A DNA stretch of 64,000 nucleotides from Corynebacterium breve (GTDB lineage: Bacteria; Actinomycetota; Actinomycetes; Mycobacteriales; Mycobacteriaceae), in the NCBI RefSeq assembly GCF_030252165.1, contig NZ_CP126969.1, forward strand, positions 62,001 through 126,000. Direction: 5' to 3'. The translations under genes and the position numbers were made by a program. Below the pieces are notes generated by a model. That model was not told the DNA's origin. It ran no database searches and saw only the letters and a list, made by a program, of their open reading frames with translations. Positions 1 to 64,000 of the stretch are shown here, piece by piece. Position 1 is the first letter of the stretch; the number at the start of each line of letters is the position of its first letter.

Positions 1-1425
1 CTGCAGTCCTCCGGCGCCGACCCAGAAGTAACCTACGACGCCACCAACATGCGCATCGTCGCAGCCGTCACCGTCTGGATGGCTGTCTGGTGGATGACGG
101 AGGCGATCCCACTGGCCGCCACCGCGCTCATCCCCATCGCTGTCTTCCCAATCGCGCAGGTGGCGGAATTTAAGGACGTCGGAGCGCCGTACGCTTCCTC
201 GACTATTTTCCTCTTCCTGGGCGGATTCCTGCTTGCACTTGGCCTGCAGCGCTGGAACGTGCACCGTCGCATCGCCTTGGGCGTGGTCATGATCGTGGGT
301 ATCTCACCAAAGCGATTGATCCTCGGCTTCATGATTGCAACCGGTTTCATGTCTATGTGGGTATCGAACACCGCAACCGCAGTCGTGATGTTGCCGATCG
401 GTATTTCGGTACTCTCGCTGACCGCTGACACCGTCGGTGGCTGGCGCCATCAGAAGAAGTTCGCAACAGCTCTCATGCTGGCGATCGCTTACTCCGCATC
501 CATCGGCTCCCTGGCTACCCTGATCGGTACCCCGCCAAACGCCTTGCTCAAGGGGTACATGGAAGAAGCACATGGCATCACCATTGGCTTCGGCGAGTGG
601 ATGATGGTCGGCTTGCCGGTTGCGATCAGCTTCACCATTATTGCGTGGCTGGTTCTGATCACCGTGTTTAAGCCAGAGATGGACTCCATTCCAGGTGGTA
701 AGCAGCTTATTCGCGACGAAATCAAGAAAATGGGCAAGTGGACCACCCCACAGATCATTGCAACGATCATTTTCGTAGTGGCCGCATTGACCTGGGTGTT
801 CCTGCCACTCTCCAGGGATCACTTTGGCTGGGACTTCACTTATGATGACGCTATCGTCGGCATAATCGCTGGCCTTTTGATGTTTACCATTCCGGCTAAC
901 GGCAAGACTGGTGTGCGTATCCTGGACTGGAAGACTGCTAACGAGCTGCCGTGGGATGTCCTCCTCCTCTTTGGTGGCGGTCTTGCGCTATCGAGCATGT
1001 TTACAAAGACTGGCTTGTCCCTATGGATCGGTGAGAAGGCAAAGGCGTTGGAAGTTCTTCCGACATTCCTCCTCATCGGCGCGATCGCGATCCTGGTCCT
1101 GGTTCTTACTGAATTCACTTCGAACACCGCAACTGCTGCGACCTTCCTGCCAATCATGGGTGGTGTCGCCGTGGGTATTGGCCTGACCGGTGGAGAAGCT
1201 GGCGACATGAATGTTCTGCTGCTGACCATCCCAGTTGCGTTGTCCGCAACCTGTGCGTTCATGCTGCCGGTGGCAACTCCACCAAACGCGATCGCGTTCG
1301 GCTCCGGTTATGTCCGCATTGGCGACATGATCAAGGGCGGTATCTGGCTCAACCTGATTGCTGTGGTCCTGATTACTCTGGCAACTTACTTCATCGCCGT
1401 TCCAGTGTTCGGACTTAACATCTAG
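1..1425 (+). CDS. DASS-family sodium/dicarboxylate symporter, 5'-truncated by the window edge
   Basis: The frame is open from base 1, so the N-terminus lies outside the window; the first internal ATG is at 49. The protein is a multi-spanning membrane carrier of the divalent anion:sodium symporter (SLC13/DASS) family, which imports C4-dicarboxylates such as succinate, fumarate and malate with Na+. Both family signatures are visible as an inverted pair: WVSNTATA in the first half and EFTSNTATAA in the second (SNT motifs), each linked to a PPNA loop (GTPPNALLK and ATPPNAIAFG). It resembles C. glutamicum DccT in family and position, but substrate specificity is inferred. It is followed by tRNA-Arg. 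Confidence 0.85.
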   Translation: MQSSGADPEVTYDATNMRIVAAVTVWMAVWWMTEAIPLAATALIPIAVFPIAQVAEFKDVGAPYASSTIFLFLGGFLLALGLQRWNVHRRIALGVVMIVGISPKRLILGFMIATGFMSMWVSNTATAVVMLPIGISVLSLTADTVGGWRHQKKFATALMLAIAYSASIGSLATLIGTPPNALLKGYMEEAHGITIGFGEWMMVGLPVAISFTIIAWLVLITVFKPEMDSIPGGKQLIRDEIKKMGKWTTPQIIATIIFVVAALTWVFLPLSRDHFGWDFTYDDAIVGIIAGLLMFTIPANGKTGVRILDWKTANELPWDVLLLFGGGLALSSMFTKTGLSLWIGEKAKALEVLPTFLLIGAIAILVLVLTEFTSNTATAATFLPIMGGVAVGIGLTGGEAGDMNVLLLTIPVALSATCAFMLPVATPPNAIAFGSGYVRIGDMIKGGIWLNLIAVVLITLATYFIAVPVFGLNI

Positions 1426-1515
1426 TTGAACGTCGGGTTAACGCCTTTGACCATACGTTTTGTAGCTTTGCTTGTGGGCGGTGTAAGGTAAGTTCTCGTT
1501 GCCAACAAGCAATGC

Positions 1516-1588
1516 GCGCCCGTAGCTCAACGGATAGAGCATCTGACTACGGATCAGAAGGTTGGGGGTTCGAATCCCTCCGGGCGCA
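1516..1588 (+). tRNA. tRNA-Arg (anticodon ACG)
   Basis: This 73-nt cloverleaf has acceptor stem GCGCCCG/CGGGCGC, a T-arm with GGTTCGAATCC, and anticodon loop CTACGGA giving ACG. Discriminator A is followed by CGG, so CCA is not encoded. A34 of this tRNA is the known substrate of the TadA deaminase, whose gene lies 1.8 kb downstream at 3343-3810. Confidence 0.96.
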
Positions 1589-1595
1589 CGGTGCG

Positions 1596-1629
1596 AAAGA
1601 TCCCGATCACTTAGGTGGTCGGGATCTTT
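1596..1629 (+). terminator. Rho-independent terminator of tRNA-Arg
   Basis: A 15-bp stem (AAAGATCCCGATCAC pairing with GTGGTCGGGATCTTT, one G-U pair) closes a 4-nt loop and ends in TTTG, directly after the tRNA. Confidence 0.8.
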
Positions 1630-1690
1630 GCTTTGTGGGTGGTGTCGATGCAAGCCCGGCATCGAAAGCGAAATCCGCCTCCCTCTAGCG

Positions 1691-1773
1691 CAAACTGACC
1701 TTTGCAAACTGACCTTTACCAGCGAACCGAAAACCGGCTACTTGGTAAAGGCCACTCTGCAAAGGTCAGTTTG
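1691..1773. repeat. 83-bp dispersed imperfect palindrome, copy 1
   Basis: Two 31-nt arms (1691-1721 and 1743-1773) are inverted repeats with 3 mismatches, separated by a 21-nt spacer. The left arm is itself a tandem of CAAACTGACCTTTG-type units. The same architecture (31 + 21 + 31) recurs at 44807-44889. The element ends 13 bp beyond the tyrA stop codon, so it may act as a tyrA transcript end, but the fixed size and second copy suggest a small dispersed repeat (REP- or MITE-like). Confidence 0.8.
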
Positions 1774-1786
1774 GCAAAAAGGCGCC

Positions 1787-2815
1787 TCAGAACACCTCGA
1801 TGCGCCCGCCCAAAGACTCAGCCTGGACCAGCTGGCGCACCCATCCCTTGCCGCCAGGGTGCAGGCGCATCACAGGACGCGAAGAGATCTTGACCGGCGA
1901 CACGGATTCACGACGAGCCCCCGAACGCGCCTCCAGGCGGGTGTGGGCGCGGTGACCGGCGTCGACAAGCGCCTCAATGTTCGGGTTATCCGTGTCTAGG
2001 TTGTTGCGCGCCTGGGTGAGCAGCTTGATCATCTCGTCCAGGGAGTAAACCAGCGCGGCGGCGTTAGTTTCGCACATCGCGCGGACCAATTCAGGTGCGG
2101 TGCCTGCGACGCGGGTTGCGTCCTTGAAGGAACCAGCAGCCAAAGATTGCGCCAAAGTGCCACCGTTGTCGCCGACGATTGAAAGTGCCTCGGCGATCAC
2201 GTGGGGGAGGTGGGAGACGCGACCCACTGCCTCGTCGTGAGCGCGCACGGAGACGGGGATGGCCTCGGCGCGGGTGACGGCAACCATGCGACAGACGTCG
2301 ATGAAGAGTGAGACCCATTCGGCAGGAATTGCCAAGCCGTCAACTTCTAGGTCGCGGGCATAGTCGTAGGTGATCACCCAAGCGGCGCGGACGAACAGCT
2401 GTTCCTTGGAGGCGGACCAGCCGGAGAATTCAGTGCCCGCCATCGGGTGGCCGCCGACGTAGCGCGATTCCATGCCTCGCTCGCGCACGAGGTCGTAGAC
2501 GGGCTTCTTCACGCTGACCACGTCGGTCATGCCACAGTTCGGGGCGTGTTCGGCGATGGCATCGAGGACGCTCGCGACGGCCTGCATCGGCACCGCGATG
2601 ACCAGCACGGCGCCGTCGGATTCGGCGCGCTGCAGGGTTGCCACTAGGTTGTCGGAAACGTCGAAGCCTTCTTTGACTGCGGCGCGCGTGCCGGAAGTGG
2701 AACGGTTGTAACCGTAAACGGTCTGCTTGTGCCGAACGAGGTCGCGCATGAGCGAGCCTCCGATCAGGCCTAGGCCAATAATGCAGATGGGGCGGGACAC
2801 GTCTCTTGAACTCAC
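1787..2815 (-). CDS. tyrA: Prephenate/arogenate dehydrogenase
   Basis: Oxidative decarboxylation of prephenate or arogenate in tyrosine biosynthesis. The 342-aa protein starts from GTG (MSSRDVSRP) and opens with the Rossmann dinucleotide motif IGLGLIGGS near residue 15. The substrate-domain motif GGHPMAGTE is near residue 121, as in TyrA. Corynebacterial TyrA is known to prefer arogenate and NADP; the sequence alone does not settle that here. The C-terminus lacks an ACT domain and ends in a basic, Arg-rich stretch. It is transcribed away from the tadA operon, with which it shares the short intergenic region 2816-2854. Confidence 0.93.
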   Translation of the reverse strand: MSSRDVSRPICIIGLGLIGGSLMRDLVRHKQTVYGYNRSTSGTRAAVKEGFDVSDNLVATLQRAESDGAVLVIAVPMQAVASVLDAIAEHAPNCGMTDVVSVKKPVYDLVRERGMESRYVGGHPMAGTEFSGWSASKEQLFVRAAWVITYDYARDLEVDGLAIPAEWVSLFIDVCRMVAVTRAEAIPVSVRAHDEAVGRVSHLPHVIAEALSIVGDNGGTLAQSLAAGSFKDATRVAGTAPELVRAMCETNAAALVYSLDEMIKLLTQARNNLDTDNPNIEALVDAGHRAHTRLEARSGARRESVSPVKISSRPVMRLHPGGKGWVRQLVQAESLGGRIEVF

Positions 2816-2854
2816 GGTGACAAGTCTTACACACTCCGACTACTCTGACTAGGC

Positions 2855-3346
2855 ATGGACACCAATCAGGGCTACCCCGATGGGTATGCGGTCACGGTTT
2901 CGTGGATCGATGGCGCATGGAACGTCGCGAAGTTTAGGGACGATTTCACTCACTTCTCCACGGCCGTCGACGCAGTGCGGAATCTCCGCAGCGAAGGGGC
3001 TGCTTTCGCATTGCTGTGCGTGGAGGACGAGTACCTGGTCATCGTGCGTCCCGGCCCGAACCGGGTGCACGCGTTGATCTCCGACGCGACGATGGCAGTT
3101 GACGACGACTACGCCGCCGAGGTCCTCGACGAGCTCGGCATCGAGATCCCAGACCTTGACCCTGATGAGCTGGACGAGATCGACGGCTGGGCTGACGGTG
3201 ACTTTGGCATCCTCGACAACGTGGGCCTCTCCGAAGAGCTGTTAAGCGTGCTTGTCGACGACCAAGACGCCTACCCGTCCGATATCATCCAGCGGATCGC
3301 CGACGAGCTGGATTTCTCCGACGAGCTGGAGCGCGTTCTGCGGTGA
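2855..3346 (+). CDS. TadA-associated acidic protein
   Basis: This 163-aa, strongly acidic cytoplasmic protein has no signal peptide or membrane segment. It matches the actinobacterial family named tRNA adenosine deaminase-associated protein, which regularly precedes tadA. Its stop codon overlaps the tadA GTG start (GTGA), so the two are translationally coupled. The N-terminal 80 residues look globular (alternating beta and alpha); the rest is rich in Asp/Glu and Leu. Its biochemical role is unknown; an accessory or regulatory role for TadA is inferred from the conserved pairing only. Confidence 0.75.
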   Translation: MDTNQGYPDGYAVTVSWIDGAWNVAKFRDDFTHFSTAVDAVRNLRSEGAAFALLCVEDEYLVIVRPGPNRVHALISDATMAVDDDYAAEVLDELGIEIPDLDPDELDEIDGWADGDFGILDNVGLSEELLSVLVDDQDAYPSDIIQRIADELDFSDELERVLR

Positions 3347-3810
3347 CTCTTTCGGCACCCGAGCGTCAAGCTCAGGAGAGGATGCGACGCGCGATCGAGG
3401 TCGCACGCACCACACCGGTGGGTGACGTGCCCGTCGGGGCCGTGATCTTCGACTCGGAAGGGAAAGAGATTGCGTGTGGGGTGAATCGTCGTGAAGCGTT
3501 GAGCGACCCCACAGCCCACGCCGAGGTTGAAGCGATCCGCGCGGCAACGGCGCAGCTGGGGACGTGGCGCCTGGAGGGGTGCGAGCTGGTGGTCACCCTC
3601 GAGCCGTGCACGATGTGCGCAGGCGCGATCCTAGGCGCACGGGTGGGAAGCCTTGTGTACGGGGCGTTCGAGCCACGGACGGGCGCTGTGGGCTCGCTTT
3701 TCGACGCCCTGCGCGACGTGGACCAGTTACACACCGTTGAGGTGCGGGCGGGGGTATTGGAAAGCGAGTGTGCGCAATTACTCACCGGGTTCTTTGAACA
3801 GCTGCGCTAA
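3343..3810 (+). CDS. tadA: tRNA(Arg)-specific adenosine-34 deaminase
   Basis: Deaminates A34 to inosine in tRNA-Arg(ACG), allowing it to read CGU, CGC and CGA. This 155-aa zinc deaminase has the catalytic HAEVEAI motif (His zinc ligand and proton-shuttling Glu) and the second zinc motif PCTMCAGAI. Length and spacing are normal for the family. The GTG start overlaps the upstream stop by four bases. It should not be confused with the Tad-pilus ATPase, also called TadA in other nomenclature, encoded at 60302-61444. Its tRNA substrate gene is in the same window at 1516. Confidence 0.95.
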   Translation: MTLSAPERQAQERMRRAIEVARTTPVGDVPVGAVIFDSEGKEIACGVNRREALSDPTAHAEVEAIRAATAQLGTWRLEGCELVVTLEPCTMCAGAILGARVGSLVYGAFEPRTGAVGSLFDALRDVDQLHTVEVRAGVLESECAQLLTGFFEQLR

Positions 3811-3853
3811 TCTCGAGTGAGATACATTCATTTAGCCGATAAGGAGCAAGAAC

Positions 3854-4054
3854 ATGGCAGGCAACCCGATGGATAAGGCGAAGGATTTCGCGGATCAGGC
3901 TGATGTGATCGTCGATAAGGCGCAGGAGATCATTGACACCGCGCGTGAGAAGGCGGGCAACAACGAGCAGGCGAAGAAGATCATCGACGCGGCGGACCAG
4001 ATTCAGGACAAGGCTGAAGAGATCGTCGATCGCGTACAGGGAACCAACAAGTAA
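3854..4054 (+). CDS. Small Lys/Asp-rich helical protein (MT0933-antitoxin-like)
   Basis: This 66-aa protein is preceded by an AAGGAGC ribosome binding site. It is almost entirely charged amphipathic helix with recurrent DKA(K/Q)(D/E) units (MDKAKDF, VDKAQEI, QDKAEEI), giving a repeated pattern of about 11 residues. This composition resembles actinobacterial MT0933-like antitoxins and CsbD/LEA-type stress proteins. No toxin gene is adjacent, so an antitoxin role is not supported by context. The next gene is CsbD-like with similar composition, which suggests a shared stress role. Confidence 0.6.
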   Translation: MAGNPMDKAKDFADQADVIVDKAQEIIDTAREKAGNNEQAKKIIDAADQIQDKAEEIVDRVQGTNK

Positions 4055-4136
4055 TCGTTATCATGCGTTGACCTTTATGTAGTTACGGTGGGTGGTGTAC
4101 ACCGAAACCGAACAACTTACTTAAAGGAGCAACACC

Positions 4137-4346
4137 ATGGCTAACGAAAAGTTTGAGAAGCTCGGCGGCAAGATCAAGGAAGGCGCCGGCAAGGTAACTG
4201 GCAACGAGTCTCTGGAGAACGAGGGCCGCGCTGACCAGACCAAGGCAGGCATCAAGGACAAGGCAAAGGACGTTCGCGACGCAGTCGAGGACAAGGCGAA
4301 CGAGACCCTGGGTGACTTCCAGGCTCGCGAAGACGCTGACCGCTAA
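4137..4346 (+). CDS. CsbD-family general stress protein
   Basis: This 69-aa protein follows a strong AAAGGAG site. It has the CsbD signature: an N-terminal F-KLGGKIKEGAGKVTGN segment followed by KAGIKDKAKDVRDAVEDKA. CsbD proteins are abundant small cytosolic proteins induced by general stress in many bacteria; their molecular role is unknown. It sits 82 bp after the preceding small helical protein, and each gene has its own ribosome binding site. Confidence 0.88.
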   Translation: MANEKFEKLGGKIKEGAGKVTGNESLENEGRADQTKAGIKDKAKDVRDAVEDKANETLGDFQAREDADR

Positions 4347-4384
4347 TTTGGTTCCAAGGCCGTCTAACCGTTAATCTACTTGGC

Positions 4385-4472
4385 GGTAGTGTGTCCGAGC
4401 GGCCGAAGGTGCTCGCCTCGAAAGCGAGTGAGGGTAAAACCTCCGCGGGTTCAAATCCCGCCACTACCGCCA
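4385..4472 (+). tRNA. tRNA-Ser (anticodon CGA), CCA encoded
   Basis: A class II tRNA with acceptor GGTAGTG/CACTACC, a long variable arm and T-arm GGTTCAAATCC. The anticodon loop CTCGAAA gives CGA. Discriminator G (4469) is followed by a genomic CCA (4470-4472), unlike the other tRNAs in this window. Confidence 0.95.
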
Positions 4473-4480
4473 AAGCACTG

Positions 4481-4512
4481 ATAAGCCCCCGCCACACAGG
4501 TCGGGGGCTTAT
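4481..4512 (+). terminator. Terminator of tRNA-Ser(CGA)
   Basis: A perfect ATAAGCCCCC/GGGGGCTTAT stem with a 12-nt loop, followed by TTGC, immediately downstream of the tRNA. Confidence 0.85.
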
Positions 4513-4607
4513 TTGCTGCAATCCTTTAGAATAGGTGAATGCGTGCTTGCTGGCGAAAGCCACACGAGCGTTCACTTACTTCCCTCAATCAAGAAAGCCA
4601 AGATACC

Positions 4608-7034
4608 GTGGCCAAACTCCTGTTCCGGTTAGGGCGCTGGTCCTACAACTTCAAGTGGCGAGTCATCATCACCTGGCTCATTCTGCTGGTGGGTGTCGCA
4701 GCGGCAGCGTTGTCGCTGCAGAAGCCGTTCACCTCGCAGTTCGCCATCTCCGGAACTCCCGCTATTAACGCCACGGCGATGTTGGTGGAAAACTTCCCCG
4801 ATCAGCCCAACCCGGTCAAAGCCGCCGGCGTGAATTTGGTGTTTAAGGCGCCCGACGGCGAGACCCTGGAAGACCCCGATAACTACGAGGCGGTCAACGA
4901 CGTCATCAAGCATCTAGAGGACAACCTCGCGATGACGGGCACCGAGCGCTTTGGCAACCCCGTTGATGTTTCCCCGAAGCAGACCGAAACCATCATTCAG
5001 ATGGAAACAGAGATGGGTCTGCCACAGGAAACCGCAGAAGCTGACGCCGCGAACGTCGCCTTGCTTACCGACGACAAGCGCATCGGTTACACCACCTTCA
5101 ACTTTGATTCGCCTTCGTCGTTTGAGGTGAAGCAGTCTGACCGTGACATCGTGACAGAAGCGATGGAGATCGGACGCGAGGCGGGCCTGCAGGTGGAGGC
5201 CGGTGGCGCTGGTTTCGGTGATCCGATCCAGGTAAAAACAACCAGTGAGATCATCGGTCTCGTGGTTGCATTCTTCGTGTTGATCTTCACATTTGGCTCG
5301 CTGGTGGCCGCCGGTATGCCGGTGATCTCTGCAGTGATCGGCGTGGGTATTGGCGCGCTGCTGATCGTGTTGGCCACCCACTGGGTGGAACTTACCGATG
5401 TCACCCCGGTTCTTGCGGTGATGATCGGACTTGCGGTGGGCATCGACTACGCCTTGTTCATTCTCTCTCGCTATAGGCAGGAGAGGCAGCGAATGTCCGG
5501 GCCGGAAGCCGCCGGCATGGCGGTGGGTACTGCGGGCTCCTCGGTTGTCTTCGCCGGATTTACGGTGTTTACGGCACTGGCAGCGTTGACGATCGCGCGC
5601 ATCGAGTTCCTTACCTGGATGGGACTTGCGGCTGCGGTCACAGTCTTGATCGCCGTACTGGTCGCGTTGACTCTGATCCCGGCGATGCTGGGCGTTGTCG
5701 GCGACCGTGCTTTTGCGGGCAAGGTCCCGGGAGTGGCAGGCAATCCCGCCCGTGGCAAACGCCTGGGTAAGGATTTGACCAAGAACTCCATGGGGCGCAG
5801 GTGGGTTAACTTCGTTCGTCGCGTCCCGGCCCTCGTGATGGCTGTCGTTGTCTTGTTCTTGGGCATCTTGTCCGCCCCGGTGCTCGGCATGGAGCTGGCA
5901 CTGCCTTCAGACTCCACCAGCAACAAGGACACTACGCAGCGTAAATCCGCCGACCTCATCGCGGAGGGATTCGGAGAGGGCGTGAACTCGCCATTCCTCG
6001 TCGTGGTCGATGCGCACAGCGTCAACCCAGAGGCCACTGTCCTGCAGCCGTACATGGCGGCGCAGGAGGGTACAGATCCGGTGACTGCGGCGTCGCAAAG
6101 CTCTTTCCTGTATGCAGTTAACGAGCTCAACCAGGTCAGCGGTGTTAAGCACGCGCAACTGGTCAGCGCGAACGACGACAACACCGCCGCACAGATTTTG
6201 ATTACCCCGACCACGGGACCCGATGACCAGTACACCGTCGCGGTCGCTGAAGCGTTGCGCGCTCAGGGTGAGCAGATCCAAGATTCCACGGGTTCAGAGA
6301 TCGGGCTGACCGGCCTGACTGCTGTGCAGATGGATATCACCGAGGCTCTTGAAGGTGCTATGCCGCTCTACCTCGCAGTAGTCGTCGGACTGGCGATCGT
6401 GCTGTTGCTGTTGGTGTTCCGTTCCATCATGGTTCCGGTTGTGGCCGGTCTTGGTTTCTTGCTGTCCGTGGGTGCATCCTTCGGCGTAACTGTGTTGGTC
6501 TGGCAAGAAGGACTCTTCGGCTTGGTCAACACCCCGGGGCCGTTGCTATCCTTCCTGCCGATCTTCTTGATCGGCGTGACCTTCGGCCTGGCGATGGACT
6601 ATCAAGTCTTCCTTGTCACGCGTATGAAGGAGCAGTACACCGCGTTGGGCGGGGAAGAATACTCCGGCGGTGTGCACAAGGCGGTGGAGCGCTCCACGGT
6701 CGAGGGCTTTGTCCAAGGTGCCCGCGTGGTCACCGCCGCCGCGGTGATCATGATCGTGGTCTTCGTGGCGTTTATCGACCAGCCTCTGCCATTCATCCAG
6801 ATCTTCGGCTTCGCGCTGGGTATCAGCGTGTTCTTCGACGCGTTCTTCATCCGCATGGCGCTGGTGCCTGCGACCATGTTCATCATGGGGCGTGCCACCT
6901 GGTGGATGCCAAAGTGGCTGGACAAGATCCTGCCTGACCTAGACGTTGAAGGCTCCGCGTTGGAAAAGGAGTACGACGCAAAACTGGAGGCACAGGCAGC
7001 CCACACTGAGTCGATGCAGAAGGTCTCATCGTAG
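4608..7034 (+). CDS. MMPL/RND-superfamily membrane exporter
   Basis: A large inner-membrane transporter built as two homologous halves, each one TM, an extracytoplasmic domain and five TMs. The first TM is at about residues 22-42 (ITWLILLVGVAAAA). The clusters with GLAVGIDYALF and GVTFGLAMDYQVFLV carry the membrane Asp-Tyr pairs that relay protons in MMPL proteins. I chose the GTG at 4608 (MAKLLFRLGRW) rather than the upstream ATG at 4539, because the extra residues have no membrane or conserved character. It looks closer to the YdfJ-type drug exporters than to mycolate-exporting CmpL proteins, which are usually longer and sit beside lipid genes. Substrate unknown. Confidence 0.82.
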   Translation: MAKLLFRLGRWSYNFKWRVIITWLILLVGVAAAALSLQKPFTSQFAISGTPAINATAMLVENFPDQPNPVKAAGVNLVFKAPDGETLEDPDNYEAVNDVIKHLEDNLAMTGTERFGNPVDVSPKQTETIIQMETEMGLPQETAEADAANVALLTDDKRIGYTTFNFDSPSSFEVKQSDRDIVTEAMEIGREAGLQVEAGGAGFGDPIQVKTTSEIIGLVVAFFVLIFTFGSLVAAGMPVISAVIGVGIGALLIVLATHWVELTDVTPVLAVMIGLAVGIDYALFILSRYRQERQRMSGPEAAGMAVGTAGSSVVFAGFTVFTALAALTIARIEFLTWMGLAAAVTVLIAVLVALTLIPAMLGVVGDRAFAGKVPGVAGNPARGKRLGKDLTKNSMGRRWVNFVRRVPALVMAVVVLFLGILSAPVLGMELALPSDSTSNKDTTQRKSADLIAEGFGEGVNSPFLVVVDAHSVNPEATVLQPYMAAQEGTDPVTAASQSSFLYAVNELNQVSGVKHAQLVSANDDNTAAQILITPTTGPDDQYTVAVAEALRAQGEQIQDSTGSEIGLTGLTAVQMDITEALEGAMPLYLAVVVGLAIVLLLLVFRSIMVPVVAGLGFLLSVGASFGVTVLVWQEGLFGLVNTPGPLLSFLPIFLIGVTFGLAMDYQVFLVTRMKEQYTALGGEEYSGGVHKAVERSTVEGFVQGARVVTAAAVIMIVVFVAFIDQPLPFIQIFGFALGISVFFDAFFIRMALVPATMFIMGRATWWMPKWLDKILPDLDVEGSALEKEYDAKLEAQAAHTESMQKVSS

Positions 7035-7045
7035 ACTGGACGACT

Positions 7046-8302
7046 ATGACTGACGTGCAGCACGACGATATCTCCTTCGAGGTAGGGACCCAGCTCGACG
7101 AGGCCCCCGGCCGCCATGGCCGCACCGGCGTGATCCACACGCCACACGGCGACATCCACACCCCGGCGTTTATCCCCGTAGGCACTAAAGCCACGGTGAA
7201 AACGCTGACCCCGGAGCAGATCCGCACCACCGGCGCCCAAGCCATCCTGTCCAACGCCTATCACCTGTACCTGCAGCCCGGACATGACATTGTCGACGAA
7301 GCCGGGGGCCTGTCTGAGTTCTCTAACTGGAACGGTCCCACCTACACCGACTCCGGCGGCTTCCAAGTCATGAGCTTGGGCGTCGGCTTTAAGAAGGTTC
7401 TGGCCATGGACACCCAAAACCTCAAACGCGAGGACATCCGTGCCAAGGACAAAGAGCGCATGGCCAAAGTGGATGAGGACGGAGTGAACTTCAAGTCCTT
7501 CATCGACGGTTCCATGCACCGCTTCACGCCCGAGGTGAGCATGCAGATCCAGCACGGACTCGGTGCCGACATCATGTTCGCTTTCGATGAGTTGACCACG
7601 CTGGTGGATACTCGGCAGTATCAGGAGGAATCCGTCGAGCGCACCAAGCGCTGGGCGGCCCGCTGCATCGACGAACACACCCGTCTGACCAACGAGCGCA
7701 GCCACCGCCCGAAGCAGTCTCTGTGGGGAGTGGTGCAGGGTGCGCAGTACGAAGACCTGCGCCGCCACGCCACTCAGGGGCTACTTGAGCTCGATCGCCA
7801 GAAACGAGACGAGGGCAAGCGCGGGTTCGGTGGTTTTGGCATCGGAGGCGCTATCGAGAAGGAGAACTTGGGCACTATCGTTGGTTGGGTCACCGACGAA
7901 CTGCCGGCGGAAAAGCCGCGTCATCTGCTGGGTATCTCCGAGCCGGATGATTTGTTCGCTGCCGTTGAAGCCGGTGCCGATACTTTCGACTGCGTCGCTC
8001 CGACCCGCCTCGGCCGACGCGGTGGCGTGTACACCCTCGATGGGCGCCTGAACCTCATGAACGCCCGGTTCAAGCGTGATTTTGCAGGTGTTGACGAAGA
8101 ATTCGGCGGGTACGTCTCGGAGAACTACTCCCGCGCTTATATCCACCACCTGCTCAAAGCAAAGGAATTCCTCGCCGGCACCCTGTGCACGATGCACAAC
8201 CTCGAATTCATGATCCGCTTGGTGGATAACATCCGCGACGCGGTGCGCGAGGGCCGCTTCGAGGAATACCGCGATGAGTTCCTAGGCCGCTACTACAGCT
8301 AG
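7046..8302 (+). CDS. tgt: tRNA-guanine transglycosylase family protein lacking the zinc cysteines
   Basis: Tgt exchanges guanine-34 of GUN-anticodon tRNAs for a queuosine precursor. This 418-aa protein has the general-acid Asp in YTDSGGFQ and the nucleophilic Asp in FDCVAPTR. The C-terminal zinc site is lost: where E. coli Tgt reads ECDCYTCRNYSRAYLHHL, this protein reads EFGGYVSENYSRAYIHHL, so all three Cys are replaced while the flanking residues and the ligand-position His (MHNL) remain. The substrate-pocket motif is FDELTT rather than the preQ1-type FDECTP. With yhhQ and gluQ next door this looks like a salvage enzyme; the base it uses is not known. It overlaps yhhQ tail-to-tail by 21 bp. 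Confidence 0.88.
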   Translation: MTDVQHDDISFEVGTQLDEAPGRHGRTGVIHTPHGDIHTPAFIPVGTKATVKTLTPEQIRTTGAQAILSNAYHLYLQPGHDIVDEAGGLSEFSNWNGPTYTDSGGFQVMSLGVGFKKVLAMDTQNLKREDIRAKDKERMAKVDEDGVNFKSFIDGSMHRFTPEVSMQIQHGLGADIMFAFDELTTLVDTRQYQEESVERTKRWAARCIDEHTRLTNERSHRPKQSLWGVVQGAQYEDLRRHATQGLLELDRQKRDEGKRGFGGFGIGGAIEKENLGTIVGWVTDELPAEKPRHLLGISEPDDLFAAVEAGADTFDCVAPTRLGRRGGVYTLDGRLNLMNARFKRDFAGVDEEFGGYVSENYSRAYIHHLLKAKEFLAGTLCTMHNLEFMIRLVDNIRDAVREGRFEEYRDEFLGRYYS

Positions 8303-8956
8303 TTCTTCCTGCGCCCGGCTTTCGTAGCGTCGCACAAAACTAATCGTGGCGTAGGTGATGGGTAGAAGGACAACCTCGAGCAGGGTCTTCCACAGGAAAC
8401 CAACGATGACGTAGTTGATAAAGTCCCCGCCGGTGGCAATGCCGATCACCGGTGCTGCGATGGTGCAGAAGATTAGAGTGTCACCGAACTCGCCCACGAT
8501 GGTGGAGCCGATGAGTCGCGCCCACAGATTGTCCGGGCCTAGCTTGGCCTTCATGCGAGTCAGCACCCATGCGTTGAGTAGCTGGCCTACAACATAGCCC
8601 GCGAGGGACGCGGCGACGATCTGCGGAACCAGCCCCAGGATCAGGGCGAACTCGCTCTGGTTCGGGTAAAAGTCCGCGGCAGGAAGCCAAATTGCCAGGT
8701 AGAACGAGATGACCGCAAGGATTGTCACGCCGAAGCCAGTGAAAATTGCGCGCCGGGCGGGCTTGAAGCCGTAAACTTCTGCGAGAACGTCGCCTAATAC
8801 GTAGGACAGTGGGAAGAGGAAGAAGGCACCGTCGGTGATCAGCGGCCCGATGGCAACGCCTTTCGATGCGGTGATGTTAGAGATCAAGAAGACCGCGACG
8901 AACACGGCCACAATGACCGGGTAAGGCGAGCGCGTGACATAGTTCATAGCGCTCAT
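8282..8956 (-). CDS. yhhQ: Queuosine-precursor transporter, YhhQ/VUT family
   Basis: This 224-aa integral membrane protein has about six hydrophobic segments and the family features of YhhQ (COG1738): the TASKG segment, the FPLSYVLGDVLAEVYG motif and the FGDTLIF motif. YhhQ imports the 7-deazaguanine bases or nucleosides used by Tgt. Its 3' end overlaps the 3' end of tgt by 21 bp on the opposite strand. The start is ATG at 8956, with a second in-frame ATG nine bases inside. The pairing with tgt and gluQ strongly supports a queuosine salvage role. Confidence 0.88.
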   Translation of the reverse strand: MSAMNYVTRSPYPVIVAVFVAVFLISNITASKGVAIGPLITDGAFFLFPLSYVLGDVLAEVYGFKPARRAIFTGFGVTILAVISFYLAIWLPAADFYPNQSEFALILGLVPQIVAASLAGYVVGQLLNAWVLTRMKAKLGPDNLWARLIGSTIVGEFGDTLIFCTIAAPVIGIATGGDFINYVIVGFLWKTLLEVVLLPITYATISFVRRYESRAQEELAVVAA

Positions 8957-8970
8957 TCTGGCATATCGGG

Positions 8971-9714
8971 CTAGTGGACGATCACGGCGTCGTCGAAAAG
9001 CGGCCCGTTCAGCGGCTGGCTAGCTAAAACTGGCTGGTCAGCATATCCGCCCTGCAGCAGTCCGACAGGGTGTAACGTGCCGTTATCCAGGGCGAATACC
9101 GGGCCGCCGGAGTCACCGTGACCCGCGACGGCCGAGAAATTCACGCGGCCGAACTCGTCCGTCGAGGTGTAAGGGCCGCAGCTGAGCCCCGATTTTTGCC
9201 CGAGCACGCATAGGGTGGGCTGAGCGCGTGCGACATAATCGCTGCTCGCAGCGTCTCCGAAAGCAAGATTTGTGATGGGAATCCGTGATTGCACACGCTC
9301 CCGATCGGTCACGCGAATCAGCGAGCGATCAAAGCCACTCCCGTAGAAGCGCTGGTCAACCTGGCCAAACTCGTGCCAGTAACCGTCGCGATCCACGATG
9401 CCGAAGCGGGTTCCCTCCTCGCCGCAGTGCGCGGCAGTAGAGACGAAGCGCTCGCCATGTTTATCGACGATCCACCCAGCCGAGCAGTAGACACCCTTTT
9501 CGGAAACAATCTGCGCGCCGGGCAGCACCTTGTCTGGGTGTGTGAGTACGTGGCGGGCGGTGTCGTCGTGAAGCACTCCCTGTGCGTTGAATTTGCTCAG
9601 GTCAATGTCGTGCGCTGGTGAGTGTCCGACCGCGCTGGGCAAGGCGGCGGAGCCGATGAGAAGCGTCGAGACTAGCGCAGATATGGCGGATGCGAGTCGT
9701 ACCGTTGTGCGCAT
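8971..9714 (-). CDS. Secreted trypsin-like serine protease (S1 family)
   Basis: This 247-aa exported protein starts at ATG 9714 (MRTTVRLASA), chosen because GGGAAGAGAG precedes it; a longer in-frame start exists at 9732. A Sec signal peptide covers about residues 1-30 (hydrophobic SAISALVSTLLIG). The catalytic triad is recognisable: His in STAAHC, Asp in GFDRSLIRV and Ser in GHGDSGGPV. Cys pairs flank the active site as expected for an exported enzyme. No C-terminal anchor is present, so it is probably released. It separates the queuosine genes yhhQ and gluQ without an obvious functional link. Confidence 0.85.
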   Translation of the reverse strand: MRTTVRLASAISALVSTLLIGSAALPSAVGHSPAHDIDLSKFNAQGVLHDDTARHVLTHPDKVLPGAQIVSEKGVYCSAGWIVDKHGERFVSTAAHCGEEGTRFGIVDRDGYWHEFGQVDQRFYGSGFDRSLIRVTDRERVQSRIPITNLAFGDAASSDYVARAQPTLCVLGQKSGLSCGPYTSTDEFGRVNFSAVAGHGDSGGPVFALDNGTLHPVGLLQGGYADQPVLASQPLNGPLFDDAVIVH

Positions 9715-9988
9715 GCCGGTCTCTCTTCCCAAGGATTTTCGTTGACATTACAACGATGCCCCTTATTGGTTGCTTGGGCAAATGTCCGATTGTTGCTGAG
9801 AAGCAGGACTAAACCAGGCATTTGTGAAACTAGTTTTGGGGGAAAATTGATGCTTCCTGCGAGGTGGGAGGCCTGCGGTTTTGAGTTTGATCAGTGTGAC
9901 CCGTGGGGCGAGAGGTAGGAGGCGCCTTCGGAGCCTGAGAAACTGGGGGTAAAGAGCGGGGGAGTAACCCTGGCGTACCCTGGTCAGC

Positions 9989-10921
9989 ATGAACAATGCC
10001 ACCGAGCCGACAACAGCCGGCCGCTATGCGCCTTCGCCGAGTGGGGATCTGCATTTTGGCAACTTGCGCACGGCGCTTTTGGCGTGGATCTTTGCCCGGC
10101 GAACGGGCCGGGACTTCCTTTTGCGAATAGAAGATATTGATACAGCGCGCTCAAAAATGGAATTCGCGCACCGCCAGATCGAAGACCTGGAGGCGCTCGG
10201 CCTGACATTTGACGGGGAGGTGCTTTTTCAATCGCAACGCTGTGGCGCCTACGAAGATGCGCTGGAAACGCTGCGTCGAAGCGGGCATCTCTACGAGTGT
10301 TACTGCTCCCGCAAGGACATCCGCGAAGCAGCTTCCGCCCCTCATGGTGTGCAGGGCATGTATCCAGGCACCTGCCGGGAGCTTTCCAACGAGCAGCGCG
10401 CCTCGCGCCGAGCCGAGCTGGAAACCCAGGGACGCGTTCCCGCCTTGCGACTTCGTTCGGAGGTGGCCGATTTTACTACCCGTGACTTTTTCGCAGGCGA
10501 GGTCACGGCGCCGATCGACGATGTGATTGTGCGTCGCGGTGGCAACAAGGGGCAGGGCCAGGATTGGGCCTATAACCTCGCGGTGGTGGTTGACGATGCA
10601 TTTCAAGGCATCGACCAGGTAGTGCGTGGCGACGACCTGCTCATGCAGGCCCCCGCGCAGGCGTATTTGGGATCGGTGTTGGGGTTCCCGCCGGTGGAGT
10701 ATGTGCACGTCCCACTGGTGCTCAACGCGGCAGGGGAACGGTTGGCCAAACGTGACGGAGCGGTGACGCTGCGTGAGATGGCCGAGTCGGTGGGACTTGG
10801 CGGAGTGATTACGCTACTCGGGGAGTCGGTTGGTGTCGCTGGAGCGACGTCAGCTGAGGAGATTCTTGAGCGATTTGAGTGTGGAGATTTCTCCCGCGAG
10901 CCATATGTCTGGCGTGGCTAA
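9989..10921 (+). CDS. gluQ: Glutamyl-Q tRNA(Asp) synthetase
   Basis: GluQRS attaches glutamate to the queuosine base at position 34 of tRNA-Asp. The 310-aa protein is a truncated glutamyl-tRNA synthetase: the class I HIGH-like motif appears as PSGDLHFGN near residue 18, and the KMSKS-like motif as AKRDG near residue 253. The C-terminal anticodon-binding domain of GluRS is absent, as expected. Cys residues in ECYCSRKD and the Cys of PGTCRE fit the zinc module of the family. It lies 1.7 kb from tgt/yhhQ, so modification, salvage and charging of Q-tRNA are encoded together. Confidence 0.92.
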
Positions 10922-10923
10922 CA

Positions 10924-10978
10924 GGGTGTGCAATTTCTCAGGAACCAGCCCTGTGTCTCAGGTGTGTAAATTTCTCAG
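10924..10978 (+). repeat. Two direct copies of a GTGTG-YAA-TTTCTCAG motif after gluQ
   Basis: GGGTGTGCAATTTCTCAG (10924-10941) and GGTGTGTAAATTTCTCAG (10961-10978) repeat in the same orientation 37 bp apart. An ACAGGG/CCCTGT inverted pair (10921-10926 and 10949-10954) encloses the first copy. The rest of 10922-11187 is non-coding and AT-rich towards the next gene. The repeat could be a regulator site pair or a relic of an insertion-sequence end; neither can be decided here. Confidence 0.5.
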
Positions 10979-11187
10979 CGCGATAGGATTTGTAGTCCAG
11001 CGCGTAGAGCTGCGGTGACGATTCAGTTGTTTCAATTCTGTAACTTTGCTGGATTTCTAAGTAATTAGCGTAAAACCTTAAAATAAACTAGACGAACCTT
11101 GGTTGGCTAGATACACTTTCCACTGGCTCCCGACCGCGAATGTGGCAGAAACTGCCAACGCCTCGGGAGGTTGAGGAAAGGCTCATC

Positions 11188-12315
11188 GTGACACAAAGTA
11201 ACGCGCTTTACACACACTCCATCGCGGCGGCGTTCGTGGCCGCACTGGCGATGCTCTTCGGTCTCGCACACGCTGCCCCAGCGCAAGCGCAATCGGAGCA
11301 ATATGGCATTGAATTTGAAATCCGCCACCCAGGAAACACCAAAATGATGTGGGCGGGGGATAAGGGTTCTGTCGAACAGTCCCCAGCAAACGTGGTCTAC
11401 GGCTTCAACTCCTCCCGTGAACACCCGTTCCGCGGAGTAGGCAAGGGTGGCGTGATCGACGCAACCAAGGTTGTTGCCACCGGGGAGCGCATCCAAGGCT
11501 TTGCCGACGCTCCACTGTCTGTGCGCAAACCAGCCTGGACCGACAAATCCCTCGAGCGCAACATCTTGGAAGTGATGGAGACGGGGTACCCCATCGATGT
11601 CCTCGGCCTGCAAAGTAACTACGGCCTAACCGATGCGCAGTTTTATGAGGTCACCCAGCGCGCCCTCTGGCACTACACCGATAGCGACATCCTGTACGAG
11701 TACCCGCATAACTACTCCCCGCAGATGCGCAAGACCTATTCCATCCTGGTCGAGGGCTACGGCGCAGATTCCCCGCGTGCGCAGGTTCCGGACAACCTCG
11801 CATTGGAGATGTACGCCATCAAGGACGGTGAATACCAAAACCTGCTGACCGCGACGCGCGTAGACAAAGTCACGGGGAACCGCCTTGCCGATTTCGTTCC
11901 TGAGGCTGACCAGGTCGCTGGTCCGCCGGAGTTCGACGAACAAGCCGAGTCCGCTGCAACGGATCGGTGCGATATGAACTCCACCGTGGCCAACCCCGTC
12001 GCTTGGATGATTCCGCTGGGCACCTTCATTGCCTCCGGTGGCGTCCCAGCTGCAGCCGTGGCCGAACAGTTTGACACTGTCAGCGAGCGTTTCGACGATG
12101 TCATCGCCCAAAACTTCCCGCACTGGGGTCGCGAGGGCTCCCTAGCGGACCAACCTGAGTCGGCGCAGAAACTGCGCGAATCCCTGCTCAAGGTAAACAA
12201 GCGACTTTCGGGTGTCGATCCTGCTGCTGGTCCGGCCTCGGTCGGTGCAGAACTGGTTGCCATCGGCATCGGTGGTACCCAGATCACAACAGACGTGTGC
12301 GGAGAACGCAAGTAG
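11188..12315 (+). CDS. Secreted thioester-domain (TQxA) protein lacking the thioester cysteine
   Basis: I chose the GTG at 11188 because AGGAAAG precedes it and a signal peptide follows directly (hydrophobic AAAFVAALAMLFGLAHA, cleavage near APAQAQ). The mature N-terminal domain carries the TQxA motif VTQRALWHY typical of thioester domains, which covalently capture host or surface amines. In active domains a Cys occurs in a YCFN-like segment; here it is VYGFNSSREHP, and no other Cys precedes the Gln. The two remaining Cys (RCDM and VCGERK) may form a disulfide. There is no LPxTG motif or C-terminal TM. Binding function is therefore doubtful or non-covalent. Confidence 0.78.
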   Translation: MTQSNALYTHSIAAAFVAALAMLFGLAHAAPAQAQSEQYGIEFEIRHPGNTKMMWAGDKGSVEQSPANVVYGFNSSREHPFRGVGKGGVIDATKVVATGERIQGFADAPLSVRKPAWTDKSLERNILEVMETGYPIDVLGLQSNYGLTDAQFYEVTQRALWHYTDSDILYEYPHNYSPQMRKTYSILVEGYGADSPRAQVPDNLALEMYAIKDGEYQNLLTATRVDKVTGNRLADFVPEADQVAGPPEFDEQAESAATDRCDMNSTVANPVAWMIPLGTFIASGGVPAAAVAEQFDTVSERFDDVIAQNFPHWGREGSLADQPESAQKLRESLLKVNKRLSGVDPAAGPASVGAELVAIGIGGTQITTDVCGERK

Positions 12316-12334
12316 AAACTTCTGCTTGACGACG

Positions 12335-12364
12335 AACCCCTGCCGGAGCGCGCCGGCAGGGGTT
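12335..12364 (+). terminator. Terminator of the thioester-domain gene
   Basis: AACCCCTGCCGG pairs perfectly with CCGGCAGGGGTT across a 6-nt loop, followed by CTTTC. Confidence 0.85.
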
Positions 12365-12414
12365 CTTTCGTTGCTCATGACCCGCAGTGCGGAGTGAAGG
12401 GGGAGCTGAAAACA

Positions 12415-12449
12415 AAATGCCGTGAAGCAAAAATTGCTTCACGGCATTT
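12415..12449 (-). terminator. Perfect 16-bp hairpin, terminator of tRNA-Ser(GGA), possibly bidirectional
   Basis: AAATGCCGTGAAGCAA pairs perfectly with TTGCTTCACGGCATTT across an AAA loop. On the minus strand TGTTTT follows the stem, which suits the tRNA; on the plus strand CGTATTTTC follows, so read-through from the other side may also stop here. Confidence 0.85.
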
Positions 12450-12463
12450 CGTATTTTCTCCTG

Positions 12464-12549
12464 CGGAGGATGTGGGATTTGAACCCACGAGGGTATTGCT
12501 ACCCGCACGCGTTCCAGGCGTGTGACATAGGCCGCTAGTCGAATCCTCC
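12464..12549 (-). tRNA. tRNA-Ser (anticodon GGA)
   Basis: An 86-nt class II tRNA with acceptor GGAGGAT/ATCCTCC and a long variable arm. The anticodon loop CTGGAAC gives GGA, and the discriminator is G as expected for serine. CCA is not encoded. Confidence 0.95.
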
Positions 12550-12642
12550 ATGACTTACGTCGAGGTCTTACTGTAGTTCATCGCGGGCTAATCAACAAAA
12601 CGGCAGGTGATTCAATGGATCCGGTGATTGGCAGAATGGCAT

Positions 12643-12672
12643 TTGGCTTCTGGACTTTCAGCGGGCTAAGGT
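12643..12672 (+). promoter_or_regulatory. Promoter of the SRP RNA
   Basis: TTGGCT (12643-12648) and TAAGGT (12667-12672) are 18 bp apart and place the start at about 12680, the first base of the paired SRP RNA end. Confidence 0.55.
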
Positions 12673-12680
12673 GTGATTCA

Positions 12681-12770
12681 GGATCTCACGCGGTGTGTAT
12701 CTTGTGAACTCCCCCAGGGCAGGAATGCAGCAAGGGTCAGCGAGCTCTCGCAGGTGCGTGAGGTCCCCTT
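12681..12770 (+). ncRNA. ffs: Signal recognition particle RNA (4.5S type)
   Basis: About 90 nt folds into one long hairpin whose ends pair (GGATCTCACGC with GCGTGAGGTCC). The apical part carries the conserved SRP elements CCAGGGCAGGAATGCAGCAAGGGTCAGC, given here as two blocks: CAGGGCAGGAA (symmetric loop) and TGCAGCAAGGGTCAG. A CCTTTTGTC tail forms the end. It binds Ffh in co-translational membrane targeting. Confidence 0.92.
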
Positions 12771-12829
12771 TTGTCTTTATAGGATAGTGTCGCTAGCAAC
12801 AAGTCGTGCGTAACTGGGAGGGGCCGGGC

Positions 12830-15304
12830 ATGGGCTGGATCAGCGAACCCTCGTTGGCAAAGGAGTTTGACCTCGATCCCGAGGTGCTCAACGCCGTGAT
12901 TGATCGTGTAGCGCAGAAGCTGCATGCAAAGCTCGCGACAGGCCAGCTCTTTTTCACGCGCTTGCCCAAGGAATACCTAGCTGCCCAGATACTGGTCCGC
13001 GCCATGTCCACCCTTGATCCGCAAAACGAGCCTCGCTGCTTTAATTTCGATACCCGACGGGACGCCGAGTCGCTGCGAATCGAATTTGCAGGGCCACTCG
13101 TTATCGATGTCACCGGTCCTCTCAATCGGTGCTCCAGCGACAGTCGCGAGGAAAACGCCAACCGGCTGCGTTCCCGGAAGTCCAAGACTGTCTTGGCGCT
13201 GCAAACCAACGATCTTTCTATCGCCGAGTCATATGTCGTGCGCGCGGATAACGTGTTCACCGATTCGGATTTGCTGTTGAGCCTGACGGATTTGGAAGAA
13301 CTCTCGGGTGAAGGGGTAGTCGTCGAAAAGCTTCTCGACGAAACCGGTGGCGTCCCAGGGTTCGTCGTCGCTGCGTTGACCGATCACGCGCGCGGCAAAG
13401 CTCGGGCTTTTCCGGCGATGGCGCGGTCGTGGGCTCGCGAAATCGTGCCATTGGTCACCAACAATTTAGCTTTAGACGCGATGGTATGGCTGCCTCCAAT
13501 TGCGGAGTATTCGCTGCGCACGATCGTCAATCAGGTGGCGCCCGATGGGCTGGGCGAGATGCAGTTGGTCTCCGCGCTCGCTTCTCCGGCAGTCGTGGCT
13601 GCTGGGACTTTTCCGCCGGCATACCCGTGGCAGCTGAAGGCGGCGCTGCAGGAGCTTTCGCTTTACGACGATGCCTTCTGCCCACTCCACGACTATGTTT
13701 CGCTGGCTAATAGCGATCTGGTGCCATTCCCGGACCGGATCTGTGCATTAGCTGCGGAGCAGTGGTGGGAGGAACTCGATGCTCTGATCCGGACGCGGCC
13801 GTGCTGGTTGATATTAGTGCCTGTGTCTGTCCGCAGGCGATTGGTGGCGCTGTTCCCAGCGGCGATTCCGACTTCATTGACAGGTCTGGACACTGCGAAG
13901 AGGTTCTTTGCGGGTGAACTCACCCAAGAGCACGTATCGGGCAAGAATCCGATGTGGGCGGAGCTAATTGACCTAGTGCCGGGCACGGAACGTGTTCGTC
14001 GCCAAGCTTTTGCCTCGCCGGGTTTTGAACCGGTTAGCGACGTCGCACGAGAACTAAACGAGTTCATCATGCGCTTTACGGTGACGGGGCCACGGGTGGA
14101 GACACCGTTGCATGATCCGGACTCCGCAGTCGAGTTCCTAGATCTGTGCCGGACGTTGATCACAGAACACATCCGCAAGGTTACGGAAGCGCGCGAGCCA
14201 GAGATTCTCGATGACACCGCGATGTTGATTGTCTTGCTAAACACCCAAGCAGACTTAGCGATCGATCTCGGCCTGATTTCAATTGCCGATGACTGCTCGT
14301 TCCAGGCACAGCTGCTGTTGGGGCGCCTCGGAGGTGCAAGCGACGCCTACGCGCCGCTATACGCCAACGTTTTGGCGGTGCGGGCGTTTGTGTCAGGCAT
14401 GGTGGGTAACAACCAGGCGGCGGCTGGTTTTATTGAACGCTACCGTGACTTGAGCGGGCCGACCATTCCCGAGTTGGATTCGATGGTGGATCTAGCTGAG
14501 CTGTTGCGACTTGATGAAGAGTGCATTCGGAAGACGATTCCATTGCATGTGGAAATCGAATCGATTCATGCTGCTACCGAGGCTTTCTGTCAGGGTGTGC
14601 GAGTGGCTAGTGGGTACGGTCAAGATGCGGCGATTAGTTACTGGCGCTCCATTCACGATCGTGTGGAGTGGTCTGCAGCGGCCACGTGGCGCATGTGGCC
14701 GGTGCGGGCAGCGCTGGTGTCGCTGTATGGGGTGAATGGACAGCCCAAAGAGGCCAGAGCTTGGCTCGATGCTGGGTGGCTTCCGCAACCTCTGCAGCGC
14801 CTAGCTGAGATCATCATTGACCTGCAGGTACAGCCGGAACAGTCTCTTGAGGAATTGGAGAAAATTCTCGGTGAGTTTAACCTGCCGACTCGCTGGCGCA
14901 TGATTGCGCTGGGTTACAAGATCGAATGCCTCATTCTCATGGGAACCGGTGAAGGCGAGATCGCTGTCGCTGTACGCGGCGAGAACTGGGCAGAACACAT
15001 CGGGCTGTCGTCGATTCTGCCCGAAAACGCACGCCAAAGAATTGTCGAGCACTACGGTTTTGATGTGTCCGAATTTCCTGGGCTGCAACCGCACACTGGC
15101 CAATCGGTCGAGGAACTTTCGGAGCGTCAGCTCCAGATCCTCGAGTTGCTGGCCACAGGCAAACTGCAACGCGAAGCTGCCGACGAACTTGGAATTAGCA
15201 CGGAGACTGTGAAAGCGACGTCGAAGAAGATTTACCGAAAGCTTCACGTTGGAAACTTGCAGGAGGCAGTACGCGTTGCCCGTGCTCAGGGCTGGTTGCA
15301 GTAG
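12830..15304 (+). CDS. Large LuxR-type regulator with a degenerate STAND/MalT-like ATPase region
   Basis: About 824 residues. The C-terminus is a LuxR/GerE helix-turn-helix (LSERQLQILELLATGK through STETVKATSKKIYRKL). The N-terminal third follows the layout of MalT-like STAND regulators: a hydrophobic beta strand PLVIDVTG at the Walker B position and TGGVPGFVVAAL matching the TGGWPAGL motif. However, no GxxxxGK[ST] P-loop is present (the equivalent region reads FFTRLPKEYLAAQIL). The middle is helical repeat-like, as in MalT sensor domains. The ATG at 12830 follows GGGAGGGG; a GTG at 12806 is an alternative. Ligand and targets are unknown. Confidence 0.75.
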   Translation: MGWISEPSLAKEFDLDPEVLNAVIDRVAQKLHAKLATGQLFFTRLPKEYLAAQILVRAMSTLDPQNEPRCFNFDTRRDAESLRIEFAGPLVIDVTGPLNRCSSDSREENANRLRSRKSKTVLALQTNDLSIAESYVVRADNVFTDSDLLLSLTDLEELSGEGVVVEKLLDETGGVPGFVVAALTDHARGKARAFPAMARSWAREIVPLVTNNLALDAMVWLPPIAEYSLRTIVNQVAPDGLGEMQLVSALASPAVVAAGTFPPAYPWQLKAALQELSLYDDAFCPLHDYVSLANSDLVPFPDRICALAAEQWWEELDALIRTRPCWLILVPVSVRRRLVALFPAAIPTSLTGLDTAKRFFAGELTQEHVSGKNPMWAELIDLVPGTERVRRQAFASPGFEPVSDVARELNEFIMRFTVTGPRVETPLHDPDSAVEFLDLCRTLITEHIRKVTEAREPEILDDTAMLIVLLNTQADLAIDLGLISIADDCSFQAQLLLGRLGGASDAYAPLYANVLAVRAFVSGMVGNNQAAAGFIERYRDLSGPTIPELDSMVDLAELLRLDEECIRKTIPLHVEIESIHAATEAFCQGVRVASGYGQDAAISYWRSIHDRVEWSAAATWRMWPVRAALVSLYGVNGQPKEARAWLDAGWLPQPLQRLAEIIIDLQVQPEQSLEELEKILGEFNLPTRWRMIALGYKIECLILMGTGEGEIAVAVRGENWAEHIGLSSILPENARQRIVEHYGFDVSEFPGLQPHTGQSVEELSERQLQILELLATGKLQREAADELGISTETVKATSKKIYRKLHVGNLQEAVRVARAQGWLQ
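13320..13341. repeat. Head-to-head pair of the TCGTCGANAAGC motif
   Basis: TCGTCGAAAAGC (13320-13331) and its inverted partner GCTTCTCGACGA (13330-13341) overlap on the central GC, giving a 22-bp near-perfect palindrome inside the LuxR-type gene. It is part of the dispersed family described at 3250-61533. Confidence 0.7.
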
Positions 15305-15378
15305 CTTCTCCATCGGATGTCGGGGTTCAAGACTAGGATGATGGGCGAACTTATTTCCAACCAGGAAAGCTTAAGAAT

Positions 15379-16653
15379 ATGTCGCTGCTAAATCTTGAAT
15401 CGACCGAGCTTGCGGAGCTAAGCCAGAAAGTCCGCGCTGAATATGAAGAGCTCAAGGCAAAGAACCTCAAGCTCGACCTTACTCGTGGTAAGCCATCTGC
15501 TGAGCAGCTTGATTTTGCTGACGAACTCTTGGCTCTGCCCGGCCAGGGAAATTACCGCACTGCTTCTGGTGAGGACGTACGCAACTACGGCAACCTCAAA
15601 GGCATCGAAGACATTCGCGCCATCTGGGCCGAACTGCTCGGCGTTTCAGTAGACAACATCTTCGCCGGTGATTCTTCCAGCCTGAACATCATGTTCGATT
15701 TGGTGTCCTGGTCTTACCTCTTCGGCAACAACGACTCTGAGCGCCCGTGGAAGGACGAAGAGAAGGTCAAGTGGATTTGCCCGGTTCCTGGTTACGATCG
15801 TCACTTCACCATCACTGAGACTCTCGGCTTCGACATGGTGACTGTTCCGATGCTCGAAGACGGCCCAGACATCAATGCCATCGAGGAACTAGTTAAGGAC
15901 CCACAGGTCAAGGGCATGTGGACGGTCCCGGTCTTCGGTAACCCAACCGGAATTTCGTTTAGCGAGGAAGTCTGCGACCGTCTGGCAGCCATGGAAACTG
16001 CAGCAGCCGATTTCCGAATCATCTGGGACAACGCCTACGCCGTGCACACACTGACCGACGAGTTCCCAGTGATCCACGATGTTGTCGGCAAGGCAGCTGC
16101 AGCAGGCAACCCGAACCGTTTCTGGGTGCTTACCTCCACCTCCAAGATCACTCACGCGGGTGGCGGCGTCTCCTTCTTCGCGTCCTCCGCAGACAACTTG
16201 GCCTGGTACTCGAAGATCGCGGGCGTTCGCGGCATCGGCCCGAACAAGGTCAACCAGCTTGCTCACGCGAAATATTTCCACGATGCGGAAGGCGTCAAGG
16301 CAGTCATGCGCAAGCACGCAGGCTCCTTGGCTCCCAAATTCGACGCCGTGTTGAACACCCTCGAAGAGCGCCTTGGCCAATACGAGGTTGCGCGCTGGAC
16401 CAAGCCAACCGGTGGCTACTTCATCTCCCTCGATGTGATCGACGGCACCGCCAACCGTGTGTGGGAACTCGCTCGCGACGCAGGCATCAAGCTCACTGAG
16501 GCTGGCTCATCCTTCCCGCTGCACCAGGACCCGAACGACCGCAACATTCGCTTGGCGCCGTCCCTTCCTCCGCTCGAAGAGGTCACCGAGGCGATGGATG
16601 GCGTGGCAACCTGCGTGCTCCTCGCCGCGATCGAGAAGCTAGAGGGTAAATAA
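15379..16653 (+). CDS. aspT: Aspartate aminotransferase, subgroup Ic
   Basis: A PLP enzyme transferring the amino group between aspartate and 2-oxoglutarate, feeding the lysC-asd pathway encoded further on. The 424-aa protein has the PLP lysine in TSTSKITHAGGG, the NPTG motif in VPVFGNPTGI and the binding Asp/Tyr in IIWDNAYAV. These features and its length match the C. glutamicum AspT type rather than the classical AspC/AspB type. It is followed by a co-directional gene starting at the next base after its stop, then by dnaX, the conserved corynebacterial order. Confidence 0.9.
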   Translation: MSLLNLESTELAELSQKVRAEYEELKAKNLKLDLTRGKPSAEQLDFADELLALPGQGNYRTASGEDVRNYGNLKGIEDIRAIWAELLGVSVDNIFAGDSSSLNIMFDLVSWSYLFGNNDSERPWKDEEKVKWICPVPGYDRHFTITETLGFDMVTVPMLEDGPDINAIEELVKDPQVKGMWTVPVFGNPTGISFSEEVCDRLAAMETAAADFRIIWDNAYAVHTLTDEFPVIHDVVGKAAAAGNPNRFWVLTSTSKITHAGGGVSFFASSADNLAWYSKIAGVRGIGPNKVNQLAHAKYFHDAEGVKAVMRKHAGSLAPKFDAVLNTLEERLGQYEVARWTKPTGGYFISLDVIDGTANRVWELARDAGIKLTEAGSSFPLHQDPNDRNIRLAPSLPPLEEVTEAMDGVATCVLLAAIEKLEGK

Positions 16654-17223
16654 TTGACCGGAGAGGAAATCGCAGTCTGGCTCTCCAACATCTATGGCGG
16701 AGCCATCGAACTCAAAGACATCGAAGGCGTAAGAATTGCTTTCGTGACGCTTGGCGACGACACCCGCACCGCAACCACCTGTGGGTTTTCCCAGGTGGAC
16801 ACCGGTCTGGCATTGCAAGACGACAAGTCAACGGATGTGCGGTGCGAGATCGTGATCCAGTCGGATTCCGCCAGTGACGAAGAGTTAGCTGCCGCCCTCA
16901 TCGGCCTGTGGGGTGTTCTGGCGCGCGCGCCTGGAACTATCCCCGCACAACCAGGAACTTCCGTACCCAACGCCGTGGTTCAGTCTCCGCTGGCCGCGGT
17001 TCCAGAAGTGACCGTGAAGCATGCCGTGCTGCGCGAGCCACAAATCTTCGATCAAGGCACTCCCTCATTGTCCGAAGAGGGACGTATTACGTTGCTGCTT
17101 GAAGCAGTGCTGTTGACTGATGAAGAGTTCGGCATCGTACAAACTCAAGGCATGGATCGCGTGTCTACGCGCCTGCGCCGACGGGCCACCAACCTCGGGG
17201 ACTTCCGCCGAGACGCGGACTAG
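16654..17223 (+). CDS. Conserved hypothetical protein, possibly suppressor-of-fused-like
   Basis: A 189-aa soluble protein with a TTG start directly after the aspT stop, so it is likely translated by coupling; GAGGG lies just upstream. It has no signal peptide or TM. The pattern of a central EIVIQSDS strand, a helix (EELAAALIGLWGVLA), a second strand pair and a C-terminal segment LLLEAVLLTDEEFGIVQTQGMDRV resembles the SUFU-like fold, in which a late segment reads LxPLxxxEyxxxxxxG. That match is tentative. The place between aspT and dnaX is conserved, but its job is unknown. Confidence 0.55.
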   Translation: MTGEEIAVWLSNIYGGAIELKDIEGVRIAFVTLGDDTRTATTCGFSQVDTGLALQDDKSTDVRCEIVIQSDSASDEELAAALIGLWGVLARAPGTIPAQPGTSVPNAVVQSPLAAVPEVTVKHAVLREPQIFDQGTPSLSEEGRITLLLEAVLLTDEEFGIVQTQGMDRVSTRLRRRATNLGDFRRDAD

Positions 17224-17243
17224 GGGAAGGTAGGGTTAGTTCC

Positions 17244-19460
17244 GTGGCTTTGTACCGGAAGTATCGTCCCGCATCCTTTGCGGAACTTGTAGGACAGGAT
17301 CAAGTAACCAGGCCGTTAAGCATGGCGCTGGACACTGGTCGAATTAACCACGCCTACTTGTTCTCCGGTCCGCGCGGCTGTGGCAAGACCTCGTCCGCGC
17401 GCATCCTGGCTCGCTCGCTGAACTGCGTCGAAGGACCAACCTCCACCCCGTGTGGCGTGTGCCCCTCGTGTGTTTCACTCGCCCCAGGTGGGTCGGGAAA
17501 TCTTGACGTCACCGAGCTGGATGCCGCCTCCCACCGTGGTGTCGATGACATGCGTGAGCTGCGTGATCGGGCCTACTATGCGCCCGCCGAGTCGCGCTAC
17601 CGCGTCTTCATTATCGACGAGGCCCACATGATCACCAACGAGGGCGCCAACGCGCTGCTCAAGATCGTGGAGGAGCCACCTGAGCACCTCATATTCATCT
17701 TCGCGACCACCGAGCCAGAAAAGATCATCGGCACGATCCGTTCGCGTACCCACCATTACCCGTTCCGCCTGCTCACCCCGCAGGCGATGCGGGAACTCCT
17801 CGTCCGCACCGTCGAGTCAGAAGGCGTTGCCGTAGACGAAAACGTCTACCCGCTGGTCATCCGCGCGGGTGGAGGTTCTCCGCGCGATACCCTCTCCCTC
17901 CTTGATCAACTTCTGGCGGGCAGCGGCCCCGCTGGCCTGACCTATGACGAAGCACTCCCACTCCTCGGTGTGACCGACCTTTCGCTTATCGACGACACCG
18001 TCGAGGCCCTTGCTGCCTACGATTCCGCGGGTGCGTTCAAAGCCGTGGATAACGTCATCGAAGCAGGCCACGAGCCCCGCCGATTTGCGATCGACCTGCT
18101 TGACCGTCTCCGCGACCTCATGATCATCCAGTCAGTACCGGATGCATTCGGCCAAGGTCTTGTCGACGCCCCTACCGACCGCGCCGAAATTCTCTCCGCC
18201 CAGGCAGCCAAGTTCACCACTGGTCATCTAGCGCACCTTGCCAGCGAGGTCAATGACAGGATTTCCTCCCTGCGCGGTGCGACCAGCCCGCGCTTGCTCT
18301 TGGAAATCATGATCGCGCACCTTTTGGTTGCGCCGACGGCAGCGCCGACCATCTCGCCTGGGCAGCCCGCCGAGGCGCGCAATCCGGCTCAGCCACAACC
18401 TGCGCGTGGCGCTGGGGGAGCCGCTGCTGCTGCGGCGGCAGCCGCGGCCGCAGCAGCATCGTCGAAGACGGTAAAGACCAAGTCCACTCCGGCTCCTCAG
18501 CGTGCGCCACAGCCCGCGCCCCCGAAGCCAGCGCCGGCGCCTGCACCAGAGCCTGCACCAGAGCCTCAGCAGGAAGAACAGCCTGCTGGAAAGGCAGAGG
18601 TGGTCGTCGATAAGCACGACGATCTGCTAGAAACCGTGCGTGAGCAATGGACCGAGCTGCGCCAGTACGTCGGCGGGCGCAACAAAGTTGCCGAGATCAT
18701 GCTCACCGAGGCTCGAGTGTTGGGAATGGAAGACAACACGATTGTTCTCGGCCACAATACCGGCGCGTTGGCGCAGCGCATCAACGCTGACCGCAACAAT
18801 GCAGATATTGTCGCTGCGATGTCGGAGAAGCTCGGCACGCAAGTAGCGGTGAAGTGTGTCATCGGCACTGATCCTGCGGCGGCCGGTTTCAGCACGCAGG
18901 AGAAAAAACCCGAGGTGTGGAACCCCGCAGCGGAGAAGCCAGCCGCGGAGCCCGAGCCTGAACCTGAGCCCGTCCCGGAACCTGAACCGGCCGCCAATGG
19001 CTGGGGAGCGCCCGCGAGTATTCCGGGCCAGCCTGCACAACCGGCCACCCCTGCGGCCCCACAGCAAGCGGTAAAGAAACCGGAAACTGCTCAGTCGAAT
19101 GATTGGCTTGCTGCGGCCCAGCGCGCTACGCAGTTGGCGGCGAAAAAGTCCAAGGAAGCTCGCGACGAGATTCCGCTTCCGCCCGAGCCGATGGACGATG
19201 ATCCGCCACCACCGGACGTCGATGATGCACCAGCACCAGCACCAGCTCCACAAGCACCAGCGCCGACACAGCCCGCACCTCCGCCAGAAGTGCCGACGCA
19301 AATGCCAACGCAGCCGGCCCCTGTTCAGCCGCCGTCACGTGACGACGAAGAGCGCGCCATGGTCGAGCAGGCTCAAGAGGAAGGATCCTTGGATCACCGC
19401 GACGCGACTGCAGTGGCCATGGAGATGCTGCAAAAGGAATTGGGCGCGAAACCGCTTTAA
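17244..19460 (+). CDS. dnaX: DNA polymerase III subunits gamma/tau
   Basis: The clamp-loader ATPase. The Walker A motif GPRGCGKTSSAR is near residue 38, a four-Cys zinc module runs from NCVEG to CPSC, and Walker B/DEAH-type VFIIDEAHM is near 122. Residues about 1-370 form the AAA+ and collar domains. A run of Ala and Pro (Ala-rich around 394-412, then Pro-Ala repeats) leads to a conserved C-terminal domain (DDLLETVREQW to KCVIGTD), followed by a second long Pro/Glu-rich tail. At 738 aa it is a tau-type product; I see no convincing gamma frameshift. The start is GTG. It leads the dnaX-ybaB group. Confidence 0.95.
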   Translation: MALYRKYRPASFAELVGQDQVTRPLSMALDTGRINHAYLFSGPRGCGKTSSARILARSLNCVEGPTSTPCGVCPSCVSLAPGGSGNLDVTELDAASHRGVDDMRELRDRAYYAPAESRYRVFIIDEAHMITNEGANALLKIVEEPPEHLIFIFATTEPEKIIGTIRSRTHHYPFRLLTPQAMRELLVRTVESEGVAVDENVYPLVIRAGGGSPRDTLSLLDQLLAGSGPAGLTYDEALPLLGVTDLSLIDDTVEALAAYDSAGAFKAVDNVIEAGHEPRRFAIDLLDRLRDLMIIQSVPDAFGQGLVDAPTDRAEILSAQAAKFTTGHLAHLASEVNDRISSLRGATSPRLLLEIMIAHLLVAPTAAPTISPGQPAEARNPAQPQPARGAGGAAAAAAAAAAAAASSKTVKTKSTPAPQRAPQPAPPKPAPAPAPEPAPEPQQEEQPAGKAEVVVDKHDDLLETVREQWTELRQYVGGRNKVAEIMLTEARVLGMEDNTIVLGHNTGALAQRINADRNNADIVAAMSEKLGTQVAVKCVIGTDPAAAGFSTQEKKPEVWNPAAEKPAAEPEPEPEPVPEPEPAANGWGAPASIPGQPAQPATPAAPQQAVKKPETAQSNDWLAAAQRATQLAAKKSKEARDEIPLPPEPMDDDPPPPDVDDAPAPAPAPQAPAPTQPAPPPEVPTQMPTQPAPVQPPSRDDEERAMVEQAQEEGSLDHRDATAVAMEMLQKELGAKPL

Positions 19461-19555
19461 GGTTGTTCGCTACGGGCGAGCTTTCTCACCCGTCAGGCTG
19501 AGTTCATGCGCGCTAGACTGGCAGGCAATTAATTCATCACAGAAAGGCTTTCACC

Positions 19556-19888
19556 ATGACTCAGCCAGATATGAACGAACTGATTCGCCAGGCAGCAGAA
19601 GTCCAGGCTCAGCTTCAGCAGGCACAGGAAGAATTGCTGGCGGCGACCGTTACCGGCACCGCTGGAGGCGGTTTGGTTACCGTCACCATGACCGGTGGCG
19701 CAGAAATGACCGACGTTGAGATCAAGAGGGAAGCCGTCGACCCTGAAGATGTTGAGACCCTCCAGGACCTGATCCTCGCTGCATACCGCGACGCTCACAC
19801 CCAGGCGAGCCAGCTTGCTCAGGACAAGATCGGACCGATGACCGGCGGCATGGGCGGCGACAGCCCATTCGGCGGCCTGATGGGCTAA
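19556..19888 (+). CDS. ybaB: YbaB/EbfC nucleoid-associated protein
   Basis: A 110-aa DNA-binding protein preceded by GAAAGGC. The YbaB fold is clear: an N-terminal helix rich in Gln (AEVQAQLQQAQEELLAA), the central strand GGGLVTVTMTGG and DVEIKREAVDPEDVETLQDLI. Members bind DNA as dimers and often sit between dnaX and recR. Here that order is kept, but a gene on the opposite strand is inserted before recR. Confidence 0.92.
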   Translation: MTQPDMNELIRQAAEVQAQLQQAQEELLAATVTGTAGGGLVTVTMTGGAEMTDVEIKREAVDPEDVETLQDLILAAYRDAHTQASQLAQDKIGPMTGGMGGDSPFGGLMG

Positions 19889-19939
19889 AAGCTTCACGAC
19901 GAACCGGCGCACCACACAGTGGGTTGCGCCGGTTTTGCG

Positions 19940-21010
19940 TTATTCGACCAAGGCGGCTGCTTCCTCGTCGGTAAGTACGGCGTCGTGGAAGGCGGCGAGA
20001 GTGGCATCGGCGTCGAAATCTACGCCGATGAGCACGACCTCAGACCCAGGCGTGAGCTGCGGGTTTTGTGCCCACAAGGCGGCTGGAGTGATCTGGAGGT
20101 TCGGGCCAGCCTGCTGCCAGGCGTGGATGACACGCACATCGGTGTCGATCCAGCAATAGCCCTTCGAGCGGACGAGTCCACGACTGGCGCGCAGGGCAGT
20201 GAGAAGGCGTTCGCGATGGAAGGGGCGATCGGAACGAAACACCACCGACGAGATTCCGTACTCCTCAGTTTCTGGGGTGTGCGGGTTGGCCAGCTCTTCG
20301 GCGTATCCGTTGTAGGTTGCGGCTGTTTCTTCGTCGTAAAGCGATGCATCGAGGACGAGCTTGGGGTCGATCTCGCCGTTGATGACGCGGACGACGCGGG
20401 CGCGTGGATTCATGGCGCGCACGGCGGCGATGACGCGCTCGGTGACGGCCGAGCCAGCGATGTCAGATTTGGTGATGAGGATGAGGTCGGCGAATTCGAC
20501 TTGATCGACCAAAAGGTCGGCGACGGCGCGCTGGTCATCGGGGGTGGCTTCCATGGAGCGGTCGGTGAGCCGGGTGTTTTGGCCGAGGTAGGTCAGGAAG
20601 GTGGAGGCGTCGACCAAGCTGACCATGGTGTCGATGCGCGCGATGTCGTTGAGGCTTGTGCCGTCCTCGAAGCGCCATTCGAAGGTGGCGGCCACGGGCA
20701 TCGGCTCAGAGATGCCGGTGGATTCGATGACGATCTGGTCGTACTTGCCGGAGGCGGCGAGTTTGGACACGCTGTCGACCAAGTCTTCGCGCAGTGTGCA
20801 GCAGATGCAGCCGTTGGATAGTTCCACGAAGCGGTCTTCGCCGCGTTCGAGGTGGCCTTCGCCGGCGACGAGGGCTGCGTCGATGTTGACCTCGGAGAAG
20901 TCGTTGACAATGACGGCGAGTTTGCGGCCAGCTCGATTGGCTAAGAGGTTGTTGAGGAGTGTGGTTCTGCCGGATCCGAGGAACCCGGAGAGGACGGTAA
21001 CGGGAATCAT
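19940..21010 (-). CDS. CobW/COG0523-family metal-chaperone GTPase with Arg in the P-loop
   Basis: A 356-aa G3E GTPase of the CobW/ZNG1 type, a family implicated in delivering zinc or cobalt to client proteins. The metal motif CxCC is intact (NGCICCTLRE) and the NKxD-type motif appears as ITKSDI. The Walker A motif reads GFLGSGRTTLL; the codon AGA gives Arg where the family has Lys. The gene lies on the opposite strand between ybaB and recR. A possible Zur-type operator overlaps its promoter (21020-21034), which would make it zinc-responsive; this is inferred from the site only. Confidence 0.85.
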   Translation of the reverse strand: MIPVTVLSGFLGSGRTTLLNNLLANRAGRKLAVIVNDFSEVNIDAALVAGEGHLERGEDRFVELSNGCICCTLREDLVDSVSKLAASGKYDQIVIESTGISEPMPVAATFEWRFEDGTSLNDIARIDTMVSLVDASTFLTYLGQNTRLTDRSMEATPDDQRAVADLLVDQVEFADLILITKSDIAGSAVTERVIAAVRAMNPRARVVRVINGEIDPKLVLDASLYDEETAATYNGYAEELANPHTPETEEYGISSVVFRSDRPFHRERLLTALRASRGLVRSKGYCWIDTDVRVIHAWQQAGPNLQITPAALWAQNPQLTPGSEVVLIGVDFDADATLAAFHDAVLTDEEAAALVE

Positions 21011-21019
21011 GTTCGTAAA

Positions 21020-21034
21020 TGATAAACAGTTTCA
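21020..21034 (-). promoter_or_regulatory. Candidate Zur-type operator before the CobW-like gene
   Basis: TGATAAACAGTTTCA is an imperfect dyad (outer TGA.A...T.TCA) whose minus-strand reading TGAAACTGTTTATCA resembles actinobacterial Zur boxes. It ends nine bases before the ATG and overlaps a possible -10 (TATCAT), consistent with repression. The match is partial. Confidence 0.4.
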
Positions 21035-21096
21035 ATAGTGGGCGCGAATCGTGCCACCCTACAAGAACCAGTCGTTGCTTTCTGTATGCTGAGAGA

Positions 21097-21723
21097 ATGT
21101 TTGAAGGGCCGCTCCAAGATCTGATCGACGAATTTTCGCGCCTCCCCGGAATCGGCCCGAAAAGTGCGCAACGCATCGCCTTCTACCTCCTGAAAGCCGA
21201 CCCGGAAGACATCGACCGCCTGTGCTCAGCACTCGGCGCGGTGCGCGACGGGGTGTCTTTCTGCAGAATATGCAACAACGTCTCACGCGAGGAAGTGTGC
21301 CGTGTATGTGCGGACTCGGGTCGTGACAAAACCACCATCTGCGTGGTGGAAGATGCGAAAGACATCCAGGTTATCGAGCGCACCGGTGAGTACTCGGGCC
21401 GCTATCACGTGTTGGGTGGCGCGCTGGATCCGCTGGCCAACGTCGGTCCGAAGGATTTGGCGATCTCGTCGCTACTGCAGCGCATCGGCGGAGTGCTGCC
21501 GGACCTCGACGGGGAGAAAGCCCCAGAGGTTGCCGAAGTGATTTTGGCAACCGACCCAGACACCGAGGGTGAAGCAACCTCGTCCTACCTCGCGCGCCTG
21601 CTCAAGGACTTTCCAGAGCTGGTTGTGTCACGACTGGCATCCGGCATGCCCCTGGGAGGCGACCTTGAATTCGTCGACGAGCTTACGCTGTCGCGAGCTC
21701 TCTCCGGCCGCCTGACCCTGTAG
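21097..21723 (+). CDS. recR: Recombination mediator RecR
   Basis: RecR acts with RecF/RecO in loading RecA at gaps. I chose the ATG at 21097 ([13 protein letters not shown]) because it matches the family N-terminus. The 208-aa protein has the helix-hairpin-helix ([14 protein letters not shown]), the four-Cys zinc finger ([16 protein letters not shown]) and the Toprim domain ([12 protein letters not shown] to ATDPDTEGE). It normally follows ybaB directly; here 1.2 kb with a divergent CobW-like gene separates them. Confidence 0.95.
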
Positions 21724-21737
21724 CTAGCGCAGACTAG

Positions 21738-22493
21738 CTAGCGCAAACGCTCTAGGCGAAGACGATCTACCTCTGCCAGCTCAAGTGGCTCAAGATCCTG
21801 CAGGGCAGTGCCCATCGCGCGTGCGAGGAGCAGATCTGCAAGCTGCGGGTTACGCGCGAGCGCTGGGCCGTGCATGTAGGTAGCGATCACGTTTCCCTGC
21901 ACCGCGCCTTCGGCCATGCGCTGACGCGAGCCATCCGACAAATCCATCGTGGCAGCGACATCTGCATTGCCCACGCCACGAGTGAGCTTGCCCAGTGGCT
22001 CTGCGCCCGGACCAAGAACGGTGCCACCCATGTGGTTCTCAAAACCGGTCAGTGGCTCGGTGAGCTCGGCAGTAATGCCTGCGTGTGTTGGGTGGGAAGT
22101 GACCTCGCCGATGGCACGGGTTTGCATGGGCGACGTGGTGGCGTCGATAAGCCCGACGCCGTCAACGAGCTTGCCGGAAGCGTGGAAGGATTCGCCCAGC
22201 ACTTGCATGCCGGCACAGACGGCGAAAATCGGGTGACCCGCCACAGCTGCGCGAACCAGACCCTTGTCGGCGTTGAGGCGCTCTGCGGCGAGGATTTGGG
22301 CGGAGTCCTCACCGCCGCCGACGCAGTATACATCGAGGCTGGTCGGGATCGGATCACCCAAATTGATGCGGACGATTTCGGCTTTGATGTCACGCATGCG
22401 CGCGCGTTGGCGCAGGACAAGGGCGTTTCCATCGTCGCCGTAGGTTCCCAGTACATCGGGGAGTACCAAGCCGATCTGCAATACGTCAGGCAC
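21738..22493 (-). CDS. gatD: Lipid II isoglutaminyl synthase, glutaminase subunit
   Basis: GatD supplies ammonia to MurT for amidation of the D-Glu in lipid II. The 251-aa class I glutamine amidotransferase-like protein has the catalytic Cys in FAVCAGMQVLG near residue 94 and the His in TYMHGPALARNP near 211. Its start overlaps the end of murT by 8 bp, so the two subunits are made together. The gene is convergent with recR with only 14 bp between stops. Confidence 0.9.
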   Translation of the reverse strand: MPDVLQIGLVLPDVLGTYGDDGNALVLRQRARMRDIKAEIVRINLGDPIPTSLDVYCVGGGEDSAQILAAERLNADKGLVRAAVAGHPIFAVCAGMQVLGESFHASGKLVDGVGLIDATTSPMQTRAIGEVTSHPTHAGITAELTEPLTGFENHMGGTVLGPGAEPLGKLTRGVGNADVAATMDLSDGSRQRMAEGAVQGNVIATYMHGPALARNPQLADLLLARAMGTALQDLEPLELAEVDRLRLERLR

Positions 22494-23769
22494 TGTAGTC
22501 CTCTTCCTTAGTCAGGGCCTTCTTCAGGTCACGGAAAGCTGTGTAGTTGGCCAGTACTTCGATGCGGCCGGGAGGGCAGGAGCGAATGGCCTTGATGGGG
22601 TCATGGACCAGTTCGTGATCGATGTCCGCGTAGAGCAGGCGCACAGCCAAGTCGGTTGCTCGCTCGCCGGAAGCCTTCACGGAAACGTCCTCGAAGTTCT
22701 CAAACTGAACATCCCATAGCCAGGAGAGGTCCTCGCCGTCGGCCACTTGACCGTTCACGGCGATGACAAGGCCGTCAGCATCACGATCCACCATGGAGAG
22801 TGCTTCTTGCCAGCCAGCCGGGTTCTTCGCCAGAAGGAAGTGGATCTCGCGCTCGCCCAGTTTCAGGGTGGAGTAGCGGCCTGCGACGGAATCAACTGCT
22901 TCGGCAGAAGCGATCGCTTTGTCAAGCGGGACGTTGAAAGCCTCCACCGCAGCGGCGATTGCCTGTGCCGCGTTGCCACGGTTGGCGTTGCCTGGCAGCG
23001 TGAGATTGAGATCGACCAGCTCGCCGGAGGAAGTGCGCAGCCCCTCGGGGGTGACCGCCCAATCCGGCTGGGGGCGACGGAACTCGCGGCCATCCGGCAG
23101 CGGGCTCACCGCGTACCAATCGTCGGGGGTGCGGATGACGTGTCCGCCGCCGCGGGGGTTGGTCACCGAATCGCCAAGCCAGCCTGCGCCAGCGGACACC
23201 CAGATCACGTTGGGGGCGTCATAAGCCACGGACGTCATCAAGACATCGTCGCAGTTAGCGATCACCGTCATGTCTGGGTTGTCGGTCACCGCCTGGCGCA
23301 GCGCGCGTTCGATCTTGTTGATCTCGCCCACGCGATCCAGCTGATCACGAGACAAGTTGAGCAAGACAAGCGCTTGCGGGCGGAGTCGTTCGGCGACAGC
23401 TGGCACATGCAGTTCATCGACCTCAAGCACAATATGCGTAGCGTCTTTCCCAGCCATAAGGGCCGAGATGATGCCAGCATCCATGTTATCGCCACCGTCA
23501 TTTGTAGCGATATCAAATGTGGTGCCCATCGCCGCAGCAAGCATGCGCGTAGTGGTCGACTTACCGTTAGTTCCTGTGACAAGGACTGCGGGGCGTTCGC
23601 GAGCCAACTTTCCCATAATGTGAGGATCGATGGCACCTGCGATGAGGCCACCGATCATTCCTCCGGCGCCTCGGCCTGTGGCGCGCGAGGCAGTGGTCGC
23701 TAGTTTGGCAGCGGTAATCGCGGCGCGTGTGCGCAGATTCGCTAGCCGTCCCTTGGGTTCAGAGCTCAT
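22486..23769 (-). CDS. murT: Lipid II isoglutaminyl synthase, MurT subunit without the zinc-ribbon cysteines
   Basis: MurT is the Mur-ligase-like subunit that activates D-Glu of lipid II with ATP. The 427-aa protein has the ATP motif VTGTNGKSTTT near residue 65, the Mur-ligase central domain and the C-terminal MurT-specific domain with the DVQFE region. In described MurT proteins such as that of S. aureus, a four-Cys zinc ribbon is inserted; here the matching stretch reads SVTNPRGGGHVIR then WYAVSPLPDGREF, with no cysteine. The gene overlaps gatD. An Ala/Arg-rich N-terminal helix of about 40 residues precedes the ligase core. Confidence 0.9.
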   Translation of the reverse strand: MSSEPKGRLANLRTRAAITAAKLATTASRATGRGAGGMIGGLIAGAIDPHIMGKLARERPAVLVTGTNGKSTTTRMLAAAMGTTFDIATNDGGDNMDAGIISALMAGKDATHIVLEVDELHVPAVAERLRPQALVLLNLSRDQLDRVGEINKIERALRQAVTDNPDMTVIANCDDVLMTSVAYDAPNVIWVSAGAGWLGDSVTNPRGGGHVIRTPDDWYAVSPLPDGREFRRPQPDWAVTPEGLRTSSGELVDLNLTLPGNANRGNAAQAIAAAVEAFNVPLDKAIASAEAVDSVAGRYSTLKLGEREIHFLLAKNPAGWQEALSMVDRDADGLVIAVNGQVADGEDLSWLWDVQFENFEDVSVKASGERATDLAVRLLYADIDHELVHDPIKAIRSCPPGRIEVLANYTAFRDLKKALTKEEDYSA

Positions 23770-23797
23770 GGCTCTAACGATAGCGAAAGAGACCGGG

Positions 23798-24787
23798 TTA
23801 GTTCATGCTGGCTAGTGCTGCCAGGAAATCCTTATCGCTGACCAGCGGGATGTCCTTTCGGTCCGCGTGCATCGCCTTGCCGCGAAGGTCATGAGTAGCG
23901 TTTGTCACCACGAGCGAGGCAGTGCGCGTGACCTTCTCGGAAAACGTCAGACCAGCATCAATACCTTGCCGAATCAACTCATCCGGGTCGCTTTCTACAT
24001 CCTCAGTGACCACAAATTCCATGCCGGGCTTTAAGCCTTGATCCGCCACGTACACCCCAGGATTTGCGCCCTGTGGCTCCGCCTTCTGCGCGCTGACGCG
24101 AAAAGCCGAGCGCTGCAACCCGAAGCGGTCTGGCTTCAGCGTCTCCGGCGCGAGGCTGACAACCTCGCCCTTGGCTTCCAAAGTCTTGTAGAGCTCGAAC
24201 AAAAGCATCGCCGAAGCTCGCGACAAATCCCTCTCATCTGCGCGTGCACGCTCGACCGAGGCCACCGGAGAAGGCGCTTCCAAGCCGAGTGCGAGAGCCA
24301 CAGAGTTCAACCTCGTGTCAGGCAGGTAGTTCGCTTGTCGACGAGCGCTTGCCACGGTATCCACGATCGCTGCAGGGCGAGGCACGTGTCCTACACGCTG
24401 GCGACGACGACCCCTGCTCCGGTTGCGCGAGCGGTTCGCCCGAGCAGCGGCGTTCATCGCTCGGCGGGATTCAGACACCAGGAATCCCCACACCATGGGG
24501 GCATCATGGACGATGAGGGTGCGGTCGTCGATAAGCTTGTCCAGCGTTCGAAGATGACGGGAGAAACGCTGCGCCTGCTCGAAATCAGCGGGCTCAAGGC
24601 CGTGCATGTGGCGCGGGCCGGGATTGGACGCAGGATTTACAATCGTGTGGAATTCCTCGCCGATGTCACCTTCCTCGTTGAAGGTGATGGCGTAGATCGT
24701 CAGCAGGCGAGCTGTGCTGGGATGAATCCCTGTAGCTTGCACGTGCACCGCGACGTATGGGTGCGATTGTTCCTGCGTGGTTGTCAT
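23798..24787 (-). CDS. Degenerate DnaQ-like exonuclease fold fused to a BRCT domain
   Basis: This 329-aa protein has the layout of an epsilon-type 3'-5' exonuclease (residues about 10-200) and a C-terminal BRCT-like domain (KPGMEFVVTEDVESD to DKDFLAAL). Motif I, normally DxETTG, reads HVQATG, so both metal-binding acids are replaced. Motif II reads VHDAPMVWGF and the Exo III region has no HxAxxD. A basic linker (NRSRNRSRGRRRQR) is inserted in the middle. It is probably catalytically inactive, acting as a binding or scaffold protein. It lies upstream of murT-gatD on the same strand. DNA polymerase III epsilon is the usual database name and would mislead. Confidence 0.7.
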   Translation of the reverse strand: MTTTQEQSHPYVAVHVQATGIHPSTARLLTIYAITFNEEGDIGEEFHTIVNPASNPGPRHMHGLEPADFEQAQRFSRHLRTLDKLIDDRTLIVHDAPMVWGFLVSESRRAMNAAARANRSRNRSRGRRRQRVGHVPRPAAIVDTVASARRQANYLPDTRLNSVALALGLEAPSPVASVERARADERDLSRASAMLLFELYKTLEAKGEVVSLAPETLKPDRFGLQRSAFRVSAQKAEPQGANPGVYVADQGLKPGMEFVVTEDVESDPDELIRQGIDAGLTFSEKVTRTASLVVTNATHDLRGKAMHADRKDIPLVSDKDFLAALASMN

Positions 24788-24849
24788 TGTTCAGAGTCTA
24801 TCCAACGCGGGAAAGAGCTGAGCGATCAAGGTGGCAGTTCAGCGCCGGT

Positions 24850-26343
24850 TTAGAACAGTGTGAACCTTAGCGGCGAGTCGGGAGTGCCACGGTGTTCTTC
24901 AAATCCGTAGTCGTATTCGATCTCGAAATCGATCAGTGGGCCATCGACGTCATAGTCGTCACTGGGAGCAGGCTCAGGGGCCGGGACTGGTGGCGGCTCC
25001 GGTGCAGGGACTGGGTCTGGCGTGTACGCGTATTCTTCTACGGGCTGAGCGGGAGCAGTGGACACTTCCGTGACCGGAGGAGCAGGCTCGACGGTAGTTA
25101 GCTCGGTGGTGACTTGCTCAGTTGCCTTGTCGGTTGTAGAAGAACTCGTTGTTGGGCTTTCGACGTTTGCAGAACTTGACGATCCACGCACAGCGGTATT
25201 GGTGGAGTATGGGTAATGCGTTGTCGGGGTGTCGCGTTGTGGTTTGTTCACATTTGCTGCGACGTTGTCGCTGCTTACCGGCAAATTCCCGTTGAATCCC
25301 AAGATGCCAGTGCCGACCAGCGCCAAAGCGCCGACGGCAGCAGCTGCGCCCAGGTACTTGCGGTGTGGGGCTGGTGTGTAATCGGATTCTTCGCCCTCTT
25401 CGCTGTCCGCGGCCAACGCGGCTTGCTCGGCGGCGTGGTTGGTAGAAAATGGCACGGTGTCAACGGATTCGCCAGCTTCTTCGTCGTCACGCTGTTCTTC
25501 GGCGAATACGGCAGGAGCTACTTCTGCCGCCGCCGGCATCTGTGTGGTGGCGGGGAGCTGCTCCACGTCGGTGTGGGCGACTGATGCCATCTGCTCCTTA
25601 AGAGCAGGGAAAGGCGAGATAGCTAGGTGATTAAAATCGAAAGAATCCGAGGCCCACAGAGTTAATTGAGGGGCACCGAGGACAAGCGTGTGGAACCCTC
25701 GGACGACCGGAACCAGCCCGCGCTGCTCAAGCTGTGCGATGGTCTGGGCTAGTGCCTCGGAATCCTCCCGAGCGACGGTTCCCACGCGACGCCCATCGAT
25801 ACACGCAACCAGTTCGCCTGACACGTCCTTGTGCAGAGTTGCTAGCAGGTGCATATTTTCCTGCATGGATGCCTCGGGGGCATCGGTGTCATACTGAACA
25901 AAGTAGGCCTTGGTGCGCGCCTGGTGATCGTCGACAAGCGCCCAAGGTGCGGTTGGTGGATTATTCTGTGGCAAACAGATGCCTGGGCGGGGTAGGCGAA
26001 CGATGAGGTTCGCGTCGTCGTTAAAGATTGGTTCCGCTTGTTCGTCCAGACTGAATGACGCGGTAGCGCGAGCGGTGACCTGTGGTTGGAGGCCTGCATC
26101 GGCAATCCGGTGGAGTTCGGGGTAGAGGTCAGCGTCTTGTTTGCTGAGTTCGCCGAGCTTTTGACCGCGGAAGTGGATATCGAAGTGATTGAACTCGGAA
26201 TTCCGTTTCAGGATTACGGCTAGGTCGACGGTGACTTCGTCGGCCTCCTGAACAAGGGAGGTCACGTTTGTGCAGCGAATCTCGGCGGCTTGGTAATTGC
26301 GAATAGCGCCAAGACCGTGATCGGGAATCACGTAGTTAGTCAT
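24850..26343 (-). CDS. Single-pass membrane protein with duplicated N-terminal module and Pro-rich exterior
   Basis: A 497-aa protein, not recognised as a named family. Residues about 35-95 and 150-225 look like two copies of one module ending in GL-P-V (GKLGEL-style strand, then ADLYPELHRIADAGLQPQV; and GRRVGTVAREDSEALAQTIAQLEQRGLVPVV). An acidic region follows, then one TM near residues 332-350 (AAAAVGALALVGTGILG). The C-terminal 145 residues are Ser/Thr then Pro-rich (PDPVPAPEPPPVPAPEPAP), as in wall-spanning stalks, ending in an acidic tail. No N-terminal signal peptide, so the N-terminal module is probably cytoplasmic. It could couple wall and cytoplasm; that is speculation. Confidence 0.65.
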   Translation of the reverse strand: MTNYVIPDHGLGAIRNYQAAEIRCTNVTSLVQEADEVTVDLAVILKRNSEFNHFDIHFRGQKLGELSKQDADLYPELHRIADAGLQPQVTARATASFSLDEQAEPIFNDDANLIVRLPRPGICLPQNNPPTAPWALVDDHQARTKAYFVQYDTDAPEASMQENMHLLATLHKDVSGELVACIDGRRVGTVAREDSEALAQTIAQLEQRGLVPVVRGFHTLVLGAPQLTLWASDSFDFNHLAISPFPALKEQMASVAHTDVEQLPATTQMPAAAEVAPAVFAEEQRDDEEAGESVDTVPFSTNHAAEQAALAADSEEGEESDYTPAPHRKYLGAAAAVGALALVGTGILGFNGNLPVSSDNVAANVNKPQRDTPTTHYPYSTNTAVRGSSSSANVESPTTSSSTTDKATEQVTTELTTVEPAPPVTEVSTAPAQPVEEYAYTPDPVPAPEPPPVPAPEPAPSDDYDVDGPLIDFEIEYDYGFEEHRGTPDSPLRFTLF

Positions 26344-26540
26344 TGGTCACCACTTTTCGCTCTAGGAACTCGTGCATTCTCTCAGGGGTTGAGATGAAAA
26401 TGGAAAGCGCAGGTACTCAAAATTCTGAGCTTACTCTCCTGTCCGTTCATAGTGTAGCGTGAATCGCCGGTGTTCGGGAAGTCTGATAAATGTCTAAAGA
26501 TGCAGCGTGCGGGGCGTGTGCCGCGGAAAGTATTGGTTCG

Positions 26541-26560
26541 CCTAAGGAAACTTTCTTAGG
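26541..26560. repeat. Short inverted repeat in the 544-bp intergenic region 26344-26887
   Basis: CCTAAG and CTTAGG flank an 8-nt spacer. The region also has a TCCCCCAAAAGGGGGA palindrome at 26787-26802 and GAAAGTAT-like words near 26527, 26834 and 26866. No reading frame here looks coding. The region carries the divergent promoters of the membrane protein and the MerR gene. Confidence 0.45.
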
Positions 26561-26817
26561 ATTTCAATGCGTTGAACATTGTTGCCCATTCGTAAGGTTG
26601 CCTTGAATTCCGTTCAGTTTGCTGCGGCCGTTTGTCTGGCCGTGTTTTATCGTTGCGCTATAGGGGAATTGTTATAGGCGATAGGTTTCCCCTTTTACTT
26701 TTTGCTCTAGTCGCCCGAGAAAGGGTTCCTTAGATTAGCAGCTCATTTTTGTGGCGTGGGGCAGGCCCGCCGGACGCACTTGCACCTCCCCCAAAAGGGG
26801 GAATAGTTAGAAGGTAG

Positions 26818-26841
26818 ATACTTGTATAGTCATGAAAGTAT
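26818..26841 (+). promoter_or_regulatory. Candidate operator/promoter of the MerR-type gene
   Basis: ATACTT and AAGTAT form an inverted repeat with a 12-nt spacer containing a -10-like TATAGT. The site lies about 50 bp before the GTG start and could be an autoregulatory operator. Inference from symmetry only. Confidence 0.4.
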
Positions 26842-26887
26842 GGAGTTCTCAGTGGAATAACAGAAAAGTATCAGTAGACTGTTCGAC

Positions 26888-27526
26888 GTGCGTATTGCAG
26901 AATTAAGTAAACGTTCAGGCATTGGTGTATCCACCATCAAATTCTACCTCCGAGAAAAACTCCTACCCGCAGGCGAGCGAACCCAGACTAACCAGGCATT
27001 ATATGGCGATCGGCACCTGGTTCGACTGCAGCTAATCCGCGCGCTTTCCGAGGTCGGGCGACTCACCCTAGCTGAGATTGGGCAGATTCTTGCTGTGTTG
27101 GACAGGCAAGAAACACCAGTCGCAGCGCTGACACAGCTACGCGGAATCACTACTCCCGAAAGCAAAATCCCTGTACAGCGCGATCGCGCAGAAGCGGCAC
27201 TCAACGCTCTAGTACGCCGATCTGGAAAGAACATTGACCTCAGTTCACCGGCCTTTGCCGCTGCGGTCGAGGCATTGAGCGATCTAGCGATCATCGACGG
27301 CGGAGAGCCCACCGAAGAGCAGCTCGATGCCTATTTCGAAGCTGTGGGGCGTGTTGTTGACACGGATGAAGCATTCGGGCTGCAGCGTGTCAGCGATGAA
27401 ATGGGCGATATTGCAACTGAAAACGCCCACTTCCGCATCCTAATCGGCTCCATGCGCCGTGATCAGCTGTTGTCGGCCCTGGCCGTGCTCGAGGCACAAG
27501 GCCGACAACAGGATGCCGCTTCCTAA
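26888..27526 (+). CDS. MerR-family transcriptional regulator
   Basis: A 212-aa protein starting from GTG (MRIAELSKRSGIGVSTIKFYLREKLL). The N-terminal winged helix-turn-helix is typical of MerR, with YGDRHLVRLQLIRAL as helix 3-4. The C-terminal 120 residues are helical with no Cys or His cluster, so it is not a metal sensor; a small-molecule or dimer-only role is likely. No target gene is adjacent apart from the divergent membrane protein. Its stop codon lies in a 7-bp stem at 27518-27535 that separates it from leuA. Confidence 0.85.
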   Translation: MRIAELSKRSGIGVSTIKFYLREKLLPAGERTQTNQALYGDRHLVRLQLIRALSEVGRLTLAEIGQILAVLDRQETPVAALTQLRGITTPESKIPVQRDRAEAALNALVRRSGKNIDLSSPAFAAAVEALSDLAIIDGGEPTEEQLDAYFEAVGRVVDTDEAFGLQRVSDEMGDIATENAHFRILIGSMRRDQLLSALAVLEAQGRQQDAAS

Positions 27527-27535
27527 ACAGGAAGC
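27518..27535. terminator. Short perfect hairpin between the MerR gene and leuA
   Basis: GCTTCCT/AGGAAGC with an AAAC loop contains the MerR stop codon. No U-run follows on either strand, so it is at best a weak terminator for the two convergent genes. Confidence 0.4.
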
Positions 27536-29392
<1,857 letters not shown>

Positions 29393-29422
29393 CTAGGGGT
29401 GGGTCGTTACTGATTGTAAGTC

Positions 29423-29464
29423 CACGACCGGCAACACAGACTCCGCGACGGGGCGCCGGTCGTG
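29423..29464 (-). terminator. leuA attenuator hairpin
   Basis: CACGACCGGC (29423-29432) and GCCGGTCGTG (29455-29464) pair over 10 perfect base pairs across a 22-nt loop, located between the leader peptide stop and leuA. It would terminate or sequester unless ribosomes stall on the leader. Confidence 0.75.
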
Positions 29465-29524
29465 TTAAAAGACCTGATTCCCGCCGCGGCCTAGAAGGAG
29501 AAGGCGCGCACTTGGCTGCAACAA
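29465..29524 (-). CDS. leuL: leuA leader peptide (attenuation), 19 aa
   Basis: A TTG-initiated 19-codon frame contains four consecutive leucine codons (CTT CTC CTT CTA) followed by GRGGNQVF and TAA. The -10-like TATATT (29531-29536 on the plus strand) is six bases before the TTG, so the transcript is probably leaderless. Ribosome stalling at the Leu run under leucine shortage would affect the hairpin downstream. Leucine leader peptides before leuA are known in corynebacteria. The exact start (first or second TTG) is uncertain. Confidence 0.7.
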   Translation of the reverse strand: MLQPSARLLLLGRGGNQVF

Positions 29525-29603
29525 ATGCGTAATATAGGACATAGATCACACTCTAGTCTGAATTGCTACTTTTCCGCAACAAGGCTTTGGGTGCTTCGGA
29601 TTC

Positions 29604-30449
29604 TTAGCTGGTTTGTTTGCGTGCGAGTGCAAACGTTGCGGCGAACATAGCGACGAGTGAAAGGCCCATCACCGACCAGCCGAGGATCGTTTGCACTTGG
29701 AACTGTTCACCCAAAACGAGGTATCCAAGTGCAAACGCAACAACAAGCTCGAATACTTTCATGGCAGGTAGGGAAGTTTCGAGCCTCCCCGCAGCAAATG
29801 CGTATTGCTGCACTGTCGTGCCCAGGATTGCGACGATGATCAGGATATAGAGTTCGTGACTCTGGGCGATCCCACGAACGCCTCCAGCGACGAAGATGTC
29901 TGCGACTGCTTTGGAGAGCACTGCCACATATCCGAAAACGCCTCCGCATACCGCACCGAGAGTTAGAGCTTTCGGGCCGGAGGATCGTCGAGAAGCGAAA
30001 AATGTTAAGACAATTCCCAGGGTTGCGCCGACCGCGACGGCGATCCACCACCGAGTGGAGTCGGGGGCACCCTCGCCGGGCAACGGGCGCCCGAACATGA
30101 CCAGAATTCCGACGGCAATGGTGAGGATTGTCGCCCACATAACTTCGGAATTGGTCATCCGGCGCTTTTCCACGTGGGCCGCGAGCATCAGCGTGAACAT
30201 CAGGGAAAGGACCAGGATTGGCTGTACTACCAGCAGTGTTCCGAAAGCAAGAGCAACAACTTGCAGGATGTAGGCAACGAAAGCTGAGCCAATGCTGATC
30301 CACCACATCACGTTGCGCAGTCCGGTAAGGAGGGGGGAGTCCCCGTCGGCGTTGGGCTGTGCGACGATACGGTGACGGGTCACTGTTCCCCACGCAATAG
30401 TGAAGGCTGAGGCCAAAGCGATTAACACCGCAACGAAATTGCTCTGCAC
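29604..30449 (-). CDS. DMT-superfamily transporter (EamA/NIPA-like)
   Basis: A 281-aa membrane protein with about nine or ten TM segments arranged as two EamA-like halves. It starts with ALASAFTIAWGTV and ends with a basic ARKQTS tail. The motif VVQPILVLSLMFT in the first half and ELVVAFALGYLVLGEQ in the second are typical of DMT permeases. The substrate cannot be told; related proteins export metabolites or move Mg2+. It is divergent from lysC, with which it shares 106 bp of promoter region. Confidence 0.8.
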   Translation of the reverse strand: MQSNFVAVLIALASAFTIAWGTVTRHRIVAQPNADGDSPLLTGLRNVMWWISIGSAFVAYILQVVALAFGTLLVVQPILVLSLMFTLMLAAHVEKRRMTNSEVMWATILTIAVGILVMFGRPLPGEGAPDSTRWWIAVAVGATLGIVLTFFASRRSSGPKALTLGAVCGGVFGYVAVLSKAVADIFVAGGVRGIAQSHELYILIIVAILGTTVQQYAFAAGRLETSLPAMKVFELVVAFALGYLVLGEQFQVQTILGWSVMGLSLVAMFAATFALARKQTS

Positions 30450-30555
30450 TAGGACTAGCTTAGATCAGCGTTAATCTATGCGCAGGTTCACCTGTGGGGG
30501 TACGATTGCACCCTGAGTAACGTTTTGAACACGAAACGGAAAGGTGGCCCCACAA

Positions 30556-31821
30556 GTGGCACTGGTCGTACAGAAGTACGGAGGCTCCTCCCTGGAGTCC
30601 GCAGAGCGCATTCGCGCAGTGGCTGAACGAGTTGTAGCTACAAAAAAACAGGGCAACGACGTCGTCGTCGTGTGCTCCGCGATGGGCGATACAACAGACG
30701 AGTTGCTTGACTTGGCGGCTCAGGTGAATCCAGCTCCACCGGCGCGCGAGATGGACATGCTCCTCTCTGCCGGCGAGCGTATCTCCAACTCGTTGGTAGC
30801 AATGGCTATCGCCTCGTTCGGTGCGGAGGTAGCTTCCTTCACCGGCTCCCAGGCGGGCGTTTTGACCACCGAACGTCACGGCAATGCGCGCATCGTCGAT
30901 GTCACGCCAGGCCGCGTGCAGGATGCTCTCGACGAAGGCAAGATCGCCATCGTCGCCGGCTTCCAGGGTGTGAACCGCGATAGTCGCGATGTGACCACTT
31001 TGGGCCGTGGTGGTTCGGACACCACCGCGGTAGCGCTCGCAGCAGCGCTGAAGGCTGACGTGTGTGAGATCTACTCCGACGTTGACGGTGTTTACTCGGC
31101 GGACCCACGCATCGTGCCAGACGCCCAGAAGATTGAGAAGCTTTGCTTTGAAGAGATGCTAGAGCTGGCAGCGGCTGGCTCGAAGATTCTAGTCCTGCGC
31201 AGTGTTGAGTACGCTCGCGCATTCAATGTACCTATGCGAGTTCGTTCGTCGTACAGCAACGACGAAGGCACCCTTATTACCGGATCAATGGAGGATATTC
31301 CCGTGGAAGCAGCAGTACTGACCGGCGTAGCTACCGACAAGTCGGAAGCAAAGGTTTCGATCCTTGGCATCCCAGATGTTCCTGGTGAGGCGGCGAAGGC
31401 ATTCCGCGCGCTCGCCGAGGCTGAGATCAACATCGACATGGTGATCCAGAACATTTCTTCCGTGGAAGACAACACCACCGATATCACCTTCACCTGTCCA
31501 ACCGCCGACGGCCAGCGCGCAATGGAGCTGCTATCCAAGCTGCAGGAGACCAATAACTGGGAAAACGTCATTTACGACGACCAGATCGGCAAGGTGTCCC
31601 TCGTCGGTGCTGGTATGAAGTCTCACCCAGGTGTGACTGCCGACTTCGCTGAAGCACTTCGCGACGCAGGTATTAACATCGAGATGTTCACCACCTCGGA
31701 GATCCGCATCACCGCAGTTGTGCGTGAAGCGGACCTGGACAACGCTACCCGCGCTATTCACGACCGCTTCGAGCTGGGCGGCGACGAGGCTGCTCAGGTG
31801 TACGCAGGCACCGGCCGCTAA
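30556..31821 (+). CDS. lysC: Aspartate kinase (alpha subunit, internal beta start)
   Basis: Phosphorylates aspartate at the head of the lysine, threonine and methionine pathways. The 421-aa protein starts at GTG 30556 ([19 protein letters not shown]), which matches C. glutamicum LysC and has GAAAGG upstream; a GTG 12 bases earlier is less likely. Kinase motifs are KYGGSS, the GRGGSDTTA segment and the C-terminal pair of ACT domains (about residues 265-421) that bind Lys and Thr. A separate beta subunit is expected from an internal start, probably the ATG at 31288 ([10 protein letters not shown]). Residues around TTDITFTC, where feedback-resistant changes occur in C. glutamicum, look wild type. 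Confidence 0.97.
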
Positions 31822-32895
<1,074 letters not shown>

Positions 32896-32917
32896 TTTTC
32901 GCTTCCGCGAGCGCTTG

Positions 32918-32957
32918 CCGCCAGTTGACCATGTTGAAGTGGTTGGCTGGCGGTTTT
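32918..32957 (+). terminator. lysC-asd operon terminator
   Basis: CCGCCAG pairs with CTGGCGG, extended by partial pairing of TTGACCA with TGGTTGG, followed by TTTTG and a second TTTT. Confidence 0.8.
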
Positions 32958-33131
32958 GTGCTTTTGGAGGAGTGCCTGACGCTAAACGCGTCAATTTAAT
33001 AAAGTCACCATTGAGTCTCAACTGTGTAACGTTGGTTGCTTCTGGGGCTCGGGAGGTACACAATAGTGAGTGGATCTTCTTAGATTCCTAAGTCCTATTA
33101 GAATGCGATTTCCAGAAGTAGAGGTGGAACT

Positions 33132-33557
33132 GTGGCGGCTAACAAGAAGCGTGCTTCCCTTGCGGTGAGCGCTCTCTGTTTTGCATCTGTCGCTGCAGCG
33201 CCTGCTGTCAACGCCGCTGACTGGGAAGACACCACGATCAAGCCAGGGGAAACAATCACCCTTACGCCGACGGATTCGACTGGATCCTCGCGCGTTGAGA
33301 TCGCCGAGAGGTCCACCATCCCTGCCGGGTGGAGCGTGCGCAGCACCAACGGCAAGTTCCAAGTCTCCGCGCCAATGAATGCGACAAGCGACCAGGTAGC
33401 CACCTTGGTCTTGGTCGATGCCACGACGCCGGTGGACGAGGTGAAGATTTCCGTTTCCGCGCCGACCACGGCTGCGACCCCGACCGCAACCAAGTCGTCG
33501 GATGGCAATTGGTTGGAATCCCTAGTCTCCCAGATCAACTCATTCTTTAAGAGCTAA
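33132..33557 (+). CDS. Small secreted protein with a single beta domain
   Basis: A 141-aa protein starting from GTG with GTAGAGGTGG upstream. A signal peptide (ASLAVSALCFASVAAAPAVNA) gives a mature protein of about 112 residues. It contains a predicted beta-rich domain opening with IKPGETITLTPTD, somewhat like Rib/YPDG-type surface repeats, followed by a Thr/Ala linker and a short amphipathic C-terminal helix (NWLESLVSQINSFFKS). No sorting signal or Cys. Function unknown; the helix could associate with a membrane or partner. Confidence 0.72.
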   Translation: MAANKKRASLAVSALCFASVAAAPAVNAADWEDTTIKPGETITLTPTDSTGSSRVEIAERSTIPAGWSVRSTNGKFQVSAPMNATSDQVATLVLVDATTPVDEVKISVSAPTTAATPTATKSSDGNWLESLVSQINSFFKS

Positions 33558-33564
33558 GAAAGCA

Positions 33565-33587
33565 AGCGGCCGATAGGGCCGCTTTTT
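33565..33587 (+). terminator. Terminator of the small secreted protein gene
   Basis: AGCGGCC pairs with GGCCGCT across a five-base loop and runs into TTTT, just after the stop codon. Confidence 0.85.
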
Positions 33588-33604
33588 CTGCTATTGGGTC
33601 CTTG

Positions 33605-34882
33605 CTATTGGGGCCCGCCGGTGCTTTCCGACGAAAACCCGGAGTCTTTGTCGGCGTCGAGCTCGTCGGAAACTTCTTTTGTTAACGTCTGTTCGAAGAC
33701 CTCAGATGGTACGTGGGAGACTGCGATCAAACGATCGAGTTCGCGCCTTTGTGCGGTGGAGAAGCGAAGCCGTGGATCCATCTTGCGCCGCATTAAATCT
33801 AGTGCTTGGATGCGCACGCGTTGCTCGACGGATAGGTTTGCGCGGCCACGAACCCATGCCGCGGAGACGACCACGATCAAGAAGAGGCCCAGGTAGCCGA
33901 GCATTGGGTAGACAAAGCCAATGAGCTCCTTGAATCCAACGAAGCTGAGTACGAACCCGATCAGGCAGGACACTACGAAGATGGGGTAGAAGCGCTGAGG
34001 TTTCCTCTTCGATAGTCGCTTGCCCAGCGCGTAAAACATCGAGATAGCGGTGTTGAAGATCATGCCGTAAATCACTACTGCCATGGCTACACCGAGCGCC
34101 GGGTGGATTTGGTTGATCAAGGTGAGCGCGGGCATGTCGTCGCCGTTGACCAGCTCAACTTCGACGAAGAGGCCGAAAGCTAGCAGGAGCAGCAGGATTA
34201 GATAAATCACGCCACCGAGGAGACCGCCCCAGCCGGCCACTTTGGTATCCAGGAAGTTGCCACCGATGACGATCGCCATCGACGCGGCGGTGATCACATT
34301 GAAGCCGGTGTAGTTCAGAGCTGCGATCCACCAGTTGGGCAGGGTGGTGTCTACTTCCTGAGATGCGAAATTCAGTGCGGCAATGTCGGGCTGTGCGTTC
34401 ACGATGGCCCACACGGTAGCCAACACGATGAACAGGAAGATAAACGGTGTGATGGAACCGATCACTGCGGTTACTCTGTCGACGTTAAGAAGGCCGGTGA
34501 GCAGCACAAGGATCAGCATTAGTCCGCCGCCCGCCCACAAAGGCAAATCGAACTGCTGGCGAAGGTTTGACCCTGCGCCTGCAAACATGATGAAGCCAAC
34601 AGCAAACAAGGTGATAGTCGTCGATACGTCCAGAATGATCGTGACTACACGGTTGGAGATGCTGCCGAGAACGCTGAGATGCTCGCGCGCCTGGTAGTAG
34701 CTGCCCAGCTGCATGAGCGATATGCCCGAGATGATCATAAGCGCCGAGGAAACCAACGCGCCGACGATCCCCCAGGTGCCGAACGCGACGAAGTACTGCA
34801 TCGTTTCTTGCCCCGAGGCGAAACCAGCACCGATGATGATCCCAACAAACGCAAGACCGATGCTGACAACCTGCTTCAACAT
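33605..34882 (-). CDS. YkvI-like LeuT-fold membrane transporter
   Basis: A 425-aa protein starting at ATG 34882 (MLKQVVSIGLAFVG) after GGAAAGGG; an upstream in-frame start is less likely. It has about ten TMs. The opening segment GIIIGAGFASGQE is the signature of the YkvI group, resembling the broken-helix sodium site of LeuT-fold carriers. The second half has NYTGFNVITAAS, also typical. A charged cytoplasmic tail of about 80 residues follows the last TM (LSVEQRVRIQAL onward). The substrate is unknown. Confidence 0.78.
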   Translation of the reverse strand: MLKQVVSIGLAFVGIIIGAGFASGQETMQYFVAFGTWGIVGALVSSALMIISGISLMQLGSYYQAREHLSVLGSISNRVVTIILDVSTTITLFAVGFIMFAGAGSNLRQQFDLPLWAGGGLMLILVLLTGLLNVDRVTAVIGSITPFIFLFIVLATVWAIVNAQPDIAALNFASQEVDTTLPNWWIAALNYTGFNVITAASMAIVIGGNFLDTKVAGWGGLLGGVIYLILLLLLAFGLFVEVELVNGDDMPALTLINQIHPALGVAMAVVIYGMIFNTAISMFYALGKRLSKRKPQRFYPIFVVSCLIGFVLSFVGFKELIGFVYPMLGYLGLFLIVVVSAAWVRGRANLSVEQRVRIQALDLMRRKMDPRLRFSTAQRRELDRLIAVSHVPSEVFEQTLTKEVSDELDADKDSGFSSESTGGPQ

Positions 34883-34975
34883 AGTGAACCCTTTCCAGCG
34901 GACGATTCCTAACAATTCTAAGGAAGTCGCAAGGCGAAAGGGTAGGAACTGGCCAATAAGTGGATGCCACCAAAG

Positions 34976-35536
34976 CTACTCCGCCGATTCCTCGGTTTCC
35001 TCGGTGGCTGCGATCAAGTCTCGCCGGGCTCGCGCCACCCGCGAGCGGATCGTGCCGATGCGTACACCAGCAATGTTTGCGGCCTCTTCGTAGGTATAAC
35101 CCAGCACTTGGGTCAGGATGAGGGCCTCTCTGCGGTCGGCGGGAAGGTCGTCGATAAGCGCGCGCAGGTCCATCATCTCGCTCCAGTCTGCCGGGTTGTC
35201 GCCGCTGGGGGTGTCGGCGGCTGCCTCGTCGTACTCGGTGATGGATTTCCGGGGCCGTGCCATGTCGTGACGCACGGAGTCGACCCAAGTGTGGCGGGCC
35301 AAAGCTAGGAGCCACGTGCGGGCCGACGATCGCGCGGCGAAGCCGGGAAGGGCTCCGAGGACTCGCAGATATGTCTCTTGGGTGAGGTCGTCGGCGTGTT
35401 CGCGCCCTGCGAGGTGGGCGAGGAGGCGCCAGACGTCGTCGTGAGTGGCCTTAATGAATTCAGACAAAGCGCGCTTGTCCCCGCGACCGGCCTTAAGGGC
35501 CAGTCCGGTGACGTAGTCGTCGTTTTGCCTGTTCAC
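34976..35536 (-). CDS. sigC: ECF RNA polymerase sigma factor SigC
   Basis: A 186-aa sigma-70 family protein of the ECF type. Region 2 is visible as FIKATHDDVWRLLAHL through DDLTQETYLRVLGAL, and region 4 as LPADRREALILTQVLGYTYEEAA to GTIRSRVARARRDL. I chose the GTG at 35536 (MNRQNDDYV) because it resembles C. glutamicum SigC and an upstream extension looks non-coding; no clear Shine-Dalgarno precedes it, so it may be leaderless. No anti-sigma gene is adjacent. It is divergent from katA, the known corynebacterial order; in C. glutamicum SigC controls cytochrome bd and copper/electron transport genes. Confidence 0.88.
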   Translation of the reverse strand: MNRQNDDYVTGLALKAGRGDKRALSEFIKATHDDVWRLLAHLAGREHADDLTQETYLRVLGALPGFAARSSARTWLLALARHTWVDSVRHDMARPRKSITEYDEAAADTPSGDNPADWSEMMDLRALIDDLPADRREALILTQVLGYTYEEAANIAGVRIGTIRSRVARARRDLIAATEETEESAE

Positions 35537-35604
35537 GAATTTAAACGTTACCAGCCTCCGTTCTTGGCTAGTGTGGTGCGCCAAGGGCAAAAGCTCAAAA
35601 ACCC

Positions 35605-35655
35605 TTGCAAGAACCTATCGGTTCGTATAGACTATTAATCAGAGCCAATTGATAG
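35605..35655 (+). promoter_or_regulatory. katA promoter with OxyR-like CTAT/ATAG elements
   Basis: TTGCAA (35605) and TATAGA (35626) may be the -35 and -10. Four tetramers are arranged as CTAT (35615), ATAG (35627), CTAT (35632) and ATAG (35652), resembling the ATAG/CTAT spacing bound by OxyR in other bacteria. The spacing is not canonical, so this is a candidate only. Confidence 0.4.
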
Positions 35656-35676
35656 CAAGAGCTTAAGGAGAGCAGC

Positions 35677-37212
35677 ATGACTAACAAAGAGGACATCGTC
35701 CAGCGTGGCGTCCGACCAGCAGGCGACGGCAAGACCACTCGCGCAGGCGGCCAGCCGGTGCCTTCGGAGAACATCTCCGTCACCGCAGGTCCACAGGGCC
35801 CAAACGTACTTAACGATATTCACCTGATCGAGAAGCTCGCCCACTTCAACCGTGAGAACGTCCCAGAGCGTATTCCACACGCAAAAGGCCATGGCGCGTT
35901 CGGTGAGCTGCACATTACCGAGGACGTTTCCCAGTACACCAAGGCTAAGCTCTTCCAGCCTGGCACCGTTACCCCGATGGCTGGCCGTTTCTCTACCGTT
36001 GCTGGCGAGGCAGGTTCCCCTGATACCTGGCGTGACGTGCACGGTTTCGCTCTTCGTTTCTACACCGAAGAGGGCAATTACGACATCGTTGGTAACAACA
36101 CCCCTGTGTTCTTCCTGCGCGACGGCGTGAAGTTCCCAGACTTTATCCACTCCCAGAAGCGCGACCCGCGCTCCGGCCTGCGCTCCGCTGATATGCAGTG
36201 GGATTTCTGGACTCGTACCCCGGAAACCGCACACCAGGTGACCTACCTGATGGGCGATCGCGGTACCCCGAAGACCACCCGTCACCAAAACGGCTACGGC
36301 TCCCACACCTTCCAGTGGATCAACGAGGCTGGCGAGGCATTCTGGGTTAAGTACCACTTCCTCTCCCAGCAGGGTGTGGAGAACTTCACCGGCGCCGAAG
36401 CGGCAGAGATGGCTGGCAAGAACGCTGACCACCACCGCCAGGATCTCTTCGACGCGATCGAGCGTGGCGACTTCCCTAAGTGGGACGTTTACGTGCAGAT
36501 TATGCCAATCGCTGAGGCTGAAAACTACCGCTGGAACCCATTCGACCTGACCAAGTCCTGGTCGAAGAAGGATTACCCACGTATCAAGGTTGGATTCTTC
36601 GAGCTCAACCGCAACCCAGTGAACTTTCACGCGCAGATTGAGCAGATCGCGCTGGATCCTTCTAACCTGGTTCCTGGCGTGGGCTTCTCCCCGGACCGCA
36701 TGCTGCAGGCACGTATCTTCGCATACGCTGACCAGCACCGTTACCGCATCGGACCGAACTATCAGATGCTTCCGGTGAACCAGCCTGTCAACCCGGTGAA
36801 CACCTACCAGGAACGCGGCGCGATGGCGTACCAGATCAACGCTGAGGGTGAGCCAAACTACTCGCCAAACCGCTACACCAAGGGTGCGGGCTACTTGGAC
36901 AATGGCGAGGATTCCTCCTCCCGCAAGACCTACGGCCCAGCGAACGACCTGTACGTCAACCCGGATCCACATGGAACCGATCTGACCCGCGCGGCGTACG
37001 TCCAGCACCCAGAGGACGATGACTTCATCCAGGCTGGCATCCTCTACCGCGAGGTGTACGATGACGCAGCCAAGTCCCGCCTTGTGGACAACATCACCGA
37101 CGCGATGGCTGGTGTCTCCCCGCAGGTCGAGGAGCAGGTGTACCAGTACTGGACCAACGTGGACGAAGGCCTTGGCCAGCGCGTCCGCGAGGAGTTTGCC
37201 AAGAAGAAGTAG
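35677..37212 (+). CDS. katA: Catalase
   Basis: A 511-aa monofunctional haem catalase that removes hydrogen peroxide in the cytoplasm. The distal His region is ERIPHAKGHGAFGE near residue 65, the Asn region is FFLRDGVKFPDFIH, and the proximal haem Tyr lies in RIFAYADQHRYRIG near residue 348. The length is that of small-subunit catalases. It follows AAGGAGAG and ends before a strong bidirectional terminator. The codon use is highly biased (GGC, AAG, GAC), suggesting strong expression. Confidence 0.97.
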   Translation: MTNKEDIVQRGVRPAGDGKTTRAGGQPVPSENISVTAGPQGPNVLNDIHLIEKLAHFNRENVPERIPHAKGHGAFGELHITEDVSQYTKAKLFQPGTVTPMAGRFSTVAGEAGSPDTWRDVHGFALRFYTEEGNYDIVGNNTPVFFLRDGVKFPDFIHSQKRDPRSGLRSADMQWDFWTRTPETAHQVTYLMGDRGTPKTTRHQNGYGSHTFQWINEAGEAFWVKYHFLSQQGVENFTGAEAAEMAGKNADHHRQDLFDAIERGDFPKWDVYVQIMPIAEAENYRWNPFDLTKSWSKKDYPRIKVGFFELNRNPVNFHAQIEQIALDPSNLVPGVGFSPDRMLQARIFAYADQHRYRIGPNYQMLPVNQPVNPVNTYQERGAMAYQINAEGEPNYSPNRYTKGAGYLDNGEDSSSRKTYGPANDLYVNPDPHGTDLTRAAYVQHPEDDDFIQAGILYREVYDDAAKSRLVDNITDAMAGVSPQVEEQVYQYWTNVDEGLGQRVREEFAKKK

Positions 37213-37229
37213 GCATACGCTTAACGACG

Positions 37230-37272
37230 AATCCCCCGCTCAACCGAGTTGTACTCGGTGAGACGGGGGATT
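37230..37272. terminator. Bidirectional terminator between katA and the mrp operon
   Basis: AATCCCCCG/CGGGGGATT is continued by an inner CTCAACCGAG/CTCGGTGAG stem. It lies between two convergent operons. Confidence 0.88.
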
Positions 37273-37294
37273 GATCTTATTGGAAGGCTTGGGC

Positions 37295-37621
37295 TTAGTC
37301 TTCGATGCCGTGCTTGCGGTCGACGACGGTCACGCCGTAGATGGAGCGACCCATCACGAATGATCCGACAGCGGAGATTATCCACACAGCGATGATCGCG
37401 ATGATCGCGCGGAGGAACAAGTGCAAAACGAATCCGTCAACGGACCAGTCGAGGACCAGCTTGGCGATGATGAACAGCGGCATCGCCACGCAGGTCAGCG
37501 GGCCGAGTAGGTTGACTCGGGTAAGTGCATCGGGCCCGCGAAACATCAATACCGCGGTGGCGACGGTGAGGAAGGTGCCGATGATGACCAAAATGGAAAC
37601 GGCGATTTCTACGGGAGTCAT
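37295..37621 (-). CDS. mrpG: Mrp Na+/H+ antiporter subunit G
   Basis: A 108-aa protein with three TMs (starting VEIAVSILVIIGTFL), the PhaG/MnhG family. The start is ATG 37621 (MTPVEIAVS); it overlaps the mrpF stop by one base. An unusually long tail after the third TM ends in DRKHGIED. It is the last gene of the mrp operon, which exchanges protons for Na+ or K+ as a multi-subunit complex. Confidence 0.88.
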   Translation of the reverse strand: MTPVEIAVSILVIIGTFLTVATAVLMFRGPDALTRVNLLGPLTCVAMPLFIIAKLVLDWSVDGFVLHLFLRAIIAIIAVWIISAVGSFVMGRSIYGVTVVDRKHGIED

Positions 37622-37887
37622 TAGCGGCGCCCCTTCGAGATGATGCGAGCCATGGATAGCGTCGGCAACACACCGGCGACTAGGGCTGCAAGGATGGCAA
37701 CTTCGTAGGCGATGAGGCTGTCGTTGATCAGCGTCCACGCTAGGAAGATGACGATCATGGAGTAGAAGATGAGGTCGGAAAGCACGGCGCGGGTGAAATT
37801 GTCACCGGTGGCGACAATTTTGATCAGGCCGGCCAACATAGACACCGCCATGATCGCGATGCACACGATGATGATTGTTTGAAACAT
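37621..37887 (-). CDS. mrpF: Mrp antiporter subunit F
   Basis: An 88-aa protein with three TMs in the MrpF/PhaF pattern (IIVCIAIMAVSML; DLIFYSMIVIFLAW; EVAILAALVAGVLPTLSMARI). The Asp after LS in AVLSDLIFY is the conserved acidic position of the family. It is placed between mrpE and mrpG with almost no spacing. Confidence 0.88.
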   Translation of the reverse strand: MFQTIIIVCIAIMAVSMLAGLIKIVATGDNFTRAVLSDLIFYSMIVIFLAWTLINDSLIAYEVAILAALVAGVLPTLSMARIISKGRR

Positions 37888-37890
37888 TGG

Positions 37891-38292
37891 TTAAACCTCC
37901 TTGCCCGAAGCGGTGATGTCCGAGGCTCGGTACTCGTAGTACACCTCGGTGGGGTCCAACGGGGTGTCCTTTACCCGTGGGCACATGCGTTCTTCCATCT
38001 CCGCAAAGGCTGCGATGTCAGAGACCGGATCCGAGCCAAATGCGGACTGGATAATCAGAATGCGCGGGTCACCTTTGCGAACTGGCTCGCGCAAACCCAA
38101 AGATAGCGTGGTCGGGGTGACTGTAATCGACGTAGAAAGCCAAAAGATTTCCCAGTCAGATTCCACGCGCAGCGGATAGTAGATGATGACCGGGTTGATG
38201 CCGGTCTTGGGCTTGAACGCTGCAAAAGCAGCAGAGAAGCCGGCTACGATGATCTCTTTGATCAGCCAAAGGATGTATCCGAAGACGTGCAT
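37891..38292 (-). CDS. mrpE: Mrp antiporter subunit E
   Basis: A 133-aa protein with an N-terminal membrane segment and the conserved MrpE/PhaE sequence WEIFWLSTSITVTPTTLSLGL. This subunit is thought to help assemble the complex. It begins at the base where mrpD stops. Confidence 0.88.
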   Translation of the reverse strand: MHVFGYILWLIKEIIVAGFSAAFAAFKPKTGINPVIIYYPLRVESDWEIFWLSTSITVTPTTLSLGLREPVRKGDPRILIIQSAFGSDPVSDIAAFAEMEERMCPRVKDTPLDPTEVYYEYRASDITASGKEV

Positions 38293-39821
38293 TAGTTGCC
38301 TCCTTGGAGGGTAGCTACATCGGGGATGCCGATGGGGTCGTCGCCAAGCACGGAGCTGACATAGGAGTCAACGTCGAGCAGGCTGTCCACACTGTTCAAA
38401 CTGGCTTCCCACACCCAGCCGCCGCCGATAAACATGGCCAACGATACGGCCATGAGGGCAGTCGCCGGAGCGATGAGGGTGCCGCGGATGTGCAGGCCTT
38501 CGGGGAAGCGCTGCATTGGTCGGCCCCAGAAGACTTCGCGCCACACGCGCATCATGGCAAGCAGCGCGCCGAAGGACGCGACGATGATGGCTGCGATGAC
38601 GATCCACGAGCGTTCGTCGCCTGCGCGGGCCGCGGCAAAGACGATGGTGAGCTTGCCCCAGAGTCCGGAGAATGGCGGAAGGCCAACGACGGAGAACGCG
38701 CCGGCCGCAAAAATCGCAGCTGTCCAAGGTTCGCGGCGCATGAGGCCCGAGAGCTTGGACAGCGTGCCCGTGCCGTAGGTTTCTTCGATCGCGCCGGAAG
38801 TCAGCACTAGGGAGCCGACGGTGATCATATGGTGCAGGGTGTACATGAGGCCTGCTGCGAGTGCGTAGCGAGGCTCGTCGTTAGTAAAGGCGAGCATGAT
38901 CAGGATGAACGGCATGCCGTTGACCATCTGGTAGGCCAGTACACGGCGGATCGAGTTTTCCGCTAGGCCTGCGAAGGCACCGACCATCATGGAAATGATC
39001 ATGATGACGATGATGAACCAGTTCCAGCGTGCGTCGAGATCGAAGATCACCACGTAAATGCGGAACAGCATGTACACCGCGACTTTGGTGTGCAGTCCGG
39101 AGAAAAGGCCCATGACTGCGGCCGAGGTGGATGGGTATGTGCGTGGTAGCCACGTGTGCAGCGGGAACACACCAGCCTTGGCCGCGATGGCGATCATCAC
39201 GATGCCCATCGCCACGGTGACCGGTCCGTTGCCCGCTGCTGCGCCTGCCAGGGACGCGATGTTGACGGCCCCGGTGACGCCGTAGACATAACCCACGCCG
39301 AGCACCAAGAGGGTAGATGCAGCGAGGTTCACCAACACAAAGGTGCGGGCTGAAGCGAGGCGGTGGCGGGTGCCTGTCATGGCGATCAGACCATAGGAAG
39401 GCAGTAGCATGACCTCGATCATGACGAAGAAGTTAAACAAGTCGGCGGTAAGCAATGCGCCGGATACACCGGTGATCAATACCAGGGACAAGGAAGTGTA
39501 GAACCGCGCCCTTGTTTCGCCGGAGACGATCGCGAACCAATTTGACACCAGCGCCACCAACATCGTCGTGATCAGCATGATTGCGGCGAACTGATCGGCC
39601 ATAAACGAAATACCCGTGCCGCCTTGGTAAAGGCCGATCACATGGGTGAGTGGTCCAGTCTCAGCGGTGTAGTTGTACAGCCAGATGCCTCCGGCCAGAT
39701 TGATCGCTGGGATCAGGAGTGCAAGAACGTCGTGAACGATCTTGTTTTTAGCCAGTGCCGCAACCGCCGACATGATCAGCGGGAACGCGACGAAGATGGG
39801 GAGAAGAACGTCAGGTCCCAT
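38292..39821 (-). CDS. mrpD: Mrp antiporter subunit D
   Basis: A 509-aa protein with about 14 TMs, related to the proton-pumping NuoL/M/N subunits of complex I. The key Glu lies in FFVMIEVMLLPSY and Lys residues in AAKAGVFPLHTWLP and FSGLHTKVAVYML, as in proton channels of this superfamily. A complex I gene is excluded by the mrp neighbours. It has a two-base gap to mrpC. Confidence 0.92.
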   Translation of the reverse strand: MGPDVLLPIFVAFPLIMSAVAALAKNKIVHDVLALLIPAINLAGGIWLYNYTAETGPLTHVIGLYQGGTGISFMADQFAAIMLITTMLVALVSNWFAIVSGETRARFYTSLSLVLITGVSGALLTADLFNFFVMIEVMLLPSYGLIAMTGTRHRLASARTFVLVNLAASTLLVLGVGYVYGVTGAVNIASLAGAAAGNGPVTVAMGIVMIAIAAKAGVFPLHTWLPRTYPSTSAAVMGLFSGLHTKVAVYMLFRIYVVIFDLDARWNWFIIVIMIISMMVGAFAGLAENSIRRVLAYQMVNGMPFILIMLAFTNDEPRYALAAGLMYTLHHMITVGSLVLTSGAIEETYGTGTLSKLSGLMRREPWTAAIFAAGAFSVVGLPPFSGLWGKLTIVFAAARAGDERSWIVIAAIIVASFGALLAMMRVWREVFWGRPMQRFPEGLHIRGTLIAPATALMAVSLAMFIGGGWVWEASLNSVDSLLDVDSYVSSVLGDDPIGIPDVATLQGGN

Positions 39822-39823
39822 GT

Positions 39824-40276
39824 TTATGCCCCCTTCTTCCCGTTGTTGCCCAGTGACTTAGATGCCGTGCGGCCCGCGGTGGTCAACGGACTTGGCCCCT
39901 CGACGGCCATGTCAGCGTCCGGTGCTTGGTCGACGATGTTGTTGTCGGTGTAGCTTCGTGGGCGCCCGGACTCGTCGTCGAAAGTGTCATCGTGGTGGCC
40001 GAGCGCCGCCAACATGAGCAGGATCGTGGTGGTTGCCATCGCGATCACGATGGCTGTTAGGACGAATGCCTGGGGGAGGGGATCGGACATATCTTCCAGG
40101 CTTGTCTGCGATGGAAAAGCTTGGCCGCGCCAAGCGCCCACGCCGGCCGCGAGAAGCGACAGGTTGGATGCGTGGCCGAACAGGCTCATTCCGAAAACGA
40201 TACGAACCATGCCGCGTTGCAAAATGAGATAGACGGATCCGGTGACTAGTACCGCGATGGTCAGCGCCATGATCAT
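39824..40276 (-). CDS. mrpC: Mrp antiporter subunit C
   Basis: A 150-aa NuoK-like protein. Three TMs are seen (LTIAVLVTGSVYLILQRGM; GMSLFGHASNLSLLAAGV; AFVLTAIVIAMATTTILLMLAAL), with a hydrophilic C-terminal tail of about 50 residues beyond the usual end. The start overlaps the mrpA stop in an ATGA arrangement. Confidence 0.9.
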   Translation of the reverse strand: MIMALTIAVLVTGSVYLILQRGMVRIVFGMSLFGHASNLSLLAAGVGAWRGQAFPSQTSLEDMSDPLPQAFVLTAIVIAMATTTILLMLAALGHHDDTFDDESGRPRSYTDNNIVDQAPDADMAVEGPSPLTTAGRTASKSLGNNGKKGA

Positions 40277-43200
40277 GGGCGTGCCTCCTTAGCAGTGATA
40301 GCGTTCGCGGAAATCCGTACTGGGTTGTCCGCTGGGTTGAGTGGTTCTGGGTAGGCGTCCACTGCATCCTCGGTGTCCTCGGGTTGAGGAACATCCGGCA
40401 GTGGGTTCTCGTCACCGCGGCGGTAAGCGAGTTCTTCCGGATCTGCACCTGGGCGAAGGTAGCCGCCAAGTCCGTTGAATGCCATCGTGAGCATGCCCAG
40501 CACGGCCAGGTAAATTCCTGCGTCAAAGATCAGCGATGTGGTCAAGTGCTCTCCTAGGAGCTCACCGTGGATTGCGTAGAGGAATCCTCCTTCGATCAGG
40601 CCGAGGAAGCCCGCGCCAATCGCGACAATGATGCCCACACCGGTCAAGATGATCGGCGTTTGCTTGCCGACGACCGGCTCGTCGCGTCCCTTCGACAGGT
40701 AGGACATGCCGAACGCGGTGGCCATGACAAGGGCGGCGACGAAGCCTCCGCCTGGGAGCTGGTGTCCGCGGTAGAAGATCAAAGCGCTGAGCACGATAAG
40801 AATCGGCGTGACAAGAACGACTGCTTTGCGCATCGGAATCGAGTTGAGCTGCGATTGACCGAATGGGCGAGGTCGTTCGCGCTTTCCAAACTTGTGGCGC
40901 GGCATCGACGAGGTCACCGCAGCAATTACCACGGCAGCCATACCCAGTACAGAAAGCTCGCCCAAGGTATCGAAACCACGGAACTCAACGATAATGACTG
41001 CGACGACGTTGTCCGCCGAGGTCATCTTGCTTCCTTCCTGGAGGTACCACATCGCAAGCTCGGAGCGATCGCGCCTTCCCAGCAGCGTGAATACACCAAG
41101 GAATGCAGTGATACCGGCAAGAACAGCAACGATGCCGGCGAAGATCTTCTGACGCGCCGGGACTGGTGGGAAAAGCCGTGGCTGGTAGCGCACGACGACC
41201 ATGATCACGATGACGGTGAGCGATTCCACCAGGAACTGAGTCAAAGCAACATCAGGTGCGCCCAGCATCAGCATCTGTAAGCTCAGGCCCACACCAGCCG
41301 TGCCGATCAAAACGGCAGCAGCAAGCCGGTGTCGGGTGATCATCAGGCCGATCACCGAGATGGTGATGATTGCGAATGGAACAAGATCCCACCAGTTATC
41401 CAGTCCTTCTGCGCGCGGTGCCATCGGCATACCATCGATGCCCGTGGTGAACAGCAGCGTAGACATGCCAAGCGCTATCACGCACAGCACCAGCCACACG
41501 AGGTGTCGCGACGGGTTAAACGAGTTCGCCATGGCTCCCATGCCACGTCCTGCGGCAGTCATGCCCTGCACCAACTGGTGCAGCAGTTGGTTGCCGCTGG
41601 TTGGGAGAAGTTCACGGTCCTCAGTAACGGCCCATACTTGGCGACGAACAAACAGGAACGCGATTCCCGCCACCAAGACGAGGACAGAGACGATCAACGG
41701 AGCGTTGATGCCGTGCCACAGGCTCAGGTGTGATTCGTATTCGTTGTTGCCCATGATGGAATGGACGCCTGCTGCGATCGGCTGGTTGAGCGCTGGCAGG
41801 GCGAAGATCATAAACAGTGACATCCAACCAGGCAGTGCCGCCGGCAACCAGAGGGAAACAGGGGCTTCCTTGACCTCGGACATATCGCGAGGGCCGTCGA
41901 CGAATGTGCCGAAGACATACTTCGCGGAGTACACGAAAGTGAAAAACGCCGAGATTCCGCCCACGATGAGAAGCACCGTGCCACCAGGAGCTTCCTGGAA
42001 TGCCGTGAGCATGCCCTCCTTGGACAAGAAACCGAACAGTGGAGGGACAGCAGCCATCGAAGCAGCCGCGACAACAGCGGATGCAAATGTGAACGGCATC
42101 TTGTCGTAGAGCTTGCCCAGACGGCGGATATCGCGCGTACCCGTCTGGTGGTCGACAACTCCCACCAGCATAAACAGCGAGGACTTAAACAACGCGTGGG
42201 CCATCGTATGAACCATGGCAGCCGCGAGTGCTACCTCGGTGCCAACACCAATCGTGGCGACAATCCAGCCCAAGTGGGACACTGTGGAGTAGGCGGTCAG
42301 CTTCTTCAGATCAGTCTTTACTATTGCGAAGATTGCCGACATAAGCGCGGTACCAAGTCCAACGATAATGAGTAGCCAATTCCAAACGGCTACGTCGTGG
42401 AAGATCGTCGAGAAGCGAAGGAGCAAGTAAACGCCGGCCTTGACCACCGCAGCAGCGTGAAGGAATGCCGACACCGGGGTGGCTGCAGCCATTGCTTCGG
42501 GCAGCCAGAAGTGGAACGGGAACTGTGCGGCCTTGGTAAACGCGGACACCGCAATCAGAACCGCAACGGTAGTGGTCAGCGTTGGGTTGGCCGCCCAGGC
42601 ATCGGAATGCAGGATCACATCGAGCTTTGTGGAACCGGCCACGACCGAAGCGGTGGCTAGGCCAGCCAAGAGCGTGAGGCCACCGATAAAAGTGAGCGCC
42701 AAGGTGCGGAAAGAGCCATCCTCGCCACTTGACCCCGAGCGGGCAATGAGCAGGAAGGATGCGATCGAGACAAGTTCCCAGGAAATGAAAAGGACCACGG
42801 CATCGTCGGCAAGCACTAGAAGCAGCACTGACAACGTGAACGCGGTCATAATCGTATAGAAGCTGGTGTTGCCGGTCTTTTTGGGCAGGTAGGCGGCGGA
42901 GTAAATAAACACCACTGCACCGATCAGCAGGGCGATGAAAGCGAAGAAGACCCCCAGCCCATCGGCACGCAAAGAGAAAGTTACGTCGTTGCCAGGGCCG
43001 AGAATGTCTCGTGCCCAAATGACTTCTGTGGTCAGCGGCGTGTCAGCAATTATGCCTGGCAACTCCTTAAACAGGAATCCAGCAGCGACAAGCAGAAGTG
43101 CGGCCAGGGGCCACCCCGCTTGCCGGTCGAAAAACCGCACTAGCAGGGGAGCGGTGACAACCGCTGCTCCCACCAACGCGAGGACAATTAGCAAAGTCAC
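40273..43200 (-). CDS. mrpA: Mrp antiporter fused subunits A and B
   Basis: A 975-aa first gene of the operon, starting from GTG. The N-terminal 500 residues are NuoL-like with the proton-path motif SWELVSIASFLLI and SAFTKAAQFPFHFWLPEAM. The C-terminal part contains a MnhB-like region (LVTPILIVLSALIFYRGHQLPGGGFVAALVMATAFG), so A and B, separate genes in many bacteria, are fused here. The acidic C-terminus (DTEDAVDAYPEPLNP) is cytoplasmic. It is divergent from the frameshifted membrane-protein gene. Confidence 0.92.
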   Translation of the reverse strand: MTLLIVLALVGAAVVTAPLLVRFFDRQAGWPLAALLLVAAGFLFKELPGIIADTPLTTEVIWARDILGPGNDVTFSLRADGLGVFFAFIALLIGAVVFIYSAAYLPKKTGNTSFYTIMTAFTLSVLLLVLADDAVVLFISWELVSIASFLLIARSGSSGEDGSFRTLALTFIGGLTLLAGLATASVVAGSTKLDVILHSDAWAANPTLTTTVAVLIAVSAFTKAAQFPFHFWLPEAMAAATPVSAFLHAAAVVKAGVYLLLRFSTIFHDVAVWNWLLIIVGLGTALMSAIFAIVKTDLKKLTAYSTVSHLGWIVATIGVGTEVALAAAMVHTMAHALFKSSLFMLVGVVDHQTGTRDIRRLGKLYDKMPFTFASAVVAAASMAAVPPLFGFLSKEGMLTAFQEAPGGTVLLIVGGISAFFTFVYSAKYVFGTFVDGPRDMSEVKEAPVSLWLPAALPGWMSLFMIFALPALNQPIAAGVHSIMGNNEYESHLSLWHGINAPLIVSVLVLVAGIAFLFVRRQVWAVTEDRELLPTSGNQLLHQLVQGMTAAGRGMGAMANSFNPSRHLVWLVLCVIALGMSTLLFTTGIDGMPMAPRAEGLDNWWDLVPFAIITISVIGLMITRHRLAAAVLIGTAGVGLSLQMLMLGAPDVALTQFLVESLTVIVIMVVVRYQPRLFPPVPARQKIFAGIVAVLAGITAFLGVFTLLGRRDRSELAMWYLQEGSKMTSADNVVAVIIVEFRGFDTLGELSVLGMAAVVIAAVTSSMPRHKFGKRERPRPFGQSQLNSIPMRKAVVLVTPILIVLSALIFYRGHQLPGGGFVAALVMATAFGMSYLSKGRDEPVVGKQTPIILTGVGIIVAIGAGFLGLIEGGFLYAIHGELLGEHLTTSLIFDAGIYLAVLGMLTMAFNGLGGYLRPGADPEELAYRRGDENPLPDVPQPEDTEDAVDAYPEPLNPADNPVRISANAITAKEARP

Positions 43201-43326
43201 GCGAAAATCACACCCAACATGGAGCTCGCTTACAGATTGTTTTTTGTAACTTATTCAGGGTACCAACCGGTCTGGACACGGTGTGCCTACGCGTTCCGGC
43301 AAACGGAAAGTATTAGGTTGCTGTAT

Positions 43327-44788
43327 ATGAAGTCCCGCCTTTTCCTTGCCCTCCTTGTCCTCATAATCGGCATATTTGTGCCGATGAATCCCGCAAGTAC
43401 GTGGACGTCGGGCGAGCAAATCGCAGGTGCTCCCCCAACACAACTCGGCCCGGACGAGCTTGTCGACGCCCGTCGCGCCGCCGGAGAAGCCAATACCCAA
43501 ACAGGATTCTTAACCACTGGCACTGAAGATCTTGCAGACGGTGCCGAGGACCTGCGCGACGGAATGATCGACCTTGCCGATGGGGCCGAGGATGCCCGTC
43601 AAGGCGCCTCCGACCTCGCGGTGGGGATGAATTCCCTACAGGGAGGCATGGGGGAGCTCGGCAGCGGCGCGAATTCGGTGGCTGACGGAGTAGGTACGGC
43701 AGTAGATACCGTCGTCGGATTCGAGGCAATCAAGGGACAGATTATCGCCGCCATCGACCGCACGCTGGACGGTACAAACGGGGCAACAGACCAACAAGTT
43801 ATCGACGCCCGTGACGCGCTGACGGGACTGCGCGGCGACGTCGAAGTGGCCCAACTCCCCGAGGACACGGTCACCCAACTCAATGAACTCAAAGACGGCT
43901 CACGCGAAGTGGCCAACCAGCTCACGCTCGAAGGTTACGGCTTCTACGACGGCATGGTCGCTGCCACCGGCGGGGCAAACACCCTATCCACGGGCATGGT
44001 TGAGCTCCGCGACGGGGCAAACACCGCCCGCGACGGAGCTCAAGAGCTCTACGACGGCGCTGAAAAGGTCGACACCATCGCGGGAAACACGAAGGACAAG
44101 GTCGACGCGGTTCAGCGGGCCATCCCGGCGGCATCGCCAATGACGGTGGCCGAAGGAGCTGAAGAAGTTCCCGATTCAGCTCTCTCCCACGGTAGCGATG
44201 CTGATCGCAGCCCTGATGGTGCTCGGTGGAGTTGCGCTTGCAGTGGCTGGCTTTGTCGCGCGCGGTTCTCGTTGGACGATCATCGGTGCAGGCTCAGCAT
44301 TCCTGACCATCATCGGATTGATCTTGGTCATGGTGCTTGGGGTTGGCCTCTCACCTGCTGCAATGGCGTTGATTACGGTGACTCTGGCACTGGCGGCCTT
44401 GGGTTCCGCAGGCCTGACGTGGATCTTCCTCGCGGCGTTCGGCCCTCGCATCGGTGCGGCCGTTGCAGCGCTGCTCTCTGTGCTCCAGGTCGGTGTCGTC
44501 GGGTGGGTCTGGAAAGCTGCCTCGTTCGGCGAGATCTCCACCGCGTGGCAAATGGCCGCGGGTTTCATGCCGCTGAACTGGGCGACCACTTCGTTGTCAG
44601 CCGCGGGCAACGGTGGCTCCGAGCAGTCATTGTGGATCGGCCTCTTGCTCTCGGCTGCCCTGGCGGTGGTCGGCATGGTCGCGGTGTGGCGCGGTGCTCT
44701 CGGTGATGAAGTAGCCGATGGGATTGAGGAGACTGAGGAGCTTGAGGGGTCTGCCGACGAGACCGCGGTAATCCCTACGGCTGACTAG
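43327..44788 (+). pseudogene. Frameshifted YhgE/Pip-like coiled membrane protein
   Basis: The gene starts at ATG 43327 with a TM segment (LFLALLVLIIGIFVP). About 230 residues of repeats follow (LADGAEDLRDG, LADGAEDARQG, LRDGANTARDG, LYDGAEKV), the heptad pattern seen in YhgE/Pip-type proteins. Near 44143-44160 the coherent frame changes: the original frame leaves hydrophobic sequence, and the +1 frame then encodes KELKKFPIQLSPTVAMLIAALMV and four or five TMs to 44788. This needs one inserted base or two deleted ones. A TGA at 44141 in the second frame shows the shift lies after it. It is either a real mutation or a sequencing error. Confidence 0.72.
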
Positions 44789-44806
44789 ATTTCGTCGGTT
44801 TCCGGC

Positions 44807-44889
44807 CAAACTGACCTTTGCAAAATGACCTTTACCACTGAACGCACAAGGCGCCACTCGGTAAAGGTCAATCCATAAAGGTCAGTTTG
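44807..44889. repeat. 83-bp dispersed imperfect palindrome, copy 2
   Basis: Arms at 44807-44837 and 44859-44889 (31 nt each, 6 mismatches) flank a 21-nt spacer, exactly the geometry of the copy at 1691-1773. The core words CAAACTGACCTTTG and GGTAAAGGTCA are shared between copies. It lies 18 bp after the preceding gene and 140 bp from tRNA-Pro. Confidence 0.8.
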
Positions 44890-44987
44890 CGCAGGGAGCC
44901 GTTCCGCAGGGGGCGCACGACGATCCGCCGCACGGAGACGTTCCGCAACCTACTAATGTCAGCCCATAGGCCCCAGAAACGAAGAAG

Positions 44988-45021
44988 ACCCTGCATGCTG
45001 GAGAATTCCAGACCACAGGGT
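44988..45021 (-). terminator. Terminator of tRNA-Pro
   Basis: ACCCTG/CAGGGT pair with further inner pairing (TCTGGAATTCTCCAG), and the minus strand continues CTTCTTCG. Confidence 0.6.
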
Positions 45022-45029
45022 GGACACCG

Positions 45030-45103
45030 TCGGGATAACAAGATTTGAACTTGCGACCCCCTCGTCCCGAACGAGGTGCGCTACCAAGCTGCGCCATATC
45101 CCG
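45030..45103 (-). tRNA. tRNA-Pro (anticodon CGG)
   Basis: A 74-nt cloverleaf with acceptor CGGGATA/TATCCCG, anticodon loop TTCGGGA giving CGG, T-arm AGTTCAAATCT and discriminator A. CCA is not encoded. Confidence 0.95.
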
Positions 45104-45176
45104 TCGTACCAAGGAAGGTACAAAAAGCACTGTACTCTTTGGTCGCAAAACGACAAAAAATGGCAACTACCTGGGA

Positions 45177-46079
45177 CTATTTTGACTCCGTAACCCGGAT
45201 CAGGGTGGCGGAAGGGCGGCAGAAAATGCGCACGGGAGCAAACTTGGAGGTGCCCAAACCATTCGTCACTTCCAGCCACATGGAGCCGTAGCGGTGCAGG
45301 CCAGAGGCGCGTTCGCGGTCGATGTCGGCGTTGGTCACGATGGCTCTCTCGCCGGGGAGGCAGATTTGTCCGCCATGGGTGTGGCCGGCGAGGGCCAGTT
45401 GGTAGCCGTCGGTTTCAAACTGGTCGAGTGTTCGTCGATAAGGCGCGTGCAATAGCGCGATAGAAAGGTCGGCGTCTTCGTTGGGGGCCCCGGCAACTAA
45501 TGAGTAGTCGTCGAAGTCGTGGTGAGGGTCGTCTACGCCGGCAAGAGCCAGACGAACCCCGGAGGTTTGGAATTCGATGCGCTTGTGGGTGGCATCTTGC
45601 CAGCCGTGCTCGATGAAGGCGGCTCGCATTCCCTTCCAGGGCAGGTCGACGTAGCTTGGTTCGCGCTTGGAGCCGGTCAGGTACTTGAATGGATTGACCA
45701 TTTGCGGGGCCCAGTAGTCGTTGGTGCCAAACACGAAAGCTCCGGGGCGGTTCAGTAGGGGGCCCAATGCGCGGAGGACGTCGGGCACGGCGCGCTCGTC
45801 GGAAAGGTTGTCTCCGGTGTTGATCACCAGGTCGGGGTCGAGCGCGTCCAACGCAGAGACCCAAGCGATTTTGGTGTCTTGGCCGGGGATCATGTGCAGG
45901 TCGGAAACATGCAGAATAGTGAATGCGTCCTTGCCGCGCAGTGTGCCGGTTTGAAGCAACGGCAGTTCGTAGGTTTTTAGCTGGAACTTGTTCAGCTCGC
46001 TGACACCGTAGGCAATGGTCGCCGCGCCGGCAATGCCCATGGCTGCAGCGGCACCGAGAATAGAGGAGAACTTCACCAT
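45177..46079 (-). CDS. Membrane-anchored metallophosphoesterase (YkuE/Rv3683-like)
   Basis: A 300-aa protein starting at ATG 46079 (MVKFSSILGAAAAMG), with an N-terminal signal anchor; the longer open frame upstream overlaps the next gene. Metal-binding motifs of calcineurin-like phosphoesterases are all present: HVSDLHMIPGQ, NTGDNLSD, GTNDYW, LLHAPY and GHTHGGQ. Proteins of this type act on phosphodiesters near the membrane; the substrate is unknown. The position next to the class A PBP matches Rv3683 and ponA2 in M. tuberculosis. Confidence 0.88.
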   Translation of the reverse strand: MVKFSSILGAAAAMGIAGAATIAYGVSELNKFQLKTYELPLLQTGTLRGKDAFTILHVSDLHMIPGQDTKIAWVSALDALDPDLVINTGDNLSDERAVPDVLRALGPLLNRPGAFVFGTNDYWAPQMVNPFKYLTGSKREPSYVDLPWKGMRAAFIEHGWQDATHKRIEFQTSGVRLALAGVDDPHHDFDDYSLVAGAPNEDADLSIALLHAPYRRTLDQFETDGYQLALAGHTHGGQICLPGERAIVTNADIDRERASGLHRYGSMWLEVTNGLGTSKFAPVRIFCRPSATLIRVTESK

Positions 46080-46112
46080 GCTTACTTTACAGGTGGCGTA
46101 CTCTTGGGAAAC

Positions 46113-46565
46113 ATGAGCGAATTGAAAGCAAAGATCCGTGAAGACATGAAGACCGCCATGAAAAACAAGGACAAGGAGCGCCTCGGTGCGATCCGTATGC
46201 TCCTTGCGGCGATCCAGACCGAGGAGACCGCTGGCGTCAAGCATGAAGTTACCGACGAAGATGTGTTGAAAGTCGTCGCGCGCGAGATCAAGAAGCGACG
46301 CGAGTCGGCGGAGATTTATGCAGCGAACGGTCGCCAGGAACTAGCTGATGCGGAACTCGCCGAGGTTGCGGTTTTCGAGGATTACCAGCCGAAGCAGCTT
46401 GACGACGACCAGGTTGCCGCGCTTGTCGACGAAGCCGTCGCGGAGACAGGTGCCGAGTCTATGAAGGACATGGGCCAAGTTATGAAGGTGGCAACAGAAA
46501 AAGCCGCTGGCCAGGTTGATGGCAAGCGACTTTCTGCTGCGGTGAAGGCGCGTCTCGGCGCCTAA
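46113..46565 (+). CDS. GatB/YqeY-domain protein
   Basis: A 150-aa protein from ATG 46113 (MSELKAKIREDMKTAM). It consists of the YqeY domain: an N-terminal helical block with RLGAIRMLLAAIQ and a C-terminal tail domain as in GatB (KQLDDDQVAALVDEAV). Such proteins may bind tRNA, but no enzymatic role is established. It is convergent with the PBP gene, with two bases between the stop codons. Confidence 0.9.
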   Translation: MSELKAKIREDMKTAMKNKDKERLGAIRMLLAAIQTEETAGVKHEVTDEDVLKVVAREIKKRRESAEIYAANGRQELADAELAEVAVFEDYQPKQLDDDQVAALVDEAVAETGAESMKDMGQVMKVATEKAAGQVDGKRLSAAVKARLGA

Positions 46566-46567
46566 GC

Positions 46568-48991
46568 CTACTGGTTGAGGAGCTCGTTCAGACTGTCGTT
46601 GATGAGCCGTTCGAGCTCTTCAGTATCTATCTCGGGGATCGCAGGCGGTGCAGGCTCACCGGCTGGTGCCGCTGGAGCGCCAGGTGCGTCAGGGATCGCC
46701 GGTGCCGGGGCTGCGGGGGCCGGGCGCGAAGTCGTGCCATCGGATACGTTGAGGACGATCTCGGAACCCTCTGCCATGGTCGGATCCTGTGGGCTCACAG
46801 AGACAACGTGCCCTGCTGGGATGCCGTTTCCTGCAACTTTTACAGTAGAGACTGTGAATCCCTTTTCTTCCAGTTGCTTGCGCGCATTGTCTTCGCTTAA
46901 TCCCACGATGCCGGCGACGAGTTCCTGATTGGTACCACCGTCGTAGCGCGCATCATGGCTTGGTAGTGGTGCGCCCGCAACTCCAGGAACGTTGACTGCC
47001 GTGCGGAACCAAATTTCGGCTGGCTCGCGGCCACCGTACAGGCTGCCGTCGCCACACTGGCGTACCGGCGAGGTGCACAGCGACGATGTCACGGTACCGT
47101 CATTGAAGATGTACGGTGCCGCTGCAAATGCAGTGTTGTAGCCAAGGAATGCCGAGGACTGGTGTGACTCGGTGGTGCCGGTCTTAGCAGCTACCGGTGC
47201 GCCCCAGCCGAACATGCCTGCTGCGCGTGAAGCGGTACCAATCGTGGTGTCGGCGCTGAGGCCCGAGGCCACGGCGTTGGCCACACCGGGGTCGAGTGCT
47301 TGCTCGCATTCGGGGCGCTCAAGGAACACTTCTTGGCCATCGCGGTCGGTGATGGATTCGATCGGGTTCGGCTCACACCAGCGCCCGCTAGAGGCCAGGG
47401 TGGCGCCAACATTGGAAAGCTCGAGCGCATTTACAGCAGTTGGCCCAAGGGTGTAGGAACCCATGTTGCCTTGCTTGAAGTAGTCAGCGATGGAAGCGTC
47501 GCCGTTGTAGCTGCCCGGGGTGGTGTAGGAACGCAGGCCCAGGCGTACGGACATATCAACCACGGCCTCAACACCGACGCGCTCAATGAGCTCGATGAAC
47601 GGAGTGTTTGGCGATTTGGCCAGCGCATCACGAAGGGTGAGCTGTGGCTCAAATGTGCCCACGTTTTCCACGCAGTACTTGCCAGGAGGGCAGTTCTTTG
47701 CGCCCCCGGCGCCCATACCGGAAACCTCGACGCGAGCTGGAACGTTGACCAAAGTGTCCAGGCCCATGCCCTGTTCAACGGCGGCAGCAGCAGTGAAGAG
47801 CTTGAAAATCGAACCTGCGCCATTGCCTACTAGCGACGAGGGTTGTGGCAGGTATGTCTCGCCCGCATCGAGATTCAGGCCGTAGTTGCGTGACGACACC
47901 ATCGCCCGGATATTGCGGGAGTCTTCGCCCGGCTCTACGACGTTCAATACGCCAGCCACACCGGCCGCGTTGGGATCAACGGCGGTTGTCACTGCGGTGT
48001 AGGCGGCATCTTGCATCACCGGGTCCAAGGTGGTGCGAACAGTGTAGGAATCGTTTTGCAGTTGTTCTTTTGAAATGCCCTTCGCTTCAAGGTAGTTCAC
48101 GGCGTAGTCGCACATGAAGCCCTTGTTGCCTGCGGAAATGCAGCCGTTAGGTAGTACATCCGGGGATTCTAGAACGCCGAGCGGCTCGGCCTTGAATGCA
48201 TCGGCAGAAGCCTGGTCAAGGTAGCCGGAGCTCACCATCGCCTGCAGGACGGTGTTGCGGCGCTCCGTGGCCCCTTCTTCGTTGTAGTACGGATTCAAGG
48301 CTTCAGAAGACTGCACAATGCCGACAAGGAGAGCGCTTTGGGGAACGGTGAGTTCGGCTGCAGATACGCCATAGTAGGTGCGGGCTGCGGCTTCGATTCC
48401 ATAAGCGTGGTTACCAAACGGCACTACGTTGAGGTAGCGGCCAAGGATCTCGTCCTTGCTGAGGTTTTTGTCTAAGTCACTCGCCATGCGCATCTCGCGC
48501 AGCTTGCGGGGGACTGATTGCTCGGTGGCCGCAATCTGCTCGTCGGTGGACTTGGCATCGACGTGCAGCAGGTAGTTCTTCACGTACTGCTGATTGATCG
48601 TCGAAGCGCCCTGTTCAACGCCGCCAGCGGCGACGTTGGCCAGCAGGGCGCGGAAGGTTCCTTGGAGGTCCACGCCATCGTGCTCATAGAATCGGCGGTC
48701 CTCGATGGCGACGAGGGCGTCCTTTGCATGCTGCGAGATCTCCTCGGGAGCGACCTCGAAACGGTTCTGGTTGTACAACCACGCCATTGGCTCACCGTTG
48801 ACATCGGTAATCGTCGTCACGCCCGGGGCTGTCCCGTCGGTCAAATCGGACAAATTCGACTGCATCGTTTCGTTCGTGCGCGCGACGGCAGCACCCCCGA
48901 TACCCGCAATCGGGGTTAGACTGAGCGCAATTAAAACTCCGGAGGCAACAACTGCTCCGGCTAGGTTTCGCAGGGATTTTAAGGAACTCAC
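46568..48991 (-). CDS. Bifunctional class A penicillin-binding protein with PASTA domain
   Basis: An 807-aa peptidoglycan synthase (PonA2/Pbp1a type), starting from GTG. After one N-terminal TM, the glycosyltransferase domain has the catalytic Glu in VAIEDRRFYEHDGVD and the GASTINQQYVKN motif. The transpeptidase motifs are SIFK (active serine), SPNTP and KTGTTE. A PASTA domain (LSEDNARKQLEEKGFTVS) precedes a Pro/Ala-rich C-terminus. In C. glutamicum the same gene sits beside whcA, as here. It builds the septal or polar wall outside the membrane. Confidence 0.94.
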   Translation of the reverse strand: MSSLKSLRNLAGAVVASGVLIALSLTPIAGIGGAAVARTNETMQSNLSDLTDGTAPGVTTITDVNGEPMAWLYNQNRFEVAPEEISQHAKDALVAIEDRRFYEHDGVDLQGTFRALLANVAAGGVEQGASTINQQYVKNYLLHVDAKSTDEQIAATEQSVPRKLREMRMASDLDKNLSKDEILGRYLNVVPFGNHAYGIEAAARTYYGVSAAELTVPQSALLVGIVQSSEALNPYYNEEGATERRNTVLQAMVSSGYLDQASADAFKAEPLGVLESPDVLPNGCISAGNKGFMCDYAVNYLEAKGISKEQLQNDSYTVRTTLDPVMQDAAYTAVTTAVDPNAAGVAGVLNVVEPGEDSRNIRAMVSSRNYGLNLDAGETYLPQPSSLVGNGAGSIFKLFTAAAAVEQGMGLDTLVNVPARVEVSGMGAGGAKNCPPGKYCVENVGTFEPQLTLRDALAKSPNTPFIELIERVGVEAVVDMSVRLGLRSYTTPGSYNGDASIADYFKQGNMGSYTLGPTAVNALELSNVGATLASSGRWCEPNPIESITDRDGQEVFLERPECEQALDPGVANAVASGLSADTTIGTASRAAGMFGWGAPVAAKTGTTESHQSSAFLGYNTAFAAAPYIFNDGTVTSSLCTSPVRQCGDGSLYGGREPAEIWFRTAVNVPGVAGAPLPSHDARYDGGTNQELVAGIVGLSEDNARKQLEEKGFTVSTVKVAGNGIPAGHVVSVSPQDPTMAEGSEIVLNVSDGTTSRPAPAAPAPAIPDAPGAPAAPAGEPAPPAIPEIDTEELERLINDSLNELLNQ

Positions 48992-49048
48992 GGGTTATAC
49001 CCTACGGTGTTCGCGGCCCGCATGGGAATAGATGCATCCCCCTAGAAG

Positions 49049-49064
49049 TGTGACCTGTTCGACA
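49049..49064. promoter_or_regulatory. Weak GlxR-like site between the PBP gene and whcA
   Basis: TGTGACCTGTTCGACA matches the GlxR consensus TGTGA-N6-TCACA with two changes in the second half. It lies in the divergent promoter region 48992-49215; direction of control is unclear. Confidence 0.3.
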
Positions 49065-49215
49065 AGGTGCACTGCCTGTGAATACACTTACAAGCACAGC
49101 TAATTAGTCTGCCATGGGCACGAGCTGATTTCTCGAAAATTGCTAAAAGAAATTGTTTGATTACCCCCGGCAGAGCGCTTCGCGCAACGCAAAGACCTCC
49201 CGAAAGGAGATCCTG

Positions 49216-49590
49216 ATGACCGCCACATTGCCTCGAGGCTACGCAGAGACCAGCGATCGCACGGCTACTGCAGTACCAACTCCGATGAAGAGTGATTCAG
49301 ACGGTCAGCTGGTTTTTGATCGGGGAGAGTGGGTCACTCAGGCGAAGTGTCGCACCGGCGACCCTGACGCACTATTCGTTCGTGGTGCGGAGCAGCGCAA
49401 GGCAGCAGTCGTGTGCCGTCACTGCCCGGTCCAACTGGAGTGCCGTGCGGATGCACTAGACAACAAAGTCGAATTCGGTGTTTGGGGCGGCTTGACCGAG
49501 CGCCAGCGTCGAGCGCTCTTGCGGAAGAACCCGCACATCACTGACTGGGCAGCGTACCTTGCCAAGGGAGGCCCCCTCGAGGGGATCTAA
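49216..49590 (+). CDS. whcA: WhiB-family iron-sulfur regulator (WhcA/WhiB4-like)
   Basis: A 124-aa protein from ATG 49216 after GAAAGGAG. It has the four [4Fe-4S] cysteines (AKCRTGDP, VVCRHCPVQLEC) and the turn motif GVWGGLTERQRRALL, which contacts the sigma factor and DNA. The neighbourhood (PBP upstream, RidA/MBL/glxR downstream) matches WhcA of C. glutamicum and WhiB4 of mycobacteria, which respond to oxidative stress. Confidence 0.92.
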   Translation: MTATLPRGYAETSDRTATAVPTPMKSDSDGQLVFDRGEWVTQAKCRTGDPDALFVRGAEQRKAAVVCRHCPVQLECRADALDNKVEFGVWGGLTERQRRALLRKNPHITDWAAYLAKGGPLEGI

Positions 49591-49608
49591 CTCGGTACAG
49601 TAGAGCCC

Positions 49609-49767
49609 ATGAAGAAATGGGAATACTCCACTGTGCCACTGCTCACCCACGCGACCAAGCAGATCCTGGATTCTTGGGGCGAAGACGGCTGGGAACTAGT
49701 TACCGTCATGCCTGGCCCAAATCCGGAAAACGTTGTCGCTTACCTCAAGCGTGAGGTGGTCGAGTAA
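49609..49767 (+). CDS. DUF4177-type small protein
   Basis: A 52-aa frame, missed by length filters, runs from ATG 49609 to a TAA that overlaps the next ATG (TAATG). The sequence MKKWEYSTVPLL with WGEDGWELVTVM is the DUF4177 pattern (two or three strands and a helix). A homologue of the same size sits between whiB4 and the ridA-like gene in related genomes as I remember them. Function unknown; coupling to the RidA gene suggests joint expression. Confidence 0.8.
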   Translation: MKKWEYSTVPLLTHATKQILDSWGEDGWELVTVMPGPNPENVVAYLKREVVE

Positions 49768-50240
49768 TGACCGCACAAAAGTGGACCGAGCGCCTAGCCG
49801 ATCTCAACATCACCCTCCCTCAGGTTGCCGCACCTGTCGCTGCATATGTGCCTGCAGTCCAAGTGGGTAACCAGGTATGGACCTCCGGTCAGTTGCCTTT
49901 TGTCGATGGCGCCTTGCCTGCTGAGGGCAAGGTTGGAGCCGACGTTGATGCCGACTCCGCGTACCAACTCGCGCGTACCGCGGTGTTGAACGCAATCGCG
50001 GCAGTTGACGCACTCGTCGGCGTAGATAACATCACTCGCGTGGTCAAAATCGTCGGTTTCGTCTCTTCGGCACCTGATTTCACGGGGCAGCCAGCGGTGA
50101 TCAACGGCGCTAGTGAATTGGTTGAGGAGATCTTCGGAAAATCAGGTAAGCACGCACGTTCCGCGGTGGGCGTGGCCGTTTTGCCACTCAACGCGCCAGT
50201 CGAGGTTGAACTCATCGTTGAAGTTGCTTCGGGCCAGTAA
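49767..50240 (+). CDS. RidA-family protein
   Basis: A 157-aa protein (Rv3678c-like) whose start overlaps the preceding stop. The YjgF/RidA fold is visible (VWTSGQLPFVDGALPAEGKV; a C-terminal RSAVGVAVLPLNAPVEVELI). RidA hydrolyses reactive enamine or imine intermediates; in this subfamily the catalytic Arg is present as HARSAVGV. It belongs to a three-gene run that also includes the DUF4177-type gene and the MBL hydrolase. Confidence 0.9.
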   Translation: MTAQKWTERLADLNITLPQVAAPVAAYVPAVQVGNQVWTSGQLPFVDGALPAEGKVGADVDADSAYQLARTAVLNAIAAVDALVGVDNITRVVKIVGFVSSAPDFTGQPAVINGASELVEEIFGKSGKHARSAVGVAVLPLNAPVEVELIVEVASGQ

Positions 50241-50303
50241 TAAAACACCCCATTTCTTGGGAAACGATTAGTGAATCGGCCACGTGCCTGTAGGGTGGAG
50301 TGC

Positions 50304-51116
50304 ATGGAGCACCCTGCTTACAGTCAGTTGCGGCCGGTTACAGAGTCCGCCGCAGTCGTCTTGGCCCCTAACCCAAGCTATGCAGCTTTGGAAGGGACAA
50401 ACTCGTGGGTCATTCGTGACCCGGAGGATGAATTCAGCATTGTTGTAGACCCCGGCCCGGCGGATGAGGGCCACCTGAACGTATTGCAGGCCAAGGCCGA
50501 AAAAGTCGGTCTCATTCTGCTGACTCACCGCCACCATGACCATGCGGATGGTGCGGAGCGGTTCCGCCAGCTCACGGGCGCGCCCGTTCGAGCATTCGAT
50601 GCGCGCTACTGCTTTGGTGGCGAGCCTCTGACCGACGGTGAAATCATCGACCTCGACGGCGTGACCCCGCAGCTCAAGGTCGTGCATACCCCAGGACATA
50701 CCGCCGATTCGGTGTGTTTTGGCGTATACACCGACGATGTTGCAAAAAACAACCTTGAGGGAATCATCACCGGCGACACCATCGTTGGCCGCCACACCAC
50801 CATGATCTCTGAGACTGATGGCGATTTGGGTCAGTACATCGAGACTCTCGAACTCCTCGAAGAACAGGGCAAAGACGTCATGCTGCTGCCCGGTCATGGC
50901 CCAGAAAACCCTGACCTCTCAGTGTTGGCACGCAAGTACATCGACCGTCGCAACTTCCGCCTCGAGCAGATCCGGAAGGTTTGGGCCGAGAAGGGCACCG
51001 ACATTGACCTGAAGACGCTTGTCGACGAAATGTACGACGACGTCGACCCCGTACTTCGAGGCGCAGCTGAGCAATCCACCCGAGTGGCGCTGCGCTACCT
51101 CCAAGCTCAACAGTAG
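50304..51116 (+). CDS. Metallo-beta-lactamase-fold hydrolase (LACTB2-like)
   Basis: A 270-aa protein from ATG 50304 (MEHPAYSQLRPV), preceded by GGGTGGAG. The zinc-binding HxHxDH motif is THRHHDHADG near residue 81, with further ligands in HTPGHTADS, TGDTIVG and PGHGPEN. The C-terminal winged-helix-like segment (LRGAAEQSTRVALRYL) is typical of the LACTB2/Rv3677c group, some members of which act on RNA. It is the last gene before a bidirectional terminator. Confidence 0.9.
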   Translation: MEHPAYSQLRPVTESAAVVLAPNPSYAALEGTNSWVIRDPEDEFSIVVDPGPADEGHLNVLQAKAEKVGLILLTHRHHDHADGAERFRQLTGAPVRAFDARYCFGGEPLTDGEIIDLDGVTPQLKVVHTPGHTADSVCFGVYTDDVAKNNLEGIITGDTIVGRHTTMISETDGDLGQYIETLELLEEQGKDVMLLPGHGPENPDLSVLARKYIDRRNFRLEQIRKVWAEKGTDIDLKTLVDEMYDDVDPVLRGAAEQSTRVALRYLQAQQ

Positions 51117-51133
51117 GAAGGTTCGGCGAGGGG

Positions 51134-51145
51134 TCGTCGAAAAGC
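51134..51145 (+). repeat. Intergenic copy of the TCGTCGANAAGC motif
   Basis: TCGTCGAAAAGC lies between the MBL gene stop and the bidirectional terminator, outside any coding frame. It shows that the dispersed motif is not tied to protein sequence. Confidence 0.7.
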
Positions 51146-51148
51146 ACA

Positions 51149-51175
51149 AAGCCGACTGCACAATGCAGTCGGCTT
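51149..51175. terminator. Bidirectional terminator between the MBL gene and glxR
   Basis: AAGCCGACTGC/GCAGTCGGCTT with a 5-nt loop; AACTTTTGG follows on the plus strand and TGTGCTTTTC on the minus strand. Confidence 0.9.
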
Positions 51176-51188
51176 AACTTTTGGTGTT

Positions 51189-51872
51189 CTAGCGTGCGCG
51201 TTTAGCCAAGTGCTCGGTATCAACGATGAGGACGGACTTGCCTTCTAGGCGGATCCAGCCTCGGTGCGCGAAGGTGGCAAGTGCTTTGTTCACGGTCTCG
51301 CGGGAAGCACCGACCAGCTGGGCGATCTCTTCCTGGGTGAGGTCGTGGTTGACGCGCAGCGCTCCGCCTTCCTGCTGTCCGAAGCGGTTCGCAAGCTGCA
51401 GAAGCGTCTTGGCAACGCGGCCAGGGACGTCGGTGAAGATGAGGTCGGCCAATGAGGCGTTGGTGCGGCGCAGGCGACGGGCGAGGACGCGGAGGAGCTG
51501 CTGGGAGATCGACGGATGCTCGTCGATCCACTTCTTCAGCAGGTCGGAGTTCATCGTGGCCGCCTGGACCTCGGTCACACAGACTGCGGAGGATGTGCGT
51601 GGGCCTGGGTCGAAGATGGACAGTTCGCCGAACATATCAGAAGGGCCCATGACGGACAAGAGGTTTTCGCGACCGTCAGAGGCGTGGCGGGCAAGCTTTA
51701 CCTTGCCGGAGATGATGATGTACAGGCGATCGCCTGGTTCACCCTCATCGAAGATGGTGGCCCCACGTGGGAATCGGACGGACTCCATGTCCTTGGTCAG
51801 ATTCTGCACTGCAACAGGGTCGACACCTTGAAAAATGCCAGCACGGGAGAGGGTTTCTTGAACGCCTTCCAT
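51189..51872 (-). CDS. glxR: cAMP-responsive Crp/Fnr global regulator
   Basis: A 227-aa protein from ATG 51872 after GGAAGGAG; this is exactly the length known for GlxR. The cAMP-binding domain contains the phosphate-binding cassette [17 protein letters not shown], and the helix-turn-helix is [20 protein letters not shown]. In corynebacteria GlxR controls carbon, nitrogen and respiratory genes as a functional CRP. A plausible autoregulatory site lies upstream at 51969-51984. Confidence 0.96.
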
Positions 51873-51968
51873 TTGTGCTCCTTCCCAACTAGTTCTAATT
51901 CCTGCGCGTCGCATGGGTGGCGAAGCCAGGGTCGGTACCCGACCTCGTCAGCGGCGGGTGAAGACGTA

Positions 51969-51984
51969 TGTGTTCGTAACCACA
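51969..51984. promoter_or_regulatory. GlxR-type operator upstream of glxR
   Basis: TGTGTTCGTAACCACA is a 16-bp near-palindrome matching TGTGA-N6-TCACA with one change per half. It lies 97 bp before the glxR start. Autoregulation of glxR is known in C. glutamicum; this site is inferred. Confidence 0.55.
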
Positions 51985-52096
51985 CTACCGCCGAATTCGT
52001 CACAGTGTAGGAAAACCGCGCAATTGGTCACAGTATCAAGGGTAGCACCTTTAGATGCGGTCAAAGTCACTTTCGTGGCTAAGGGGGTGATGCGGG

Positions 52097-52189
52097 CTAC
52101 TCGCCAAGCGCGGTTGACTCCATTTTCTCCATCCCGATAGGGAAGAGGGCAAGAAGGAGCGGGACCCCGAGAACAAGAATTGCTGTCAT
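52097..52189 (-). CDS. 30-aa small hydrophobic protein between glxR and nth
   Basis: An ATG-started frame too short for the usual ORF cut-off encodes MTAILVLGVPLLLALFPIGM followed by a short EKMESTALGE tail. It has a single hydrophobic helix, with AGGATAAG about nine bases before the ATG. It lies in the 356-bp space between glxR and nth on the glxR strand. Nothing else coding is seen there. Function unknown; the sequence looks like a genuine membrane mini-protein rather than random. Confidence 0.5.
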   Translation of the reverse strand: MTAILVLGVPLLLALFPIGMEKMESTALGE

Positions 52190-52228
52190 GCCCGCAATCT
52201 TATCCTGTGAATCGCTAAGGTGTGAACT

Positions 52229-53056
52229 ATGCGCGATCGCCCTACCCTAAATGGACAACTTACCCCACAGCGTCAACGAATTCCGGGGAAGCATCCGGCG
52301 TCTCAAGGCACCGAAACGGAACTGGGGCGGACACGTCGGGCGCGACGCATCAATCGCACGCTAGCTGCAACATTCCCTGACGCTCACGCTGAACTGGACT
52401 TTAGCAATCCGCTAGAGCTTCTCGTGGCCACCGTGCTGTCCGCCCAGACCACCGACGTGCGCGTCAATCAGGTCACCCCAGCACTCTTTGCCAAGTACCC
52501 CACAGCGGAGGCTTATGCGGCCGCAGATCGCACAGAGCTTGAAGAAATCATCCGGCCCACAGGTTTCTACCGAGCCAAAGCCGGCCACCTCATTGGGCTC
52601 GGGCAGAAGTTGGTGGCTGATTTCGGCGGACAGGTACCTCGCGCGTTGGATGATTTGGTCTCCTTGCCTGGTGTCGGGCGCAAAACCGCCCATGTCGTGC
52701 GTGGTAAGGCTTTCGGCATGCCGGGACTAACCGTGGATACCCACTTTCAGCGCCTTGTACACCGACTCAAGCTCACCGATGCAAACGATCCGGTAGCGAT
52801 CGAGCGCGAAATCGGCGAGCTGATTGAGAAAACCGAATGGACAATGTTCTCGCACCGCCTCATCTTTCACGGTCGCCGAGTGTGCCACTCCCGCACCGCC
52901 GCCTGTGGCGCATGTCCGATCGCCTACGATTGTCCTTCTTTCGGTCTCGTCGGTCCGATCGAACCCGCAGAGGCAGCCCGGCTTGTCCGTGGCGAAGAGA
53001 GGGAGCATATTCTGAATATGGTGCACGGCCCCACGGCACCGGACAGTGGAGAATAA
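52229..53056 (+). CDS. nth: Endonuclease III
   Basis: A DNA glycosylase/AP lyase for oxidised pyrimidines. Of the 275 residues the first 30 are an extension. The helix-hairpin-helix with the catalytic Lys is [13 protein letters not shown], the catalytic Asp is in TVDTHFQRL, and the [4Fe-4S] loop is [17 protein letters not shown]. The true start may be later than the ATG at 52229. It heads a run with the thioredoxin-like and Nudix genes, as in mycobacteria. Confidence 0.94.
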
Positions 53057-53058
53057 GA

Positions 53059-53646
53059 ATGAAGAAGTCGGTCCTCATCAGTGTTGTCGTCATCGTCGTG
53101 GCAACGGCACTTCTCGTGGCCGCGGCAATCAGCATGCTTTCCGACGACTCCTCTGGCAATGCCGAGGGTCCTGCCGCGGGGCAGGAATTGCCGGCGCAGG
53201 GGTCGTCGACAAGCAAAATCGCGGAGCGCCCAGATTGCCCAGCAGAAGGCGCTGGCGGAGTCGCGCTGGAGTGTCTCGGCGGCGCACGTGGCGCAGCACA
53301 GCAGGATCCCGAGCATATTTCGGTGGTCAACGTCTGGGCGTGGTGGTGCGCGCCGTGTCGGGAAGAGCTGCCGTTCTTCGACGAATTTGCGCAAAGCCAT
53401 CCGGAATACACGGTGGTGGGTGTCCATGCTGACACCAACGCAGGAAACGGAGCGGCGATGCTCAATGAGCTGGGAATTGAAATGGCAAGCTACCAGGATT
53501 TTGATAACAGCTTTGCGGGAACCTTGGGTCTACCCAACGTCATCCCAGTTACGGTAGTCTTTCGCGGTAACGATCAAGTTGGATTCTTCCCCACGCCATT
53601 TAAGTCGGTGGAGGAGCTCGAGGAAGCGGTTGCAGAGGTGGTCTAG
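53059..53646 (+). CDS. Membrane-anchored thioredoxin-like protein (ResA/TlpA type)
   Basis: A 195-aa protein from ATG 53059 (MKKSVLISVVVIVVATALLV) with one N-terminal TM anchor. The redox-active CxxC is WWCAPCREELPFF near residue 96, and the cis-Pro region is NVIPVTVVF. Two further Cys (PDCPAEG, LECLGG) lie in front and may form a structural bridge. It would act outside the membrane in disulfide or cytochrome c maturation. The gene overlaps the Nudix start by one base. Confidence 0.88.
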   Translation: MKKSVLISVVVIVVATALLVAAAISMLSDDSSGNAEGPAAGQELPAQGSSTSKIAERPDCPAEGAGGVALECLGGARGAAQQDPEHISVVNVWAWWCAPCREELPFFDEFAQSHPEYTVVGVHADTNAGNGAAMLNELGIEMASYQDFDNSFAGTLGLPNVIPVTVVFRGNDQVGFFPTPFKSVEELEEAVAEVV

Positions 53647-54347
53647 TGTTCCCAGATGACATCCAGGTGCGACCTCACGCCGCGCCGAATTGGCTGCATC
53701 CGATCATTAAGCCACGCCACAAGCGCGCGATCGAGGGCGTAGGGGAGCCAGATCCTCGCACGATGACTAAGCGGGCAGCCGTACTGATGCTCTTTTCAGG
53801 TGACGCGACAGCCGAAACACTGCCCGACGACGCAGGCGTCCTCCTGACCCACCGCACCCCAACGATGCGTACGCATTCTGGACAGATGGCTTTTCCTGGC
53901 GGGCGAATTGACCCTGAAGACCGCGGTCCCGTCGAGGCCGCGCTGCGTGAGGCCAACGAAGAAACTGGCCTGGACCCGGCGACAGTACATCCGGTAGCGA
54001 CCATGGGGCTGGTTAGCGTGCGATCCAATGGCTACCCGGTGCACCCGGTGATTGGCTATTCGGATTCGCACCCACAGACATGGCCCGCTAGCAAGGACGA
54101 GACTGACGACGTTTTCGTCGCCGCCATCGAGGAACTGTTGGAGCCCGATCGTCGTATCACGGTGGGATGGCACGATTGGACGGGACCTGCATTCAAAATT
54201 AATGGCTACCTTGTGTGGGGGTTCACCGCGTCTTTGCTCAGCTCCGTTTTTGCCACCTCAGGCTGGGAAAAGGAATGGGACCGTGAGCGAGTGCACGAGC
54301 TGACTGACGTGCTGGCGCGATCGAGGAATGGCGAAAGACACGGGTAG
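53646..54347 (+). CDS. Nudix hydrolase, CoA pyrophosphatase type
   Basis: A 233-aa protein from GTG 53646. The Nudix box is GGRIDPEDRGPVEAALREANEETGL, written here in two parts: GGRIDPEDRGPVEAAL and REANEETGL. The upstream LLTHRTPTMRTHSGQMAFPGG is the UPF0035 signature of NUDT7/8-like CoA pyrophosphatases. It is the Rv3672c equivalent by order. Its one-base overlap with the thioredoxin-like gene indicates an operon. Confidence 0.9.
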   Translation: MFPDDIQVRPHAAPNWLHPIIKPRHKRAIEGVGEPDPRTMTKRAAVLMLFSGDATAETLPDDAGVLLTHRTPTMRTHSGQMAFPGGRIDPEDRGPVEAALREANEETGLDPATVHPVATMGLVSVRSNGYPVHPVIGYSDSHPQTWPASKDETDDVFVAAIEELLEPDRRITVGWHDWTGPAFKINGYLVWGFTASLLSSVFATSGWEKEWDRERVHELTDVLARSRNGERHG

Positions 54348-54471
54348 CGTTCCTGAGGAAAATAGAAGGGCTTGTACACTGTTGCTGAGTAGTATCTCAG
54401 CCTCATCCTTCGCTACGGCTGCTAACCGATACTGGACCTATCAGACCGACACGTAAGGACGTTTCCACCTC

Positions 54472-55664
54472 GTGACCGCCACACTCATTGTCGATGCTGT
54501 AATCGTCGCAATAATTCTGCTGGCGCTTTTTAGCGGTTGGCGGCAAGGCGCATTCTCATCGATCCTGTCGGCTGTCGGCGTTCTCTCAGGTCTGGTGATC
54601 GGCCTCGCGATAGCCCCATTCGTCATCAAGCTTGGCGACACCGCCCTGATGCGGCTCATCCTGCTCGTCGCGGTGACCGTGCTCTTTGTCGGCTTGGGCA
54701 ATCTCGTCGGCGCCACTATCGGCGGGAGCGTGCGCGATCGGATGCGTACCCTGTCCTCGCAAAAGGTGGATTCCGTGATCGGCGCTGTGATGCAGGCGCT
54801 GGCAGCGATCGTCGTGGTGTGGCTGATCTCGATCCCCCTCGCAGCGAATATTCCCGGCGATATCGGTAAAGGACTGCGAACCTCCAAGATCCTCGGCGGG
54901 ATCAACAAGGTCGCGCCTGACTGGAGCACGCAGGTGCCCACGCAGCTGTCGGCGCTTCTCGACGAATCGGGCCTGCCGCCATTGGTCTCACCGTTTGAAC
55001 CGGCGGGCAACCAGGAAGTAGACGCCCCCGATGCGAATGCAATTGATATGGCCGTCATTGAGGAAGCTCGTGAGTCCATCATCCACGTGCGCGGAGATGC
55101 CGACGAGTGCGAGCGTCGCCTGATGGGATCCGGATTCGTGGCCGCCGAGGATTATGTGATCACCAATGCTCACGTGGTGGCCGGAACCGAGTCGGTGGCA
55201 CTTGACACTGTGCTAGGAAACATGGATGCCACGGTGGTTTATTACAACCCCGACGTGGACATCGCCGTCCTGCACGCGCCCGAGCTCGGCCTCAAACCGT
55301 TGGGCTGGTCGGAGGAACTAGCAGAAACAGGCTCCGATGCCATCGTTATGGGCTTCCCAGCCTCGGGGCCTTTGAGGCAGCGCCAGCCCGGATTCGCGAA
55401 CGCATCACGATTGCCGGCCCGGACATCTACGCCACTGGTCGCGTCGAGCGCGAGGCGTATACCGTTCGCGGCACCATTCGCCAGGGCAACTCCGGTGGGC
55501 CTATGACCGATGTGGATGGTCGCGTGATCGGTGTAGTCTTCGGCGCTTCGGTGGATGCTACTGACACGGGCTACGCGCTGACCTCGCGCGAAGTGCTAGA
55601 CAACATCGGGGACTTCACCACGTTGACCAAACCGGTTGACACGCAAAAGTGTGCCGCGCGCTAG
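54472..55664 (+). pseudogene. marP: MarP-type membrane serine protease with a one-base deletion
   Basis: The first frame starts at GTG 54472 and has four TMs (IIL LALFSGW, LSGLVIGLAIAPF, LILLVAVTVLFVG, ALAAIVVVWLIS). It then enters the trypsin-like periplasmic domain with His in ITNAHVVAG and Asp in NPDVDIAVL. At 55366-55373 (GGGGCCTTTG) the coding frame shifts by minus one. Downstream the frame from 55371 encodes FEAAPARIRERITIAG and the catalytic serine motif GNSGGPM, ending at TAG 55662. Without the shift, the protein matches Rv3671c/MarP, an acid-resistance protease. One base is missing in a G/C/T run, which could be an assembly error. Confidence 0.82.
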
Positions 55665-56594
55665 CTATTTGCTTGCCAGTGAATGCGCGTAGTTCGCCAC
55701 AAACCTGACAAAGCGGGTTGGTTGCTCGATGTGGGGCAAGTTCTTAGACCCGGGGATGCTGACTTCTTCTACCGGAGCATCGACCCGTGCCCGCGACCGT
55801 GCAGCGACGTGGTCCCACAACCCTTGAGGCGGGTGAACCAGCAGCGTGGGCGCGCTGACCCTGGCCGAGGCCGACAGTGGGATGCGCAACTTCGGTGTGA
55901 GTAGCCGCGAATTATGCACGATGTGTGGCATCGCGTTACCAATTCCCGCGGCGGTGATGCGCAGCTGCAGAAACTCGCCGAAACGCTGCGTCGACTGAAA
56001 CGATGGGGTGGTGTTCAGCAGCATCTCGTAGCGCCACACCGGAGCACGTAAGCGAGTCAGGCGAGTAAGCAGTCCGGAGGGAAGTTTACCCACCGCTATG
56101 CGGGTGAGCATCGGGATAAAATTCCATGGGCGCGCAGTAATCGCGCGGCGCAGATCAGATGGGTGCGCCGCTGATGCGGATACCAACGCAGTCACGCGTT
56201 CGGGGTACTGCGCAGCACAGGCCCACGCAACGCTGCCACCTGTGTCGTGGCCGACGAGTACTGCGGCCTTGTGTCCCAGCGCGGCGATGGAGCCTGCGAC
56301 ATCTCCTGCTGCGATGCGCATTTCGTCGCCCGGGACGGCAGGGGGTTTGTCTGACATGCCATAGCCCCTCATGTCGAGCGCAGCCACGTGAAAGCCCTCG
56401 TCGGCAAGTGGGGCGATGACGTCCTTGAAGTCGAGCCAGGCCCCGAAGGTGCCGTGAAGCAGCAGAATGAGAGGGTTGGCGGGGTCGCCAGCTGTTGCCG
56501 CGTGCAGGCGGATGCCACGGGTGTGCAGCATGTGGTGGGTGAAATCCCCATCGAGTTCTACGACATTGGGTGAGGTGGCGTAGCGTTTCGCCAT
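55665..56594 (-). CDS. Alpha/beta hydrolase, epoxide-hydrolase-like (EphE type)
   Basis: A 309-aa protein. The nucleophile elbow is VGHDTGG with Asp, as in epoxide hydrolases and dehalogenases rather than esterases. The oxyanion region is LLHGTFGAW (the usual HGxP has Thr-Phe here), and the catalytic His is likely in LPHIEQP. The order after marP matches EphE (Rv3670). Its stop abuts the marP stop, with zero spacing. The natural substrate is unknown. Confidence 0.83.
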   Translation of the reverse strand: MAKRYATSPNVVELDGDFTHHMLHTRGIRLHAATAGDPANPLILLLHGTFGAWLDFKDVIAPLADEGFHVAALDMRGYGMSDKPPAVPGDEMRIAAGDVAGSIAALGHKAAVLVGHDTGGSVAWACAAQYPERVTALVSASAAHPSDLRRAITARPWNFIPMLTRIAVGKLPSGLLTRLTRLRAPVWRYEMLLNTTPSFQSTQRFGEFLQLRITAAGIGNAMPHIVHNSRLLTPKLRIPLSASARVSAPTLLVHPPQGLWDHVAARSRARVDAPVEEVSIPGSKNLPHIEQPTRFVRFVANYAHSLASK

Positions 56595-56640
56595 CTTGAG
56601 CTGGTGCCTTTCGCAGGGGTCGTCGATAAGTAAGAACGAA

Positions 56641-56683
56641 AAACGCCCGCTGGCCTCTTGCGCGAAGGGGCTAACGGGACGTT
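56641..56683 (-). terminator. Terminator of the holin-like gene
   Basis: On the minus strand an imperfect stem ACGTCCCGTTAGCC/GGCCAGCGGGCGT is followed by TTTTTCG, 15 bp after the holin-like stop. Confidence 0.6.
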
Positions 56684-56697
56684 ATTCGTCGTGCTTT

Positions 56698-57204
56698 CTA
56701 GGTGTAGAGGCTCGAAGAGTCCTTTGCCAAGTTCTTCTGCGCCTTACCTGGAACCAAGCTCTTGAGCTCGTTAACAGAGTCGATGGTGCGTTCCGGCTTC
56801 TTAATATTCTTGACTTTCTGGTAGCCGAAGAAACCAGCGATTGCCGCGACTACAAGCATAATCAGGAAGACGATGAGGAACGCCGCCCAGCGATCATCAA
56901 GCCACACTGCGAGCAGCTCCGCTAGGAAGAAGAAAAAGAAGAACGACGAGTACAGTGCGATTGCGCCGGCCACGCCAAACGCGCCGCCACCGACGGCACC
57001 CTTCTTTACCTCGCCGGCGATTTCGGTCTTTGCCAGCTCGACCTCAGAACGAACCAGCGCAGACATTTGCTCGGTAGCGTTGGAAACAAGCTGACCGATG
57101 GAGTTTTCACCAGGGCGGGTCGAATCAACATCGCGAAGTGGGATCGCGTTTACCTTTGCGCTCACTGCGTCGGAACCGTCAGTGTAAAGACCTTTGTTGC
57201 TCAC
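56698..57204 (-). CDS. Actinobacterial holin-X-like membrane protein
   Basis: A 168-aa protein from GTG after GAGGAAGG. The N-terminal half is hydrophilic with a heptad-like SNATEQMSALVRSEVELAKTEI region; two TMs follow (FGVAGAIALYSSFFFFFFLAELLAV with six Phe in a row, and FLIVFLIMLVVAAIAGFF). This is the pattern of the phage_holin_X/Rv3669 family, which is chromosomal and not phage-borne. It may take part in envelope processes; no lysis role is implied. The tail is Lys-rich. Confidence 0.8.
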   Translation of the reverse strand: MSNKGLYTDGSDAVSAKVNAIPLRDVDSTRPGENSIGQLVSNATEQMSALVRSEVELAKTEIAGEVKKGAVGGGAFGVAGAIALYSSFFFFFFLAELLAVWLDDRWAAFLIVFLIMLVVAAIAGFFGYQKVKNIKKPERTIDSVNELKSLVPGKAQKNLAKDSSSLYT

Positions 57205-57324
57205 GTTTCTAACCTTCCTCGGTTACCTTTTTGTCTGTGGGTGAGATCTAACTTGTCCCCAGACTAGTACCGACTTTTTAATAATGCTCGTTTATCTTTC
57301 TAGCTCGTGGCTATTCTAGTTGAT

Positions 57325-57996
57325 ATGAATTCGTCGGACCCGCTATCCCCCTTCCAGCAACTAGGGGACGTAGCAGCGCTTATCGACGACACCACCGCCG
57401 CCATTGCAGTTGCCCACCGCCGCCCAGCTGCTTTACGACGAGCCGACATTATCGTCGGTGAGAGCGTTCTCCGGGGAGCGAAGTTGTCGGGAATGCTTGA
57501 CGGCGCAGCAGTGGAAGACATGGTGAGCCCATATGCTGTGCTGTCTCCAGAAACAGCGGCCATGACCGCGCAGACATTCCTTCGTGCGCCTTCCCAAGTG
57601 TTCGCCCGCCTTGACGTGGCAGCTGGAGGTGAGGGCAAGCCGTCAGATCCGCAGCGAATGGAGGCGTTGGCCCGATTGATTACCGCGCCGGGTGTGTCTG
57701 GGTTGCTTTTGGCGCAAGTGGTGCACTTTGAAGTCGCGGGCAGGGAACTTTTCGGCTCACGCAGCGGGGTCGTAGGCCGTGTGTCGTCGCGGTGTGCTGC
57801 GCTTGCTACAGGTGTGGACCCTTTGGGAATCTGTGTGCCGGAAACCTATTACAACCGGCATCGTGAGGACTATGCTGTGGCCCTCACAGGCTGGGTTTCG
57901 GGGGATAGGCACGCGGTGACTCAGGCGTTGGAGTTTGGCCTGCGGGCGTGGATCGCCGGGGCTGAAGAGGCTGACGGGATCGCGCGGGCAGCGTGA
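57325..57996 (+). CDS. Rv3662c-like conserved protein
   Basis: A 223-aa soluble protein. The ATG at 57325 (MNSSDPLSPFQQLG) has no Shine-Dalgarno but a -10-like TATTCT seven bases before it, so I infer a leaderless start; a GTG at 57307 is the alternative. A helical N-terminus (RADIIVGESVLRGAKLSG) faintly recalls the N-terminal domain of Fic-type proteins, but no Fic motif (HPFxxGNG) is present. GSRSGVVGRVSSRCAA and CVPETYYNRHR are further conserved-looking segments. Its position beside the HAD phosphatase equals Rv3662c. Function unknown. Confidence 0.7.
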   Translation: MNSSDPLSPFQQLGDVAALIDDTTAAIAVAHRRPAALRRADIIVGESVLRGAKLSGMLDGAAVEDMVSPYAVLSPETAAMTAQTFLRAPSQVFARLDVAAGGEGKPSDPQRMEALARLITAPGVSGLLLAQVVHFEVAGRELFGSRSGVVGRVSSRCAALATGVDPLGICVPETYYNRHREDYAVALTGWVSGDRHAVTQALEFGLRAWIAGAEEADGIARAA

Positions 57997-58025
57997 ACTT
58001 GGTGAACTTGGGCTTGAGCGAGCGG

Positions 58026-58889
58026 TTAAGCAGTGCGCGGGTCGCGCAGGAGCTTTGTCGCTACCCACACCCCGCCGGCGGCTAGGGCGGTGATGCCGGC
58101 GATGACTCCGGCGCCAATGCCAACTTCGCGCGCGCTTGGAGCGTGGAAAAGCGGTTCTGGGTGTTTGAACGCGCGTATCTCCCAACCCTGTTCAAGTGCA
58201 TGCTTCTTCATGGCGCGATCGGGGTTGACGGCCACTGGATGGCCAACCTTTTCCATCATGGGGATGTCCGTAGCGGAATCCGAGTAGGCGAAACTGTTGG
58301 CTAGGTCAAAGGCGTGGCTTTCCGCCAACTCAGTGATCGCCTCGGCTTTGGCAGGACCCTTGACATACTTGGTAATCCGGCCGGTAAATTTGCCATCGAC
58401 AACCTCGGCTTCCGTGGCGACAACCTTCGTGACGCCGAGCTCTGCTGCAATGGGTTCGACAAGGTGCGAGGCTGAGGCAGACACGATGATGATGTCGTGC
58501 CCGGCGGCCTTGTGAAAGGCAATCAGCTCGCGGGCTTCCGCGTAGATCGCCGGCGTGACCACGTTGTGCATGGTCTCGGCGGTGACCTTGCGTACATCGT
58601 CCACCGACCAGCCAGCGATCATTGACGCGAGTTGATCTCGGGTGGTGTCCATTTGTTCGCCAGACATGCCGGTGAACATGTAGGAAGTCTTCGCAAGGTA
58701 GAGCTCGAATGCTTCTTGCTTGGTGATCATGCCGCTGTTCATGAACTCTTTGCCAAACGCAAAGGCCGAGGAGGTGGCGATGATCGTCTTGTCGAGATCA
58801 AAGAACGCGGCAACTCGGCGACGTGCGAGAGCCTTCGTTGGCTGCCCCGCGGTATCGCGTGTTGATGCGTTGTTTGAAACCATGTGCAT
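58026..58889 (-). CDS. HAD-IB phosphatase with C-terminal TM (Rv3661-like)
   Basis: A 287-aa SerB-related HAD hydrolase. Catalytic motifs are AFFDLDKTII near residue 32, the Ser of IIVSASAS near 137, Lys near KGPAKAEAI and the acidic motif YSDSATDIPMM. A single TM segment (VGIGAGVIAGITALAAGGVWV) close to the C-terminus would hold it at the membrane. Related proteins hydrolyse phosphoserine-like or lysophospholipid substrates. It is divergent from the 6C RNA and ssd, the conserved order. Confidence 0.87.
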   Translation of the reverse strand: MHMVSNNASTRDTAGQPTKALARRRVAAFFDLDKTIIATSSAFAFGKEFMNSGMITKQEAFELYLAKTSYMFTGMSGEQMDTTRDQLASMIAGWSVDDVRKVTAETMHNVVTPAIYAEARELIAFHKAAGHDIIIVSASASHLVEPIAAELGVTKVVATEAEVVDGKFTGRITKYVKGPAKAEAITELAESHAFDLANSFAYSDSATDIPMMEKVGHPVAVNPDRAMKKHALEQGWEIRAFKHPEPLFHAPSAREVGIGAGVIAGITALAAGGVWVATKLLRDPRTA

Positions 58890-59000
58890 AGTCTAGTCGC
58901 AAAGCCCGATGAAAGTGAAGTGACACATGTGACTGGAGAGGTTGAGTCTGGGTCTATAGAAAGAATTTTCTAAGAACATGTGGAGTATTCGCCCGCGACC

Positions 59001-59030
59001 TTGTTCTTCGGGGAACCGATGTGCAATAAT
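59001..59030 (+). promoter_or_regulatory. Promoter of the 6C RNA
   Basis: TTGTTC (59001-59006) and AATAAT (59025-59030) are 18 bp apart. An inverted repeat CCGAT/ATCGG (59016-59033) overlaps the -10 and could be an operator. Confidence 0.55.
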
Positions 59031-59036
59031 CGGCAG

Positions 59037-59136
59037 TGCAAGGCCCCGATATACAGTGCGGCCTGCCCCGGTCCTCCCCCCGAGGCCGGGTTACGACGAC
59101 CCGCGCACACCCCCCGAGGCGCGGGTCGTCCTTTAT
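59037..59136 (+). ncRNA. 6C small RNA
   Basis: A roughly 100-nt transcript with two hairpins whose loops each hold a run of six cytosines: 59067-59090 (CCCGG...CCGGG, C-run 59076-59081) and 59096-59129 (ACGACCCGCGC/GCGCGGGTCGT, C-run 59110-59115). The second hairpin ends in CCTTTATTTT and is the terminator. This is the hallmark of the 6C RNA (B11 in M. tuberculosis), which lies between the HAD phosphatase and ssd there too. In C. glutamicum 6C is linked to the SOS response. Confidence 0.92.
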
Positions 59137-59258
59137 TTTGTCAAGTCGTGGTGGTGCTTATCCACAGAAATTTGTTGAAATATGCGCAATCTCGGGGGTT
59201 ATCCACAACTCGGCGAAAGCTTTCAGCGGGGGCGGGCTAAATCCACGACAGTGAGGGC

Positions 59259-60299
59259 ATGACCACCGAACAAGCCCCAATCCTGGTAGCAATCGACAAC
59301 CCCGCACTCCATCCCGAAGCCGTCCACATCGCGGCCGCCACTGGCCGACCCGTCATTGACGCTCGCGACGTTCTCACTGTTACCCGTCACTCCTCCCGGG
59401 CTCACGCCCTGCTTATCGACGACACTTATGCCCGCGAACTCCACCGGCCACCAGGGTCCTTGCCCGTGTACTTTCTTAGCGACGATCCCGCCGGCGTTGA
59501 TTTTGAAGCGGCGATGAATTCCCACGCCCAAGAGGTGTTCCTCCTACCCGCTCAGGCAAAGGAACTTTTGTCCGCGTTAGGGAAGCAAACTCAGTTTGAG
59601 AATGCTTCCCGTGACTCGGGTCGGGTCATCGCCGTCGTGGGTGCGGCGGGAGGCGCGGGGACATCCACGGTGGCGGCGGCCTTGGCACGTGTAGCGAGCA
59701 AAACGGGGAGCCCCACTCTTATCGACACCCATCGGTACTCCGGTGGACTTGATCTGTTGTTTGGCATCGAGGAAGTCATCGGGGCGAGGTGGGGAGACAT
59801 TTCATTGGGAGACGGTGATGTACAGCGTTCTGACTTGCGTCTTGCTTTCCCCACTACCGACGACGGAGTGGCGGTCTTGTCGTCGGCACGCACCGGAATC
59901 AATGATCCATTCCGCCTCGATGCACACGATCTGGACCGGGTGATCAGAATCCTCGCGACCGAGGACCTCACGATTGTCGATGCGTCTCCCGGTAGTATTC
60001 CGGCCCGATGTGACCTTGCGGTTGTGGTCACTCCAGCAGAGGTGAGAGCTGCGGCGGCAGCAAGTTTGATCGTGAGTGAATGCAACGCAACAAACACACC
60101 GGTAGTGCTAGTCGCACGCCATCGCGGGTGGTCGGGGTTGAACAACAACGAGCTGGAGCGGGTCGCAGGCGCTCCGGTTATCGCGGAAGTAATCCAAGTG
60201 CCACGACTTGCCCGCACGATCGAAGTGTCCGGATTGCCACAGCGACTGCCGGGGACTTTAGACCGGGCCGCTCACGCGATCCTTCAGGAAGCGAGCTAA
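59259..60299 (+). CDS. ssd: Septum-site-determining-like/CpaE-like ATPase
   Basis: A 346-aa protein of the MinD/CpaE superfamily. The N-terminal 115 residues look like a pseudo-receiver domain. The deviant Walker A reads VVGAAGGAGTSTVAAAL, lacking the signature lysines as in mycobacterial Ssd. The Asp in LIDTHRYSGGLDLLFG is the switch-like region. It precedes the Tad ATPase gene by two bases, so it works in Tad pilus localisation, septum regulation or both. Mtb Rv3660c (Ssd) is the orthologue by order. Confidence 0.87.
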   Translation: MTTEQAPILVAIDNPALHPEAVHIAAATGRPVIDARDVLTVTRHSSRAHALLIDDTYARELHRPPGSLPVYFLSDDPAGVDFEAAMNSHAQEVFLLPAQAKELLSALGKQTQFENASRDSGRVIAVVGAAGGAGTSTVAAALARVASKTGSPTLIDTHRYSGGLDLLFGIEEVIGARWGDISLGDGDVQRSDLRLAFPTTDDGVAVLSSARTGINDPFRLDAHDLDRVIRILATEDLTIVDASPGSIPARCDLAVVVTPAEVRAAAAASLIVSECNATNTPVVLVARHRGWSGLNNNELERVAGAPVIAEVIQVPRLARTIEVSGLPQRLPGTLDRAAHAILQEAS

Positions 60300-60301
60300 T
60301 C

Positions 60302-61444
60302 ATGCCCGTTGAACCCGCCGTGCTTGAGAAAATTCAGCGCCGTGTTGCGGAAAACCCCGAACTAGAAAACCCGGCGCGCCTCGCCAGCGTGATCCGCGAG
60401 GAAGCCGTTGTGATCAGTGACCTCGATGTGCTGGAAGTGATGCGCACCCTGCGACACAACTCGACCGGCGCTGGCCCTCTCGATGTGCTTTTCGGACGTG
60501 AAGCCGTCACCGATATCTGTGTCAACGGGCCAGAGGAAGTATTCGTCGACCAAGGCAAGGGGCTCGAGCACACCGATGTGCGGTTTCGTTCAGTGGAAGA
60601 CATCCGCAAACTGGCATCCCGGCTGGCATCGCAGTGCGGGCGCAGACTCGACGATGCACAGCCGTTCTTTGACGGACACATCACACGCCCCGACGGCACC
60701 ACGATCCGCATCCATGCCGTGCTTTCCCCGCCAGCGACGGGCTCGGTCTGCTTGTCCCTGCGTGTCCTGCGCAGCCGAGTCACATCGTTGGATCAGCTAG
60801 TTGCCGGCGGCGCTCTACCCGAGGAGCAAGCCAACCTTCTACGCCAAATGATTGCTTGCCGACGATCCTTCCTCGTCGTCGGCGGAACCGGTTCCGGAAA
60901 AACCACCATGCTCGGTGCACTGCTGGGTGAGGTCAAGGAGACGGAGCGAATTATCGCATTGGAGGACACTCACGAACTATCGCCCCCTCATCCCCACGTA
61001 CTCAACCTGATGACCAGGACGGCAAATACTGAAGGCATCGGTGCAATTAGCATGAGCGATTTGTTGAAGCAGGCTCTAAGAATGCGACCGGATCGGATCG
61101 TCGTGGGAGAAATCCGCGGAGCCGAGGTGGTTGATCTTCTTGCGGCGCTCAACACCGGTCACGAAGGTGGCGCGGGAACAGTGCACGCAAATTCTATCGC
61201 CGAGGTCCCCGCCCGATTGGAAGCCCTGGCTGCTCTTGGGGGGCTTGATAGTCGGGCGCTCCATACTCAGCTGGCCGCCGCTGTAGACGTTGTGATTGTG
61301 ATGAGGCGAGACCCCGAAGGGAGGCGGATCGTTCACCAGATCGGTCTGCTCGATGGGAACCCCGTGGAAGCGATAGTCGGCTGGGACTCCACTACCGGTC
61401 CCACCGAACATTACCGGCGACTGAGCGAGGTGATGAGCGGATGA
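60302..61444 (+). CDS. Tad/Flp pilus secretion ATPase (CpaF/TadA type)
   Basis: A 380-aa hexameric ATPase that powers pilus assembly. ATG 60302 (MPVEPAVLEKI) matches family length; a longer frame back to 60080 lies inside ssd. Walker A is GGTGSGKTTML near residue 199, the Asp box is ALEDTHELS, and the His box is GHEGGAGTVHANS. ICVNGPEEVFVDQG is the N-terminal signature of CpaF. The stop overlaps the tadB start by four bases. Confidence 0.92.
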   Translation: MPVEPAVLEKIQRRVAENPELENPARLASVIREEAVVISDLDVLEVMRTLRHNSTGAGPLDVLFGREAVTDICVNGPEEVFVDQGKGLEHTDVRFRSVEDIRKLASRLASQCGRRLDDAQPFFDGHITRPDGTTIRIHAVLSPPATGSVCLSLRVLRSRVTSLDQLVAGGALPEEQANLLRQMIACRRSFLVVGGTGSGKTTMLGALLGEVKETERIIALEDTHELSPPHPHVLNLMTRTANTEGIGAISMSDLLKQALRMRPDRIVVGEIRGAEVVDLLAALNTGHEGGAGTVHANSIAEVPARLEALAALGGLDSRALHTQLAAAVDVVIVMRRDPEGRRIVHQIGLLDGNPVEAIVGWDSTTGPTEHYRRLSEVMSG

Positions 61445-62214
61445 CGACCTTCATCGCTGCAGCGTTGGGCATTGCAGTGCCACCGGTTCCTCCGGGAAAG
61501 AGGATTCTGCCCCGGGTGGGCTCGTCGACAAGCAAAGAACGACTGGTGGTGTTTCTACCTGTACTCCTAGTCTTCTTGATCGTGTCCGACCAGGCCACTA
61601 TTGTTCTCGCCTGCGTTATCGTTGGGGGTACCGCCCTGTATATCGTGGATAGCTCGATAGCTCAGCGCGAAGAGGAGCGAGAACGAGAGGTAATCGCTCA
61701 CTTCCTGGGACACATGCTCACTGATCTGCGCGCGGGTGCCACACCGGCCCACGCGGTGGCCCACGCGATCGAACACATCCCCACCGATGCGCCGAACGAA
61801 CTGCGGCAGGTGCTTAACAACGCACACAGTCAACTCGCACGTGGAGGCGGGGCTGCTGAAGCGCTCCAGGAAGCAGCGAGCACGCACCTGCGAGAACTAG
61901 GCGCCGTCTGGGCCCTGTCTGACACACGCGGCATCCCCATGGCCGATCTGTTGGAAAAATCACGCGATCGCATCGATGCGACCACTCGGCGCGCTTCTCA
62001 AGTCAAAGCCGCTCTGACCGGACCGAAGACGACGGCGACTGTTCTTGCAGCGCTTCCCTTTGCAGGGATCGGAATGGGGGCCATGATGGGAGCCTCTCCA
62101 TTGACGTTTCTCACAACGACCGGGCTGGGCAACGCATTGTTTCTTGCCGGCACAGCATTGACCAGCGGCGGGATTCTGGTTTCCCACGCGATCATCCAGA
62201 AGGCGGCGACATGA
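61441..62214 (+). CDS. Tad inner-membrane platform protein (TadB-like)
   Basis: A 257-aa protein with TMs near the N-terminus (VVFLPVLLVFLIV, ATIVLACVIVG) and at the C-terminus. The type II secretion F domain contains LRAGATPAHAVAHAI and ALSDTRGIPMADLLE. The first 30 residues (PPVPPGKRILPRVGSSTSKE) include a TCGTCGANAAGC copy in the DNA. It overlaps both neighbours by four bases, so one operon. Confidence 0.87.
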   Translation: MTTFIAAALGIAVPPVPPGKRILPRVGSSTSKERLVVFLPVLLVFLIVSDQATIVLACVIVGGTALYIVDSSIAQREEEREREVIAHFLGHMLTDLRAGATPAHAVAHAIEHIPTDAPNELRQVLNNAHSQLARGGGAAEALQEAASTHLRELGAVWALSDTRGIPMADLLEKSRDRIDATTRRASQVKAALTGPKTTATVLAALPFAGIGMGAMMGASPLTFLTTTGLGNALFLAGTALTSGGILVSHAIIQKAAT

Positions 62215-62801
62215 TCAGCACGGTTTCTCTTGCCTGCTTGGCAGCGGCGGTGGCGCTTGGCCCAGCTCGACCGCATCATCGCATCGGCAGGGCTGAAAAA
62301 CCGAGGTCAAGAACAAAGAATCCGAGGGACGGGCCGCTTGACTCCCTGCGGATTGCGGCTGACATCGACTTATTTGCCGCGTGTCTTCGCGCCGGTGTAT
62401 CTCACGACAGTGCCGCTGCTGCCGTCGCCTCGACATATGACGGCGGTGGACAGGGGGATACCGATTCGCACATCGGGCAGCGCTGGAGCTCGGTGGTGGC
62501 CTTGAACGCCGTGGGGGTCGAACCCGAGCGCGCCTGGGAGGAGATGGTGGACCTACCAGGACTTTCGGAAGTCGCTGACCTTGTTGCGCTCTCCAGCCGC
62601 ACCGGATCGTCACTGGCCGCAGGATGCGAACGCATTGCTGAGGCGCTGCGAGAAGAATCCGCCGACAAAGCCACTGCACAAGCGGAACGAGCTGGCGTGC
62701 TGATCAGTATCCCGCTCGCGCTGTGCTTTCTACCAGCATTTTTCATCCTTGGACTCGCCCCGGTTGTGATCAGCCTGGGCATGGAACTACTACCTCAATG
62801 A
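62211..62801 (+). CDS. Tad inner-membrane platform protein (TadC-like)
   Basis: A 196-aa protein with a type II secretion F fold (LFAACLRAGVSHDSAAAAVAS; ALSSRTGSSLAAGCERIA) and a C-terminal TM. It overlaps tadB by four bases. It pairs with the TadB-like protein to form the pilus platform. Confidence 0.85.
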   Translation: MISTVSLACLAAAVALGPARPHHRIGRAEKPRSRTKNPRDGPLDSLRIAADIDLFAACLRAGVSHDSAAAAVASTYDGGGQGDTDSHIGQRWSSVVALNAVGVEPERAWEEMVDLPGLSEVADLVALSSRTGSSLAAGCERIAEALREESADKATAQAERAGVLISIPLALCFLPAFFILGLAPVVISLGMELLPQ

Positions 62802-62823
62802 CAACCTCGAAAGGAACACTACA

Positions 62824-63027
62824 ATGACCGCTTTTCTCTTCCGTCTTCAGACTAGAATCAATGACCTGACCAGCAATGACCGCGGGATGTCAACAATCGA
62901 ATACGCGATGGGTTCGTTGGCCGCAGCCGCCCTCGCCGCCGTGTTGTACATGGTGATCAACGGCGAGGGTGTGGTCAGTGCGATCGAAGGCATCATCACT
63001 GACGCGCTTTCCAACACACCGAACTAG
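62824..63027 (+). CDS. Flp-type pilin (DUF4244)
   Basis: A 67-aa protein after AAAGGAAC. It has a short leader ending in G, with a cleavage site before MSTIEYAMG: the Glu at +5 and Tyr at +6 are hallmarks of Flp prepilins. A hydrophobic helix follows (SLAAAALAAVLYMVI). It is the major subunit of the Tad pilus. A prepilin peptidase is not encoded in this window. Confidence 0.88.
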   Translation: MTAFLFRLQTRINDLTSNDRGMSTIEYAMGSLAAAALAAVLYMVINGEGVVSAIEGIITDALSNTPN

Positions 63028-63031
63028 CATT

Positions 63032-63325
63032 ATGTGGGCTGATGATCGCGGCTCCGTCACAATCGAAGCCGCCTTGTCTCTAGCCACGCTCATCATCGTG
63101 GCTGCGGGAATCGTGGCTGGTATTGCGACGATGGCCGCGTACATCGCCGCCATCGACATCGCAGGGGCTGCCGCACGCGCGCACGCTATTGGGGTTGACT
63201 ACGAATCTGCACGGGCAGACATCACGGTCTCGGAACAAGCAGGCCTGGTCACCGTGCAGGTGAAACTCCCCGCAGCGATCGGTACCGCCGAAGCCACGGC
63301 GACCTACCCGGTGGAGTTTCGATGA
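63032..63325 (+). CDS. TadE-like pseudopilin
   Basis: A 97-aa protein from ATG 63032 (MWADDRGSVTIEAALSL), five bases after the pilin stop. The TadE motif GSVTIEAAL with Glu at +5 precedes a long hydrophobic helix (LIIVAAGIVAGIATMAAYIAA). It forms the minor pilus component. It overlaps the next gene by four bases. Confidence 0.85.
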   Translation: MWADDRGSVTIEAALSLATLIIVAAGIVAGIATMAAYIAAIDIAGAAARAHAIGVDYESARADITVSEQAGLVTVQVKLPAAIGTAEATATYPVEFR

Positions 63326-63651
63326 ATGGCACGCACTTGCTTTACGACGACCGCGGCTACGCAACGGTGACCTCCGCCGGGATCATCGCTGCAGTGGTGA
63401 CCTTGCTGGCTGCGGTCGCCGGTGTAGTGCAGCACCAGATCGGTATTCATCGGGCGCAACTTGCAGCCGATCTTTCTGCAGTTGCAGCTGCGACGGCGCT
63501 GTACGAGGGCTTTGATGCGTGCGCGGTGGCTGCAGACACAGCCGGGCTGAATAACTCGCAACTATTAGAGTGCGCGGTTGTGGACAGCGACGTTGTCGTC
63601 CAGGTGGCAGCGGGATCGGCACACCAGACCTCCCGGGCCGGGCCTCTTTAG
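63322..63651 (+). CDS. Rv3654c-family TadE-like protein
   Basis: A 109-aa protein starting [27 protein letters not shown]. It has a leader-like segment and a TM but Thr-Ser at the usual Glu site, as in Rv3654c. [15 protein letters not shown] is a conserved-looking segment. The last gene of the Tad operon; it overlaps the helicase gene by four bases, tail to tail. Confidence 0.82.
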
Positions 63652-64000
63652 CTGGTCTGGGGTGTAGTGGCGGTCATCGTCACCAGCGCGCCGAGCAGCT
63701 TCAACGCCGCGTGCTTGTCCAGCGGCTGGTTGCCGTTGCCACATTTTGGTGATTGCACACAGCTGGGGCAGCCGGACTCGCAGGCACACGAGCGCACCGT
63801 CTCAAACGTGGCGGTGATCCACTCGTGGAACCGGGCGAATCCTTCGTCGGCAAAGCCCGCGCCACCGGGGTGACCGTCATACACAAACACCGTGGGCAGT
63901 CCCGTATCCCCATGCAATGCGGTTGAAACACCGCCGATGTCCCATCGGTCACAGGTGGCCAGGAGCGGAAGGAGACCGATGGCTGCGTGTTCGGCCGCAT
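63648..64000 (-). CDS. C-terminal end of a DEAD/DEAH helicase with DUF1998 (Rv3649/MrfA-like), partial
   Basis: The frame is open to the window edge, where the gene continues. The visible 117 residues ([23 protein letters not shown], then [16 protein letters not shown]) belong to the DUF1998/MZB domain. Its four-Cys metal site is [16 protein letters not shown]. Such helicases repair DNA damage in Bacillus (MrfA, mitomycin). The rest lies beyond the window. Confidence 0.88.

Follow-up and report, generated by a model that had tools for sequence, protein, structure and literature searches.

The word TCGTCGNNAAGC, with ten fixed letters, occurs 1,515 times in the 2.57-Mb genome of this Corynebacterium (748 copies on one strand and 767 on the other), and it is likely that it serves as a tag by which DNA of the bacterium's own kind is recognised and taken up. 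The motif marks the genus Corynebacterium, and codon constraint falls far short of explaining how often its copies persist at orthologous places. To the more specific reading, that TCGTCGNNAAGC acts as this bacterium's DNA uptake sequence and that a minor subunit of the Tad (Flp) pilus would bind DNA bearing it for transfer to ComEA and ComEC and recombination with the chromosome, we assign a probability of about 0.7.

Letters and distribution of the word

The density amounts to about one copy per 1.7 kb, and the reversed control of TCGTCGNNAAGC gives 15 copies in the genome. In the window, i.e., the whole 64-kb stretch of DNA analysed here, 40 copies are found where 0.26 are expected. An earlier note on this stretch had reported a 12-mer, TCGTCGANAAGC, in 21 exact copies (11 forward, 10 reverse), all of which are present. 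The 12-mer is truly overrepresented, with 689 copies on the two strands of the whole genome (335 + 354) versus five (3 + 2) for the pattern read backward, and 100 dinucleotide-preserving shuffles of the window gave a mean of 0.09 and a maximum of 1. It is, however, a subset of TCGTCGNNAAGC, which has 40 rather than 21 copies in the window: among the 268 copies of TCGTCGNNAAGC in a 464-kb sample, where the runner-up 6-2-4 pattern has 53, the base before N is A in 116, T in 72, G in 46, and C in 34, so that A is only preferred and TCGTCGNNAAGC is the core. The N, which the note had taken to be fully degenerate, proved to be skewed (C 140, T 107, A 76, and G 38 of 361 core copies). A preference for G upstream of the motif extends to ten bases. 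TCGTCGANAAGC is the commonest form of TCGTCGNNAAGC, and by its letters the word is non-palindromic.

Motif copies in the window (coordinates, strand, copy; listed, in the earlier note; new, added here):
3250..3261 (-) TCGTCGACAAGC, listed
3486..3497 (+) TCGTCGTGAAGC, new
5063..5074 (-) TCGTCGGTAAGC, new
8990..9001 (+) TCGTCGAAAAGC, listed
9563..9574 (+) TCGTCGTGAAGC, new
12324..12335 (-) TCGTCGTCAAGC, new
13320..13331 (+) TCGTCGAAAAGC, listed; head-to-head overlap with 13330..13341
13330..13341 (-) TCGTCGAGAAGC, listed
13660..13671 (-) TCGTCGTAAAGC, new
13996..14007 (+) TCGTCGCCAAGC, new
16749..16760 (-) TCGTCGCCAAGC, new
17984..17995 (-) TCGTCGATAAGC, listed
18604..18615 (+) TCGTCGATAAGC, listed
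19891..19902 (-) TCGTCGTGAAGC, new
20331..20342 (+) TCGTCGTAAAGC, new
24333..24344 (-) TCGTCGACAAGC, listed
24525..24536 (+) TCGTCGATAAGC, listed
25928..25939 (+) TCGTCGACAAGC, listed
29985..29996 (+) TCGTCGAGAAGC, listed
32502..32513 (-) TCGTCGACAAGC, listed
33623..33634 (-) TCGTCGGAAAGC, new
35148..35159 (+) TCGTCGATAAGC, listed
37219..37230 (-) TCGTCGTTAAGC, new
38338..38349 (+) TCGTCGCCAAGC, new
40662..40673 (-) TCGTCGGCAAGC, new
42405..42416 (+) TCGTCGAGAAGC, listed
42803..42814 (+) TCGTCGGCAAGC, new
46397..46408 (-) TCGTCGTCAAGC, new
46421..46432 (-) TCGTCGACAAGC, listed
51017..51028 (-) TCGTCGACAAGC, listed
51134..51145 (+) TCGTCGAAAAGC, listed; outside called genes
53136..53147 (-) TCGTCGGAAAGC, new
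53203..53214 (+) TCGTCGACAAGC, listed
54954..54965 (-) TCGTCGAGAAGC, listed
57378..57389 (-) TCGTCGATAAGC, listed
57430..57441 (-) TCGTCGTAAAGC, new
59411..59422 (-) TCGTCGATAAGC, listed; within ssd/cpaE
60854..60865 (-) TCGTCGGCAAGC, new; within tadA
61522..61533 (+) TCGTCGACAAGC, listed; within tadB
63339..63350 (-) TCGTCGTAAAGC, new; within the second TadE-like gene

As described in the earlier note, two copies overlap head-to-head at 13320-13341 and copy 51134 is intergenic; copies 53203 and 46421 also fall outside genes according to a simple gene caller, whose gene ends are rough. The copies of the 464-kb sample are divided 133/135 between the strands with a spacing CV of 0.90, and 43 of the 268 lie outside called genes, against 18% of non-coding DNA. 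All three frames are used, as had been claimed, and this on both strands; the main readings of the 12-mer form in genes are x-L-x-D-(D/E) and x-V-(D/E)-K-x. Close pairs are no commoner than expected in this sample (14 spacings below 100 bases versus 15 expected), and of the ten pairs no more than 60 bases apart, seven have opposite orientations. Uptake sequences tend to be scarce in rRNA genes, constrained genes, and newly acquired DNA. Here, two of the three longest gaps found in 598 kb are rRNA operons and the other holds rpsG-fusA; this placement is suggestive, but none of the gaps is longer than random placing allows (8.6 kb versus a random median maximum of 9.8 kb).

Two gene frames prevail (129 and 38 of 268), as would suit a motif that arises merely from the use of codons or dipeptides, but this reading is refuted by shuffles and we give it practically no chance. 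Called genes hold 102 of the 116 12-mer copies in the sample, compared with a mean of 4.3 in 50 within-gene synonymous shuffles and means of 6.2 and 6.7 (maximum 11) in context-keeping shuffles (20 each), and the earlier note was thus right that codon bias cannot explain the 12-mer. The copies outside called genes argue against it as well, as does the lack of the motif in orthologous genes of motif-less genomes described below.

Spellings, conservation, and a base switch

Three spellings of the word, beginning with TCGTCG, GCGTCG (GCGTCGNNAAGC), and GCATCG (GCATCGNNAAGC), occur across the genus, as counted in 242 genomes. The spellings differ at a base or two around the invariant core TCGNNAAGC. 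When a genome counts as a carrier from 110 copies upward, all three spellings summed, 188 of the 242 same-genus genomes carry the motif and the remaining 54 fall below, so the overrepresentation pointed out in the earlier note extends to other Corynebacterium genomes. Copies of a single spelling range from none to nearly 1,600 per species genome, and no comparable excess was detected in 140 genomes of other genera. Several low-count genomes have another spelling or none, in a comparison that ignored noise rows from one G099 stretch with a run of N. In a tree of 35 genomes whose root was placed by us, the GCATCG genomes are joined by two that lack the word, G042 and G127. That low-count genomes might hold degenerate copies of one word was considered and rejected, as in 21 such genomes the forms with one mismatch are found at no more than 2.2 times the control count, compared with 12 times in the own genome. 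The TadA locus of Candidatus Corynebacterium gallistercoris is nearest to those of motif-less genomes, and its 11.6 kb contain none of the three spellings.

In orthologues of five same-genus genomes, the own sites are kept exactly in 12/25, 11/20, 7/22, 6/18, and 4/21 cases, compared with 4-6% of other words; these counts cover orthologue pairs of at least 40% identity and sites with a gap-free alignment. Among sites with unchanged amino acids, 27 of 33 are kept versus 10-17% of other words; the earlier note had proposed to look for such conservation beyond codon constraint. Across 31 tad loci, compared under the same restrictions, TCGTCG sites are kept in 200 of 501 comparisons within the TCGTCG class; against genomes without the word, the figure is 0 of 342. 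A few old GCATCG sites survive in motif-less genomes, in 3 of 70 comparisons.

The sister genomes G001 (GCATCG) and G219 (GCGTCG) were aligned over 46.8 kb at 81% identity. G stands for A at 10/10 aligned sites, nine of which are perfect sites of the other spelling; sites without alignment (3/13 one way, 7/22 the other way) were left out. Among control GCATCG words whose other five letters are kept, G is found in 15/48 (Fisher 6e-5 versus 10/10), with 38 of 86 words left out since another letter had changed.

The Tad pilus and rival explanations

A Tad locus lies at the end of the window:
59259..60299 (+) ssd / CpaE homologue (TIGR03815), first tad-locus gene; proposed part of the import pilus
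60242..61444 (+) tadA, pilus ATPase (T2SSE PF00437, TIGR03819); exact start uncertain
61441..62214 (+) tadB (T2SSF PF00482)
62211..62801 (+) tadC (T2SSF PF00482)
62824..63027 (+) putative Flp-type pilin (DUF4244, PF14029), its role an interpretation
63032..63325 (+) TadE minor pilin, weak NF041390 match below cut-off; candidate receptor by analogy
63322..63651 (+) second TadE-like protein (TIGR03816, Rv3654c family); candidate receptor by analogy
63648..64000 (-) DEAD/DEAH helicase with MrfA Zn-binding domain, adjoins the tad locus and continues beyond the window end

ComEA and ComEC are encoded in the genome as well. ComEC is present in 241 of the 242 genus genomes. ComEA was matched in all of the 23 genomes examined for it, in 21 of them with a score over the curated cut-off, and motif-less genomes are among these 23; tadA, tadB, tadC, and the pilin gene also occur in nine motif-less genomes of a separate clade. 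The machinery thus does not predict the motif, and its presence or absence was ruled out as the cause of motif counts, ComEC being nearly everywhere. Motif carriers make up 176/196 genomes with a strong TadA match, leaving 20 without the word, 7/40 with a weak match, and 5/6 with no hit; the last six, five of them carriers, had been left out of an earlier Fisher table of TadA against the motif. In the tree of 35 genomes, the weak matches come mostly from one separate motif-less clade; the link of motif and TadA match largely mirrors this clade and is therefore not counted as evidence. The two TadE-like proteins were not recognised by tblastn in six and seven of the nine genomes of the motif-less clade, nor in the motif carriers G087 and G202. 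The minor pilins were also considered as dialect readers and set aside, as no clear dialect-linked residue was seen in an alignment inspected by eye.

An uptake-like sequence had been one of several readings offered in the earlier note, and it fits most of what was measured: the copy number, even strands, dispersal, dialects, and the same base switch at orthologous sites. As is usual for uptake sequences, there is about one copy per 1-2 kb in both orientations, in and outside genes, with no replication-strand bias, with dialects, and with more copies retained than coding constraint would require. The genome also encodes a type IV-like pilus, ComEA, and ComEC, as do genomes without the word, and the inverted close pairs that are common, though not essential, in uptake sequences are not in excess. 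On this reading, the bacteria would be capable of DNA uptake, the word would raise it, and the receptor would sit in the pilus. Fragments with a good copy may be taken up more often and replace imperfect copies, a molecular drive by which copies would accumulate, while a changed receptor preference would drag all sites to a new spelling, which would produce the dialects and hinder exchange from one species to another.

Chi-like and FtsK-like words likewise occur in excess and are associated with core genomes, and an oriented recombination or segregation signal of this kind was weighed and appears very improbable. Neither the skew of Chi sites to one replication strand nor an overall FtsK-type orientation along replichores was seen (123 leading and 145 lagging among the 268 copies in 21 stretches; 748/767 by strand), so the argument of the earlier note from balanced orientation holds. 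We know of no such word that reaches ten fixed bases and about a hundredfold excess. It is also quite improbable that the motif is a methyltransferase or restriction site, enriched by repair or protection linked to a modified base. Type I sites are bipartite, and the two-base-spacer form of the motif is loosely similar; restriction sites are usually avoided, not enriched, and neither the non-palindromic letters nor the G preference to ten bases upstream favours such a site. The precedent would be HIP1 of cyanobacteria, a highly iterated word linked to methyltransferases in an excerpt of the source (PMC4390886).

The even dispersal, both orientations, and orthologous conservation would also follow if the motif were the binding site of an abundant nucleoid or chromosome-organising protein, selected at about 1,500 places and with a specificity that drifted between clades, which we consider unlikely. 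To our knowledge, no abundant chromosomal protein binds this word, and selection would be needed on each of these single sites. Moreover, most sites are unshared within a class, as the tad region shows, and some lineages are without the word, such as the two that group with GCATCG genomes. The identical base switch at all shared sites is easier under the biased replacement that the uptake reading entails.

Likeness to known systems

Corynebacterium is an actinobacterium with a mycolic-acid envelope. On balance, we find it probable that it has an independently evolved third self-recognition language, the first outside Proteobacteria, which would be read by a Tad pilus. Its dialects, at least three in number, would rewrite between hundreds and more than a thousand chromosomal sites together and so separate the species from each other. 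In the source excerpts, uptake words are described so far for two bacterial families (Haemophilus, Neisseria), and Corynebacterium would be the third lineage. If true, such languages would arise repeatedly in unrelated lineages and could make use of a different pilus; DNA that lacks the right word would perhaps be ignored, a possible reason why natural transformation of Corynebacterium could have been missed. Among the literature matches listed, there is no report of natural transformation in Corynebacterium and none of this word, and a motif-string search that did not include GCGTCGNNAAGC also gave nothing; for three Corynebacterium genomes, the excerpt of a 2017 survey of spaced motifs (PMC5217627) mentions CRISPR patterns alone. 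The 242 genomes with varied counts, together with sister species of different spelling, would offer a direct test of self-DNA selection versus mere molecular drive.

The USS of Pasteurellaceae (H. influenzae AAGTGCGGT) is similar in copy number, with 1,465 copies in H. influenzae and 1,892 uptake-sequence copies in N. meningitidis as excerpted from PMC7811141, in its even spread, and in flanks that show weaker preferences outside the core; excerpts (PMC7811141, PMC3630211) describe two related versions that belong to separate clades. The letters are unrelated, and the flanks are G-rich upstream here but A+T-rich in the USS. Haemophilus and Neisseria have terminator pairs, whereas the Corynebacterium motif is without close-pair excess, and the pilus here is Tad rather than type IVa, with uptake as a proposal. 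The DUS of Neisseriaceae, as excerpted, has several dialects with an invariant CTG, a distribution that follows phylogeny, and some genomes with none (PMC3630211); the likeness lies in spellings that differ by a base or two around an invariant core (TCGNNAAGC here), in a spread that follows phylogeny, and in genomes of the group without the word. The letters are different, and the counterpart of its receptor ComP is here a candidate by analogy.

Micrococcus luteus, likewise an actinobacterium, has ComEA, ComEC, and Tad-type pilus genes (PMC6668835, PMC6667448, PMC6370729), and according to excerpts its Tad locus is required for transformation (PMC6668835, PMC6370729). Transformation is proven there and a proposal here, and these excerpts name no uptake word for M. 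luteus. With HIP1 (GCGATCGC) of cyanobacteria, the motif shares the character of a short word iterated in high number through the chromosome; HIP1 is palindromic and linked to methyltransferases in the excerpted source (PMC4390886), whereas TCGTCGNNAAGC is non-palindromic and has clade dialects.

Exact form of the word and its layout along the chromosome

The earlier note had reported 21 copies in the window of a 12-mer with a fixed A before its N, and these are all real and far above chance; genome-wide, we counted 689 copies of this form against 5 of the reversed pattern. The A as a fixed base was not borne out, as it proved optional when every pattern of the same shape was counted in a 464-kb sample (the window plus 20 stretches of 20 kb). 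The core TCGTCGNNAAGC was found 268 times in this sample, and the next-best pattern of that shape 53 times. The whole genome of C. breve carries 748 forward and 767 reverse copies of the core (15 for the control, the pattern read backwards), and the window alone carries 40, compared with a mean of 0.26 and a maximum of 3 in 100 shuffles. Exact copies even outnumber near-misses, with 361 exact and 244 one-mismatch copies in 598 kb (control, 2 and 98). Beyond the core, G is favoured at -10 (67%) and -4 (63%) of the 361 copies, and C is disfavoured at +12 (29/361). The same upstream positions are prominent in the 101 copies lying outside the two main codon frames, indicating that part of the flank preference is not codon structure.

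Codon bias had been judged unable to explain the word, and three synonymous shuffles, two of which preserve neighbouring context, agree with this, yielding means of 4.3, 6.2, and 6.7 against 102 intragenic copies of the 12-mer. All six gene frames are used, two of them predominantly (129 and 38 of 268), and 43 copies (16%) of the 464-kb sample lie outside called genes, compared with 18% non-coding DNA. The balanced orientations noticed in the window hold for the sample as well (133/135), spacing is close to random (CV 0.90), and densities in the sampled stretches all fall between 3 and 9 copies per 10 kb. Leading and lagging strands carry 123 and 145 copies, respectively, with the replichores taken as the first nine versus the last twelve stretches, a split set from GC skews. 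The head-to-head overlap described at window positions 13320-13341 was likewise found, its outer seven bases forming a perfect inverted repeat; close pairs of copies in the sample are no commoner than chance. Of the three longest stretches free of the motif in 598 kb, two are rRNA operons and one contains genes that we take, from their sequence, to be rpsG and fusA, though random placing allows gaps of equal length.

Spellings across the genus

Three spellings were counted in 242 Corynebacterium genomes, TCGTCGNNAAGC, GCGTCGNNAAGC, and GCATCGNNAAGC, named TCGTCG, GCGTCG, and GCATCG after their starts. The 12-mer itself ranges from 0 to 707 copies per genome. With the three spellings summed, the count in other Corynebacterium genomes proposed earlier gave at least 110 copies in 188 of the 242 and fewer in 54, here called motif-less. 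The carriers comprise 95 genomes with mainly GCGTCG, 62 with a GCGTCG and TCGTCG mixture, 18 with GCATCG, and 13 with mainly TCGTCG, the class limits (110 copies; twofold) being our own choice. C. breve belongs to the last class (1,515 TCGTCG, 102 GCGTCG, and 22 GCATCG). The base preceding the two G-spellings is nearly always G (97-100% in four genomes). In 140 genomes from 30 other genera of the family, sampled evenly from a larger set, the 12-mer peaks at 64 copies, in a genome of 6.5 Mb whose control count is 20, a roughly threefold excess.

Genomes without the 12-mer were also searched by word counting without a preset pattern, which recovered GGCATCGNNAAGC in G096, G001, and G106 and GGCGTCGNNAAGC in G219. 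It found nothing comparable in G007, G142, and G230 and no related word in G131, G232, G042, and G028.

Weaker words and repeats were observed besides. Motif-less genomes show a weak excess of GGTGGCGTCG with an A-rich tail, which has GGCGTCG in common with one dialect and may be a further relative. GTGGCGTCG, which includes GGCGTCG, the start of one dialect, and also precedes A-rich bases, is in weak excess too, occurring 20, 18, and 22 times in motif-less G007, G142, and G230 (stretches L045-L054, L071-L074, and L115-L117) versus 3, 6, and 5 times reversed, and 0-5 times in 20 kb each of six more motif-less genomes; it may be a more distant uptake word. G131 (L100-L103, L088) holds about 100 copies in 100 kb of a repeat combining CCGCG..CGCGG and CTCCG....CGCGG at a fixed distance, which looks like a CRISPR array or a palindromic repeat family. 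In G219 (L096-L099), GTCGG....GTCGG occurs 81 times in 80 kb and is probably a repeat array; GTCGGCTCAG and GGCTCAGTCG are frequent there.

Conservation and a concerted change of spelling

Conservation beyond codon constraint, a check suggested by the earlier note, was evident in orthologues from the tad region, where C. breve copies are exact in five other genomes at 12/25, 11/20, 7/22, 6/18, and 4/21 sites versus 4-6% for other words. At sites with identical amino acids, 9/10, 6/6, 4/6, 4/5, and 4/6 copies are kept in the same genomes versus 10-17%. Across 31 tad loci, in mutually non-independent comparisons, TCGTCG sites persist in 200 of the 501 within-class comparisons (three genomes of this class being mixed by genus-wide counts), and 11 more have GCGTCG. 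They are kept in 0/180 comparisons with the separate motif-less clade, one branch of a 35-genome tree, and in 0/162 with other motif-less genomes. Against GCATCG genomes, GCATCG stands at the same place in 16/314 and TCGTCG in none, and GCATCG sites persist in 3/70 comparisons with other motif-less genomes.

G001 and G219 form a sister pair in the tree of 35 genomes, with a support of 1.0, and their overall identity is 81%. Ten of the 13 GCATCG sites in 60 kb of G001 align; G219 has G for A in 10/10, and nine are perfect GCGTCG sites. GCATCG words elsewhere served as a control, of which 86 aligned and 48 kept the other letters, with G in 15 of these 48 (Fisher, 6e-5). In the reverse direction, 15 aligned GCGTCG sites of G219 correspond to 9 GCATCG, 2 GCGTCG, and 4 neither in G001. 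The sites have switched jointly, but the remaining DNA has not, and we take that as the mark of a single recogniser reading all of them.

Candidate import machinery and proposed uptake

Candidate DNA-import genes are present in the window:

last 4.7 kb of the window: tad locus (ssd/CpaE, TadA, TadB, TadC, pilin, two TadE-like proteins, then a helicase)

ComEC lies at 1.72 Mb of the C. breve genome and ComEA about 7 kb from it; they are apart near 1.722 Mb (L080:9714-13114 and beyond) and adjacent in G001. The gene after ComEC is presumably holA-like, judging by its sequence, and genes beside ComEC appear to us thiamine-related. The TadA match of G014 (L126), a genome with 295 GCGTCG-type copies, is split into two pieces in different frames, so its tadA may be broken. 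The tad, ComEA, and ComEC genes also occur in motif-less genomes, so that they allow an uptake role but do not prove it; 20 genomes have a close TadA without the word.

We consider it likely, with a probability of about 0.7, that the word is a DNA uptake sequence. The word, its spread, conservation, shared switch, and the genes are what was observed, and from there we infer uptake, preference, receptor, and drive. The word on external DNA would be bound by the pilus or a partner, and the bound DNA imported via ComEA and ComEC. Recombination would then put good copies in the place of imperfect chromosomal ones more often than the opposite exchange occurs, and copies would accumulate without serving the genes that contain them. 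An altered receptor would draw the sites towards a different spelling, an effect suggested by the G001/G219 pair.

Transformation of Micrococcus luteus requires a Tad locus, according to excerpts of two reports (PMC6668835, PMC6370729). For Haemophilus, the part of the literature consulted describes this drive for its uptake words, and such words as underrepresented in newly acquired DNA as well as in constrained and rRNA genes (PMC7811141).
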